Part shown: in pieces, positions 1 through 64,000 of the stretch
Layout: each line of letters begins with the position of its first letter
How positions within the stretch are numbered: the first letter of the stretch is position 1
Source: Asterochloris sp. CNOR1
Lineage: Eukaryota > Chlorophyta > Trebouxiophyceae > Trebouxiales > Trebouxiaceae
Direction: 5' to 3'
NCBI GenBank assembly: GCA_963969365.1
Contig: OZ017762.1
Location: 1,674,001 to 1,738,000 of the forward strand
DNA: 64,000 nucleotides
Notes under the pieces: model-generated
Seen by the model: only the letters and a program-made list of their open reading frames with translations
Database searches by the model: none
What the model was told of the DNA's origin: nothing
Made by a program: the position numbers and the translations under genes

Positions 1-207
1 ACCAGCGTCAGCCCTGCCACCAGCCAAAATGCCAACAAACAGGGTGTGGGGATTGCCAGCAACCACTTTGTTACAAAGAACAAGTGCATTGCATGGTCAC
101 CAGTGATACCAATGCTCAAGTAGGTCATCACTGACCAGCCTGATCAAAGTTGCAGCCACTGCAGTTGCTCACCTCGTGGCTCACTACAAGTTGAGCAACT
201 GCAGGGG

Positions 208-3200
208 CTACAAGTTCTCATGCCAGCATTTCAAGTGCTGCGCTCCAGGAACAACATCAGCCCTGTTGACCAGAATGGCGCCGGCTGCTGAGCCCAGCTC
301 CTCCAGGAGGGAAGCACCGATGACCTGAGTGCCTTGCAAGAAGGCCTCTTCCTACTCACTCTCTGACTGCGTGGCCTGCTCAGGCCCTGCCTGCTTTGCA
401 CTGCAGTAACCAGCACAGTGATGAAGGGAGGCTCCTGAAGACTAGTGAGCCTTGCTCACCATGACCTCAGGTTGTGCTGACATCAGCCCATCCCCCACCA
501 GCCTCAGCTTGCAATCAGTATGGCAAGCTTGCCGCACCGCACCAGCATTTTCTGTGAGGCGTGTGGCAGAACCTTCGCACTGGCGATGCCACAATGTGTA
601 CCTTAGTTGCGCAGTCTGGGTGGGATGGACACTGCGTGACGGGGAGTCAGCTACATGCATATGTCTGCTTGATGCCCACACACAAACAGCCTGACTACTC
701 CAGCCAGAGTGTCCATGAGCCTGTATGGCAGGGATGCGGGCAGCGCACCACCTGCTACGTCAGTAGTGATGTACAATCCCCTGCAGCCCTGGCGCTGATC
801 CTCACCTCCAACTGCTGCTGCGCAACCAGCAGGCATCTGTTGCCTTCAACTCTCCTGGTGCAGACCGGCTCAGCACGTGGAGCACACCTCGACTCCCCTT
901 CAGGACAGTGACGCGGCCATCTCAAGCAGTGCCACATGTAAGGCATGCTGCCTGCTGCTGTGCGTCAGGGTCCGCGGCCCTCGGCCACCCACCTGTGCCA
1001 GCTGGGAGGGCACCTGGGTTGCAACTCTCCAGGATCGCTTTGATTAGGACGCCAGGGAGTGGAGGTGCCTCTCTCAGCAAAGCCATATCTGCCCTGGCCA
1101 GCATGCTGGGCGTCCTGAAACTCCTGATACAGAATGCCCACATCTGTGCTATCAAAGGCAAGGACGTCATCAGCTGTCAGCCCCTGCTGCATCAGGAGCT
1201 GACGCATCTCACCCCGAGTGGTTGCCCGTCTCAGCATCTGCAGCCGCAACAGTGTACAAGTCATCGGGACCGGCTTGGGCTGGCAGCACATCTCCGAGTC
1301 GTCATAGGGCCGCACTTTGGGTGTGGCGGCATATTAGATCACTGTCAGACTGTTTATACCCAGGTTGTGGCTCTCACCTCCTGCTGCTGCATCGTCGATA
1401 TGGCTGCTGTGTTAACACCCGTCCGTTTGGATGACGTTGACCCTGGCTGCCGACACCTAAGTCCCAGTCAGATCACCCTAGCTCGCCAAAGTGCCCTTTT
1501 TGATTGGCAAGATCTTCTCAGATAACCACAGCGAAGATTTGATGAACAGGAGCATGTCCTCTTGTGGAGCCTCTGCTGCTTGACTAGTACATGGTCTGCC
1601 GGCTGTAGCCGCCTGCTATGGGAGCTGCAGCCCTGCGCTCCGGCAGGCAGGCTCCAGCACCCTCCTCCAGGGCTGCGCAAGGGTCAGGCACCTGCAGGTG
1701 TCACACAACAGCAACAGCAATGTCACAGTTACAATTTCTGATGGTCTGACAAAAGTTGCATAGCAGCATGCGATTTGACAGCCCGCAGACTGCCAAGTCA
1801 GGCACAATGTAGCCACAGGAGACTTGCCACAATGGCATGCCAGCTGCTGCAGTGCCAGGCCATGCTGCGCCATGCTGCTTGGCTGAGCAGAGCCTGTGTG
1901 GGACTTTCCCGGATGACTTCGACATGTGCAGGACCTCAATTCCTGCCCTACATGCACACGCACTCAGTTCTGGCAGTGCAGGTTGTCCCACCTCCCGCCC
2001 TGGCAACTGTCCTAGAAGACCTGAAACAGCGATCCTCACAATCAGCCACATCTTGAGGTGGCATGCATGCTGGCGGTGGCCTTTCACAGCAGCAGGCTCA
2101 CCTTGTGGTGAAACTGGCGCCTGTCAACATCAAGAGCCCTCAAGCCGCTGCCTCTGCCCAAGCAGAAGCGCACTCACCATTGTGCTGTGCCCGCAGATGA
2201 ACCACCTCATTCAAAGGCGCTCTGAGACGTCCAGGATGCCATCTGTTGTGCATATAGAGCATGCCAGTCCAATCAGGCCCCATACGTAACACCACCAGAT
2301 CCTCAAGAGCTCTTGTCTCCGAGCCATGGGGCGCACTACAATGTTGCAGATGAAGGAAGCCCACCTCCTGGTTGAGCAGGCCCTGCACGACCTCCGCTCC
2401 CAGCCACATGGTGCTCATGCAGGGCGCAAATGTGCTGATCATTCAAGCTAGCTCACCTTAAACATGCTTAGCTGTAAGGCCTTACAGCTGAGCATGCGTC
2501 AAGAGATGTCCAGGACCGCAGGCCATTGCAGTGTGCACAGGCAGCGCAACACCAGCAGGAACCACCTCAGGCTGCAGCCGCTGCTCTGGGCATGGACCGC
2601 CCCGGACCCCGTCGATAATGACCTTACCTCCCGGTCAAGCAGGCGCTCTGAGACGTCCAGGACTTCTGCCCCCTGCTTGTCTGCCTGCACCAGGCGCTCC
2701 CTGCCTGTCCAGCGCACCTCAGTCACATACTCCTACACCAGCAGATCATTGCTCAGGACTGCAGTGGGCAGCCGTCACGTGCTCTTAGACTGCGAAAACA
2801 CAGCTTGCATGAGCAGCTGCAATCTGTCTCTGGTGCTGGTCACTCGAGAGCATGTGTTGGGTGCTCCTGCAGTGTCCAGTCATACTCAATGCCTACTTCA
2901 GCACATGGGGAGTACCTCTGTCAACAGTGGATGCACCAGTTCACCGCAGCTCAAAACAAGGGCCCAGCTGTGCAAAAGCACAGAAGAAGTGGGCAGCCTG
3001 CTCTGCTCCTCAAAAAGCTGGGTGCTGGCGCACTGCACACCGCAGCAAAGGAGGCTTTGAGTGCAAGACAGGCAGCGTGGGGGGCCACAAAGTCCTGCAA
3101 ACTGTGCCAAACCCCAATAAAGGCCCTGTCCTCGAACCTAATTCAGGCCTTGCCAGCCCTTTTTGCCTCTTTTGTAACTCAGTGGCAGCAGCCCAGCGTG

Positions 3201-6200
3201 CCAGTGCACAGCGGCTCAGGCCCCAGCCATCCAAAGTCTAGCTCCTGGCATAGCCTCACAGGAGCCCAGCATCCAGCAGAGTTGCTTGTACAGCCAGCCT
3301 GAGAGCTGCAGGGCCCAGCACAGCTGCCAGTTTGAACCACTTTGCAGCATGTGAAAGCATCATTGAAAAGCAGATCAAGCTTCCCATGCCTGAGGGGCCA
3401 CTGTTCAAGCAACATGAATGCATGATCAGGGCACAGGCTCACCTGCTCAAAGTAGCGGTGCTCGCGCACAAGCTCAGTCCGGGCCACCACCACGGGACGG
3501 TCCTCCACTGCAGCACAGCGGAATGGCACTCAGGCTGCGCCCAGCATTCATGCTCTTCGGGCTGACATGACCTGCTCTGCATGACCTCCATGCACCTCCA
3601 TAGATATGGATAGATACATGGATAGACATATCATGCTGTGTAAGGTGGCATGGTGAGCTCTCCAGAGCACTAGGAAGCCCCCAATAGCAAAGCCGAGCTC
3701 ATTCACCGTCAGGTGCCACGTGCTTGGGAGGCAAGTGAGGTGAAGCTGCAAAAAGGGCGCCAACATGCAGTCACTTCACCACTCAGAACAGCACCTCTGA
3801 ACAGGAGGTGGGCAGGCCCAAAAAGCAGGCAAAACAGGGAGCCCCAAAACAGCAAGCACGCAAATGGACGCACATGCAGCCCTGGGGGCGAACAAAGCCT
3901 TGCTCTGATGATGTGCCTCCTCACGGCTCCCACCAGCAGTGTATAGCTCCGGCACCAGGTCCTAGATCTGACAGGCACACAGAATGTTTTCAAGCGCGGC
4001 CCTGGCCCGCCCCTGCATGGATTAGCTCTCGGCGGCACATTCTCTCACCACCAGGCTGAGCAGGCACTCTCTCCCCTACAGCCTCCTTGGCACCACAAAC
4101 ACAACATGCAGCCCGCTTGCCAGCTGCTTCCTGACATGCGTGCAGACTAACATAGCATTCCACAACCTTGTAATGCACATTTCAAGCCAGTACCTGCTGT
4201 GAACAGCTCCCGGCGGCAGGTCCTGCCAGTGCCAGGCTGGTCCCGCGAGTAGAAGGTTTTGCTGCCAACCACGCCCCCAGGGGCCACCGACACCCACTCC
4301 CCCAGCTTGCCCTCTGGAGCAGGGGCCGCCCCTGCTGTGGCATTGGCGGAGGCGTAGCCCCTCTTAGACCTGCCGAGAGGCAGGCCTCTGGGGGCGCCAA
4401 TGCTCTCCATGGTGATTCTCTGCAGCGACAGGCTGCTGTTGTCAGCAGGGTGCCACAGCTGTGGTGGGCGACAGAGCATAAAGCCTATGCCCTGACCCCG
4501 CAGTCCATGGGCAGCAGCAGCCAGACCACTCAGACCACTCAGTCGCCCTGCCGGCTGCAGCAAGTCCATATGGTTGGTGGGGCATACTCACTGCAGGGTA
4601 GCCTACAGCAGCTCTCCCTGTGCTTGAGAGCGATTGGCCACATTGCACACCCTCATAAGGCACTTCACAGAAAGCCCCAACTCACTGGGCTGGGGCGCGT
4701 CCAGATGGGGGCCGGCGCCCAGTCCACTGCTGGGTAGCCCACAGCTGTGGCAGGCACCTCGTCCTCCCTCTCCAGGGGGGCCCAGCGCGTCAGGAAAGTC
4801 ACGTCCACGGGGCTGGTGCTTTTGTCGCCGCGCAGTGCCTCCCTGCAGGCAGTGCACAGGCACATCGAGGCACAGCAGGCGAAGCACAGGCCAAGGGCAG
4901 TGCTTACTGTCGCGCAGTATCTCTCTGCAGACATGGTGCTGGCTGGGGACGCTGAATGCGCATCTGATAGGGCCATATCAGGCCACTGGCAGGAAGGAAC
5001 GTGTCACAGAGTCTGTCACAACTGCGAGGCCAGTCAGCTCATCACTGGCCCGGGTCTCCTTGCCAAGCAAACTGGAGTGAGAGCGTTTCACACTGGCCGC
5101 GCAGCCGTGGGCCTGGTTGCACAGCAAGGCTTGCTTTCAGCAAGGCTGCATCCCTACCCAGACAGGAAGTCAGCACAGGAGTCGACCGCAGCCCTCCAGG
5201 GGGTGCCTGAGAGCGGCTCAGAAAGCGCCTGTGTCCTGGTCGCTGAGCAGCGTTGGCAAGCGGAAGCAAAGAGCCGGAGCAGAGGTTGGCCACTGCATGG
5301 CCCTTGCCTCCTCCAGTGGCCACTGCTGCGACGCTCCAGAGATGCTACATGCACTGACATGGCCTGCACAGGGAAGGCTCACCTGTGCATGGCCCAGTGG
5401 GTGGTAGGCTTGATGAACACCACACCCTCCAGGCTCTGGTCCTTGTTTGCGTGGCTGAAGATGGTCAGCTCCAGGGCAGCAGGCTCCTCGCTGATACTGA
5501 GCACCGTTGTCTTGAGCTCGACCTCACCGTCGAACTCAAACATCTGCATGCCGGCGCCTGTGAGCGAGACTGTAGCCTCCTCATCGCCTGCAGAGAGGGG
5601 TCAGCACAGCTATCGGCACATTTATGATCTGCAGATGGGCCTCAAGACACCTGCATGCCTGCCAGGGAGCGGGTGGCCGCCTCAACTCCTGCAGGCAGCA
5701 AGAGGCCTCACGCCAAAAGGGTGGGCGGGGGCCAGGCTGCTGGGCCCCGCTTGTGCCCTGAACAGTTCTGCACGTCAGCCTCTTTGAGGGGATGCATGCC
5801 TCCTGCCTGCAGGCTGCAGATGCCACATGTAGCACAGCTCTGAAGGCGACGGCTCTGTTCACATGCAGTGTGGCAGCATGCTGCCATTCCAGTGGGATCG
5901 CAGGCCCCTTCAGTGATCACAAGCAAGAACCTCCGCGCTGTTCGCCAATCAAGTAATCGCCAGAAATATGCTGTACTGTCCAGCTCAGCAGCAGATTTGC
6001 TGCCCTGGCGTGATGGATTCAAGGCCAAAAGCTGCTGCCCTGGATGTGAGCTGCGGAGCGCCTGAGCCAGCAAGTCGCACAGCATGTGCCTGCTGCCACT
6101 CAGCCAAGGCCACCTCGTGCCATAAGCTTTAGCATCCAGGACAATTTCCCTTGCAGCCAGTTGGCCCTCCTTGCTCACCTTCTGCGACTCAGATCTGCTT

Positions 6201-6480
6201 GCCAGGTCAGCATTGCCAGACAGATGTACCCCACCCCAGGCAGCCAGACCTACCCAGCTTGAAGCGCAGCCCCAGGTCCTGCCCAAAGGTGGTGGCAGTG
6301 TCCAGGCGGGGAAAGAAGACGCAGGGGTGGCTGACTCTGCAGGCTTCATACTGGCGCGGTCCAGTGTCCTTGTAGCCCACAAAGGGCATTGTGGGTGCCA
6401 CCAGGGCAGGCAGTTTTGGCGGAGGGCTTTGTGGCTGGAGGGCTGTTGGGGGAGCAGGCCAAGGCTTGCAAGGTGTCAGC
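208..6480 (-). CDS. Unrecognised multi-exon gene or genes
   Basis: I do not recognise this product. Minus-strand exons with coding-like composition and good splice sites lie at about 6243-6470 (ends at a gtaggt donor), 5400-5590, 4690-4835, 4210-4440, 3440-3530, 2628-2730, 1200-1315, 810-905, 460-507 and 208-351. The last two join in phase: 460-507 ends GLMSAQPEVM at a gtgagc donor and 208-351 runs EEAFLQGTQVIG to a stop at 208-210. The first visible exon is proline-rich and then contains CRVSHPCVFFPRLDTATTF. The exon near 5500 contains MQMFEFDGEVELKTTVLSI. The exons at 3440 and 2628 are highly charged (RPVVVARTELVREHRYFEQ, YVTEVRWTGRERLVQADK). Whether this is one gene or two is not settled. 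No catalytic motif, signal peptide or membrane segment is obvious. The gap to the next gene upstream is only about 230 bp. Confidence 0.45.
2215..2236. repeat. Exact 22-bp copy of an exon segment in an intron
   Basis: Bases 2215-2236 are identical to 2641-2662, which lie in the exon that encodes the VLDVSERLLD segment. The surrounding sequence is diverged. This looks like a duplicated fragment of that exon left in the neighbouring downstream intron, one case of the window-wide pattern described in the findings. Confidence 0.6.
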
Positions 6481-6607
6481 TGGGTGCTGTCCTAGGTGGA
6501 CTTTGAAACAAGGTTTGACTATTATTATGTTGAGCCCGCTGCCAGTCTCAGCTTAGGGCTACTGAGACTTGGGGATGCTCACCACCAGCAAGCCAGGTTG
6601 CGACAAC

Positions 6608-6612
6608 TTACA
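6608..6612 (-). terminator. Possible polyadenylation signal (UGUAA type) of the OTU gene
   Basis: The minus strand reads TGTAA about 100 nt downstream of the OTU stop codon at 6712. TGTAA is the usual polyadenylation element in chlorophyte algae. A pentamer occurs often by chance, so support is weak. Confidence 0.25.
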
Positions 6613-6711
6613 GTGGATGGCCAGCAAATTCAAGCTGCAGTGTCATGCCAAATGCGATTCGTTGTGGGAAGGGTGTGCAGACAGCAAACTTGGCAGCAGG
6701 CTGTAGGCAGG

Positions 6712-9393
6712 TCACTGCATGAGCAGATCGTAGTGGTTGCCTGCAGCATAAGATGAGGACACCAGTCAGAAGAGGCAGGGGTGAGGCCAGCATCTGCGCT
6801 GAGCAGCAGCCTGGACTTGCATGAAGAGAGATCGCTGCCCCCCAGAGAGAACGCGTGTGACAAGCAGCAAAGCCGATACTGCATTCTCCCACATCAAGCG
6901 GGACGGCCATGATCGGGCAGTCCAGACCACCCCAGTGCCTGGGTGCAGAAGCTGGCTGGCGCACAAATTGCAGACAACTGCTGCAACTTTCACAATGAGG
7001 AAGGATACGCAACCACGATATCTGGCACTGAATAGATGGCTGCAATGGGCAAATGGACCAATTGCTCAGGCCAGGCTCCAGGCTGGCTGCCAGACTCACC
7101 ATTTCTGTACAGCAGGCGGACAGGTCGCCGGGGCTGCTTGCCCTTGCCGCCGCGAGCGTACTCCTCCCCAAAGGCGACATAGGGGCGCAGGCTATCGAGG
7201 CTGTTCCTGCAGCAGGAGACAGTATGTGTGTGCACTGACCTCTTCGGTGTTGTTTGACGCAAGAGGAAGCTGATGGCTTGTCGTTTTGCGTGTTTTGCAC
7301 TCTTTCTGTGTGCCTTGTCCTCACAATGACAAACATGCCAGCCAGTGAATGAGTTGGCGATGGTAAACACCAGTCACACCTCACGACGCCTCTTCATCCC
7401 CCAGCTTGTGCACAAAGATGGGGACCTCATGCCAACACATGAAACTTGGCAGCAGCTCAGACTGGCCGCAATGACCTGGGATGGCAGACAGGCGACTGCA
7501 TCCCCTCCCCCAACCTTTACCCCTTCACGGCCCGCTCTGGACACCAGATGAGCACGAGCATGGTGCACAATAATTGACTTACTGCGCTCTCTGGTCTTCC
7601 AATTTGTACACAAAGATGGGGACTTGGATCATCTGGCTTAGCACCAGCAACTCCGGCTGCCCGCCCCAGAAGTCGGGCTCCTTGAGCCGCTCACAGTACC
7701 TGCAAGCGGATAGCACCAGCTCTCAACTCAAGGCGGAAGGCTACACACACCAGAGAATTGAGTGCCTGGAGTCGCTGGCAGTGCCTGCAGGGCCCGACAA
7801 GCACACCAGGTCCAGACAGGGCGCAGCACACAACAATTGCCCTTCTCAGCAAGCCTGGCACTGCAAGGCTCCAAGCTGCGAGGAGTACCTGCAGGCAATC
7901 TGCTCATCAGCACAGAACCGTCACAAAAGGGACGTGGGTCCTCTTGCAGCTGCCAGTACCTGCAGGAAAGAAGCCCGCCAGGCACGCAGCACCAGCTATC
8001 ATCAAATATAGACGAACAAGTAGCAAAACCAGAGGGCAGTGCACAAGAGGGACATGGGTTGTTTTGCCACTGCCAGTGCCTGCAGGAACAAACCCGTCAG
8101 ACATGAAGCACCAATTATTGGCAAGAGCAGAGGGCAGCGCACTTGACGGACATGTATGCTGCTGCCGCTGCCAGGGCCTGCTGGGACAGAACCTGTCAGA
8201 CAAGTTGTACCAATTGTCATAACACGCAGAGGCCGGCACAAGACTGGGTCATGAGGACCTTGTGCCACTGGCCAGTGCCTGCAGGGCCCGGGCAGAAAGT
8301 ATGACAGCAAACAGCACCAGACCCCAGCAAAGGAACAAGCAGAGGGCAAGGCACAAGCGGGTCCTCGGTCCATCGCCACTGGCAGGCGCCTGCACAAGGC
8401 ACTATCAGCCGCAGCTCAGGAGAAATGGCAGAGCACAAGCAAGGCTCAGCATCAGGAGCTCTGGCTGACCACCCCGGAGATTCAGCACCTTGAGACCCTA
8501 CAGGGCACAGGCCAGCCAATTCAAATTTTCTCGAGGCTGGCCCTGAAGCAGGTGTGTGAGGCCTGAGTGACGTTATTCCAAAGAAGCTTAGACATAGTGA
8601 CTTTGGTATGTTCCCCAGCACCCCTTTGCTGCTGTGAAAGACAGGCTCTCTCACTTGGGCATGTCTCCCTCTGCCCCTGCTGCTATCACAGCCCCCTTGA
8701 ACTCCTTCTGGCGCTTCTGACTGCGGCACAGGGCGTCAAAGACAGCCATCCGCAGCAGGTCTGCAATGTCATAACCACATCAGATCAGCACGGTGCGGAT
8801 GAAAAGTGGGAAGCGTGAGAAGAGGGCATGAGCAGGCTGCCATGCCTCACATGTGCAGCCCGTGTAAAGGTAGAGCACAGTGCCTACCTGCTTCATGCTC
8901 CTCCTGCTCTGGTTGTAGATACTTCCCCTTATTCCGCATGAGACCCTTGGCCTGCGGAGCACAAGCATCCTGCATTAGCACACTGCGGCAAGTGCACACA
9001 GCACAGAGGTTCCCTCGGACAATGTTTGGCATGGTTGCTGAAGGGAGAAACCTGCTGTTCAACACGTGGAGTGTCTCGCCAAAATGGCAGCGTCAGGTAG
9101 ACTTCCACCCTGCACCAGCCTGTTCTGCACAATCCTCAAGCAACATTACAGTCTGATCCCCTATACGCACCAAGCAGCCTGGCAGTCTGCACACTCAGCA
9201 AGAAACATGACAGTCTGCTTGGCCAAGCGCAGCGCAGGTCACCCTTCCATGTGGGCAGACTTCCAGCCTTCACAGGCACAGGCAGTGACAGTGCACTCAC
9301 AATGGCACGAAACATGCAGCGCCCATCCCCCTTGATGGTGACGATGCGCAGCCTGAGCTGCTGAGGGTCTAGGGCAAGGTCTGCAGCCCTGCA
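6712..9393 (-). CDS. OTU-domain cysteine protease (deubiquitinase), OTU3-like
   Basis: Likely removes ubiquitin from substrates, as OTU cysteine proteases do; probably cytosolic. Exons that join in phase: 9301 to about 9393, 8888-8951, 8655-8760, 7583-7699, 7100-7206 and 6712-6740. The first contains GDGRCMFRAI, the OTU nucleophile motif with catalytic Asp and Cys. The second continues AKGLMRNKGKYLQ. The fourth holds the family motif PDFWGGQPELLVLSQ and the beta strand PIFVYKLEDQ. The fifth has RRPVRLLYRN. A 29-nt final exon supplies GNHYDLLMQ and stop, which carries the catalytic His. The order and spacing match plant OTU3-type proteins closely, as recalled. The start codon is not fixed: upstream sequence to about 9640 or 10140 may hold a further exon. 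Intron 8654-7700 carries a tandem repeat. Confidence 0.85.
7386..7436. repeat. Decayed copy of the OTU exon 7583-7699 in the next intron
   Basis: The segment around 7396-7420 (tgcacaaagatggggac) matches the exon stretch at about 7603-7622 (tacacaaagatggggac), with weaker similarity on both sides. It lies about 200 bp beyond the exon on its donor side, as a degraded exon-edge copy would. Confidence 0.55.
7880..8420. repeat. Intronic tandem repeat, unit about 100-120 bp
   Basis: Four to five diverged units share a core with a gccagtacctgcagg-like block, then a caccag/caccaattat block and an agagggcagtgcac block, followed by a gacatgggt or gtcctcggt stretch. The gccagtacctgcag core resembles the acceptor edge of the OTU exon at 7690-7705 (cacagtacctgcaag), so the array may have grown from that exon edge. 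It sits wholly inside one intron of the OTU gene. Confidence 0.6.
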
Positions 9394-10289
9394 GCAGCAG
9401 GTGACATAAATGGGCTTCCAATTGGAAAGCTGCAGTTGAGCTGCAGTCAAAGTCACCTGGCCAGCTCAAAGACAGGCTGCGGCTGATGCCTGGCTTGCCA
9501 TGCTGTGCTGAGCGAGGCAAATGGTGCTGCCGGCTGTGCTTTGCTACGAAATATACATTGCAGCCGCTGCACACCTGCAAGTATCCAGGTGGCCTCCTGT
9601 CAGCTGCATGGCCCGACAGCGTAATCAAGCGACTTCCTGGGTTTGCCACATATTAAGGAGAGTGTGTGTTTGGTGCAATAGGCATACCTGCAGTGATGGG
9701 ATTGCTTCCCTGCTCTTGACCTTCAAGCCTGCAGCCCTCAGCCACAACGAAGCGCATGGTGATCTGAGAGATGATCTTCACCAGACCTGCCTGATGCTTT
9801 CTTTCTTCAATTGGCGCAGCCCACATCATACGCTGTGGCCAGGCTTTACTGCCACAGCTGGGTGGTGAGTTGCAAGCAAGACACTACAAACAATCTGCAG
9901 AAGATGTGCAGCTATGCTCAGCCATGGCATGAGCAGGCAGGTGAATGAGCTACAGGTGACAGTGCAGAAAGGGGCCAACCAACAACGTCCAGGGCATTTT
10001 GACTCTGCAATGGCTGTGTCAAGATGCTGACTGCTGCCCTTGGAAACTGCAAGCCATAGCTTATGCAGCAGCTGCTGATCAGCCATCAAGATGGCCATCT
10101 CAACATCATCATGTGCATGCTGGAGTTGTGGGTTGCTCAACTTCGATCAGTCACAGCAAGGGCCTCAGTGATGTTATGCCGGGGTAAGGGCAGCTGCAGC
10201 ATAGGCTCTGGGCCAAGCGACAGATTCCAATATATATGCAATGGGCAACATTCATAAACCATTCTGCAACCAGTTAAGCTGGATCAAGA
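9394..10289. other. Region upstream of the OTU catalytic exon; no firm gene
   Basis: The minus strand has open segments at 9440-9649 and 9826-10140 that could hold first exons of the OTU gene. One begins MSNPQLQHAHDDVEMAIL, near 10140. I cannot connect them by phase or homology. Nothing else is recognised. Confidence 0.3.
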
Positions 10290-11389
10290 CAAAGAGGCTC
10301 AGCCTCAACAGGCTGTATGACTCTGTATACCTCTACAGGTATCAGATGGGTATCTTGCCTCCACTGATGCTTGATCACATCCAGCACCTGTTGCTCTACA
10401 AGGTCACCAGGTCAAACGTCCTTTTGGTTTCTGGGGCTCATTGACCAGCTCACAGCACAGGTTCCCCTCGAGAAGGCACCATGTCAGCTGAACCCATTGC
10501 CCCCTGTGACAAAAGCAAGAGGGAGGAGTGAGTGCAAGCTAGGCTTTGCAAGCTTGCCTACCACCTCAGCACTGTTGAACACAAGGCGGGCACCACCTGG
10601 ACCTCAGCTGGGGCCTGATGGTCACCAGCCTGCTGCCAAAGAGCCTGTGCTTTCTCCTTGCAGGCAGCTGGCACGCCAACTGGTGAGTCACGCACAGCAG
10701 ACTTCCTCAAAAGCGTTGGCATGCTGGCTGTCCATCTGGGGGAGTCAACCCCCACAAAGCAGCTGCTTTAATTCAGAGCAATGTGCAAGCCCACAGCGCC
10801 TGTTCAGACTGTGTGGAAACTGCTCTTGGCAGCAACGTTGCATGTGTGCAGTTTGGGCAGGCCTGGGCAGACCTTCCAGCTCTAGTGCACCTGTACATTG
10901 GCAGCATTGTTGGCGGGGAAAAGACCGCTGAGGGTGAGGTCTTTGGTGGGCACTGTGTTGTGTGACAATGCGGCCCTAGACACCTGGTTGCCGTAGCAGT
11001 GGTGAAGATTGTTTCACAATGCTTTGTGCTCAGCAGCCTGTGCCTCCATGCAGGGTGCTACACGCAAACTGTTCACAACTTTGATGCTGTCCCAGATGAA
11101 CTGAAGCAGTACAGCAAGCTGGCTCAGAGCAGTGGTGACAAGTTGTGACGAGTTGTACTTACTGACCTCGTCCTAGCCACCATCATACAGTCCCTCTGTC
11201 AGATTGCTTCTTGGTTGCCAATTATCATGTCCCAACTGCTTTGCAGGCTGACATTTGAGGAGGACATGCAGTGGCCCAGCCATTGGCTTACAAGCACAAC
11301 AGCGCATTGGTTGACCAACCAAACGTACATGTATCAAGACCTTGCTAAATTTGTACTTTTTGTTGTGAAGGAAAGCTTGAATCAATGAT
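10290..11389 (+). CDS. Unrecognised gene, tandem copy 1
   Basis: First of three tandem copies of an unrecognised plus-strand gene. Segments conserved between copies: FWFLGLIDQLTAQVP near 10425-10465; an ATG at 10481 starting MSAEPIAPCDKSKRE with a gtgagt donor at 10528; ADFLKSVGMLAVHLGESTP near 10695-10755; ADLPALVHLYIGSIVGGEK near 10868-10925; GCYTQTVHNFDAVPDELKQY near 11056-11115; and a last exon from about 11250 reading LTFEEDMQWPSHWLTSTTAH and ending at a stop at 11387-11389. The reading frame between segments is not continuous, so either small introns are missed or the copy is damaged. Copy 2 lies 1115 bp downstream (ATG to ATG). No family motif is recognised. The repeated conservation of protein-like segments is the only evidence for function. 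Confidence 0.4.
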
Positions 11390-11429
11390 TTATGCAATCA
11401 TCGCTGAGTTGCAGTCAAGCAGGACTTGG

Positions 11430-12300
11430 ACTTAGGGGTTCAGCCTCAGCATGCTGTGTCACTCTGTATGGGCATCATGTTCAAGCTGATGGGTGACTAC
11501 CACCCAGTACTCGTTGCTGTACCAGGTCAAACTACCTTGTGGGTTCTGGAGCTCATTGACCAGCTCACAGCATAGGTTCCCCTCAACAAGGCACCATGTC
11601 AGCTGAACCCATTGCCACCTGTGACAAAAAAGAGAGGGAGGAGTGAGTGCAAGCTAGTTTCCTTTGCAAGCCTGCCTGCCACTTCAGCACTGTTGAACAC
11701 TGAGCAGGCACCACCCGGACCTCAGCTGGGGCCTGCTGGTCACCAGCCTGCTGCCAAAGAGCCTGTGCTTTCTCCTTGCAGGCAGCTGGCACGCCAGCTG
11801 GTGAGTCACGTTCAGCAGACTTCCCCAAAAGCATTGCCATGCTAGCTATCCATCTGGGGGAGTCAACACCCAGAGAAAGATGCTTTGTTCCAGAGCAATC
11901 TGCGCCAAGCCCAGTCAGCGCCTGATCAGACTGTCTGGAAGCTGCTGTCTGGCAGCCCAGATTGCAATGCTATTCTTAATGTGTGTAGTTTGGGAAGTCC
12001 TGGGCAGACCTTCCAGCTCCAGTGCATCGGTACATTGGCAGCATTGTTGGCGGGGAGAAGACTGCTGAGGGTGATGGTTTTGGTGTGCACAGGTGTTGTG
12101 TGCCAGGACGGCCCCAGACACCTGAATGCCGCACCAGTTCTACAATGTACAGTGCTCAGCAGCTTGTGCCCTGCAGGCTGCTACACACAGACTGTCCAAA
12201 ACTTTGAGGCTGTCCCAGATGACCTGAAGCAGTACAGCACACATGCTGGGGACCAGGGCAGGGAGATCAGCACATGGGACAAGGATGAGCGGGAAAGGTA
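11430..12300 (+). CDS. Unrecognised gene, tandem copy 2
   Basis: Direct duplicate of the previous gene, about 85-90% identical by eye over 11560-11850. It carries the same ATG (11596, MSAEPIATCDKKERE) and the same gtgagt donor. ADFPKSIAMLAIHLGESTP, ADLPAPVHRYIGSIVGGEK and GCYTQTVQNFEAVPDDLKQY follow in the same order. It lacks the MQWPSHWLT last exon of copy 1, and the sequence after 12300 leads into copy 3. Upstream, GIMFKLMGDYHPVLVAVPGQ appears to extend the shared region. Frame continuity is again imperfect. It may be a young duplicate or a pseudogene; function unknown. Confidence 0.35.
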
Positions 12301-12479
12301 AGCATCTGCCTTGGTGCGCCGGCCTGGAAATACTAAATTCTTGCAACACCTGTGAGGGCCTCTTCTCAACCTGAGACTGCTATGTTGTTTGCATGCAGCC
12401 AGGTGGCACAGATGCTGGTGAGCTGATCATTGTGCATTTTCAAAAATGACGCCTAGAAGCTATGTGAGATGGCGTGGCT

Positions 12480-12930
12480 ATTCCTGCAGTATGGGAAAAA
12501 GTCTGGGGAGCTTGATGCAGCAGCAAGGCGCTATGTGGGCAGCATTGATGAGCTCCTGAGCATCATACAGCTTGACCTTGCAGATGCTGGGTATGCACAT
12601 GTGCTGCACAGCAACACCTTTTGAGTGTCACTTGCAAGCATGCCTGCTGCAGTTGGTGGCGAGAGGCTGGCTAATGGCTGTTACAGCTCGACCATCCACA
12701 AACCTGAAGACCTTCCTGAAGATCTGAAAAAGCAGAGCAAGCTGCTTCAGAGCAGAGGTGAAGAATCCTTGTATTGGCCCAATTGTCCTGAGGTATCTTT
12801 TATGGTATGTTCAGCCTGCCTCTCATGCGCCACAAATGATGTCTCCATTGCTTTGCAGGCTAAGATCTGAGCAGGGCATGCAGTGGCCCAGCAAATGGCT
12901 TACAAATTCAACAGCGCATTGATTGACAAA
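12480..12930 (+). pseudogene. Unrecognised gene, tandem copy 3 (partial)
   Basis: Third, most diverged copy of the same gene. ARRYVGSIDELLSIIQLDLA at about 12525-12590 aligns with RYIGSIVGGEK of copy 2. GCYSSTIHKPEDLPEDLKKQ near 12678-12740 aligns with GCYTQTVQNFEAVPDDLKQY. MQWPSKWLTNSTAH at about 12877-12920 matches the last exon of copy 1 but stops at once where copy 1 continues. The upstream MSAEPIAP exon is absent. It is therefore probably a truncated copy, although the LPEDLKKQSKLLQSRGEE stretch is still well open. Confidence 0.4.
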
Positions 12931-13760
12931 GTGATGAGCGTGCTTGTACCTGTTGCTGAAGGTCACAATTCACTGGTAGTCATGTTTACATCACAAGACA
13001 GCAGCAGTCTGTAAACATTTGGACAGGTGCACCAAATGACATTAGCCCAGTAGACTCGATGTCATGGAGCACAAAAGGCTTGTATCTTGCCACAGATTGC
13101 AATACACCCTTACAGCAGCCGAGCTGTCCTGCTCACAGCCTGCCTGCAGCTGCTGAGGCATGACGGCGTGGCATCGGCCTCCATTCCATGCCATCAACAG
13201 CTTGTGTGAACTCCTAGCCCTGCAGCACAAGTACAGCTGCCTCAGCAGCTCTTCAATGTAGTACAGCTTCCTCAGGTTAAGGCATTCTTGAGTGCTCACT
13301 GAAGGATGTACAGGTAGTTGGCATGACACGAAGCCGCCAAGCAGCTCTTCAATGTACTTCACGTCGCCATGTCAGGTGCATGCAGGTGGATTTTGCCTGC
13401 ATGATGAAGGTGAGGGGGCAGCCTTGGGGCTACACTGACCTGATTTGCACAGCAGCAAGGCTCACACCCAGTGTCCCGTAAGCCAGGTCAAGAAATGCCA
13501 GCCCAAATGAGCTGGGCTGCTCTTTTCCTCTTGGGCCACACAGCGGCCATGAGGTCAGCCTTAAGCAACCAAGCATGCACCCCCACCTGAGCGGGTAGCT
13601 GGCCATGGTGCAAGTGCAAGCATGATGACGCAAGGCAAGGTGGGAGTCATCAGATCCAACATTTCAGCACCAGTCTAGGCATGCCTGCCAGTGTGGGCCC
13701 TCACTTGGCAGGCCTCGTCCACACTGCTGCGCACTGCACACTCTTGGCATTGCACCACAA
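12931..13760. other. Intergenic region, nothing firm
   Basis: Lies between the decayed third gene copy and the stop of the MurL-like gene. It contains short imperfect repeats (cagctcttcaatgta occurs near 13238 and 13333) and minus-strand open stretches with no recognisable product. It probably holds the 3' UTR of the MurL-like gene. Confidence 0.4.
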
Positions 13761-16700
13761 TCACTCCCGCAGCCCGATGCTGGTCCAAAGCCGCAGGAGC
13801 ACCGGCACCTCCCCTTGGCTCCTGCAGCGCATGTAAGAGGCAGCCTGTCACACTGATGGCTCACAGCACATTGGGAACTTGCAAGTGCAGCCATACACTC
13901 ATGAGCTGCTATTCGAGCACTGCTTGCAGCAAAGCCGTTGATGCAGCACATGCACCAAATCAGCTGGTCTATGCCACACAGCAGTGCGCCTGCAGCCACA
14001 GGGCATATTGCCTGCAGCCACAATGCAGACCCCACACAGCCAAATGGTTGCCACAGGGCAGCGCGCCTGCAGCCTGTGCACTGCCCCATCAAAGCCCACC
14101 TCAGCCCATGACAACCCACCTTCCGACACCCACAGCAGCGCCTGCTGGGGGAAGAGCTGATGCAAAGCAAGTCACCAGCAGCCAAGGGGCAGCGCAAACA
14201 CGAGCACAAGAGCACAGCCTCGCTGAGTTTCTTTTTCTCCCTACACTCTCAACTTGCTGTGCATCTGCACTTCCATGCACGGTGCAGCTGCACTTCCATG
14301 TCACCTTCAGCAATGCAGAGTTCACAACAAGACCCCCACAACGACACCCACCCCACAACGAGACCCCACAACGAGACTTCGCAACAAGACCCCAAAGACA
14401 CTGCTCACGGTGGTCCCTGGGCGGTAAGCTCCAGAGGCATGGCTCCTGCAGCCCGGCGGCAGTATGCGTGTACCCCAGACACAGCCCACTTTTCTCTCTA
14501 CATTCACATTGCCCCGTACAGCTGCACATGCATCTTCACCTGCAGCCATGCACAGTGCACGAGAACGCCCCGAGAACAACGCTGGACACATTGCTGGCTG
14601 TTGTCCTTGGCGCTGTGCAGCTCCAACAGATTGCACTGCCGGCTGTGTTCCCTGGCACTGTGCAGCTCCAACTTGAAGCCCCCTGTCGACTTTTGGGAGC
14701 ACTGCTCCCCCCGGTGCAGCTGCAGCGCCACATGACCTGTGGCAATGCGCATGTGACCCACACACTGTCACCCAGCAATGATCACCTTGCTTGGTGCAGC
14801 CGCGCAGCCATGTCCAGTGCCTGTCGGGTCTCTGCAGGCGTCCCCACGCAGTCCCAGGGCTTGCAGCCGCTGAGGCCTGCCAGCTGGCGCAGCAGACCCA
14901 GGTTGCCAGCATCAGCCAGCAGGTGCCTGTCCCCAAAGACTTGGCGGACCTATAACACAAGAGAGGTGTGATGTTCAGCTTTGTGCTCCTCCGATGATTC
15001 GCGCCTCATGGAAGGCCAGCATGTTGCCTACCGGCGGCCTCAAGTATGCCCAGCAGGGGCATGGTGCAAAAGGGAGCATGCGGGCAGCTTTTGCCTACTG
15101 GCAGCATGCAGGATGTGGGCTGCGTGCCATATCTGGCAGCATGCATTGCATCAGTAGCTTGCAGGGCAGCATCGTGCATTGAAAGGAGGGCCGTGTGGTG
15201 CAGCCCCTGCCAGGGAGGCAGCCTCACCGCAGCAGCAGCAGGGCTAGGCAGTGTGCCCCCAAGATGCAGACGGCGCAGAGCCTAATGGCCTGTGGCAGTC
15301 AAGACAGCATGGAGAGGCACCTTGCAGGTAGGCAGCCTGGCTGCAGCAGCTGCAGGCATGAGTGATTATGGGCCTCCCCCGAAAACAGGTCACTACAGAC
15401 AACACTCCAATTCACCTTCTCAATGGGGAGGAAGGCGCTCATCAGGACGCACACAAAGAGGCACTTGGCACACCGGCAACACCATTCTGAGCCTCCCTGC
15501 GACCAAGCAGGAGAGTGACTCAGCAAAGCTAACAGGCTTTCGTGCTGGAATAGGCTCGTGCTGCAGATAGTTGTCAACTATGCAGCTCACGCTCTGGCAG
15601 CTGGTGTGGTCAGGCCGCTGCTGTGAATGGAAGATCTGATAGAGCATGGAAGCCGCACGTCACGCACAGTGCAGGGAGGTTGTGCAGCTGTGCAAGTTGA
15701 CCCCTGTGGCGCAGCAACCGCTTCCTTGACGCAACAACAGGCCACCAATGAATCAACCATGCAGCACAGCTGACAATGCTTGAGCTGGATGCCGGACAGC
15801 AAGACCTTGGGTCAGCAGCAGGGCAACATCAAATTGCTCATCTTCAGTACAGCTGCGCTCAGCAAGACTAAGCAGGCACAGTTGCTGCTCACCTTGGGCT
15901 CATTGCAGGACAGGAACACTGGCAGGTATTTTGTGTGGCGGCAGAACACTCTGGCGATGTCCAGCTCCCACATGTTGCGCAGCACAGACACTGCAGTGCA
16001 GCAGATGGCGCTGAGACTGAGATGCAGGCAGTGCTCAGCTCTGCCCGCCTAAAGGAGGAGAGTGCAGCAGGCTGCTGCTCATCTAGCACCCTGCACCTGC
16101 TGGGCTTAGGGACAGAGCAGGGGATCCACAACCTAGGGCCCAACGCATTCAGGCAGCTGGCAGTCGGACCAATCACACAAACAGGCAGCAAAATAGCCAC
16201 AGTGCTGCATACCATGCAAGCCCTGCTGCGCATGAGCCACTGCAAACATGCAGTTTGTCAGACATTCTTCCGGTCAGTCTGATGTGAAGCTGCAGGAGCT
16301 TGCTCTCACTGTATTGGATGCCGAGCTGGAGCCGCTGCAGGTAGTTGTTGAACCCCTGCTCCCACTGAAACGACTTGTCGTACTGATGATTCACCATATG
16401 GCCTTCCCACAGCCTGCACGACAAAGTGACTCATCCTATGGCCCTGCCCAGCCTGCACAAGAATTGGCGGTTCACCATGTGGCCTTGCCACAGCCTGCAC
16501 CAGAACTGGTGGTTTACCACGTGGCCTTGCCACAGCCTGCACAGCCAAGACGGCGTCACCGCCTGCAGCTCTGGCAGCAGGTGCGCCTTCTGTGGTGCCC
16601 CAGCTGTGCACGCTGCACACAAGCTGCAGCTCGTGCCCTGGGCCGGCTTGTCAAAGTGATGGATGGCCATGTGTGGCCTTGCCACAGCCTGCACAAGCCA

Positions 16701-19700
16701 GGGTGGGGCCATGCCACAGTCTGCACAGCCAAGGTGGGGCTTGCACAGCAGCTGCATACAAGCAGCAGATGCAAACAAGCAGCACAGCTGTGCACGCTGC
16801 ACACAAGCGCGTGAGCTGAATACGCTGCACACAACCGCGTGAATCAAGCAAGCTGCACACAAGCAGCGGTATGCAGGCAGCAGAGCCATGACCGCTGCAC
16901 ACAAACAGCAGAGCTGTGCACGCTGCAAACAAGCTGAAGAGGCACACAGGCAGCAGAGACAAGCAGAGGAACAAGGGCAGACGCTCACAAGCAGCAGAGG
17001 CGTGGCTGGTGCTTGCTGAGTGGGCAAGCGATGCTACCACCACAAGCATGCAGGCAAGCAGCAGCGCCGGAGGAGAGCAACAACATCCATGGCAGTGCAC
17101 ATTGCTGCTCATAGGGCTACAGCAGCCAGGCGGAGGACAGCTGCAGGGCACCAGGAGCTAGGCAGAGCAGCCACAGCAGCTGTTATCAGTAGTCTCACAG
17201 GGCAAAAGCAGGCGGGCAGCACCAGATGAGCAGCACCAGGCAGGCAGAGCAGCCACAGCAGCTGCTGCCAGCAGCTAGCATGTGTTGTTGGTACCCCAGT
17301 GCCATGCGTAACAGGTATGACTGCGCCGGCCAGTTGTATAGTGTGGCAGGCTCACATGTTGCCCTCGTTGGCACTCCTCTCATTGCCGACCGCGATGGTG
17401 TCGTAGCCACACTGCAGGGCCACCGCGGCGCTGATGCAGGCCACCAGCGCCATCCAGGCATGGCCGCAGGGGACCAGGCTCCTGTCCCTGCTGTGCTCCC
17501 ACCTGCATCAGATACCCCCAGTGCTGCAAATGAGCATGGGGCACCGGCAGTGCCCTGCATTAGGTAACGCTGACGCTGACCAGGTGCCTGCCAGAGCCTG
17601 CAGGCACCACAGCCAGCTGCACTGCCTGCTGCCCAGCTACACAGCCGCCGCCAGGCATGCTGTCTGCGACTTCCAGTCTCTTGGCGCAGCAGCAGCAACA
17701 ACCCCTCAACAGGGCAGGCTGCCACTGCACCAGTGCCAGTGGCGGCTGCCCAGCCAGCAGGGCTGACGGCTGCAGGGCCGTCTGCGCCTGCTGCCCAACA
17801 CCTTGCTGGCACAATCGATCACATGGGGGCTGCTGGATGCCTCTGCTGCTCCCTGATGCTGGTAGGAGCTACCCAGGCAGCAGGATCGCAAGGAAATATC
17901 TGCACCTGCTGACTGTCAAGCAGCAGACATCACCTGTCTCCAATGTCGGTTTCCATGGCACACACAATCACGTTGGGGCTGCCTGATGCCTCTGCTGCCG
18001 CCTGGTAGCGCCACACAGACTCAAACTCCCCTGGACGGTCCCCAACAAAGAGCCACTGCCCCTCGAGGTCTGCTGCCTGCATAGTGTCAACAGAGCAGGA
18101 CTTCTCAGCTGGTTTGTGCTCAGCTCAGCAGAACATCTAGAGCCATTTGACTCAGTGCAGTCTAGCGCATTTTGCCTCAGTGCAACCTGCTGCACCTGCC
18201 ACAGCATGCACAGCTTGATGTCTGACTGGCACACCCCACCATTCACAGGGACGGGCACAGTCGCATTGCAGGGCGGCGGCAGGAGCACGTCGCGCTTCTC
18301 AAGCTTCTGTAACACACCACAAGCTGCGTCCAGGGGCTGGGAAGCCCTGTCAGATGAAAGCTGAAATTTTTAGACAGGCACCAGCAAGCGCTTGCATGCT
18401 GACCTTAAGCAGCTCAAAGACTGTGAGAGAGTCCTTGCCGCCGCCCAAGGGAACCAGCACATTGCGACCCTGGAAGGGCAGCACTGGCCCCCTTCCACCT
18501 GCTGACAGCTCATCCTGGTCAGGGAAAGTGCTGGCCTGGTCAGAGCCTGTCCAGTCCACAGCCTGCGTGGCCTGTGAGCTCACACTGTCATCGCAGCAGC
18601 AGGTGGGCTGCTGAGTGGTGTTGTGCACTGCATCCATGCAAGGGCATTCAAGTCCTGATGGCTGAGAGGGGCTGGTAGGCAGCTGAGTGCTGTGCTCTGC
18701 TCCTGAGTCAGCAGCTGAGCTGTCTGCTGGGTCTGACAGGCTCTCCAGCTGAATGGTATGCCAGTACTGCAGCCTGCAGGAAAGAAAGACAGGGGCGTCA
18801 TGGTAAGGTGTGCTGCGTGTGAGATGCATTTCATATCCCGGGTGGCATGCATTGCTTAGGCAGGAGGCACCATGAATGTTTGCAGGCAGGCAGCCACAGC
18901 CAGTAGTAAGATACACAGTCCCCACATGAGGTGGTGAGCTGCGGCCGTGCTCTCATCCAAAACAACGTCAGGCGCCATGACGGTGCTGCAGCTCACCTGT
19001 TGACAGCAAAGAACTCCCCCGTGATGCCTGTCCAGGTCCGCTGCCAGAAGGCCAGCTGCTCTGCCGTCAGTGTGCCTGCATCCATGGCAGTCTGGCTGTG
19101 AGGGGACGAACAGCTGATTTCATGGGCCACGCCAATGCTGACAGTCGTGCAGGGGGTGTTTTGGCCAGTTGAGCTTGGCCAGGCTCACCTGCATGCATGC
19201 AGATTCAAAGTTCAGCTGTCGCTTCTCAGGACGTTTTTGATAGGCGGGCATACATGTTACTGGCAGAGCCTGACCACATGTGTCAGGTCAGGCTCTGCCA
19301 GCACAACAGTTGCTGTTGTGGGCAGTGAGGGCGCCTCACAAGGCACGCTCAAGGGGCAGGGAAGCACCACAAGCTGATGCTGGATCCCACCTGCCCTGAT
19401 CTGAGCGCGCCTGGTGCCATGCCCCAGCCAGAACCAGTGCAGGCTGACCAGGCCCACGCAGAACACCATGTGCTGCGCAGCAGCCTGCAGACAGCATCGG
19501 CAGTGTGGAGCAGCTTGCAAGGGCGCAATCTAAGATGCTGGGCACCTTTCCCTGGGCAGCATGCACAGGCAGGAGCACAGCTACAGCAATGCCCTCTGAG
19601 CGCGTACATGATCTAGCAGAGACAGGGCCTCTGAATGCATGACAACGAGGGACAAGGCAGCAGAGCTGCTGACAGAGGGCGTACATGATCTAGCAGAAAC

Positions 19701-20103
19701 AGGGCCTGTGAACTCATGACGATGAGGGACAAGGCAGCAGAGCTGCTGAGAGACGTTGGGCGCATCACAGAGGGCTGTGCCGCAAGACGACTGCAGGGAC
19801 ATGTGACTGCGGCATGACATCAAGCATCACACATCCCAACCTGAGCTGCATGCCGGTGGCCCTGCAGGCACTGCAAAGCCTGCGTTGGTGCTGCAATATT
19901 GCTCACAGGCCGGAGCAGGTCGCACCTGTGGTGGGTGACGGAAGAAGGGTCGAGGCAGGTGCAGGCGGGACGCGAAGCTGTGCAGCACATGCTCAGAGGC
20001 GGCATCCCTCAGGCTGAAGGTGAACAGGGCGCAGCTGCTGGCAGGGTGCAGGCTCCAGGCATCGTAGCTGAGCAGCAGCTGGTCCTGGGGCTGCACCTCA
20101 TCC
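13761..20103 (-). CDS. MurL-like protein (UDP-MurNAc-L-Ala-L-Glu epimerase family)
   Basis: Bacterial MurL uses ATP to convert the L-Glu of UDP-MurNAc-L-Ala-L-Glu to D-Glu. Exons: 19926-20103, 19391-19484, 18997-19095, 18404-18773, 18240-18306, 17934-18069, 17356-17481, 16310-16413, 15893-15990, 15416-15496, 14786-14949 and 13761-13821. From 19095 down, all joins agree in phase. Family signatures in order: LVPLGGGKDSLTVFELL (PP-loop ATP site), GHAWMALVACI, AVGNERSANEGN, LWEGHMVNHQYDKSFQWE, SVLRNMWELDIARVF, FLSCNEPK, SEWCCRCAKCLFVC and LSGCKPWDCVGTPAETRQAL. The protein ends LRLWTSIGLRE. The upstream exon with TAEQLAFWQRTWTGITGEFF fits the family N-terminal part, and HMVFCVGLVSLHWFWLGH probably matches its SYYK region, but the join at 19391/19095 does not fit, so one small exon is probably missing. 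The start codon is not found. A role in plastid peptidoglycan is only inference; its true substrate is unknown. Confidence 0.8.
16430..16760. repeat. Tandem copies of a MurL-like exon edge in the intron
   Basis: The exon edge at about 16385-16420 (gattcaccatatggccttcccacagcc) recurs in three or four copies at about 16430-16550 (ttcaccatgtggccttgccacagcctgcac) and weaker ones near 16660-16740. Each copy includes the gcctgcac acceptor side. A second simpler array rich in ctgcacacaagc follows to about 16960. All lie in intron 16414-17355. Confidence 0.65.
19261..19300. repeat. Perfect 15-bp inverted repeat (hairpin)
   Basis: Arms 19261-19275 (tggcagagcctgacc) and 19286-19300 are exact reverse complements around a 10-base loop. 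It lies in an intron of the MurL-like gene. No other copy was noticed in the window. Confidence 0.8.
19602..19757. repeat. Two tandem 77-bp units
   Basis: The block starting gcgtacatgatctagcaga near 19602 recurs 77 bp later, near 19679, with few changes, followed by a shared gacaaggcagcagagctgctga block. It lies in the intron between the first two visible exons of the MurL-like gene. Confidence 0.7.
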
Positions 20104-20760
20104 CTGCAGAATACATAAAGGCTGCTCAGGGTGCAGGCTCCAGGCGTCGTAGCTGAGCAGGAGCTGGTCCTGAGGCTGCACCTCATCCCTGCAAAGTATA
20201 TAAAGGCTGCTCAGGTTGCAGGCTCCAGGCACCGTAGCTGAACAGCAGCTGGTCCTGAGGCTGCACCTCATCCCTGCAAAGTATGTAAAGGCTGCTCAGG
20301 TTGCAGGCTCTAGGCGTCGTAGCGGAACAGCAGCTGGTCCTGAGGCTGCTCCCTGCAGAATTCCATGAAGGCTGCTCAGTTTTCAGGCTCCAGGCACCGT
20401 AGCTGAACAGCAGCTGGTCCTGAGGCTGCACCTGATCCCTGCAAGAATCAATATTGCTGCTCAAGTGAGCAAGTGACAAGCTGGATGGAATACATGCTGG
20501 TCCTGAGGCTGCACCTCATCCCTGCAAAGACCTGAGGAGGCTGCTCAAGCGAGGGGTCGAGGAGTCGAGGACTTGTAGCAGAGCAGCAGGAAGAATAGAG
20601 AGAGGGCTGTCCCTGAGGCTGCACCGCACCCCTGCAGCAGGTGAATAGGCTGCTCGAGTCTGCGCACAAGCCCCTGATCGACTGTGTCCCCAGGTGATGC
20701 AAAATCCGTCCCTGAGGGTGCACCTCACTCCTGCAGAAGATGAGAAGGCTGCTTGACTCA
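20104..20760. repeat. Ladder of copies of the first visible MurL-like exon edge
   Basis: The acceptor and first bases of exon 19926-20103 (minus strand GDEVQPQDQLLLSYDAW) recur about every 84 bp: near 20137, 20222, 20306 and 20385, then more diverged near 20497, 20606 and 20703. Each copy keeps the ctgcag acceptor-like block and the gaggtgcagcctcaggac coding block. Similarity falls with distance from the real exon. The minus strand of the near copies still reads DEVQPQDQLLFSYGAW. Confidence 0.8.
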
Positions 20761-21859
20761 GCAGTGCATGGGCACTTTAAGACTGCATCTGCAGGAAACA
20801 CAAGAGCTGTGGTCCCCTCATACCTGCAACCACGGGGAGAGTGATGTGTCACACCATGCATGGCAACAGTCGAGCCTTTCTTGAGATTGCTGAAGGTCTT
20901 CCAAGGTCAGAGGGGTAAGATGCTCAAGCACATGGTTTTCGGCAGACAGACTGTATGCAGTTGACCAAGGCACCTAGCAGGATGGGCTGGCTGTGCAGGG
21001 GGCTTACCACAGCAAGTCTGGCAGCATTGGGGAGTCACTTTTGTTACTCTCCATTACTCTCCATGCCAGGGTCAAAACAGATGCTAGAGCAACCTGATCC
21101 TCCAGATCATCATGTGAGAAATTCCTGGGGCTGACTGCTTTCTTCAGTGCAGTGACAGGCTCATGCATGAGCCAGGTCAGGCCTTGTAGATGGAGAGAAG
21201 CAGGGCTTAGGGTTATCCAAAACCCCCTGCAGCTGTGGGAATTGGTGAGAATCAAGAGCCGCACCCATTTGTGCTGGGGTAACGACAGCCTGGCAGGAGC
21301 TGGTTGCACCACATCCCGTCCCTCCTTCCTTGTCACTCCCAGGTGAGGGGAAGCACGTGGAGCGGGCAGCTGCATTTAGGTGCCAGGCATGTGGTCTTGC
21401 TCTGCCGGCCACTACCGGCAGCACACTGCATACAGGTGCACGGCACATGCCGTCTGCATTGGTCAGCGGCTGCAGGATGCACGGTGTGCTGACTGAGTTA
21501 GTCTCGGGGCTTCTTGTGGCATGTCACATGCCATTGGAGCTCACAGGGTCTGCCATGGGCCGGCCGCAAAAGGCCGGGGGTTTCTCGGAGCCGCCCCGAT
21601 CTGGCAATGCTGCGTCAGCCATCATGTGCTGACAGCAGGCATCTCAGTAATTTCATTCTTAGCATTCACAGCCCTCTGGATGAAGCTGGACACCCCCACC
21701 TGAAGGCACACCTGCTCTCGTCAGCTGCTTGAATTTGCTATAAGGGACCTGCAGAAGCAGCAGGGTGTCAATGTCGGGAGAGAGCAGCCCTCAATTCAGC
21801 CCAGCATGGATGCAGATTTGAACGAATCTGCCTGACCCAGCATTCCACCTTATGTGCAG
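20761..21859. other. Region between the divergent MurL-like and AP2 genes
   Basis: It should contain the first exon of each gene and their shared upstream region. On the plus strand an ATG at 21554 opens MGRPQKAGGFSEPPRSGNAA, a plausible AP2-gene N-terminus, but I cannot splice it in phase to the exon at 21860. On the minus strand no MurL-like start was found. No clear promoter element is seen. Confidence 0.35.
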
Positions 21860-24800
21860 GCCTGGTATTCATACTCAGGCGCAGCTCTGGCAGGGGACCA
21901 GGACCGCATGTCGCAGGTTCGCACTCAGTGGCCCGTGGAGGCTGCCCAGCCGCGGTACAGGCAGAGTGCGTTTGTGCCCTCTGCCACCAGCCAGAACAGC
22001 CAGCCACAGGAGGTGGCTGCTCAGTCAGCCGCCTCGGCTGCCTTTCCAGCCAGCCACAGCCCTGGTGGCCTGTCGGCGCAGCTCAAGGCGCATGCAAAAT
22101 CCTCGCCGCCTGGCGAACCCTCCTATGCAGGTGGGGTTGCAGTGTGCCCCCTGACACCGGCGGGAAGGCACTTTTGGGGTCTGCACCTCAGGCAGTGCAG
22201 CAAGGGCTACGCAGGCTGGATCACAGAAGATGAAGGCTCCTGAGGTTGCGCACCAGTCTTCCGACCCTTTTCAGTGGACTGGGACCTTTTCAAGCGCATG
22301 GCCTGTGTGGCATGCTGCTCTGCCTCTGCTAGCTCTGGGGCTGAGCATGGTCTGCCCAGTCACAACTTTGCTTGAGCACAGCAGGTTCCACGGAAAATGG
22401 CCCACTCCAGGGCTGGTCAGTCGCTGACGCCGAAGTGTGCTCGACATGGGGGTCTTGGAGGCAGAGCGGCAGCTTGCGCCACATGTTGTGCACTGCCCAT
22501 TGGCTGGGGCAGAGCAGCAGCTTCCACCATCTGTCTGTCCATTGCTGGGTCCAGCTGTGGCAATGTGCAGTCTTACGGACTGCTGGCACTGAAGGGTGCC
22601 CGGAGTGTGCTGAGCACTGGGAGGGTCTGCTTGCCTGCAGCTTGGCTGGCAAATGCTGGCGCTGCAGCCAATGCTTTCAGGGCTGCGGTCGGTTTATGGG
22701 GCTGGCGCAGTCCAACTGCACAGATGCCTGAGCAGTACAATACTTGGCAATGACACACGTTCTGCTCATGCGAGGCCCAACAATGCTGATGGGAGGCAGG
22801 CTTCCAGCAGGCCTGTTATCGTGGGAAGTGACTCTGCAGTCCCGTCGTGAAAGGCTGCTGCTGTGCATGCCAGCTCCTCCCTGTGCGATGCACAGGAAGC
22901 AGCTGTGGCCTCTCCTGCTTTGCCTGCATGCCCATGCCTGCTCTCTGTGCCGCAGTTTCCCACAAGCAGCCCAGGGCGCAATGCCAGCGCGGTGCAAGCC
23001 TGCTTTGGGAAAACAGTGGCGAGCTGCAGGGTGAAAAGGCCACTACTTCACAGAGTCAGAGGCGACGGCATGTAACTTTTTAATTGCAGGGTCCCCGCAG
23101 GTGGCTCCAGGCCCAATACCAGCTCTGGGCTCCAGCCTGCAGACAAGCACGGGAGCCAGTCGGCCGCTGTCGGGGGCTGGCGGGTTGGGGCGGAGCGCAG
23201 CCTCGGGCAGCAGCCCGGTCACCTTCGTGAGGGTGGCGCCGGGGGCCAGCACAGGACCTCAGCCGCCAGCCATGCAGGTGACACCTCTGGTGCAGCGTGC
23301 AGGGCAGTGCGGGTCGACGCCCACGTTTCCGGCCCATGGTGGCCACTTGTATTAGTCAGAGTGCGACTGCCGTGCAGTGCACCAGCGCTGATGCGGGCGG
23401 ATGCGGCTGAGGGGGACTGACGCCGGCAGCACAAGCTGCCAGCTGCATGAGGCACGCAACTTGGCAGGCAAACAATACAGCGGCCGGTCTGGCAGCTCTG
23501 CCTATCCAGCCCAAGAGAACAGTGTAGCCTGGGTGTGGGTTGGCCTGCATTGTAGGCATGTGCCAAGAATGAGGTATCAATTCAGGAGCAGGAGACACCT
23601 GGCGTCCAGGGTGGCTGCACGCCTGGCCTCTGGCTTCCGGGCATCTTCCAGGACTTGAGGCAGCAGTTACTGCCAAAGCATCATGCACGACTAAAGCTGC
23701 CCCTGGTTTTTTTGAAGCCTGGAGGCTATGGCCTCAGGCGGCCCAGGGTGCCCAGGGATGGTCAGAGGTACATGTCACCGCTGGTGCACCTTTTGGTCAC
23801 CCCGCCTGAGGCATGAGTGCCCTTTGTCAAGCAGCACCGTCCAAAGCCACGCTCGTAAGGTCTGACGGCAGTGCCGTTCCATGTTGCCCGGCCACAGTTC
23901 CAACTGGCAGACAGCTGGGTGCTGGTGGGCTGCTCAGGTGCAGAACTGGCTGTGTGGGCCGTCGCTATGTGGCTGGTCGATGCCTAGGTCATGCGAGTGC
24001 GGCGCCGAAGGCGCGGCCTTGCGCAAGACAGCAGTGCTCATCGTCTGACGACCCCTAATGGAGAAGGTGCAGGGCTGCATGCAAGGCTTTTCAGGCAGCA
24101 CAGACTCTGCACTGGCAGCTCATCAATGCCAGATACTTGACTTCACGTTGAACTTGCAGGTGCAGGGCTTCAGGACGGGCTCAGTGGGCAGCACAGACTC
24201 TGCACCAGGAGCGTATGGTGGTTCAGTGCCGGGCCGCGTGGCTGGGCCCCCCCTTGCGCTGATGACTCTGGCACAGAAGCTCGGGCAGGGCCAGGGACAG
24301 GCGGCAGGCAGCGCGCCCGTGAGCAATGGGCCCCTCTTCTCGGCTGGGCAGCACAGGTGGGCTGGAGTGCTGCAGCTGGTCTTGCCTGATGCCACCAAGC
24401 ACGTCCAGATGGCTTCTGCTGCTGGGATACGCTGGGGCAGGTGGCCGGCAGCGCGCCCAGCATCATTTGACACCTGTTCCTGCCTGGCCAGCCAAAGTGC
24501 GCACACCTGCTGTGTGCTGCTGGCTTGTGTCTGGCCAGAATGAGCTTTGTGCTGGCTGGGGGCTGGCGATGTGCTGACGCTGAGACAGGTCTTTGCCAGC
24601 TTCAGCACAGCACCCCCTTGCTGAGGCACCTGTCACTGTGGAATTACATGGTGTAAAGCTCACCTGCAGGTGTCTGTGACAGTTGCTGTGCTGCGCGAGG
24701 TGACCACTTCCTGTGGCCCCTGGCCTGTCTGATGCGCAACCTTACTAACCAGCTTCCCCTGCCACTGCAGGCCACCCATGTCAGGCTTTCCCTCAGCCTC

Positions 24801-27800
24801 TGCCAACGGCCACCCTGCCAAGCCCACAGCCGCCAATGTGAGCGCCTTCACGGCGCAGGCTCAGCTCAGCGGCCGCCCGCCCACAGCTGTGACGCCCTCA
24901 GCTTCCCACTTCCAGCAGCCGCCCCACCATCAGCAGCCAGCACAGGGCTCTCCAGTGGCAGTCAGCTGCCTGCCCATCGACCCCTTGAATGTGAAGCAGG
25001 AACTGGGGTTGGGAGGGAGGGCGCAGTCGCTGCCATTTGGTAGCCGGCCTGCAGCGCTGGTGCCCTCGCAGCCGGTAGCCAGCTCTCTGCAGGTGGGCAG
25101 GGGCATGGCATAAGTGCACGCCCGGGCAAGGCACTTACAGCTTGTGGTCTGTTCTCAAGGGCTGGCCGGCAGCTGGCCCATGACCTAGCTGCTGGCCGCC
25201 AGTCTCTGGCGCAGATATAAAGTGCTTGCCAGTGCATAGAGCATGTATGCTGTGCTTTTTAAGGGCTGGGCACACTCTGTTGGTGGTGGCTGGCAGCCGG
25301 TCCACAGTCTGGGTGCCCTGCCAGTAGGCTAGCGTGTGACAGTGCTTGGCCAGTGGCCTCACCAAAGCTCTGGTTGCTGAGTCTGGAGTCTGCCTCAGGA
25401 CATGGCAGCCTGCTGATGGCACAGACGCCTGCAAGACCAGTGGCATGCTCTCTGGAGACAGGGACGCAGCACAGCAGCGGTTCAAAGTGACAGCTGGATG
25501 TTGGTCTCTCAAGGCTTCTCTGACCCTTGCTGGGATGTGGGATGTGGCAGTGCACTGTGTGCAACGTGCAGCAATTGGTGCCGTAGCACACGTCTGCGCA
25601 TCTGGTGGCAAGATATTTGCAGGCGGGCAATGGCTGCGCAGTGGTGTTTCATGGGGCCCCTCTCTCAAGGAAGCAGCACCTTGTGGGTCTAACATGCTCC
25701 TTGCAGTTCTTTGCAGCGCTTGAGTCCATTTACATGTGCAGGGCATCATGGAACACATACCTCTGGGTAGTAGTGCACCTGTGGGGCACCACATGCACCT
25801 GCTGCGAGACGAGCAGAGCTGCTCCCCGTTCCAGCCGCGCAGCTTTGGAGGGCACGAGGTGCAGAGCACACACCGCGTGGGCAGCCTTCAGCATGATCAG
25901 GTGAGCGCCCAGCTCATGAATGCTGTGACCGGGGCTGTGCCTGTATCAGAGACAGGGTCTTCGGATGAAGGCTAGTATTGTTGCTCTTGTGTTCCAGTGT
26001 AAAGGCACCTATGAGGAAGCTGCAGCACCTGCTCATGCTGCAAGCTCAACAGCACGGCACGCTGTCAACTTGGGAGGTCTGCAGAGCTCACAGCTGTAGT
26101 GCTGGCTGCCAGCAAGAATCCACTCCCTCCAGCCATGCCTATGCCTGCAGCCAGTCACGCTGCATTGAGACTGTGTAGAAGCACAATCTAAGTTGCGACA
26201 GTTGTGTGCAGGCTGTCATGCGCTCGGAAAGCCTGGAAGCCCACCGCACGCAGCGCTCCAAGTCGCTGAGCGGCATGCTGCAGCGGAAGCAGATGTCTGC
26301 AGGGGTCGCCAAGCCGCCAAAGGTGTGCAGGCGTGCTGCTGTCGTTGGCCCAGCCTCCCTGCAGCAGGGCCATCGGTCATGGCGTAACAATCGCCAAGCC
26401 GCACAACAAGCGTCCTGCTGTGCTGCTTGCTGGGCTTTTCAACACCCCTGCCCTGTGATGCTGCATGCTTTTGAAGCGTCTCCAAGGGGCCGCCTATCTG
26501 TAGTGGCAGGCATGGTGCAGCCCGGGCACCTGCCAAAGCCCCAAACTTTGTTTCACCCCCTTGTGGCTGTCAACTGTCTAGGCAGCTAAACTGGGTTGTG
26601 TGGTAATGAGACAGGCCTTTGTGGCAGACTGCACACCTTTTCTGATGCCAGCTCACTACCTGTAGGCGGCTGGAGCAGGCCGCGTGGGTGGAAAGGGCGG
26701 TGCCTCAGCCAATGGCGCTGTCAAGTACAGGGGGGTGCGACAGCGCCCCTGGGGCAAGTTTGCAGCAGAGATACGGGATCCCACCAAGGTGCGCTGCCTT
26801 CTGCATGAGAGCACTTTGCCACGGGGTGGCGGGCAGTTGCTCAGTGCATTGCACGCCGTCGTTGTGGTACCCGTCAGGATGGTGGGCAGTGTGTCCCTCA
26901 GGAGATTGTGCTAGGTTGGGTCTCTGGCAGGGTCAGCTGTGTTGTCAGTCGGATGCTTCTGACAATGCTATAGACAGAGAGCTCCCTGGTGCCCCCCAGA
27001 ACAGTCTGCGTTGTTATCGTGTTGGCCGCTGAAGCCAGCTTGGCCTCATTGCACATCAGTCTGTGTCAGTCCCGGCTGGGCACCTGGCATGGCATTGGCA
27101 CTTCAGCCCGAAGGCTGCCTGGGTGAATGTTTAGGTTCCCTTCCTCTTGCAACACCTCTGGCAATGACCTTGGCAAGTGACTGCCTCAGAGCTTCAATGC
27201 ACCTGCCCTGCATAACGGCTGCCTGCTCATGCAAGCTGTCACAACACAGTGCCTGGTCTCCTTGCTCACTGTGCAATGTAGTGCGACTTTAGCAAGCTTG
27301 TCTGTGGTGCTGCGCCCTTGTTCCCAAACAGAGCAGCCGTCTGTGGCTGGGAACATTTGACACACAGCGGACAACATCACTCATGGAGCACCTTCATGGC
27401 CCTGCAGAGCTGCCGCCTGTGGCTGGGGACCTTTGACACAGCAGAGGAGGCTGCGCTGGCATATGACGCTGCTGCGAGGCGCATAAGGGGAGCAGCTGCC
27501 ATCTGCAACTTCCCGCCCGACGGCCCTCCCCACGCAGACGAAGACGGCCTGCTAGGTCAGTGCGCAGACCCTTCTTCTTTTATTCAAGGTCTACGATGCA
27601 GCTTCAGATTCCCATCCGCATGTCGCAGTGCAGCCGATGGCATCCAGGGGCATGCTGGCCACTTGCTGGGAGGCCTTCATGCTTTGCTCTCAGCCTCTAA
27701 AGGCCTTCCAGTGAGCCAAGCATCACAGCAGTGCAGGTCTGCCAGGAGACCCCTGTGTTTGTACCCAATAACAGGTGTGCTGCCCATACTTGCAGGTAGT

Positions 27801-29219
27801 TCAGTGGGCTCTGAAAGCGGGCAGGGGCGCCTGCACCACGTGGGGTCGGCGCCCACAGGAGGTCACAGCCGGTTGGCACGCGGCAGCAAGTCCCTTCTGG
27901 GGCGGCCGTCACAGCCCAGCGGAGCCCCTCCCAACGCCACAATGCTGTCTGTGTGAGTTTAGTGCATTGGAGTTGCCTACACCGACAGACAGGACCGGCT
28001 TGTTGGTTTAAGGGGTTTTTCAGAATGTATTGCCCTTAGCGTTGGCTGTGCCTTGCACTCACACACATGGGATCGCAGTCCATCTGTCAGTCGATGGTGC
28101 CCACAAGAGGTGCATTGCTCGTTGTGCAGGGTGTTGAAAACCCAGGGCATGTGCGGCAGCAGCAGCTCCCAGGAGCTGAGCGCCAACAGCGGCGGCGAGG
28201 AGGATGGCGTGTTTGGCATGGACGTAGACGCGGAGGACAGCTCGCAGAGGTGAGAGGGGCTTGCAGCCACGAGCCAAGTTGGGCCAAGCTGTGGGGTTCT
28301 AAGAGCTTTGCGGTGGTTCTCATTTGACCCAGAGGCTGGCTTGGTCGTGGGGCCAGACATCCAGATTGGCCATGAAAGGGACTGCCCACAGGGGTGAGAG
28401 GGGGTGTGATGTGTGGCTGTGTGACTGGTTGGCAGGCAGTTGGGGCAAAAGGGGGGATGGAGACTGAGAGCCCTGCTGGCGAGAGATGCCTCCTGTCAGG
28501 ATCAATTGCTTGATCAAGCTCAGTACTGGCACCATAGCAAGCAAGAGGCACTGCATTGCAGTGCATGCTGGGGCACAGCATTGCTGATCATGCTCTGCTC
28601 AGCTGACAGGTCTTCTCAGCTTGTGCATGCTTGGGGCTGCAGCGTTGCGTGTCGTGTTGTGCCGCACCAACAAGTCTCTCAGCTTGTGCATGCAGAGCTG
28701 CAACAGGCAGGTAAGAGTGAGTGGGAATATGCGCTGATTGTGTGGTGCTATGCTCGTCAGCTGCTTCAGCTGTGAAGGGAGTCCTCTCGGCACATGAGGT
28801 CTTCAACAAACCCCCTGCTGTGCTGACCAGCTGCTTGCTGCTCTGCAGGGCTGGCACTGCAGCAGACAAGGAGAGGGAGGTGGCCGAGATCCTGCTGCTG
28901 ATGCAGAACGAGCTGTCAGTTCAGTCCAAAGGCCGCAGGTGGGGCATGTAGCCTTCCCATAACTGTCGCATGCTGCTTGAGGTCTTTGCTTCTTCTTAGT
29001 GCTTCCTGTTTGCTTGCTGGGTGGCATACTGCTGTTGCCTGTTGTGTCCGAGTCTGCCACCTATGCTTCTCTGGGCTGCACATCATTGTCGCTCGTTGTG
29101 CCAGGTCAATCATGCAGCACTTCAGTGGTTGAGCGTCCAGCTCTCTGCCCCTGGTGAGCGACGCCTCAGCAGTTGACTGAAGTGTGTTGTGCAGGGGTCG
29201 CAATGGTGCCCGCCACTGA
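21860..29219 (+). CDS. AP2/ERF-domain transcription factor
   Basis: Nuclear DNA-binding regulator. Exons that join in phase: 21860-22130, 23090-23277, 24160-24356, 24771-25092, 25742-25900, 26212-26322, 26666-26788, 27408-27555, 27796-27952, 28130-28249, 28849-28938 and 29195-29219, about 637 residues plus an unlocated first exon. The single AP2 domain spans the 26666 and 27408 exons: [19 protein letters not shown], then [20 protein letters not shown] and [13 protein letters not shown]. The AAEIRD form is ERF-like. The loop between the two exons is short, joining DPTK directly to SCRLW. About 330 residues before the domain are low-complexity Ser/Ala/Gln/Pro, followed by a charged segment ([16 protein letters not shown]). 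After it come a Ser/Gly region and a short acidic/helical tail ([20 protein letters not shown]). Targets cannot be told from sequence. Confidence 0.85.
24064..24114. repeat. Decayed copy of the AP2-gene exon 24160-24356 start
   Basis: The stretch ggtgcagggc...ggcagcacagactctgca at 24065-24112 matches the start of the exon at 24160-24207, which encodes [15 protein letters not shown]. It lies just upstream of the real acceptor. A similar weaker copy of the exon's end (ggcaggcagcgcgccc) lies near 24435-24460 beyond its donor. Confidence 0.6.
27329..27368 (+). repeat. Decoy copy of the second AP2-domain exon start
   Basis: After a cag acceptor ending at 27331, the sequence reads [13 protein letters not shown] in the same phase as the real exon at 27408 ([15 protein letters not shown]). 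About 40 bp are copied, splice acceptor included. If spliced in, the frame would run on through diverged sequence and soon stop, so it is probably non-functional or a source of aberrant transcripts. Confidence 0.7.
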
Positions 29220-29990
29220 GCTCTACTCGCACCATGCTAGCGCGTCGCGTCAGATTCTGCTGTCTTGAGGAAGTCTGAAGCTCCTGAACTTGGATCCTGA
29301 CGCACTGGAAAAAGATGCACAGCCTGCCCCCCGAGACGAAACCCCCAGACTGCTGTTCAATGCATGAGCACGTAAGCTGTCAGTCTCGAGCTGATTGTGG
29401 CTCATCACACCCTGGTCGACTGCTCCCTTTTTGGCCCAACAAGGTCCCTTTCAAGGCCTAGCCAGTCCTCTGAGAAGAAGAGTTTCACAATCCCGCTTCA
29501 CTCGTCATGAGATTCACTATTTCCTATACTGTTGCAAATCCTGTCTTCCCATGATGTGTCATGCACTGTCTCCAGCTTGCCATGTACACTATTGAAATAA
29601 CTCCCCAAAACTATGGCTGCCTCCCCCCCTAAGCCAGGCGTCAACACTGGCCTTTCCGCAACTGGGGAGTCAGTAACTGTGCTAAAGTGTTTCAATATGT
29701 GCAACAATTTTTCAATGCTGGACTCAACAAGTTTTTCCAACAGTTGGCTACCTTGCAAATGTTGAGAGAGCGAAGAGAGCTCCTTACTACTATGAGTGAT
29801 CTCATCTTCCACCACTCTACCTCAAGCTGTCAGTGATTACAGAGGGTCTGATACAAAAAACTTTTGCATGAAAGTGAATGATGCTGAAGCAGGAGGATCC
29901 AGGCTTTGACACTGCTACAAGACCTGGCCAGCAACTCAAGACTCTGGATGTTTTACTTCAGGAGAAAACACAGATATTGTGCTGCTGCTT
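29220..29990. other. Convergent 3' region between AP2 and aminopeptidase genes
   Basis: Holds the 3' UTRs of both genes. The minus strand has TGTAA at 29837-29841, about 150 nt past the aminopeptidase stop, a possible polyadenylation signal. The 29400-29870 part is more AT-rich than its surroundings and has open stretches on both strands, but none starts with ATG and resembles anything known. Confidence 0.4.
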
Positions 29991-32900
29991 TCAGGCTTTT
30001 GGCTGCTGGCTCAGAACCCACTCTGCTAGCGTGGCTGCACCAAAGCCGGTGGCGCCACCCTCCTTGTCACTCCAACAGGGCCCAGCTATGTCCAAGTGTG
30101 CCCACTGTGTCTGCACAGGCATAGCGACAGCTGGGGTTGGCAAGTGGCACTGATCGAGACTGGTGATACCACTGTATCTGCACCAGGTCTGCAGGCGTGT
30201 CTGCTCTGACTGACATTGTCCCTGCCTGTGCAGCACAGAGACATTTGTGGCAGACATGAAGCCAAGCAGACGCTCTGGTGCGGATGTGGCAGACCAGTCC
30301 CCAGCAGCATAAAGACAAGGCCACCATGACTGCCGCTGCAGTTGGTCTGCCCAACTCCTCGGCGCGTGGCGGCGCCATTAGCGTAGCAGGGCAGGCACTT
30401 GGTCACTCAGTAGCACCGCAGGCAATCCATCACACAGCACAGGGCATTGCGCAACCAAAGCGTGCGCATGCAAAGGCGCGGCAGGAGAACCCCAGGCAGG
30501 TCAGTGCAGAGCTGATGCACTACCTGTGCATGCAGCAGAGTGCACCAGCACCAGCAAGGAGGCAGTCTGTCAGTAGGCAAGCGCATCGGCCAGACAACAG
30601 CTGAGTGCCCATGCAGGGCCCTGGCCGAAGCCGGAAGCAGAGCTGTCTCATGCATGAATACGCTGGAAGCGGTGTTAGCAGGCAGGGCAGCAGCTCAGCA
30701 CCAGCAAGCTAGGCAGGGCTGCTTGGTAAACCGCTGGCACATAAAGGCATCAGACCCGTCCAGGGAGCAAGAAGTTTTCACCTTTTCTGTGTCCACAAAC
30801 CGCTTGAGGAAGAGTGCTGCAGTGATGGCCCCACCAAAGCGGCCACCGCCAACGTTCTTCATGTCTGCAGGGCAGCAGACGATTAGGCACAGACGGGTCC
30901 ACTGCCTTGACCCGTTGACAGCGCTTGTCATGTCAGAGAGGAGCTGTCTGCGGAGGGTCAGGCGCAGAGTGATGCACCTTTCTTTCAAGCTTGCATGCGA
31001 GTGCCACTATGTGCACATGGCAGCCCGTTCCCTGGCAGCCCTGTCGACACTCCGGATGGCTGTGACCGCACCTCATCACCGCATGCAAGCAGTGTGACAT
31101 GCACGCATGTACGAGGCCACGTTCGGAGGGCTGTGTCCTAAGCGTGCTGCTAGCTGCCTGTCCTGGCTGACCTGCTATGATGGACTTGCAGCCCTCCCAG
31201 TAGCGCTCCTCCAAGGGGAGGCGCCACAAGCTCTCGCCTGCAAACAGCCATGCAAACACAGTGGGTTCTGTCGTTCCCAAGGCTTCAGCTCATGACACAA
31301 ACACGAAGCTCTTGTGTGCATGGAGACCTTTGGGTGCATTGAGGCCTTGCTGAAGATCTTACTGAGAGCCAATTGTTGAACGGCAGGCATCAAGTTGAAG
31401 CTGGTGACCACAGGCTTGCAGACCAATGAGGACTGCAAGACACCCACCAGAAGCAGTGCAGCTGACGACAAGAACTGCATCCCTTCATCGGACTGGCTTG
31501 AAAGCTGGGCTTCTCACCTGCCCTGGCAGCAGCCTGACTGAGGCTCTCGGCCATCTGGTCATCTGGCGAGAACATCCCTCCAACCTTGTCACCTGCGCAG
31601 ACCACCGCATTTTCTGTTGTGCGCAGTTGTCGGGATCTGCAGGAGAGCCGACGGCACAGCAGCCCACGGCAAGTGCACCACAGCCTCTTAAGACAGCAAT
31701 GTTCGCTGCTGTGGCAGCTGGCGGTTGAGAGCACGATCAGCCTCAAGTGGCAGCTGCGAGGGGATCTGTATCAGGAACTCAAGCAGACATGACCTGCCAA
31801 GGCAGGCAGCTATGACAAGTCCCTCATCTGGGTAGCTATGACGAGACCCTCACCTGGGCAGCCACAGCAAATGCCTCAACTGGGCAGGCAGCTACGACAT
31901 TTCCTTATGTGGGCAGAGGCAGGCCCTGTTGATGCACCCCAAAGGTGCTTGCAGCAAGCCACCATGCAGGTGGCAGCAGAGCCACAAACTTGTGGGGCCA
32001 CAAGGAGGCTTGACCCACACGGCAATGATGCAGGCAGCGCGAAGTCCCCTGACCTCTGACAGCAGCATGTCAGGCAAAGCAGCACTCAGCCAGGGCCACT
32101 ATCCTGAGGCCAGTGACAACAATGCATATGCCAGACCAAGCCAATCATCATGTGCTTGCTGTGCAGCCAAAACGCTGTGGCTCAGACAGCACACACCCAA
32201 GGCCACCATGCATGCATTGGTCAGGCTGTGCCCCCACCTTTCCCCCAAAATAGCTTAAAGAGCACTCACCCAGGGCAATCATGCATGCGCCGGTGAGGGT
32301 GGCGATGTCGACAATGGCCTCTGCATTGCACTTTGTCTCGGCGTACCAGAGGGCATCTGCCAGGGTCAGCCTGCCCTCTGCATCTGTATTGATGACCTGC
32401 ACATAAGAGCAAAGGTTGAACAGAGGTCAAACAGAGTTTTCAAATCAAAGCTTTGCATCAAGCAATGGTCTTGTGTGGCCAGAGGGAGCCTGCCCTGTGC
32501 ATCATGGCTTGCGCAGAAGCAGCCTGGTGCTGCTGAGCACGGCAGCGCAGGCAGTTGACCCCAAGCGCGCTGCATGACTGCATGCAGGGCTTGCCTCCCT
32601 GCAATGCTGAGGTCATTGCCTGCACAGAGGCAGTGTTGTGAAACACTGTTGCTGTGCAGCATTTGTGCACAAAGGGCCATGTGCACCCATCTGGCTGCCC
32701 CACATGCTTGGAACGACAGTCCTCATGGCTGGGAGGGAGGCACCTCAGGCTGTGAAGGTGTACCATAGGGTATGTGTACCGGGCTCGTAGGCTGCCTGGG
32801 CTGCCGCCCAGCGGGCGCCTGGGCTGCTGTGAAGCTTGTGACAATGGCCCCCGGCAGCATGCCTCTGCCATCAGCCATGCCTTGGACGATAGGGGTAATA

Positions 32901-35900
32901 TTAGGGTTTATGCAATCACCTCCACGGTCTTGCCGTTGGCTGCCTTCAGGATGTCGCCCGGCAGCATGCCCTTGCCATCGACCATGTTCTCGCAGCTGGC
33001 CACACAGAAGTGGACCTCCACACCTTCAGGCTTCAGCAGCGATAGGGCCTTGGCGGCACCCAGCACTCCGCCTGATCCACCCATGTCAAACCTGCAGGCA
33101 AGGCACTGTGAATGCTAGACTGCAAAGTGGCTGCTGAACCCAGATAAGAGCAGCAATATGTATTCAAGCAGACTGCTCCTTGTGCAAGGATACTTCCATT
33201 GAGAGAAGAGTGGCCCTCCTTTGCAGGCAACTGTGCAGTGGGGCGTGTCAGCCAGCTCGACCTGGCTGACGAGTTTGTGGCAGACTGCGCTGCTGCCTGG
33301 CTGGCTACTAGGCACCACTGAGCACAGGCACCACAGAGCACGGGCTCAGGCTGACGGCGGACTTGCTGGCTGATGCCCTATGGAATGGCACATGCAGCAC
33401 CTGATGCCTGGCAGTCTTCATGGCACATGCAGCACCTGATGCCTGGCAGTCTTCATGACGAGGGCAGACACAGCACACAGCACTGCAGGCCTGAATCAAA
33501 ATCTTCTGCGAACCCCAACTTGTGGGGCATCATTTGCAGACACTCACTTCATGTACTCGATCATGGAAGCCCCGACCTGCAGCAAAGGAGCCCACACCTT
33601 CGGGACTGACAGGTAGCACGTGGTCACCATAACTATGAGGCTTGACATGCAATGTATCCATTTGCTCAGGAAGGTCTGAGATACCCCAGCCTGAGGCGTC
33701 ACACACAATTTGTGGCGCGGAGAGTGCACCTCTGCATGCAAGGGTGGAGCACTTTGAATGCATGTGGCATGCAGCCCTTGCCTGCTCAGCAGCCCACACT
33801 GAGGCTCTGCATGCGCTGCTGAGCAGGCTGGGAGGAAGACCACAGGGACTGAGAAAGCATTGCCACTGTGAGCAGACACTGCTGCATGCTGGACGGAGCA
33901 CAGCAGGGGTGCCAAGTGCCCTGCCCCTCTGGTGCCTGCAGGCAGATGCTGACCTCCAGGCGCAGTACAAATCCATCAGCTAGACAACTGGGTGGCGTCC
34001 TGCTGCATTATGGGCTGAGTGGTCACAAGAGCGCTGCGTCAACAGCCAGAGTGCGAAGGGCACGTTCTTGCTGCATGCAACACCTGCAGGCCCACACTGT
34101 GCCTGACCTTGAGATTGTAACCTCCTGTGTCCATTGTGAGACCTTTGCCAACCAGCGCAACCCTCCGCTTGACCTCTCCTGCATTTGGGCAAACCACCGC
34201 TCACGAAGCTTGTCAAATGGTCTGAAAGTGGGGCACTCCAGCTGGATGACTATGCAGATGCTGCACTGACATCACCACCTCTGCAATGCTTTGTTGTATT
34301 GAGGCAGCTGGCATGCAGCTTGCAAACTGCCAAACACACCTGGACACAAAACTGCAGCCCTGGCCACCAAGCAAATGGGAAGGGAACCCCTCTCTGCTTT
34401 TGTTCCAGCCTGAACGGCCAGAGCTTGAGATTCTTCAAGCCTGGAAAAGCCTTGCCTTGAGGCTTGTAGGTGAGGTGGATGAACTTGGGCGGCTCCTCTG
34501 AGGCTTCAGCCACCCCCAGGTAGCAGCCCATACCCAGCTGGGCGCAGTCATCGCGCTCCAGGATGGTGCACTCTATGTTGCCCCCAGAGCCTGCCGCAAT
34601 CTGCTGGGCAGCGGTGGCCAGGTGGGTGGGCGTGCACACGTTGGGGGGCGCTTCAACCAGGTACCTTCAGCGCACAAGCCACTTGCTCAAGCGCAAATAC
34701 TGAATGACATCTAGAAGTAGCTGATTGCTTGACACATGTACAGGCAGCCCTCCGCCAGACAGATTTGGCATTTGCCGCAGCTTATCAAGCAGGAAGCTCA
34801 AAGCACAGCCTTAGTTTGGCTGTCTTTGCGCCAACTGGGCCGTGGCATAATTGCCCAGCAGATGTACAGGCAGCCTCACCAGGCAGCTTCTGCGTTTGCG
34901 GCAGCTCATCAAGCGGGACTGACAGCGGCTGGGCAGGTGTTGGGGTGGGCCAGGATGCAGCACTGATCTGCCAATGGCAGAGAATTCTAGTTCCTCATCC
35001 AGCACCAGTCAGGCGCTTCCTGAAGCTGTTACTATGTGGCGCATACTGCATATGAGGATGGCGCGCATGCATGGGCAGGCCTGCCATCAGCGCCCTAACC
35101 TCCCCTGAGACGCACCGAGTCAGGAGAGCGCCTTTTGCCATTGCTACCGCATGATCCACAGCTTTCTGCCCTGTAGCCACATCAACTTTGGGTGGCACAA
35201 CCACCTCCACCTGCTCCAGAGTGGTCACGGGCTTGACCTTGGACTTGAACCGTGTGGCTTCATAGGCGCCCAATAGGGCGCCGGCTGCGATCTTGCCTTC
35301 AGCACCCTCCTCCTGCAGGAGGAGTGCATCGGGATCTAGTGCATGCAAGGATGTGCAGCAACCTGCCAGCCGCACTTTGAAACTATAATCAAATAAATGT
35401 ATGCTTGGGCTGCAGGTGCAGACATTATAAAAGCTGTCATTGATCTGCAGTTTCAGTCCACACATCTGCAGCCTGAGGGACAGCACAGCATACAGCGCTG
35501 GTCCCACTTGCGCTGAAGGCAGCAATCTCAATTATATGTATTGCTGGGCACATACAACAGTTGCAAGCAGCCCCACTTGCCTTGACATCTCCTGCAATGT
35601 ACGCGGCCGCTGTCTTGCTGCGGTGCGTCTTGGCAGCGCTGGCCAGCGCCAAGCCCAAGCTCTGCAGCACAGTAAAGGCATGTCGGATAACACCCCAGGA
35701 GACTTGGAGCAATGCGGTTCCCTTGGGTGCATGGCACGCTCAGCTCCTGATGGGAGTGGATACGCCCTGCCAGGCAGTGAGGACCCCATTGACCAGCATC
35801 AGAAGCCAAGAAGATGAACATCAAACCCAGATCTCTGTCTTTGCAATGTTTAGATTCAGAAATGTAGGAGACAGTAAAGTGTAGACATGATAGGCACTGC

Positions 35901-37360
35901 ATGGCAGGCTGCCCCATGCATGGTTGAGGAATGCAGGGGAGTAATGGGCTGCAGCCCTCTGTATCATTGAGCCATATGCTGCTGTAGCATTGAGCCAGAT
36001 GCGTATTGCAGGAAATGAGCAGGGAGCAAGAATCTGTCATGCTTTCTGCAGCAGGGATACCTTTGTTGTTTGGGGCTGCCCAACAAACAGTGGCACGTCT
36101 TCAACAGTCTGCTGCCAATTTGGCAAGTAACAGATATACCAACCAGCAGGCAGCTGCTGCCCATCTTGGGTGCAAGCGGCAGGCTAGCATGCCCACCTGG
36201 TAAGGAGACTGGTAAGGAGAGATGCCTTATGCCCACCTGGTAAGGAGAGACGCCCCACTCCGCCTGCACCTTGGCCTTGTCTTTTGGGCCAAGCCCCACA
36301 ATGGTCAGGTACCGCGCCGACTGAGCAATGCGTCCCGTGAATGCTGAACCCTGCATGGCAAGTCCAGGCACGACTGGGGTCAGGCGTTAAAATACGCTGA
36401 TAGCGCAAAGGCTGGACAATAGCTGGGGCTGATGGCCAATGTGCACACATGCCCGTGCAGGGCATGGCGGACATGATTTGACCCATGACTGCTCGTGGAC
36501 ACTATCCACTCCAGCTTCAGGCAGTTTTTGTGCCTGCCAATGCTCAGCTCCTGCAGACCGGGTCACGTACCTAAAGCGCAGGGCCAGCAGGCAGCGGATA
36601 GCATGTTAGGCGAACACAGCTACGCTTCAGCTTTGATCCCAGCAGCAGCAGCAGCAGCAGCAGCGTTGTGGGGAAGGCCAGACTCAGGAATGCATTGTTG
36701 TGGGTGGCTCACCGGCTTCCCACTGAACTCAGCAGTGTGCAGGAACTCCGTGATGGCGCCCTCCAGTCTTCCATCGAGCTCCTGGAGCGCTGGGTCAGTG
36801 ATGCTGTAACTTACGTCTGCAGGCTGACGCTAGGTCAGTGATGCTGTAATGTACAACTGCAGGCTGACATGTGCCACAGTCATGTTGTGACGACTCCCAA
36901 TGAAGCTGCGGGTTCAATCGCTATGAAGGGCAGCTTGCAACAATGCCAGCAGTAAAGCATGTGACCCTCTGTCAGGCGCAGGCTTCAAAGAGATGTTGCA
37001 GAGGCCCCTGTGCGCCACTGTCAGGCATGGCATGCAGCAGGGTGGCAGAGGCCATTGTGGGTTGCAAGTCTCAGTGAAGCTAGAAAAGCTCACCATCAGC
37101 CTTGATGCAGCAGCTATATATCCCAACCACTAGGAGGTCGCCTTTCCAGGCCAAGGGGTCAGTCTGCACCACTTTCACAGTGGCATACGAGCTGGGATAG
37201 TTCTCCACCTGCAGGTCACACGGCTCTGGCTTGGTCTCCAGGGCAAAGCTAGGGCTTTGGTGCAGGACAGGGCTTCACAGCACAATATGCAGTGCGCATG
37301 CACCTGCAGAGGCTCTGGCACACGTGTCCTGCCACTGGAAGGGCCGCCATTAGAGGCCAT
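29991..37360 (-). CDS. LAP: Leucyl aminopeptidase (M17 family)
   Basis: Two-metal exopeptidase that removes N-terminal residues, usually a hexamer in plastid or cytosol. Exons that join in phase: 37094-37208, 36713-36789, 36237-36350, 35581-35661, 35116-35312, 34456-34664, 34108-34178, 33548-33576, 32920-33091, 32270-32396, 31518-31592, 31172-31237, 30782-30864 and 29991-30110. All metal and catalytic motifs are present: [15 protein letters not shown], then [18 protein letters not shown], and [14 protein letters not shown] with the catalytic Arg. Other family blocks are [49 protein letters not shown] and [11 protein letters not shown]. The N-domain has [15 protein letters not shown]. About 511 residues are assembled. 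The first exon is uncertain: an ATG at 37360 opens [19 protein letters not shown] but does not join in phase. One exon is only 29 nt, and two introns (after 34456 and 35581) use GC donors. Confidence 0.92.
32843..32879. repeat. Decayed copy of an aminopeptidase exon segment
   Basis: The stretch ggcagcatgcctctgccat at 32853-32871 matches exon bases near 32959-32977, which encode DGKGMLPGD. It lies about 75 bp beyond the donor of exon 32920-33091, inside the following intron. Confidence 0.6.
33386..33455. repeat. Perfect 35-bp tandem duplication
   Basis: Bases 33386-33420 and 33421-33455 are identical. They lie in an intron of the aminopeptidase gene. The lack of any change suggests a recent event. 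Confidence 0.9.
34730..34925. repeat. Two copies of a 60-bp block, period about 125 bp
   Basis: The block atgtacaggcagcc, then a gccgcagc/gcggcagc core and tcatcaagc, appears near 34736-34795 and again near 34862-34920. It lies in an aminopeptidase intron and has no coding character. Confidence 0.6.
36188..36258. repeat. Duplicated splice-donor segment
   Basis: The donor edge of exon 36237-36350 (plus strand gcccacctggtaaggaga at 36231-36248) occurs again at 36190-36207, with a further ggtaaggagaga at 36211-36222. The minus strand thus carries a second CCAG|gtgggc donor-like site about 40 bp beyond the first. Confidence 0.75.
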
Positions 37361-38460
37361 GGCAACTGGGCCTGCAGCAAGAGCAAGGCAAAGGGCAATA
37401 TTAGGGTTGTCTGCACCCCTCCCCCTGAGTATACATTCACAGCAGGCCAAGATAGCGCTGATCGCCCACATAGGACCCCTCACCTGTAGCACGAGTTCTG
37501 TTCTGCTGATGATGCCTGTGGTGCAAGAACTTCCTGCAGACCAAAAACTTGGATGTTCTGGATTTGATGACAGGCAGTGTCTGCAGCAGTGTATTCAAGT
37601 TTGCCTGTTACAGGCAGGCCTAGACGGAGCTGCCCAGGAATGCTGGGATCGCAGCAGAGGGTTGGCAAAACACGTGCAGGTGCGAGTCAGCGAGAGCAGG
37701 GCCCTGGTGGGACTGGAAAGGCTGCACTGGAGCAGACCTCGGCTGGGACCTGCTAAAAAATGGCTCATGCTTGCAAGAAAGAAGCAGGACCAGATCTTAA
37801 CAAATTATGCTCATGCATGCATCCATCCATATGTGGACATCCTCAGCCTGCCTGTATTGGGGTGACTTGCCATTTGTTACAGAGTGGGTGGCACTTGGAA
37901 CCTGGTTTGCAGCCTGCATGATGCTTTGATACTAGTGTGCATGCACAGCGTGGGGCCTTGTGCAAAGAGCAAGCATCAAATGTTTGGCATTGCAACAAGA
38001 GCATGTAAATGACACTGATGAGCTCAAGAACAAACCTGGGCTAGTACATGTAAGAATCTGGGCTAGTACATGTAAGTTGTGTGCCTAGGGATACAGTTGG
38101 ACAGTTCAAAGCAGACTGTCCTTACTTCAAGGCAGAAGGTCCATACTTCCAAGCGAAGTGGTGTTAGCACCACAAAGAACTGGAGAAAAGGCTAATGTAG
38201 AGTTGCTGGTGACAGAAATCAGACGATGCTATGAAGGACCTGCACACAGAGGCATTGCAGTCCTCAGCCTGCCTGGTGTTACACATAAGCGCTCTGCCAT
38301 GGACAGACCCAGTCAGGATCGCAACTTTCGGCAGCTTGTGAAGCAGCTATCCGAAGATCCAGATCTTGTACCAACCACAACCACCCCTTCACTCGCGCAG
38401 TGCCTGCTCCACAGCCACAGTCCTTCGCCAGGAGGACACACCAGCATACAAGGCACCCAC
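37361..38460. other. Intergenic region between aminopeptidase and SYLF genes
   Basis: Both flanking genes run on the minus strand, so this should hold the aminopeptidase promoter and the 3' UTR of the SYLF gene. A direct repeat tgggctagtacatgtaag lies at about 38037-38054 and 38062-38079. Open stretches (for example 37257-37865 on the plus strand) show no recognisable product. Confidence 0.4.
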
Positions 38461-39965
38461 TCAGTTGCATCCAGCTACCCTGCTCGCACTCACGCCTTTT
38501 CCAAAAACAATGGAAGCTGAAAGGGCACTCACCCTGAGGTACCATGCCTTCTGTTTCTCGGGGTCCCGGCCCTTCTCAAAGATGCGGTTGAGAGCTGTAT
38601 GGAAGCTGTTCATTGCTGGAGGCACCGGCACATTGCCAGCCAAAATCTGCAGGCAGCCAGGGCTGGTTTCAGCGTCTACATTGCAGGCAGCCAGGGCTTG
38701 CTTGAGCATATACAGCCTGGGATGGCTGCACTGCTGGGGGCACCGGCACCTTATCGGCGAACATCTGCAGCTGCCCATCTTGCAAGCGCCATACAGCAGG
38801 TAGACACTGTGTCATATGCAGGTTGCATTCACAGCGGTGGACGACGCTGGAACACTCACCGTCCCCAACATTCGGCCGCCGTACAGCCGGTTGTTGTAGT
38901 CAGAGTTCATCGTGACACAGGCGTACTTGAGCGACATCTTGCAGGGGCAGTTCATCAGGTAGGGTTCTGCAGGGGGCAGCACAAGAAGTGGATGGGGGAG
39001 GCAGCTCCAGTGACATGTAGCCAACATCATCCCAGCTGCCAATGACTTGCGGGGCTGGGGCACATGCTGCAGCCCGTCCTCGCAGCCCAAGGGGTTGCTT
39101 CACTCACCTGCGACGCCGTAAGCATACATGATGGGCAGCTGCTGCGGCGGGGGCGCGTCCTCAAGGGACCCGCTCTTGGTGCGGTCAGGGAACTTCCGCC
39201 GCCGCCGCACGGGGCCTGGCTTGGCCAAGGCCGCCGCTGGCAGACGCCCATGCATGTCATGTGCAGAGGCTGTCCTTTTCAGGGCCGGCCCCTGTGCTCC
39301 AGGAGGGGCCGGCGCCCTGCACAGCGGTGAGGAGCGGTTGACCAGGAAGCAGCAGCTGTGGGTAGGAGCTGCTCTGTTGATGGCGGGTGTTGGTGTTATG
39401 GGGGGTTGAGGGTCAAGGGTGTAGGGGAGGATGCAGGGCACAACAACTTTGAAGCGACCTACCACTGCTGACACAAATGACAGGATTGCACAGGGGCAGG
39501 CCCTCCCTAAAGCTGCAAACCTGGGCCGAACGCCTCTATGAGGGCTCCGTAGACTGCTGACTGAATGTTGTGCTTCGTATTGGGCAGCGCACCTCTGAGG
39601 GCTCTGCAGACTACCAACTGTGGGCGACTTGGGTGGCCTCCCGCTGCCATCCATGGAAACCTTACGGGTGTGCCCTGCTGACCGCTGCCGCTGCAGCGGA
39701 GCCTGAAAGTTTGACGTCGCCTGCCACTGCCCCCGGTCCGACGACGAAGGGAGCGGCTTCAGCGTGTCCGCGGATGCCTGCCGTTGCAGCGGCTGCAGCG
39801 TCTCCGCAGATGCCTGCCGCTGTGGCGTCGTCAGCGCCTCCGCCGACGCCTGCCGCTGCAGAGGCTTCAGCGTGTTTGCCCGTTCCGACTTGCCGTGCCC
39901 CAGCGGCCCACACTTCAGCCGATCCCACCGACGCTGGAGTGCGCCCGCCGCTCCCTGCGGCGGGC

Positions 39966-39997
<32 letters not shown>

Positions 39998-42900
39998 AGT
40001 GCAGGCTGCTCTGGGGTGTCTGACACCACCTGGGCCTGGAGCTGCTGCTGTCCCTGCCCCTCAGGAACGTCTGCCGCTGCCTGTCCCTGCAGCTGGCCCT
40101 TCTGCTGATCAGGGGGCTGCTGCCCACCACGGGCAGCTGCCACTCCCGCCTCCACAGCCACCTCAGCAGGTGGCGGCACCTCTGGCAAAGTGACTGTGCC
40201 GCTGACCTGCATAGCAGCCGGAGCGTGTGAGGCTCTGACTCTGCAAGGGGACCTGCAGAAAACATCTGAGGCGGCCACTTGCAGAGACACGAGCCGCTGG
40301 AGTTGCATCCCAGTTGAAAAGTTCTGGACTAAGTCTCTGATTGCAAGCAACCACCAGTCAAACAAGACAAGAGGCCGGTGCACGCACTGTGATTCAGCCA
40401 GGCTGCTGCAGTGCTGTAGGCCTCACTTGAGAGCAAGATGAGACTTGCAGGGGGAGGGATGGGCACTTTGAGTGTGGTGCTGCAAACCCTGCAGGCCGCA
40501 CCTGAGCACCCAAAATGAGACCCTCTGGGGTGTCCTGGCCCTGCTCTGTCACAACCACAGGCCCTGAGTACCCCTGCTCTGCGAGCTCGGGGATGGACGC
40601 CTGCATTGGCATCTGCACCAGAGAACGAACAGATGTTGAGCAACTGTTTCAATTTGCAGTGCCAAGCTGGCCAGGAAGATGCAGCTCTGGTACTCAAGGA
40701 TGAATGCCTGCATCGCATCTGCAGCAGAGAGACAAGCCTATGTTGAGTGAGTGTTAAGGGACTTTGCTTTGCAGTGCCAAGCTGGCGTGGAAGATGCAGG
40801 TGGGCATGGCCCAGCCAGGCCTGGGTTGCATTGGGAACACGCGCAGCTGACACGGCTTGCAGCTGCCTCGCATGTGCAAACAGCCTGCACCTCAGTTGGC
40901 AAACCACACACTGCTATCTGGTGCTGCATCATTCAAGCTCAAGCATGCAAGCCTTGCTGCACTGCCATGCCAAATGCACCACAGGTCCTGTTTGGGTTGG
41001 CCTGCAGAGACCCTGAACACAGGCAATGGACCAGTCTGTTGTGCATGCTGGTAGCATCCAGCTTCAAGATGTGAGATGGGCTCCATTGGTGGATGACAGA
41101 GCCGCAGGTGCTGGTGTACTCGCCTGATGGCACGCAATCAAGGTTCAAGACAAAAGGTCACCTTGCAGGTGGGACTCCAGTCGTGGATGGAGGAAGACCC
41201 CACTGTGCTGCTGTTCTCGCTGGTGGCCAGCGCCGGCAGCGGGGCAGCCTGCTGGGGGGCAGGCGCTCCAAAGGGAGAGAAGGGCACCTGATACCCTTTG
41301 GCGGTGCCAGCACTGGCAGCAACGGAACCAGAAAGAATGCTGGGTGGGCTGTTGCCTGCTGCTGCCCCATCTGTGGGAGTGTGCTTGCTGGCAGCCTGGG
41401 CGCTGACGTTGCCTTCCTGGTACAGGCCATCCTGGACAGGCTTGGGCACAGAGTCTGGGGGCGGCAGGTTGTTGAACGCCTGCACACACAGGCCTGTGCC
41501 ATTGAGACACATTGCTGGCAGGACTGCAAATCAGCTGCACCATCAGGGGCAGATGTCATTGCAGCACAGCCTGCTGGGGCGGCAGGTGGGTAACTCCTTG
41601 CAGGCATCGACTGCTAGGACTGGAAGCTATTGACAGGCATGCACTGCTAGGACTGGCAGTGGAGGGTCATAAAATCGGGCTGCCACCTTGACGATAGCAA
41701 GTAGAGTGGAGTCTTCCAGGCAACCTTTTCAGCAGAATCTGCTGCGGAGGCGGGGCAATGCTGTGTCTCACAGTGTGAGGCCCCTGCTGGTAGAGGGGAC
41801 ACACTTGCACATTGTCTTGCAGCTTTACTTGGTGTTGTGGAGGAGGCACCACGTTTTGACGGTGGCTTCAGCTGGCAGACAGAGCATCATGCTACCTGGG
41901 AAATTGGTGTTGCCATGAAGCTGTGGTGGGCTCCAGCCGGCAGGAGGGCATGATATGCATGGAGTTGCCATGCGTCCCTCGGTGGGGCCAAGCCTTACCT
42001 CCATCAGAGTGGTGCTGCTGTGGTGGCGGCTGTGCATGCTGGGGTCGGAACTGGATGCCCCCGGAGCGACCTGCAGATTCCCCAGCAGGGTCCTGTCCAG
42101 CTGCCGCAGGATCTGGCGCCGACTGGCCAAGCCCAGCTCCACATCTGCATTGCAACACAGTCAGATGAGCGGGGGATGATCGATTGCAGATCAGGGGACG
42201 ACAGGCCTGCAGAGGCTGGCGCCAGCTGGCAGGCCTGGACGGCAGCCCCAATCAAAGCCACGTGGGGGTCAAGCACAAGGCAGTCAGCATCTGGGGATGT
42301 CACACTAGCTAGCACAAGCGCTCCCACTCAAGCTGAAGGCACGACAAGACCACGAAATGCATGTGCCCACAAGCAAGCCTGCCTGCCAACATGAAAGCAG
42401 GGACAGCTATTCAGCAGCACATTAGGCGGAGCAATAACACCACCCCACCACGCGCAATCGGCAACGCTCGTCTTCAAACCTGAGCACTCCTTCACAAAGG
42501 CCTGCAGCAAGCCCTACAGGGTACCCATTCTAACAAGCAGCCCTCCTAGAGACAAAAGGGCGGTTAAGCTCACTTCCACATGCCATGCAGCAACAGCTTT
42601 GCAGCTGGCTGTGTCAAGTCTCAGCAGCGACTGCATTGACACCACAGCTGGCAACACGGCAACAACATGTCCCACTGCCATGCCTCAGCTTTGCGGCAGC
42701 TGCAGGAACCCACTCTAAAACACAGGGGCGCCCGTACCCAGAGTTATTTGCTGTCACAAGTATGAACTTTGTGAGCATGCAGCATCATGGTACTGCAAGT
42801 CTCGCATTTACGTCTGAGCCATCCCACAGCTGTATGGCAGCTGCTGCAAGCCACCTTGAGTCACAGGGACGCACGTGCCCAGGGTTCTTTTATGATCAAG

Positions 42901-43536
42901 AGTTTGACTTTTGTGAACACGCTTTTTCATGCACTACAAGTCTCCCATTTACGTCTGGGCCATCCCAAAGCTGTCTGGCAGCCGCTGCAACCCACCTCGC
43001 GACACAGGGGCGCCCGTGCCCAGAATCGGGCGCGCCTGCACAAAGGCTTGCAGCGACGGCCCATCTGGGATGACGAAGCAGCACTCGATGTGCCTGAACT
43101 CTGCGGTGGCGCCCGGGATGATGAGGTCAAAGAACACTGGGGCAGACCACGAGATGTTGCCCTGACCATCCTCCAGCCTGCAGGAAGAAAAGAAGAGAGT
43201 GAAGGTCACTGGGCCTGCTGCAATTTGCCAGCTGCAGCACAGGGGCCACAGCCTCATGCCTCCAAACAAAGAGCAGTATCACAGCATCTTTGGCACTGGT
43301 CAGCTTTATTTAGAAGGAGTCGACGCGGGAGAAGCGAGGCAAGGCTACTCGGGCGCCAGTTGGCAGAAGCTGAGCAGCCTGCTCTGACCGGCATGTGAAG
43401 GCCTGACAGGCAGACACAAAGGCATCCCAAGTACAAGCAGGCAGCACACAGGAGGCTCTGGCATGAAGCTGTCTGCTTACTTTGTGCACAGGAAACCGTG
43501 TCCAAAACCTGCGTCGTGGTTGCGCATGGGCAGCAC
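38461..43536 (-). CDS. SYLF (Ysc84/SH3YL1-type) lipid-binding protein with a large insert
   Basis: SYLF domains bind phosphoinositides and, in yeast, actin. Exons: 43481-43536 (VLPMRNHDAGFGHGFLCTK), 42996-43177 (GQGNISWSAPVFFDLIIPG, then ECCFVIPDGPSLQAFVQ), 41999-42144 (DVELGLASRRQILRQLD), 41162-41479, 40502-40612, about 39108-40252, 38860-38966 (NSDYNNRLYGGRMLGT) and 38533-38646 (ILAGNVPVPPAMNSFHTAL). The order matches SYLF: WSAP block, G-x-E/D-V-x block, YG block, I-L-x-G-x-VPVPP block. Several hundred low-complexity residues split the domain between the second and third blocks. They include a polyglutamine run coded by CAG repeats and three tandem RQASAE-type repeats. The join between 40502 and 40252 does not agree in phase, so an exon there is missing or misplaced. 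The end is uncertain: a gtgag donor follows 38533, or the frame runs to a stop at 38461. The start is not found. Confidence 0.72.
38733..38770. repeat. Decayed copy of a SYLF exon edge
   Basis: The sequence ggcaccggcaccttatcggcgaacatctgcag near 38738-38769 matches the acceptor edge of exon 38533-38646 (ggcaccggcacattgccagccaaaatctgcag). It lies about 120 bp upstream in the intron, acceptor block included. Confidence 0.65.
39966..40001. repeat. CTG/CAG trinucleotide run in coding sequence
   Basis: About eleven tandem CTG triplets on the plus strand encode polyglutamine in the SYLF gene's insert on the minus strand. Further Gln-rich sequence follows. Confidence 0.9.
40651..40799. repeat. Duplicated intron/exon-edge block in the SYLF gene
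   Basis: A block holding tttgcagtgccaagctggc and ggaagatgcag occurs at about 40651-40684 and 40766-40799. Between them, gatgaatgcctgcatcgcatctgca near 40699-40724 copies the acceptor edge of exon 40502-40612 (gatggacgcctgcattggcatctgca). The unit is about 115 bp. Confidence 0.7.
42620..42995. repeat. Tandem copies of the SYLF WSAP exon end
   Basis: Two to three units of about 150 bp share acacaggggcgcccgt-cccagag and tctcgcatttacgtctg-gccatccca blocks. The first block is the donor end of the real exon near 43000-43020, coding LGTGAPVS. The units thus carry copies of the exon end and its donor out into the intron. Confidence 0.7.
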
Positions 43537-43946
43537 CTGCAGCAGCCACAGAATGCCACTGGTTGAGACTCTCATGCATGCCCCTTGGCTGTGTCACAAT
43601 GTCAATGGGTACGACTTTTGTGCATGCCCCTTGGCTGCCTTGAGTGGCTAGGCCTGCACTGTGGCATGCTAGTCAATCCCTCCTGATGTGATGCGGCAGC
43701 CTAAGATGCACAAGAAGAGGGCACGGCTGCACGTAGGCCAGGTATGCAGGAAGGTAAGAACTGCTGCCCTTTGACATCTGGACAAGGTCCATGCAGATAC
43801 ACCACAACTGATGTCAAGAACGCCCTGCAGCGTCCATGCTGTGGGCATGGTGCTTGTTGCCTCTTGCAAGAATGGAGCCGAAGTGCGTCCTGTATGCAGA
43901 CGTATATCGTGCAGTTTCTGCTGATGCGTGTGCAGTAGGCAGGCAT
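43537..43946. other. Short region between kinase stop and first visible SYLF exon
   Basis: Must hold the SYLF gene's start and any promoter plus the kinase 3' UTR, all in about 410 bp. A minus-strand open stretch near 43800-43860 (PTAWTLQGVLDIS) could be the first SYLF exon, but nothing confirms it. Confidence 0.35.
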
Positions 43947-46900
43947 TCAGACTGCAACTATGGGCTTAAGGCCCCAACCCCAGTGCATTGAGCCCCCAGC
44001 AAACAACTCCTGCCCCACCTGGACAAATGCCACTGCTTCGCAGGTCAACAGGCTCTCCGGCTTCATGCGCAGCTCTGGGGACCGCTTGCGGGAGCAGGCA
44101 TTGCGCAGAGTGCTGGCAGCCCGGCTGGCGTCCCTCAGCAGAGTGGCGTGAGAGTTGGTGTAGTTCAGGCTCTGCATGCAGAACAGCAGCATCAGACGTT
44201 GGAGTAAGTTCAGGCTCTGCATACGAGGAAGCAGCATCAGGCTGGGGGCTTTCAGGGGCAACTTCTGAGAGCCTCTGCGTTTCACAGGCTCCCTCGCACA
44301 TGCCGTCGTGCATGCTGCATTTGGCAGCATGGAATGTGACAGGCAGCTCAACACACCCCACCTTGCTGAAGAACGAGGCACTCGAGCTCTTGCGCAGCCC
44401 CCCGTGCATGCTGCCGTTGTAATACGGCGCCACAGACTCCACATTGCGGAACAGCTCCTCCTTGAGCCAGGTGTCATCTTTGGCCATCTGCAGCGGCGGG
44501 AGTCACCAAACGTGTCAGCGCTTGTTTCTGGTGTTAGGCAGGGCGGCCCCCAGCATGAGCACCTTATATCCTGCCGGGCGGCAGCAGCAGCACACAAAGG
44601 CTTCCTTTCCTTGGCTCAAGCGCAGGGCCACTGGGCTGATGGCAGCGGACAGATCTCACACTCAGTGGCTTCACAGTGCAGCAACACACTGCAACTGCTG
44701 GTCGCATCCGTCATGCTGGACGTGTACTCAGTTGCAGCGCTGCTGGCTGGGCTGAGCCTCTGCCCACCTCACATGGCACCAAGACAGTTGCCTCTGCCTG
44801 CTCAGAGGCCACAGTGCAGTGCAAGGCACAAGCAGCCTTGACAACACTGGAGGGACATTCTGTTCGCACAGCAAGTATCTACCTTGAAGAAGCGGTGTTT
44901 CAGCAGCTTCGCAGCTGTTGGGCGCTCCCCAGGCTCGTGGACAAGGCACTGAGCCACCACCTCCCTCAAGGGCTGTAAGCATTGCAGGGGATGATCTTCA
45001 GTGAGTGCGCCCAACGGCAGCTCAAGAAAGATCGATGTGTCAAAGCAGCTGCTGGAGACTTCCCAGGTCTGCTGCCACCACCCTCAAAAGGTTCATGCTC
45101 CAGAAGAGATGCCAGCATGCATTGCACTGCTTGCGCACCAGCGATGCACAGCCCACTAACCTCGCAGTGGCAGTCGCTGTCCAGCTCGGGAGGGTCACTG
45201 TGAAGAGTCATCATGATGATGTTGGTCAGCGAGAAGTTTGCGTAGGGCGCCCGCCCCCGAGCCAGCTCGATCAGCAGCATGCCAAAGGCCCAGATGTCTG
45301 CACTCTCGTAGTACCTGCATCAGGTGGGGGCTGAGGTCAGCAGCGCCTTTGCCCCCATCAGCAGAAATGCCAAAGACCCAAGACTCTGCACTCTGATCAG
45401 CAAGCCATAATGGAGAAGGAAGGGGTCGTCAGCGTGTGGCTTCCGTCAGGCATGCACGACACCGCCATTTCTTGTGCGGAGTAGCAGATGTTCAGCTCCC
45501 CACTGCCGCCTGCAGGTCTCCATTCAACAATTGGCAGCCAAAAGGTTTTTCAGAAAATGGCCAGCTAGATGCCGGCTCCGCACAGGGTGCCGAGGCCCCC
45601 AAACAGAGCTGTTGGGAAGGGACAGCAAGGTGCCAAGCTGGTCTGCTGCAGAAGCAGAGGTACGGTACACCCTCTATGCTAAACTTGCATGCTGGCATGT
45701 CTTGCGTCTTGCCACAGCAGCAGCAAAGGCAGCTTGGCCTGATGCATGATCTCAGGCGCTGCCTGCGAGGGGATGCTGACAGGCTGTCGCATTTTTTACT
45801 ACAGCAGCAAACTCAATACAGCAACAACAAAGGCAGCATGCTTCAGCCTGCTTCAGCCTGCATCCTCACCCATCATCCCAGGCGGCATGTGCGAGAGAGC
45901 GCCCACCAAGGGTCTTGCACTTGGCCACAGCAGCCCGAAAGGCAGCCTGGCTCAGCCTGCACCCCGCTCCCTCATCTCAGGCACCATGACAAGGGAGTGC
46001 ACATTAAGGTGTTGCAGCACGCTCTGCAAGCAGGAGGGCAGCATGGCTCACCCTGCATCCTGCTCCATGATCTCAGGCGCCATGTGCGAGGGCGTGCCCA
46101 CAAAGGTGTGCCGTGCCAGGTAGCAGTGGTGCTTCTTGGCAGAGTCCGCTCCCTGCAGGCCAGCGCATCATGGCCAGTCAGCCCCTGAAAGTTTGTGCTA
46201 GGTAGCAGTGCTCGTGGGCCAAGCCCTGCGCCTGCAGGTGGCAGCAGGGCATCAGCCTGATGACAGGCTATGCATGGTGATGCTGTCAGTGGGACACCAT
46301 ACAAATGGCCTTGCCAACAAAGGGAGACAAGAGGGCTCGCCCCATGGGAGTGGCCTGTGTCCCTTGCAAAGCACGTCCTCACTGCATGATGCCGCTGCCA
46401 GCATACATAGGAGGGCTAATCTGAAGAACAGGAGCCTCTGCAGACGATGTGCTGCTGCATGACACCACTGCCAGCAGCAAAGCCAGAAGGGCTCGCCTTG
46501 CAAGTGATGGACGGGTCTGTGCAGACGACAGCCCGCTGAGTGATGTCGCTGTCAGCAGCACACACAAGAGTGCTCACCACCTGAGATGGGGCCATGTCCC
46601 TGCGGACGACAGGCCCCGCTGAGTGACGGTGACCGCAACACCACACGCAGCCGGCTCACCTCATGAGAGCTGGCGGAGTCTCGGCAGACGACCTCCCGGC
46701 TGCGCCTGTTGGCCTTGGGATTGCTCTCAGCCTGCTCCATGACTGCTGTCACTCCAAAGTCCGCCAGAACCACGTGCCCACTCCCCTCTATCAGCACATT
46801 CTCGGCCTGCACCACACAAGCACTGCTTGCTGTTTCACACGCATTGTTGTCTCACTGCGTTATCTGGCCATTGATCAAAGCGCAGACCCTCTCCCATCGC

Positions 46901-49900
46901 TCATGTGATACTGCTGTGCAGCCTGGGTAAAGCCTGCTGCACTGCATTGCAGGAGACATTCATCGCAGTCTAGAGGGAGTGACCCTCATTGATTGCAGGC
47001 AGTCTGCTGGTGCTGCAGGCTCAGGCCCTGAGGAATCAGCTCAGCATCTCCCTGCCCCTCAAATTGCAGTGAACACAGCCGGGCTGACGCGCTGCCAGTC
47101 GGTGCTTCAGGCGTGCCAGTGGTGCAAGCTCCAGGCTTACAGACATCCTTTCCCTTTTACCTTCACATCGCGGTGAATACAGCCGCGCTGATGCAGGTAG
47201 GCCAGGCCCTCCAGAACTGCCTTGGCAATGGTGGCCACCACTGTGGGGGTGAAGCCCTACAGGGTGAAGGGTCACACTTGGAGTCAGGACCGCCAAAGGC
47301 AGCAGCTGTCAGGACATCACTGCATGGGACGACCTGGCTGCCGCATCTGCATGCAGCCGCAGCCGGCAGTTCATTGCAGGAAGCAACACTGCAAGAGCGG
47401 GGTTGGGCCAGGACAGGAACACTGCCAGGTGCAGTGATCCAGCACAGCAAGCTCTTTGCTGGCAATGCCAGAAAAAAACCAACAGTGTATGATGACAGGG
47501 GGAGAAGAGTCACAGCTGCGACAAGCCAAAAGTGTAGGCTGTAGACCAGCAGGGTGGTGCGGTGGACCAGATAGCAACAGCAGGCAGAAGCTGGCAGCAG
47601 TTCATGGCTATGATATGTAGGACACACCCATGTGCAACCCCAAGCAGTCCATGAGGCAGCGTTTCTTGACACCCACCTGGGGACAGCACTTGGCCATGAT
47701 CTGGGTGACAGCCCCGCCAGCCACATAGGGCATCACCATGTGCAAGCTGTGCTCGTGCAGGAAGGCTGTGAACAGGGGCAGCACATGCCCATGGCGCTGC
47801 TGCCTCATGATCATGGCTTCCCTCATCACAATGTCCTGCAGCAGATCAAATTCACATATCAAAGATCCCACTTCCGGCTGGCACAGTTGCTGCAGCGGGG
47901 CCTGCTGCCTGATATGGCCTTCCCATCACATTTTCCTACAATTAGGTAGGCAGAGCAGGTATGAGGGTGGCAGAGGTCCATCCAACTACTTTGTGTGTTG
48001 GGGTTGGAGTGAGCCTGGCAGCAGATGGAGTGCACGGCGCTGCCGCCTCATCACCGTGGCGTCCCTCACGACAAGACATTGCAGCAGCAGGCAGCTCTGG
48101 TTGTTCTGCAGCTGGCTGTGCAGTTGATGGCAGCGGAGACAACGGCTTGAAAACAACGTCTGCTTGGCGGACTGCATGGCAACGGCAATCTGTCAGCCTC
48201 CTGCAGCCAGCCTCCTGCAGCAGCTTGGGGACCCACTGCAAGGTGGACAGAAGGCATGATGAATTTGTGCGGCAAGAATTTGGGGGCTGCCGCTACCAGA
48301 CTCAAGTAATCAAAATTGCACAGGCACAAGTTTGATCAGTGAGGTGGTGATGACCCAAAGGCTGCCCTGCAGTGCCACTGCTGATGATCCTTCATTGGAA
48401 GATGTATTCCTCCAGCACGGGGCAGATGTCGACCTGCGTCGGGGCCATAAGCAAACACGGCAAGCCCATTCATGCGCAAAGCAGGAATGCAACGCTGTCC
48501 TTAGACTGCAAATGATGCCGCCGCTTCCAGGAGAGCCCCAAAAAGGGCCACGCAGGTCTCACACAGCGCTCACCATGTTTTCCCCAAACAGTTCCAGGTC
48601 TATTCTCTTAATGGCCACAACGTAGCCGTCTGACTTGCGCTCAGCTCGGAAGACCTGCAGCAGGGGCCAGAAAGGCAAGTCACGGGGCAGCTGATACCAG
48701 CGGCAGGCAGCTCATCTGTGATGGCTAGGACCACATATGGAGCATCTGGATCACATGTTGCAGAAGGCTGACAGCAGTCAACTTGGTTTGATGAATAGCA
48801 ATTGCAGGCAGCACTTGTAATGAAAAGGCCAGGAGGCACAGGCAGTATGCATGATCCCAGGCTTCTCAAGCGCCTTGGTTGACTTCCCTCCTCTTTTGGG
48901 AACCTTTCCTGGCCCAATGAAGATGCTGTCTTGCTGTAGCTCTTGTGCAGCTGCGATGCTGGCAATGCGGCTGAGGGTCTGGACCAGAGCATAGGAAAAG
49001 CGCAGCGGTGCTGCACTCACTGTGGCACTGGCGCCCTTGCCGCAGACTTCCTGCAGCTCGTAGTCGTCCAGCGTGGCCGGCCACTGTGAGTTGTCCTCCT
49101 CAAACCTGCAGGGCAAGCAGAAAGCTCGTTGTCAACAGGAGTCAGGTCCCACAGCTGCACAGACAGGGCTGTGCTGAGCTCGGGACCGCCAACTGAGGCC
49201 TGCAGCACCACAGCTGCGGGGGTTCACGTGGAAACTTGTGCAGCCAGCAGCTGCACCGCGCAGGGCCACGGGCACTTGCTTCAGCTGAGGCATACACCTG
49301 CAACAACTCTGCAGCTTGACCTTGACGCCAGCATGGCTGCACCGCTCCAGTCCAGTGGTTGAGGTGAGCGACGGCCACACCTTGCGGCTGCAGCAGAAGA
49401 TCCACCTGGATCCTCGAAGCTGCAGATGAGTGCCCAGCTGCCCCTAGCATCCATGACAGCACTACAGCCCTCCAGCACAGCAAGAGCAGCCAGCTAGGCT
49501 GGGCACTGCTCCTGCTGAGCAAAGCCTGCAGGGCCTTTTGCAGGCACACATGAATCCCTGTCATGCAGCCGCTCACACACAAGGCTGTATCAAGCCTTGG
49601 TCACATTGCTTGCACAGCTGGCATGTTTTAGGCAACCTGACTGTCCCATAGTGTGGCCCACTTGGCAAATTCATGTAAAGTGGCAGACTGCGCTTACGTC
49701 ATCCGCAAGCCGTCACAGCTCACCTGGTGATGCAGGAGCCTCAACTGTTCTGCTCGCCCACTGAGGCCTCACTGCGCTGCTGGCAGTGCCTGAGGCACCC
49801 CTCTTCTGGCAGCTTGTTGTGTATATGGGTAGTGTGTGTGTGTGGGGGGGGTGGCCGGCTCAAAGGCAGCCACTGCTCACCAGGCAATGCAGGAGCCGTA

Positions 49901-50104
49901 GGTCTGCAGCTTCTCCAGACTGGCTTTCTTGCTCAGCTGCCTCCCGCCAAGGCTGGCCCCCATGGTCTTGCGCCGCGACCAGGCCCTGCTCGTGCTGCTG
50001 TCGCTGCCAACACTGCCGCTCCCTGGCGGGGAGGTGCGCATGGGCCAGCTCAAGCGTCCACTGGAGCTTGCTTGGCTGGAGCCATGCTGACTTGAGTCAG
50101 CCAT
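43947..50104 (-). CDS. STE20-family protein kinase, SPAK/OSR1 (Fray) type
   Basis: Ser/Thr kinase; plant and animal relatives act in ion-transport and light or stress signalling. Eleven exons join in phase: 49881-50104 (ATG at 50104), 49021-49105, 48574-48654, 47677-47835, 47161-47256, 46660-46806, 46052-46152, 45161-45314, 44883-44972, 44362-44487 and 43947-44171, about 495 residues. Motifs in order: YELQEVCGKGASATVFRAE (P-loop), VVAIKRIDLE (catalytic Lys), HVLPLFTAFLHEHSLHMVMP, CIHRDVKAENVLIE, VVLADFGVTAVM, HTFVGTPSHMAPEIMEQ, ADIWAFGMLLIELARGRAP and ERPTAAKLLKHRFFK. The GTPSHMAPE form and GASATV loop fit the OSR1/Fray branch. The activation segment carries an insert of roughly 30 residues. 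The N-terminus is Ser-rich with basic RRKT and KKAS sites. The C-terminal tail is short, and I see no clear CCT domain binding RFxV motifs. Confidence 0.9.
44160..44240. repeat. Tandem copy of the last kinase exon edge
   Basis: The acceptor edge of exon 43947-44171 (gttcaggctctgcatgcagaacagcagcatcag) is repeated about 46 bp on as gttcaggctctgcatacgaggaagcagcatcag near 44208-44240. Confidence 0.7.
45735..46051. repeat. Ladder of three copies of the GTPSHMAPE exon end
   Basis: The donor-side part of exon 46052-46152 (plus strand atctcaggcgccatgtgcgag, reverse of SHMAPEI) recurs near 45972 (atctcaggcaccatgacaag), 45873 (atcccaggcggcatgtgcgag) and 45749 (atctcaggcgctgcctgcgag), spaced about 100-125 bp. 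Similar intron-side blocks (agcctgcatcc, ggcagc) are copied with it. Confidence 0.75.
46380..46650. repeat. Degenerate intronic tandem repeat, unit about 100 bp
   Basis: Blocks of the form ctgcatgatgccgctgccagca, gcagacgatgtgctgctgcatgacaccactgccagca and gcagacgacagcccgctgagtgatgtcgctgtcagca, then cggacgacaggccccgctgagtgacgg, follow one another at about 60-110 bp spacing up to the edge of exon 46660-46806, whose end (cggcagacgacctcccggctg) resembles them. Confidence 0.6.
47063..47115. repeat. Decayed copy of the kinase HRD exon end
   Basis: gcagtgaacacagccgggctgacgc near 47066-47091 copies exon bases 47168-47193 (gcggtgaatacagccgcgctgatgc), which encode HQRGCIHRD. It lies about 100 bp beyond the donor. 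Confidence 0.7.
48027..48085. repeat. Decayed copy of a kinase exon start
   Basis: The minus strand near 48076-48030 reads VVRDATVMRRQRRAL, a copy of DIVMREAMIMRQQRHGH at the start of exon 47677-47835. It lies about 200 bp upstream in the intron and includes a gcagcag acceptor-like block. Confidence 0.7.
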
Positions 50105-52018
50105 GCGTGCCCCTCGCGCTTATGAAGTTCACAACACTGGGCGGCTTGCTGTCGGCTGCTGGGAAAGCGGATCTGAGTGCTGCCCCTGTGGGGCAGGTGG
50201 GGCTGCTGGGACGCAGCCTGTCCTCATGCAATCAAAGAAGCGAGCGACAGGGTGCCTCTGTGCGGTAGTAGGCCCTAGAGGGCGGCTGGCCCTGGCATTG
50301 AGCCTGTGCGCTGCTCGGGGCCTCAGAGCCTGGCAGGCCACTTATGCTGCGCCTGAGTCATCCTGCAGCGCGTAAATCCAAGTCACATGGCCCCCAGATC
50401 AGCCCAAGTCAGCCTCAGGACAAAGGTTCCGTCTGTCAGGAGTGAGCAGCTCACCATGTCCACCATGTGGTGAGCTGAAGGCTGCAATCCAGTAAGCTTT
50501 CCAGTCAGCAGCAGAGAGTGCAATAATGTGTTGTGATATCCTCCTCTCAGGTCACTGGGCCGTTTGAAACCTGCTGGAGGCACTTAATTTGTGAATCGGG
50601 CCCTTCGTCCGTTGCAGGTTCTCCAGCTGGGGTTTGTAGACTCAGATTCGGGGCTGACCCCTCACCCTCTACCTCAGGTTGCGAAGAGGGAGAGCCTCTT
50701 GCGTAGAGCCTCCTCAGGATGGTAGTGGTCAATGCCGTAAAGTCAGCGGCAGGCCAGAAAGGGCTTATGAAGAAAGGAAGTTTTGCATTGAAAAGAAGAA
50801 CGGGCAGCTGAGTCAAGATTGAAACATTGCGCGCACCAACCCCTGCACCGAATCGGGATCCGGACAGTATTACAGTCAGGGTCGGGGGCCCTGACATGTC
50901 AGTATGGGGCCATGACACTGAATGCTGCCATTGCTGGCTTGCATACAGGGCCATAGGTCACTGAGGCAATTCACAAGTATATGCACAGGCTGGGATGTGC
51001 ATTGCGACATGTATGAGGGCCTGTGGACGCACCAGCTCCGAAGCCAGCAATGTAACTGAGCACAATGATCACAGCGGGAGCTGATCATTCCTGCAAAGGG
51101 CCTCCTAAGTGTCAAACCAGCACAGGTGGCAGTTGTGCATGGCCTGCAGAAGCTCTGATGCGCCAGAATCTGCACTTGACCTAACAATGCAGGGCCATGA
51201 GTGAGGCCTGAATGTACCTGTCCCAACAGGAGCATGCAAGCAATGCAGGTAGCCTGCATGCTAAGTGGCCTTCCTTGACCGACCTGGTTGCTGCAAAGCA
51301 CTGAGTGAGATGGCCCTGGGTATGGGAGCCTTCCATTCACCGTTTGTGACTGACCGGCATGCCAAACTGTCACATCATGTCACTGTCACGGTCACTCCAT
51401 CAGCTCCTGGCTGCTGGCAGCAATGGCAAGCAGTCTCCCTGCGCCTTGCTGCAGCCAGCATGACTTTGTGCTGACTTGCTGCCTCAGTACTTGGCTTAAA
51501 CAGGCTCCAGTGCTTGCACAATGGCTCAGAAATGACGTGGGTATCAGACAGAGGCACACCGCTCCATGAAAGCAAGGCTATGCACAGGCTATTTGCCAGA
51601 AACACAAATGCTGCACTGCAAGCACATACGTGCAAGGCCCTCGGCCAGGGAACTAGCGGTGATCACAGTGCAAGCGAATACACGCCTAGCTCAAGCATCA
51701 TTGTCCATAGCCAAAAGAATGAAAGTGCCAACATCCTCAGCTTGATAGGGGACTGCTGCCAGTAAGGTGGTTGTCAGATCAATGATTGTGAATAGGCCCA
51801 TCAGCTCTGTTATCCTTGACCTGCCAGCAAGAAGCGGAAAGGGAAAGCCTCTGCCAGAGACTAGGGAGTCCAGTCTTCGGGACACAAGCCTGTGCCGCAC
51901 ACTGTTTTGCTGCAGTAGCAGATCCACCGCCTGGCAGCCTGCAGAGGCCTGGTTGAGGCTGAGATCAGGCCTCAGAAAGGCACTGCTGCCATTTCTCATC
52001 AAGCCAAGTCTGCCACAC
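50105..52018. other. Divergent intergenic region between kinase and NTM1 genes
   Basis: Should hold both promoters. No core promoter motif is clear. It contains one ATG-initiated minus-strand open frame of 135 codons (50547-50954, starting MALYASQQWQHSVSW), whose later part is hydrophobic then Ser/Pro/Glu-rich. It has no recognised family, and I would not call it a gene without expression or conservation. Confidence 0.35.
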
Positions 52019-54569
52019 ATGAATGGCTTCCAGGGCAAGACCCAGGAAGGGGAGGTGAGCATCACAATCCTTGCATGCAAGCCTCATGCCCCAACGGCAA
52101 TCTGCCCCTGCCTCACTGCCATGGCTGCCTCACTGTAGATTGAGTACCAGGCGCCCACAGAGCTGTGGCAGCAGGTGGAGTCTGGTGAGGGCGGGAAGGA
52201 AAACAACTGGTACAGTAGAGCGGTGCAGCACTGGGACAAACAGGAAGCTAGCGTGGAGGGAGTGCTGGGGGGACACGGCCACGTCTCAGCGGCAGATATT
52301 GCCCAAAGCAAGCGCTTCCTTGGCAAGGTGTGTTCATGGGCATGGCAACTGCTGTTCGAGAGGTGCTGGCTATGCACCGCACTGTGCCCTGCCCAGCCTG
52401 CAATGGCAGGTCACACTGTCTGCTAACCCCTCCTAGGCAGAGCAGCATTCCCTTGGTCAGGTGCACCAGCAGGGGTGGTGCGCAGTGCAGTTGTGCATGC
52501 TCAAAGGCTACCGAACACAAGCAAGGGCATGCTGCCAGCGCGATGGACAGGCAGAGCTTCAAACAGCAGCGATTGCACCAAGCAAGCGTGAGTTTGGAGC
52601 AAGGTGCGATTAAGCTGCTGGCTGGCAATATGCGCTGATGATGCAGCTGTTGCCGCCTGGCCATGTCTCAGAGCTCCACACTGCCTAGACCCACTGACTC
52701 CTCAGCAGGGTGTGTCTCAAGAGGAGCCATCTTCTGGCCATCCCAGCGCGTCCCCCTGAAGCTACACAGTGCCTGGGGACGAACTGCTGGCAGGCCGTTC
52801 CAGCTCAGCTGCAGTGTTACTTGCAGCCCTTGGTCTCATGCCGCACTGCATGCAGAGTTGCTCACCACATGGCGCAGTGCATTCCTGCCTGCAGGCCATT
52901 TGTTGCTTGTCCTGGTTTGCACGCAAAGGACAGGCATACGTGGTTTCAGAGTTGTTCTGAAGGTCTGCCTCCAGGAACGGGCAATGCGCCTGGATGCAGG
53001 ATGCAGTGCAGCGCCTCAGTCAGAGAGCTGCCAGATGCTCCACCCTACAGGACCGACCCTGCCTGCAGGCCTTTGCAGCCCCTGGAAGAAGGCAGAATGC
53101 AGGGGGCAGCTGGAGGCTGCATGCAGCGCCGCCCAGCTGATGCTGCTGCCTGCACGTTTGCGCAAGAGGCATGCTCCACATCTGCAGCCCAGCTTCAAAA
53201 GACCGAGCTGATTGCAGCGGGCTGCAATCACAAGGCGGGCAGGGCTAGCACATCTGGGCTCCCTGTGTGCAGGTGTATGCAGCCCAGCTGAAGGCAGCGC
53301 AGACTTCTGGTGCCAAGCTGGTGGCGGCCGACTGCGGTGCGGGGGTGGGCAGGGTCTCAGAGAACCTGCTCCTGCACACCTTTGATGAGGTGGACCTCAT
53401 CGAGCCCAGCCAACACCTGCTGGCCAGTGCCCAGCAGCGGCTGAGCAGCAGCGGGCGCAAGCAGAGTGACGGGCCCTGGCCAGCAGACCACGTGGCGCGC
53501 AACTTCTGGCAGCTGGGGCTGCAGCAGTGGACGCCTGAGGCTGGCAGGTGGGCAAGTGGTTCTATAGTGCTGGCTGCAATGTGGCTGAGCAGTGCTGATG
53601 GACTGACCTAAGGGCACTGGGGCTGCACCAGTGGACTCTGAGGGTGGCAACTGGGGACTGTACATCACAGTCGGGGCCACTTCCAGAGGGAATTGCAAAG
53701 CCACTTAGTGGCTATGGCTGGCTGTCTAAGGGTGGGGTCATGCTGCCGAGGATGTTATGGGCTTTCATCAAAGCAACCATGTGGGCCCCAACCTCCAGCA
53801 GCTGCGGCTGCACCGAGGCCGCCTGAGGCGGGCAGATCAGGGCTGCCTTGTGTATTGTCACCACAGCTTTGCTGTCTGCCCATGCAAGGGCAAGCGCCAG
53901 CGTAGCTACTTGTTCTGTCTGGGCATCATTGGTCCCTGTGGCGTTTGCCACATCTGGCTGGATGCTTGACAGGGGTGTATCAGCCTTACAGCAATACCTC
54001 CTAAGCTGTTCTCCACATGTCCTGCAGGTATGACGTGATTTGGGTGCAGTGGGCGCTCCTGTATCTAACTGATGGTGAGCCCCGCTGTAATGGTATCCTG
54101 CATGTGCCAGCATGCGAGTGAGGCCAAGGTGCCTGCTGCACTGTATTCAGCTGTGGTAAGCTCAGTCTGGCATGAGCTGCTGCTGGTTCCTCGCGCGCAA
54201 AATCGTGGTCCTTTGAGGTCGCTGTGGACAAAGGCACTGCCTGTGTGCTCTGCGTGTGCCTCTCAGCCGGGCTCATGGATGCCCTGTTCAACAGGTATTC
54301 TGGTATGGTCTGCAGATGATGCCACCGCGTTCTTCCAGCGATGCAAGAAGGGCCTTAAGCCTGGTGGCCTGGTGGTTGTCAAAGAAAACATCTGCTCTTC
54401 AGGGTTCATCCATGATAAAGAAGATTCCAGCCTGACTCGTTCGCACCAGTACATGCTGGAGCTGTTCAAGTCAGCTGGCATGACCCTAGTAAGCAGTGCC
54501 CAGCAGAGAAACTTCCCCAAAGATCTATTCCAGGTGCATATGTATGCCCTCAAGCCGCAAGGGCCGTGA
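52019..54569 (+). CDS. NTM1: Alpha-N-terminal protein methyltransferase (NTM1/METTL11 type)
   Basis: Transfers methyl groups from AdoMet to the exposed alpha-amino group of proteins with an N-terminal X-Pro-Lys motif after Met removal; ribosomal proteins and RCC1 are known targets in other eukaryotes. Exons 52019-52054, 52139-52327, 53273-53547, 54028-54074 and 54316-54569 join in phase to give 266 residues. The ATG at 52019 starts MNGFQGKTQEGEIEYQAPTE. Family motifs: WYSRAVQHWDKQEASVEGVL, LGGHGHVSAADIAQSKRFL, then VAADCGAGVGRVSENLLL (AdoMet site), VDLIEPSQHLL, YDVIWVQWALLYLTD and GLKPGGLVVVKENICSSG, ending in FQVHMYALKPQ. Length and motif order are normal for the family. It faces the NSF gene tail to tail with 262 bp between the stops. 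Confidence 0.93.
53617..53650. repeat. Decayed copy of the NTM1 exon 53273-53547 end
   Basis: ctggggctgcaccagtggac followed by tctgagggtggcaactgggg copies the exon end and donor at 53514-53552 (ctggggctgcagcagtggac, then gcctgaggctggcaggtggg). It lies about 100 bp into the following intron; the donor GT has become lost. A possible third, weaker copy lies near 53795-53830. Confidence 0.75.
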
Positions 54570-54831
54570 CTCATTTGTTGAAGAGTGTCCTGTTTCATGC
54601 ATTTAATATGGGCAAATCGTCTTGTCTCTCCGGTGCGTGTCATTTGGCAAAACGCAAGCGGAATGCCAAGAACACAGGGGGAGAGGGGGGGGGGGGGGGG
54701 GGGGAGCTTGGCAAGCAGGTCGGCGTCAGAGCAGCAGCCGTGTCACACTTATTTTGAACTACTAAGCTCAAGACATTCATAAAAATCACATAGACCCTCA
54801 TCTTTCCTTGGACCTGCCACAGCGGCTCATA
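54570..54831. other. NTM1/NSF convergent 3' region with a poly-G run
   Basis: 262 bp between two stop codons facing each other, so both 3' UTRs share or overlap it. It contains a run of 20 Gs at 54685-54704, preceded by a further GGGGG at 54677-54681. No TGTAA signal was seen for either gene. Confidence 0.7.
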
Positions 54832-57800
54832 CTAGACAGATTCGTTCGTGGCGCCTGATACATCTCTGATAACCTGGCTCCACTTAGCAATTGGGATAGG
54901 GGTACCCTCAGGCAGACCTTGCCGAGCCATGTCAATCAGCAGGAGCAGCCTCTTCATGGACATGGAGGTGTCAGTCAGGGAAGCAACTGCCATGTCCATC
55001 TGCAGCCATGAAAAACTTGCCAATTCAACTGGCAGTGATACTGACTGCTAGGGCAGAAATGCGGTTGTGTAGGTGTTGTGGAGAAACGCTGCCTTCGTCC
55101 ATGAGGCAGTGCAGCAGGCAGCCAATGCTGATGCAATTCAAAGCCCTTCCTGGAAACAGCCAGTCTCCTGCTGTGCACGGGCACCTCCCAGCAAACACTG
55201 CTGTAGCGACCTGCCCAACTTTGCTGCACGTTATACCACTGGCCCGACCAGCAAACACCGCACAGTGCAACTGCCCATGTTGGGTCCCCTGGATGAGGGA
55301 AGTTGTGAAGCCCAGCTCAGCTGCCTTGCTCGCCAGGTCTCCCCCCGAAAGCAGCACGAGTCCCACCTCCTCCAGCACATTAACTCTCCAGGGCATGGGA
55401 CACCTCTGTGATCTCCTTTTGAAGCATGAACCCAGGGATAGCAGCACCAGCATGCACCATGTGCCTCCAGGAGTAAGGCTCAGAGCCCCTCAGTGCAGGG
55501 CACCAGACCATACCGCACATGACCTGCTCTCTGCGACGCAGAGGCCCCAAGGCAAGGAGGACCCTTTGTCTGCCTGCTCCCGCTCCGTGGACATGTTAGA
55601 GCACACAAAGACCTGCATCCGCACTCACCATGTGCACCCAGGCGTGAAGCACCCAAGCCCTGACCTGAGTGCAGAGCTCCAAGATGAGCTGTTTAGCACT
55701 TACCTCCTGCGGCGCGAAGGCCCCCAGGGCATGGAAGACCTTTTTGATCTCCTGTTCCCGCAGCTTGGGCACGTTGAGCACCACGTTGAAGCTGGTGGTG
55801 ATCTCCATGTCCTCCATGACGGATGCCACGCTGGTGGTCCCCAGCACCAGCAGCTTGCGCCCCTTGGGGGGCTGCTTCTTCAGCAGCACCAGCAGGGTCT
55901 GCAGGATGCCGTTGCTGAAGCGGGGCCCGATGGAGACGTACTCGAGCAGGCGCTCTATGTCATCGAGGACGACGATGGACAGAGTGCTCTGCAGCGCGGC
56001 AGGGGCGGCCCGTCACGAGGGGGAAAGCAGGAACCCCAGCCCAACACAGGGAGGCTTGTGGGTTGTCCATCCACTGCTGCACCATCAGCAGGGTCGGCAG
56101 GACGCCCTTGCTGGGAGTCGGCGGCAACTGAGTCATGCTCAACTGTGCCAGCAAGGGTGTTTGTCCTACTTCATGTAGACTTCATATACAGCGCCACTGA
56201 GGCATGCACCCACCCTGTATGCGTCATCAAAAACCTTGGCAATCTGGCTGCTCTTGGAGGCTTCTGAGTAGCCAACCATGGTCTCTGCGCTGATGACCTT
56301 CACAAAGGGGAAGTCTGACTCAATGCCCACTGTGGCTGCGAGGGCGGTCTTCCCTGTGCCGGGAGGGCCCTCGAGTAGGCAGCTGATCAGAGGCGTCTGC
56401 TCGCTGGTGCGGACCTGCAGGGCGGCGATACAGGCAAACCAGGTTCTGCAGCTGGTCTGGGACTGCAGGGGGGTTGACACAGGCAAGTCCAGGTTGAACA
56501 GCTGGTACGGACCTGCAGGGGCGCAAAGACGGCAGATTGCCGCCCCTGCTGGCTCCCTGCCGAGAGCGTGCCTGGTGAGAAGCACAGCACAGAGATCAGA
56601 GGAACCGACATGAAAGCTGCTAGCATGCTGCACGCTGACACGGACCTGCAGGGGGCAGGAACAGGCGGGTCTAGGTTATGCAACTGGCTTGGTGCCTAGT
56701 TGCAGGACTGCCTGTCTGTTGCCTGAGTTACTGTTTGCCCTGCCGTTGTGGCCGCACTGAGGATCTGGCAGCTCTCATTGCAGGTGCCAGTGGTGGCTCT
56801 TGGCAAGACCTGGCTACAGGGCTGCCGACTGCATTTCCTGTAGGGGACAGGCATAGTATGACCCCAGCAACAGACCTGTTGATAGTCAACTAGCCTGTCA
56901 GTGCCCACCTATTAATAAAAAAAACCAACACTCAGCACAAAGCCTGGCACAGAAGGCTTTTGTGCCTGTACTCACACAGGCAACAGGCGCTCACGGCTGC
57001 TCTCTGATGTCATTGCCAGGCACTAAAGCAAGTTCTGAAGCCCCTGAAACACATCTGCAGCTGGCCTTGAGCAGCTCGCCAGCTGCATGAGCTGCGCTGG
57101 TTCCCAATGCGCTGCAATGTCCTGGAACACCCCATCGCAAGTAAGAAAGCATCTCACCTGCTGCACCAGCACGCTATAAGAGGAGTGGAGGTGCCTGCCA
57201 CACTTTACACATGCGGCTTGCTTCCTGAGGTGCTTGCTGGCTGCAAGTGCCATGCCCGCCGCCAAACATGTCCTGCAGCACACCCTTGCTCACAGCAAAG
57301 CCCTGTATGCAGCCCCTTCCGGCCCCACAGATGATTACGATTGGCATCTCACCTGCTCCAACAGTCCTGCAGATGGACTCAAGTTGCCGGAAATGCTCCT
57401 CGCAGTCAGTCGAATACCTGCAGCTGCACCCCTTCAGGAGCATGCCTGCTGCACAATTTGCGCCTGTATGAAAATTTGACATACCGCAAATCCACATGAC
57501 AGGCAATCTGGCCCAGGATTGGAGGCAGCATCTCACCTGCTCCACCAGCGTCCGGCAAGTGGACTGGAGGTGCCTGAAGTGCTCCCCGCAATTGATGATT
57601 CCGTTGAGCCGGTGCTGCTCCAGGGTCTCTGTGACTGCCCCAAAGGCTGGCTTCACCTCAGACAGAGCGCGGTCAAAGTCCTGCATGGCCACCTGCAAGC
57701 AGAAAGAAGGCGTTGTGACCCTGGTGTCTTGTGTGGGATGAGCACAGGAAGACTTCATCTCTGATAGCGCACAGTCAAAGCCCTGCACGGCCACTTGCAG

Positions 57801-60800
57801 GACTCAGGAGCGATCAGCTCATGCTGTGTTTATGATGCGCGCATACACAGGCTTCAATTTTGCTGACACGTGGTCAGATGCTTCAGATGGCCGTATGCAG
57901 CACACAGGGCAGCTGTTGGTGGGGTTCTGCAAAAACAAGCCGATGCAATTCTTGGTCACCATCAGGGGGGCCCCTTGCCTTGATCACAGCTGCAAGCGTA
58001 GGCTGAGCTGAGCAGCTGTTGATGCTTGCGCACCTTGAGGTTGGTCTCATCGATGGGCTTGGACAGATCGTTCACATCCACCTGCCTGTTCAGCGCAAAG
58101 GAGGTCGCCGACTTGACCAACCCCTCAATCTCAGCTCCACTGAAGTTCTTAGTCCGCTCTGCAGCCCAACCAAGCTGCTGTCATGTCTCAGGCAAGGGGT
58201 GCTGTGCAGGCAGTGCAGAGGCCATCATACCTGGCATTTGCTGCTGGGCAGCAGGCAGGCGGCATGTGTGCACAGCTGCAGCACAGCAGCAGCGTACTGG
58301 CTGGAGCCAGCACGTGAGAGTTCACCTGCGAGGGACCAAAGGTCCACATCCCTTGCCAGGAAGGAGTTGGCCTCCATCTTCCCTGTGTGGATCTGCAGCG
58401 CAGCCAGCGGCACTTCAGGGGAGCACCACTCCTGCCAACTTTGCGCGCTGTTGTGGCACAAGCAGCTGCATCAGACTTGCAGCTGCATCAAAGTTGCAGC
58501 TGCAGCATGTGCTGTGCCTGCGCCATGCCTCTGCTCGACTGCAGGCCCTCACGTGCCACCGTTGCCAGGGCCACTCTGAGACTGCAGAGCTCATGTTTAG
58601 GCCGCTGAACACAAAAGCTGGAGCTGTGCAGGCACTATAGTGCCCTGATGTAGCATGGATATCAGAGAAGGCTCCACAGCTAAAAGTATTTTAGTGTTGG
58701 CGCGGTCTGCGCAGATGATGCCGTCTGAGCAGCTCAGATGCTGCACACGGCAACCAGGCTGCATGTGGAGAGGTTCAGGCAACGGTGCTTGCCTTCAGGA
58801 TTTGGAGGCGCCCCTTGTCATCTGGCAGGCCAATCTCCACCTGCACCTCTAGTCTGCCGGGCCGCAGCAGGGCCTCATCCTGCAGTGGCAACACGGCGCA
58901 CGGTTGTCACCATGTTTGCTATTACATGCTCCTGCAACAGCATGGCATGCGCAACAAGGCGGGCTTCTCCTGCATCATCAAAATGGTCTGCAAACGTGGG
59001 ACAAAAAGGCTCTTCCCATGAGACGCTTCAGACGCGTGCCAACGTAGTGCGCCATCCTGCAGCGTCAATACAGGTCCTGCATGCTGTCACCTGCAATACT
59101 TGAGCTTTCCGAACACCTTTTCATCATGCTGGATTATCAGGCCGCTGTGCTGAGCAGCAGCCTCTTGCTTTGACGCCAGTGGCATGATGCCAACTCTTCT
59201 CTGCCATTGCATCGCAAAAATATGTGGGCTAAACCCAAACAAAGTGGGGATGCATGATGCTGTATAGGAGTCATCAAACTCACTCTTCACATGATGACAG
59301 CAGCCATACTGACCAGCATGTCCTTCCTGTTGGTCATGCCAATAAGAAGGATGTTGTTGAGGGCGTCCACACCATCAATCTTGGTGAGCAGCTGGTTGAC
59401 GACGGTGTCGTGCACGCCTGCAGGGCACAGCAGACACGAGAATCTTTGGAGGGCTTTGTTGGAAGTGAGCAGAGATCTGTGTGGTAGTATCCATGTCAGC
59501 GTCAGTTTCACGTGTCTGTGTCATGCATGGACGCATGCAGGCCAAGCCAGGTGCAGCACAGTAACTGCAGCTTGAGTCAGGTTGTCCGCAGCTGGCTGAC
59601 AGCTGCATCCTGCACACCAGCAGAGCATGACAGGAGCTTGTGTCACCAGCCACCTGACACACTTGTGCAAGCTTTTCCAGATGGCATCGCCCTCAAAAAT
59701 GACGATGACATGCAGGAAAGCGCCTTTGGCACTTGAGACGCTTGTGCATGCTGCAAGCAGTGTCTCTGTTGAGACAGCCACATGGGACCCCTCGCTGCAC
59801 TGCATGCCATCATCAGACCTTCTTCATAACTTGCACATGGTGTACAGCCTGACGAAGCAACACCTACAGAGTGACCCCCGCAGTGCATGCAGGCCGCTCA
59901 CAGTGCTGGCTACCCTCGCAGCAACAACACAACATCACTGGGGCGGCAGTGCATGCACCGTCACCTGAGCCGTCGCGAACGCTCCCGCGAGACTTGCAGA
60001 TGGCGTCGATCTCATCAAAGATGATGACGTGCAGCTCAGCTGCGTCGCCATTGCGCTGCTGGTCAGCCTCCGCCTCCTCGAACAGCTTCCGCACATTCTC
60101 CTCACTGGCACCGACATACCTGCAGAACAGCATGACAGTTTGTGAGGCGATGAACGCTGGCGCTGTCAGCAGAGCTATGGGGTGCACGCTGGGCCCACAC
60201 CCATAGCAAGCCTGTGCACTGGCTGCAAGAGGAGCAGGTGCAAGGCTACAGGCAGCAGTGAGTGCACACAACATTGTCAGCAGTGGATGCACCATAGGAC
60301 GCTCAGCTACGGCCAGCCACTTCAGCAGTGCCAGTCACTTGCATGCTTGGGAGCAGTGGGGCACGCAGCACAGCTGGGTGTAGGCCTGAGGGACAGCCAG
60401 CAGGGTTGGCAGCTCACTTGTTCAGTATCTCGGGGCCATTGACCACTTTGGGGTCCTTGCCGTTCAGCATCTTGCCAATCTGGCGGGCAATCAGGGTCTT
60501 GCCTGTGCCTGGGGGGCCAAAGAGCAGCACACCCTGCAGGCATGGGCAGCAGCCAGTGGCACCATACAACTGCAAGACCAAAGCAGGCAGACACAGCCGG
60601 ACACAGCACAGCTTGACACAAGCATGCGGGTGCAAGCCTTGGAATGCTCGGTAGACTGGTGCGGCATCATACACTGTCACTTGTGACCAGACAGGCCTGC
60701 CACAGCTTTGTGGGGAATGGTGGGCTGAGTCAGGGGACCCTGGGTCAGCCAATGAGCACAAGTGCCCACCTAGACAGATTTGGTGCCCTGTTGCGCCACT

Positions 60801-63800
60801 ATAGCTGGTTGGCAGCACAATATGCAGCTACAGTGCACCTAGAGTGTCACTTGAATGCGCCATGACATGCCTGGCACACCATGGCAGCTGGTGGGAATGC
60901 CCACGTGCAGCAGTGGTGCACCTAGGCCTGCAACCAAGGCCATCTTGACATGCCTGATACCCAGCAGCACTCATCACCTCACACAGAGCTGCACCGCATG
61001 CAGAGTGCATCAAGAGCTTTTGCCTTGACATGTCTGACGCCCAGACACTCCATGATAGCTGGTGAGCAGACGTATCTGTAGCTATAGTGCACTGAAGGCA
61101 TCATTGAGACCCACCTTGACATGCCTGATGCCCAGCCGCTCCACCACAGCTGGGGGGAACACCCGCGAGGCAAAGGCCCGCCGAAAGATCTGCTCAAACT
61201 GGATGTCCAGCCCCCCGATGCCCAGCTTCTCGAAGTTGAACTCCTTGTGCTTGAACAGCTGGGGAGCCACTATGCTGCGTTGGCCTGTGACCTTCAAGCC
61301 TGACCCTGCAGGCAGGCAGGCAGTGCCTCGATTGTGAGCAGCATGAGCTTCTTGGAGGAGTGCAGTCAGCACCACATCGCTCAGGCAGAGGCTGGCCTGC
61401 AGGATTTCAGTATATGGTACCATCTTGGAGTAGTGTAATCAGCACCAGAGCGCACGGGCAAAGGCTGGCCTGCTTTTGTTCTATCAGTATCTAACAACCC
61501 AGCAGCTGCTTCAGCCCTGGCAGACCCACCTGCTTGTGTCTCAAACACCCAGGCTGTGTCAGGCACCAGCTGGCCACGGGTGACCGGCACCTGTTCCTGG
61601 AGTTTGTCCAGCACCAGCACGCTCAGGATGGTCAGCAGGAAGTTGGTACCCTGGTACTCGAAGGTCACCACCTGCTGCCCCGCAAACACCTGCAAATATG
61701 GGAAGGGTCTACAACATGGTCACAACGGCATAGCCTGATCAGTGGAAGGTCATCATCTGCAGCCATGGGCAGCGTTGCAAGTTGCAGCCGCAACAGTGAG
61801 GCTTGTACCCCATGGGTCACCACCTGATGCCCTGCACAACTACATGCGCTCCAACCCATGCCCCTCCTATCAAGAGACAATGCGTGCGCCCCCACGTAGC
61901 TTGTGGATGGGCATGGCTGATTGGTCACACTGCGAAGGCATGGCTGCCTTGTCTCTGCAAGGCCACCCATGCTGAGCTCGATCAGGGCACTGAATTTTCT
62001 CTGCATGTGCACGATCAGGTGTACAATGTGCTCACCCAGCGACCCTTTCCCGCCAGCATCCTTAGTGCCCCTCTTGCTACATACTTGTGTCCCACACCTT
62101 CTCTCTCTCTCTCTCTCTCAGCCCCCTGTTCTCCTGCAGGCTGGCCACTGCAAGCAGCTATCAATTGACTGATGCCCATGACTCACCTGACCTCCGAATC
62201 TGCTCTGCAGGTGCGCGATCAGCTGCTGCGCATCAATCTCCACGGCTGCCGCTTTAACAGCGCGCCTGGTGGTGATGAACTCCACACTGGCTGACACCAT
62301 GACGGCAGCGAAGCCCTCGCGGGGTATCTGGAAGGGTGAGGCTGGAACAGCATCCCCGGCTGATATGCGAAGGTACTGCAGGTAACATGGGCCAAAGTGA
62401 GCGGATTCTCGGCAGAAGCTTGCTGCTGCCAGGCCATCATGGCAGACGCGACAAAGAGCTGCTAGAAGGAGCTGCAGGGGTGAGGCGCATGATTGTGAGG
62501 GCAAAGGGAGGGCAACATTGTAGTGACAATGGCATCACTGCACTGCAACAGATTGGGCACAGCAACCTGCAGGCAGCATTGTGAGGCAGCGCGGCGCAGG
62601 GGCCGCCGCTTGAGGGAGCAGACTGCAGGCGCCAAGCACATGACTCTAGCAGCTGGAGCTCGTGAGGGCATGACAACAAAGCTATGCTGTGGCCAGAACA
62701 CAACAGACATGCCTGCAGTGCAGTACTTGACAGAGAAGTATGCTGCAGGCGGTCTGCACATGTCTGGAACAGCTGTTTGAGGTGAGAGGATGACCGCAAG
62801 TAATGACGTGGATGCCTGTGGTGCATTACATCAATATGAAACATGCTGCAGGCACCAGGAACATTCCCAAGAGGCTAGACTGCAGGCTCAACATGATGCA
62901 GGTCAGGCAGCATGAGCCAAGTCGAGAGGTTGGTGCCAGGCAGCTGTGGCTGTGACGGCACGCCACTGCAGACTGCCCAGTCAGCTCACCCAGCGTGCTC
63001 ACTTGGCCAGACCAGACCTGACCAGGCCTTTCAGAGACGCTGATAGCTAGCCGACTGGCAGCAGGCCACTATGCCCAGCCAGCAAGCAAACCCTTTCAAC
63101 TTATCTTTTGCTGCATAAACTCAGCGCTCACAGCTTGCGGTGGAGCCCGCGCAGCTCACCTTGCGCTGCACAGAGTTCAGCCCCACACATGCTGGCTCAA
63201 TGGAGGGGTCAGCGCGGACTGTGAACACTCTGCAGAACAGACATCCGTGCTGAGAGGCAGCTTGAGATGTTGCTTGAAGCCAGCATGCTCTGCGATGGAG
63301 TACGAGGGTGCACTGCGACATTCTGCAACGTGCAAGGCAGGGCTCAGAGGCAGCATCACGGTCTGTGAGGGCCAAGAGTACACCAGCAGTGAGGGCGGGG
63401 GTTACATGTCAGACAGCTGCAGTCAGCTTCGCAGAGGTGGGACGCACCCGCCAGCAACCTCTGCATAGCCTGTGCTGAGAAGGCGGTCCCCTGGAGCCAC
63501 AAAGGCTTGATTGGTCTTGGCCAGGTCCTGCAGAGCAAGGAGCAAGCTGAGGTTCATCATTGCACAACTGGGAGATTGCTGCAAGCCACCCTTGCCTGTG
63601 AAGGGCAGTTCACTACCCTATAGGACATGGCTGCCAGCGCTGACAGCGGAAATCAAATGAAGCGGCCCCTCCTTTGTCCTTGATTGATGTGTACCAGGCT
63701 GGGTTGCGATCGGAGTCGAAGTTAAAGACTCACTGTCTGCTCGGAGCTTGAGCAAGGCAGGCCACAGCAAGTCAATTGTCAGATGGGCTCCATTGTGAAT

Positions 63801-64000
63801 AACTTGGCCAGTGATGCCGGTCTGATGCTGGCATCTTGACTCAAAGTTGTTCGTGCCAAACATATTCTGGGCTTCCTGTGAAGTTCGTAGGAAGGACATT
63901 TTCAAACTTAGAGATGTCGGCAGCGGCTGGCACTGATGGATGATGTATGGCCATACGGTTGCTGCAGGGCATCCTCAGCTGCAGCAGCATCTCACCTGCT
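54832..64000 (-). CDS. NSF: N-ethylmaleimide-sensitive fusion protein (NSF, AAA+ ATPase), partial
   Basis: Hexameric AAA+ ATPase that uses ATP to take apart SNARE complexes with alpha-SNAP. Exons that join in phase: 63448-63527, 63160-63229, 62187-62375, 61530-61689, 61115-61305, 60418-60533, 59965-60119, 59314-59417, 58793-58879, 58326-58392, 58034-58158, 57537-57692, 56214-56414, 55704-55988 and 54832-54999. N domain: [53 protein letters not shown]1: [88 protein letters not shown]2: [49 protein letters not shown]. It ends [20 protein letters not shown] and stops at 54832. Sequence matches plant NSF throughout. The first exon lies beyond 64000: a gtgaga donor at 63995-63990 follows agcag at the window edge. 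The intron after 58793 has a GC donor. Confidence 0.95.
56430..56660. repeat. Repeated cggacctgcaggg blocks next to the NSF D2 exon
   Basis: The acceptor edge of exon 56214-56414 (tgcggacctgcagggcggcgatacaggcaaaccaggtt) is echoed near 56455-56495 (gggactgcaggggggttgacacaggcaagtccaggtt), 56505-56530 and 56636-56680. The intron-side part is copied more clearly than the coding part. Confidence 0.65.
57155..57404. repeat. Two copies of the NSF D2-start exon end
   Basis: Exon end 57531-57595 (catctcacctgctccaccag, then ggactggaggtgcctgaagtgctccccgca) is copied near 57344-57404 (catctcacctgctccaacag, then ggactcaagttgccggaaatgctcctcgca) and near 57155-57215 (catctcacctgctgcaccag, then gagtggaggtgcctgcc). 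Donor sequence is kept in both copies. Spacing is about 190 bp. Confidence 0.8.
57749..57801. repeat. Copy of the NSF D2-start exon beginning
   Basis: gacttcatctctgatagcgcacagtcaaagccctgcacggccacttgcag copies the exon's first 50 bp at 57646-57696, which encode [14 protein letters not shown]. The minus strand still reads [15 protein letters not shown]. It lies about 100 bp upstream in the intron, acceptor included, so this exon has copies on both sides. Confidence 0.8.
59586..59720. repeat. Copies of two NSF exon edges within one intron
   Basis: cagctggctgacagctgcat...cctgcacaccagcagagcatgacaggag near 59589-59636 copies the acceptor edge of exon 59314-59417. Further on, atcgccctcaaaaatgacgatgacatgcagg near 59684-59714 copies the DEIDAIC region of exon 59965-60119 (gtcgatctcatcaaagatgatgacgtgcagc). 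Both flanking exons have thus left copies in the intron between them. Confidence 0.65.
60860..61062. repeat. Ladder of three copies of the NSF exon 61115 end
   Basis: The exon end at 61113-61153 (ccttgacatgcctgatgcccagccgctcc, then acagctgg) recurs at 61022-61062, 60942-60970 and 60860-60895, spaced 80-91 bp. The nearest copy is the best (ccttgacatgtctgacgcccagacactcc, then atagctgg), the farthest the worst. Confidence 0.8.
61720..61845. repeat. Two copies of an NSF N-domain exon start
   Basis: gaaggtcatcatctgcagccatggg near 61746-61770 and gggtcaccacctgatgccctgcacaac near 61815-61841 copy gaaggtcaccacctgctgccccgcaaac at 61661-61688, which encodes [10 protein letters not shown]. Both lie in the upstream intron. 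Confidence 0.6.
62101..62119. repeat. CT dinucleotide microsatellite
   Basis: Nine to ten CT units in an NSF intron, ahead of a C-rich stretch. Confidence 0.95.

Follow-up and report, generated by a model that had tools for sequence, protein, structure and literature searches.

Tandem duplication across splice signals appears, in the excerpted texts of two papers, as an old proposal for intron gain with few proven cases (PMC4974935; PMC2891723). The tandem genomic duplication model goes back to Rogers 1989 and, as excerpts of Ma et al. 2016 describe it (PMC4974935), invokes a duplication within a gene that carries splice signals and of which one copy becomes intronic, a new intron arising from exonic AGGT or from intron-exon structure. 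Excerpts of the work on Drosophila likewise describe exonic sequence that was tandemly duplicated and of which one copy was intronised, with seven candidate introns across 12 genomes (PMC2891723). Related to these are the repair-mediated duplications of Pace et al. 2009, which, in the excerpted sections of that paper, are short, local and near their source, include splice sites and lose intensity over time (PMC2671141).

Here we analysed a stretch of 64,000 nucleotides (the window) in which many introns carry worn copies of the adjacent exon edge. Short paired duplications, termed 'doublets' by Thomas et al., are reportedly a general genome feature, and the likeness to our case lies in short, close duplications. 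The difference from the Rogers model, as excerpted, is that here mostly an existing intron is extended and a decoy edge added (PMC4974935), and the seven Drosophila candidates (PMC2891723) compare with a decayed edge copy at about one third of the tested edges in this one window. The set of Pace et al., as excerpted, omits copies within 50 bp and has one exon inserted in the opposite orientation, whereas here side and orientation are fixed (PMC2671141). In the literature on green algae, titles and the starts of abstracts yielded no description of edge copies, which is not proof of absence. A search for introns born by duplication, in which the donor context should recur at the acceptor of the same intron, returned 4 of 93 predicted introns at a score of at least 34, compared with 0.2% of controls, and at least two of these four rest on doubtful exons (42812–42840 and 45870–45956).

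Self-comparison of the window gave 68 local direct repeats with a score of at least 40 and no inverted ones, as against 0–1 far-direct matches in six distance bands and 0–2 repeats in three shuffles. At the same threshold, a genome sample contained 146 direct and 0 inverted repeats, with the pattern present in 18 of 18 ten-kb stretches and the copy orientation direct only in both window and stretches; a 50-kb E. coli control held 1 direct and 0 inverted. The copies of exon edges that a first-pass annotation had seen in introns are therefore real, also by the comparison with shuffled sequence that it had proposed, and its description of a general habit of the genome agrees with the spread over the sample, but for a habit that goes on steadily today there are too few near-identical copies. 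Exons were predicted with a self-training gene finder with strengthened penalties, 99 window exons being retained after manual curation; exons in the 18 genome stretches are unvalidated and were used only at a score of at least 8 and a length of at least 30. Duplication is not limited to exon edges, as 110 of 246 repeat pairs have no exonic arm, which amends the otherwise supported proposal of tandem duplication across exon-intron junctions. Exon-nonexon pairs numbered 115, compared with 60±7 under a random placement that ignores the half-speed decay of exon pairs.

In genes supported by homology, 25 of 72 edges matched their own facing intron above all 60 controls, where about 1.2 were expected, which upholds the proposed preference for a gene's own intron over other introns. 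Copies were found for 15/36 donor and 10/36 acceptor edges, so both types are copied, as had been claimed. At a score of at least 36, the own facing intron was matched by 23/72 edges, inverted sequence by 0/72 and the far-side intron by 0/60, and the looser threshold of at least 28 gave 26/72, 1/72 and 1/60. The same picture emerged from 106 exon-intron pairs of predicted and curated exons, in which the facing edge was crossed 74 times (19±4 under random placement) and the opposite edge 3 times (8.6±2.8). Donor-edge copies lie downstream and acceptor-edge copies upstream, with almost none on the far side, a one-sided geometry that is predicted if tandem duplications span the junction. Introns that hold an edge copy exceed the others in length (median 581 vs 349 bp; n=17 and 19, p=0.001), with the limit that long introns also give more room for a copy. 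The suggested littering of introns with decoys is supported and their lengthening agrees with this difference, but not the word 'steadily', near-identical copies being too rare.

In each of the nine genes named in the first-pass annotation, two or more exon edges have a copy, on predicted or curated exons, and 18 of its 21 positions coincide with an arm of a pair detected at a score of at least 38 or miss it by no more than 2 bp, with 7386 lying 15 bp away. The nearest listed pair to position 61720 is 247 bp off, but alignment of the exon edge 61689 with its own intron scores 40 (32 over another stretch), whereas at 42620 the nearest arm is 57 bp off and a direct alignment scores 18, so that this exact place is unsupported. 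Copies usually lie within about 200 bp of their source, as proposed (65 of 106 pairs). Ladders that fade with distance did not hold up: two or more copies were found at 14 of 89 source edges, at which similarity was higher in the nearer copy for 9 steps and lower for 8, and over all pairs offset and identity correlate weakly (rho -0.31, n=106). Pairs at least 90% identical numbered 19; in each of the 8 with arms of at least 38 bp the copies are abutting or overlapping, with gaps of at most 9 bp and, in four, an overlap of 3–8 bp, and among the remaining 11, with arms of 20–33 bp, 9 are spaced by at least 20 bp, two of these beyond 2 kb.

The explanation that best accounts for these observations, and which we consider probable, is that of old local tandem duplications throughout the genome, acting together with a constrained exonic source and unconstrained, neutrally decaying copies. 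Local duplications of ~40–300 bp would arise across the genome, and one spanning a single exon-intron junction would leave the gene intact, with the copy adjoining the exon body staying in use and the outer copy becoming intron with a decoy splice site, subsequently decaying neutrally. Because the exonic source is constrained, a pair with one exonic arm would diverge at about half the rate of one with two intronic arms and would be recognisable for longer; this asymmetry at least partly explains why exon edges look like a preferred source, and at old ages some or all of their prominence is expected from it. Each gapped pair would then have started as a whole-unit tandem duplication, possibly involving a microhomology of a few bases, and most duplications would stem from an earlier time of greater activity, at roughly 0.15–0.35 substitutions per site. 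The process looks mostly old, since near-identical copies are scarce.

With t set to 0.3 and the indel-to-substitution ratio to.25, simulations of whole-unit duplication gave gaps above 60 bp in 63% of pairs, an identity of.77, an intron extent of 4 bp and a median arm of 68 bp, compared with 65%,.79, 9 bp and 49 bp in the observed exon-intron pairs. At a ratio of.1 the fit was poorer, both at t 0.3 (43%, arm 95, identity.72) and at t 0.4 (72%, arm 80, identity.72), and uniform-age simulations gave arms that were too long and gaps that were too small, only older ages approaching observation. Similarity decays faster toward the intron than toward the exon, and this profile, together with the simulation, is consistent with duplication of the whole unit including its intron part. 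Evidence from flank residuals against whole-unit duplication was discarded, as simulated true duplications also give values of about zero and the test has no power on this point. Several observations nevertheless count against the favoured explanation: most pairs are spaced, unlike young tandem duplications, the observed arms are shorter than simulated, and the good fit needs an indel ratio of.25, while inside aligned arms we measured.09–.10 (39 exon-nonexon and 32 non-exonic pairs), with ~.15 in one long pair (16 gaps, 109 substitutions). The measured ratio is probably too low, because local alignments stop at indels. The spaced near-identical pairs with short arms, and the good match of acceptor copies at TGCA described below, also speak against it as an account by simple neutral tandem decay.

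A bias beyond such detection effects, by which duplication or its retention favours exon junctions, for example through breaks provoked by splicing or transcription structures, is possible though doubtful. It would accommodate the excess of exon-nonexon over randomly placed pairs, discounted as above for half-speed decay, and the ratio of exon-intron to intron-intron pairs in homology-supported genes, which is 23:8 in pairs, not events. A model without junction preference yields ratios of 0.5–0.9 up to t 0.2 and, at t 0.25–0.3, 0.9–1.6 with an indel ratio of.1, which is near the measured value and gives 1.6 at t 0.3; however, the same model gives 1.9–6 at t 0.25–0.3 with a ratio of.25 and 2.9 at t 0.35 with.1, and both the scarcity of near-identical pairs and the probable low bias of the measured indel ratio favour such settings. 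As the unbiased model has to assume old ages and an indel share above the measured one to reach 23:8, a real junction bias may exist. We regard as improbable that nearby segments were instead copied into breaks 50–300 bp away by strand annealing, as in primates. The spacing of most exon-intron pairs, their arms of mostly 40–80 bp and the closeness of donor to acceptor, seen in the window and the 18 stretches, would suit such templated insertion, as would the proximal spaced duplications of up to 619 bp, including splice sites, in the excerpted sections of Pace et al. 2009 (PMC2671141). Yet this mechanism should be independent of side and orientation, in conflict with the absence of far-side and inverted copies at the score of 36; moreover, the longer-armed near-identical pairs all abut or overlap, and old tandem duplication, when simulated, yields a spacing close to that observed.

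Mobile introner-like elements or dispersed repeats, which the occurrence of repeats in introns of many genes might suggest, are hardly conceivable: edges match their own intron far above other introns, inverted copies are lacking at a score of at least 40, and three source regions with copies matched only themselves in a whole-genome search, which can miss common words. That the copies are functional, as alternative or poison exons or as decoys under selection, is very unlikely. GT is kept in 20/43 donor and AG in 27/37 acceptor copies, decoys score at least as high as the real site in 10/44 donor and 9/38 acceptor cases, and acceptor copies retain TGCAG unexpectedly well, with TGCA matching at.87–.89 against ~.6–.9, mostly.6–.8, in the adjoining exon, which simple neutral decay would not predict. 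The count of CTGCAG in the window is, however, about eleven times that expected from base composition, so that the excess at acceptors may be due to chance or to breakpoints at short homologies, and among aligned donor copies GT is intact in 21/37, no more often than neighbouring dinucleotides. By codon position and frame the copies look neutral: mismatches over the three codon positions are nearly flat (.22/.21/.28), fitting a copy free of the constraint that acts on its source exon, and decoy shifts modulo 3 are even (26/28/28). A repeat-induced C-to-T signature was sought at codon positions 1 and 2, where C>T was highest before G (27/122) and showed no excess before A (16/225), a CpG-like pattern.

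With neutrally decaying tandem copies as the preferred reading, the exon becomes a fixed reference against which a mutation class that is hard to see can be counted and dated, and a readable trace at about one third of tested edges makes its rate, age, size and sidedness estimable in one genome. More speculatively, and on balance against our expectation, a wave of short tandem duplications across the whole genome, now largely over, may have hit junctions above their share and lengthened perhaps at least one third of introns from their edges, with the spliceosome ignoring the decoys by position; after such a wave, introns would retain a lasting reserve of decoy splice sites. The edges and copies are listed in Table 1.

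Table 1. Exon edges, their copies and tandem arrays in the window (offsets in bp).
Feature	Position	Strand	Support
NSF exon end and donor (exon 57537-57692), source of two intron copies	57522..57596	-	alignments
First decayed copy of NSF 57537 edge, 84% identical, offset 184, decoy donor CAG/GTGAGA intact	57338..57410	-	
Second decayed copy of NSF 57537 edge, 82% identical, offset 379, decoy donor CAG/GTGAGA intact	57142..57203	-	
NSF donor edge, exon 61115-61305; three copy alignments, offsets 91, 171, 254	60763..61173	-	
NSF acceptor edge, exon 57537-57692, upstream copy, offset 102	57641..57908	-	score 62, beats all 60 controls
NSF acceptor edge, exon 56214-56414, two offsets (48 and 231) of acceptor copies upstream	56391..56698	-	
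NSF donor edge, exon 55704-55988, long downstream copy, offset 171	55438..55787	-	
NSF acceptor edge, exon 59318-59417, upstream copy, offset 200	59382..59633	-	
NSF donor-side stretch, exon 59965-60119, downstream copy, offset 319; arm short of edge	59669..60069	-	edge score 30, beats all 60 controls
NTM1-like donor edge, exon 53273-53547, one copy of 87% (offset 104) and one of 80% (offset 289)	53481..53841	+	Pfam PF05891
NTM1-like acceptor edge 53273, upstream copy, offset 204	53051..53334	+	
Kinase donor edge, exon 46052-46152, copies in repeat-rich intron 45315-46051	45732..46108	-	score 76
Kinase donor edge, exon 47161-47256, copy offset 104	47050..47200	-	
Kinase acceptor edge, exon 47677-47835, upstream copy, offset 240	47771..48093	-	
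Predicted kinase exon 44019-44171 edge, copy offset 43	44136..44240	-	
SYLF-like predicted exon 42996-43177, donor edge and tandem copy at offset 141	42677..43023	-	
Predicted acceptor edge 40612, abutting 108-bp tandem copy, decoy acceptor intact	40570..40805	-	
Predicted acceptor edge 38646, upstream copy, offset 118	38605..38776	-	
Aminopeptidase donor edge, exon 36237-36350; 20 identical bases including donor, 40 bp away	36183..36254	-	Pfam PF00883 and PF02789
Aminopeptidase donor-side stretch, exon 32920-33091, copy offset 107; arm short of edge	32838..32992	-	
Aminopeptidase donor edge, exon 32270-32396, copy offset 73	32174..32307	-	
AP2 acceptor edge 27408, upstream copy, offset 76, 88%	27323..27454	+	Pfam PF00847
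AP2 gene predicted acceptor edge 24160, upstream copy, offset 93	24059..24218	+	
Tandem array, 85-bp unit, 4.8 copies, overlaps predicted MurL-like exon 19926-20103	19559..20762	-	
Tandem array, ~42-bp unit, at edge of predicted exon 16310-16413	16387..16994	-	
OTU exon 7583-7699 donor-side stretch, copy offset 198	7395..7629	-	Pfam PF02338
Predicted exon 2628-2732 stretch, 22-base identical copy, offset 426	2209..2668	-	

Searches for relatives among viral contigs and a megablast of the 10.3–12.2 kb repeat against plasmids found none, a Pfam search with two frames of bases 1–3001 gave no match, and in an own-genome search with the AAA family the window was not among the matches listed. The NSF gene is supported by comparison with PDB NSF (E 1.5e-194). 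The window also provides naturally occurring pairs, each of a real splice site and its decoy, that bear on how the spliceosome chooses, some of them identical over the 9-base donor, as at the NSF edge 57537, where the real donor and both decoys are the same over these nine bases.

Aligning the window locally against itself, with gaps allowed, returned 68 direct repeats scoring at least 40 at offsets (distances between the two members) of 20–3000, with a peak at 90–120 bp, and no inverted repeats in the same offset range at this score. At the same threshold, six larger offset bands yielded 0–1 direct repeats and three dinucleotide shuffles of the window 0–2 repeats; GC content is 52–62% in 2-kb steps. 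The alignment, applied in the same way to 10-kb stretches of 18 contigs of the genome (56.4 Mb, 21 contigs), one stretch per contig, found 146 direct and no inverted repeats, with one in shuffles and at least two direct repeats in every stretch, while a 50-kb E. coli control gave one direct and none inverted. The first-pass annotation reported worn copies of exon edges within introns of almost every gene of the window and proposed repeated tandem duplication over exon–intron junctions as their source. For 19 of the 21 coordinates at which it had placed such copies, a detected arm (one of the two aligned members of a pair) is no more than 15 bp away; 61720 is supported through its exon edge only, with no arm at the position, and 42620 found no support at its exact place.

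We took exons from our own gene finder, whose seeds were NSF and NTM1 exons picked by eye; the resulting genes were coherent. The NSF protein aligned with solved NSF over residues 28–693 (E 1.5e-194), with one join made by hand because the predicted boundary at 59318 was off by 1–2 bases. Pfam supported the kinase, M17 aminopeptidase, NTM1-type methyltransferase, OTU and AP2 genes, and gave no match for the unrecognised, MurL-like and SYLF-like genes, whose names are those of the first-pass annotation. Homology backs genes as wholes, individual exon boundaries being gene-finder predictions, and some introns analysed may hold real exons omitted from the models. In our judgement, the predicted exons 42812–42840 and 45870–45956 are decoy copies mistaken for exons. 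Sequence and homology also give NSF exon 58793–58879 an apparent GC donor, AAG/GCAAGC, at 58792–58793.

We compared 72 edges of 42 exons in the homology-supported genes with the facing intron (that adjoining the edge), using as controls 60 length-matched sequences from other introns, the reverse complement and the intron at the same exon's other side. As the claim of copying into an exon's own introns predicts, 25 of the 72 edges outscored all 60 controls, where about 1.2 would be expected, and both edge types were copied (donor 15/36, acceptor 10/36). Scores of at least 36 were reached in the facing intron by 23/72 edges, in the inverted control by 0/72 and on the far side by 0/60; at a score of at least 28 these counts were 26, 1 and 1. 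In a larger set including predicted exons, 106 non-overlapping pairs had one exonic arm. This arm spanned the copy-facing edge in 74 of them and the opposite one in 3, where random placement would give 19 ± 4 and 8.6 ± 2.8. Tandem duplication across the junction yields copies on one side and in a single orientation, a pattern that templated insertion or mobile elements would not readily generate. Three source regions with copies returned self matches only in a whole-genome search.

Duplication is not limited to exon edges: among 246 pairs scoring at least 38, 115 had one exonic arm, against 60 ± 7 by random placement (which disregards the roughly half-speed decay of exon–intron pairs), 21 had two and 110 had none. 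Window pairs scoring at least 40 comprised 42 exon–intron, 10 intron–intron, 9 intergenic or unassigned, 6 exon–exon and 1 mixed. In the homology-supported genes, exon–intron and intron–intron pairs stood at 23:8. A model without junction bias gave ratios of 0.5–0.9 for up to 0.2 substitutions per site; at 0.25–0.3 it gave 0.9–1.6 with an indel-to-substitution ratio of.1 and 1.9–6 with.25. According to the model, there would be no need for a junction preference if most copies are 0.25–0.3 substitutions per site old and indels frequent; a moderate preference would be needed if copies are younger or indels rarer. Within aligned arms the measured indel ratio was.09–.10, with a value of about.15 for the single long pair; local alignment probably underestimates it.

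When whole-unit duplications were simulated with an indel ratio of.25 and 0.3 substitutions per site, 31% of those spanning an exon were detected, against 3% of those lying wholly in introns. Gaps between arms above 60 made up 63% of simulated and 65% of observed pairs, identity was.77 versus.79, intron extent 4 bp versus 9 bp, and simulated arms were longer (68 bp versus 49 bp). Old whole-unit duplication would, in these simulations, come near the observed spacing, identity and intron extent; the fit was worse at an indel ratio of.1.

Steady, ongoing duplication, as initially envisaged, is not borne out. At offsets of 50–600 in the window and sampled stretches L004–L021, pairs at least 90% identical numbered 2 of 105 exon–intron and 8 of 82 non-exonic, against 22–29 and 19–26 expected under constant production. 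Constant production with loss should not leave so few, because each old copy was young once; either fewer copies are being made now or divergence is fast at first. Fitted duplication rates were several-fold above the recent rate in the older period. Across the same regions, moderately diverged duplications far outnumber near-identical ones, a pattern that a slowing of local duplication would leave. The substitution spectrum contains CpG-like C>T changes and no CpA excess of C>T. Among 19 pairs at least 90% identical, all 8 with arms of at least 38 bp abut or overlap (4 by 3–8 bp), an arrangement suggestive of tandem duplication at short homologies; 9 of the 11 with shorter arms are spaced and may be well-preserved remnants of old copies.

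At least two copies were present at 14 of 89 source edges. The expected fading of copies along such ladders did not appear: similarity was higher for the nearer copy in 9 steps and lower in 8. Over all 106 pairs, identity and offset showed a weak negative correlation (rho -0.31, p=0.001). Introns with edge copies had a median length of 581 bp (17 introns) versus 349 bp without (19 introns), in line with the proposed growth by duplication but also with more room for detection in longer introns.

Mismatches to the source exon at codon positions 1, 2 and 3 were.22,.21 and.28, the pattern expected when the exon is constrained and its copy is not. Shifts to the decoy (copied) splice sites were spread 26/28/28 over the three classes modulo 3. 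GT was kept in 20/43 donor copies, no better than neighbouring bases, and AG in 27/37 acceptor copies; the scores of 10/44 donor and 9/38 acceptor decoys equalled or exceeded that of the real site. In 38 acceptor copies (window and stretches L006–L021), the TGCA preceding the final G matched at.87–.89, above most adjoining exon bases; a second measure of this matching is inflated by alignment ends. Selection on decoy acceptors would be compatible with this excess, which may also come from chance matches or breakpoints at CTGCAG because that motif is so overabundant in the window (225 occurrences, about 20 expected from base composition). Many acceptors end in CTGCAG.

Repair-mediated proximal duplications in primates likewise carry splice sites, and their intensity has fallen over time (PMC2671141). 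The Asterochloris copies share elements of the tandem genomic duplication model of intron gain (PMC4974935) and go beyond it as set out there, in that existing introns are extended and about one-third of tested edges remain readable.

Longer and multi-copy repeats in the window
Feature	Position	Description
Long tandem repeat	10271-12930	846 bp at offset 1141; 86% identity across aligned bases
Multi-copy array	16387-16994	~42-bp unit; touches end of predicted MurL-like exon
Multi-copy array	19559-20762	85-bp unit; touches end of predicted MurL-like exon

The long tandem repeat has a third, partial copy and holds short predicted exons encoding FGKSWADLPAPVHRYIGSIVGGEKTAEG-like peptides, which had no Pfam match; a 47-bp piece of it also matches contig C15. 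The assembly further contains two small contigs, C19 and C20 (43,319 and 110,056 bases), next to eighteen megabase-sized ones; as a guess, the two small ones are possibly organelle genomes.
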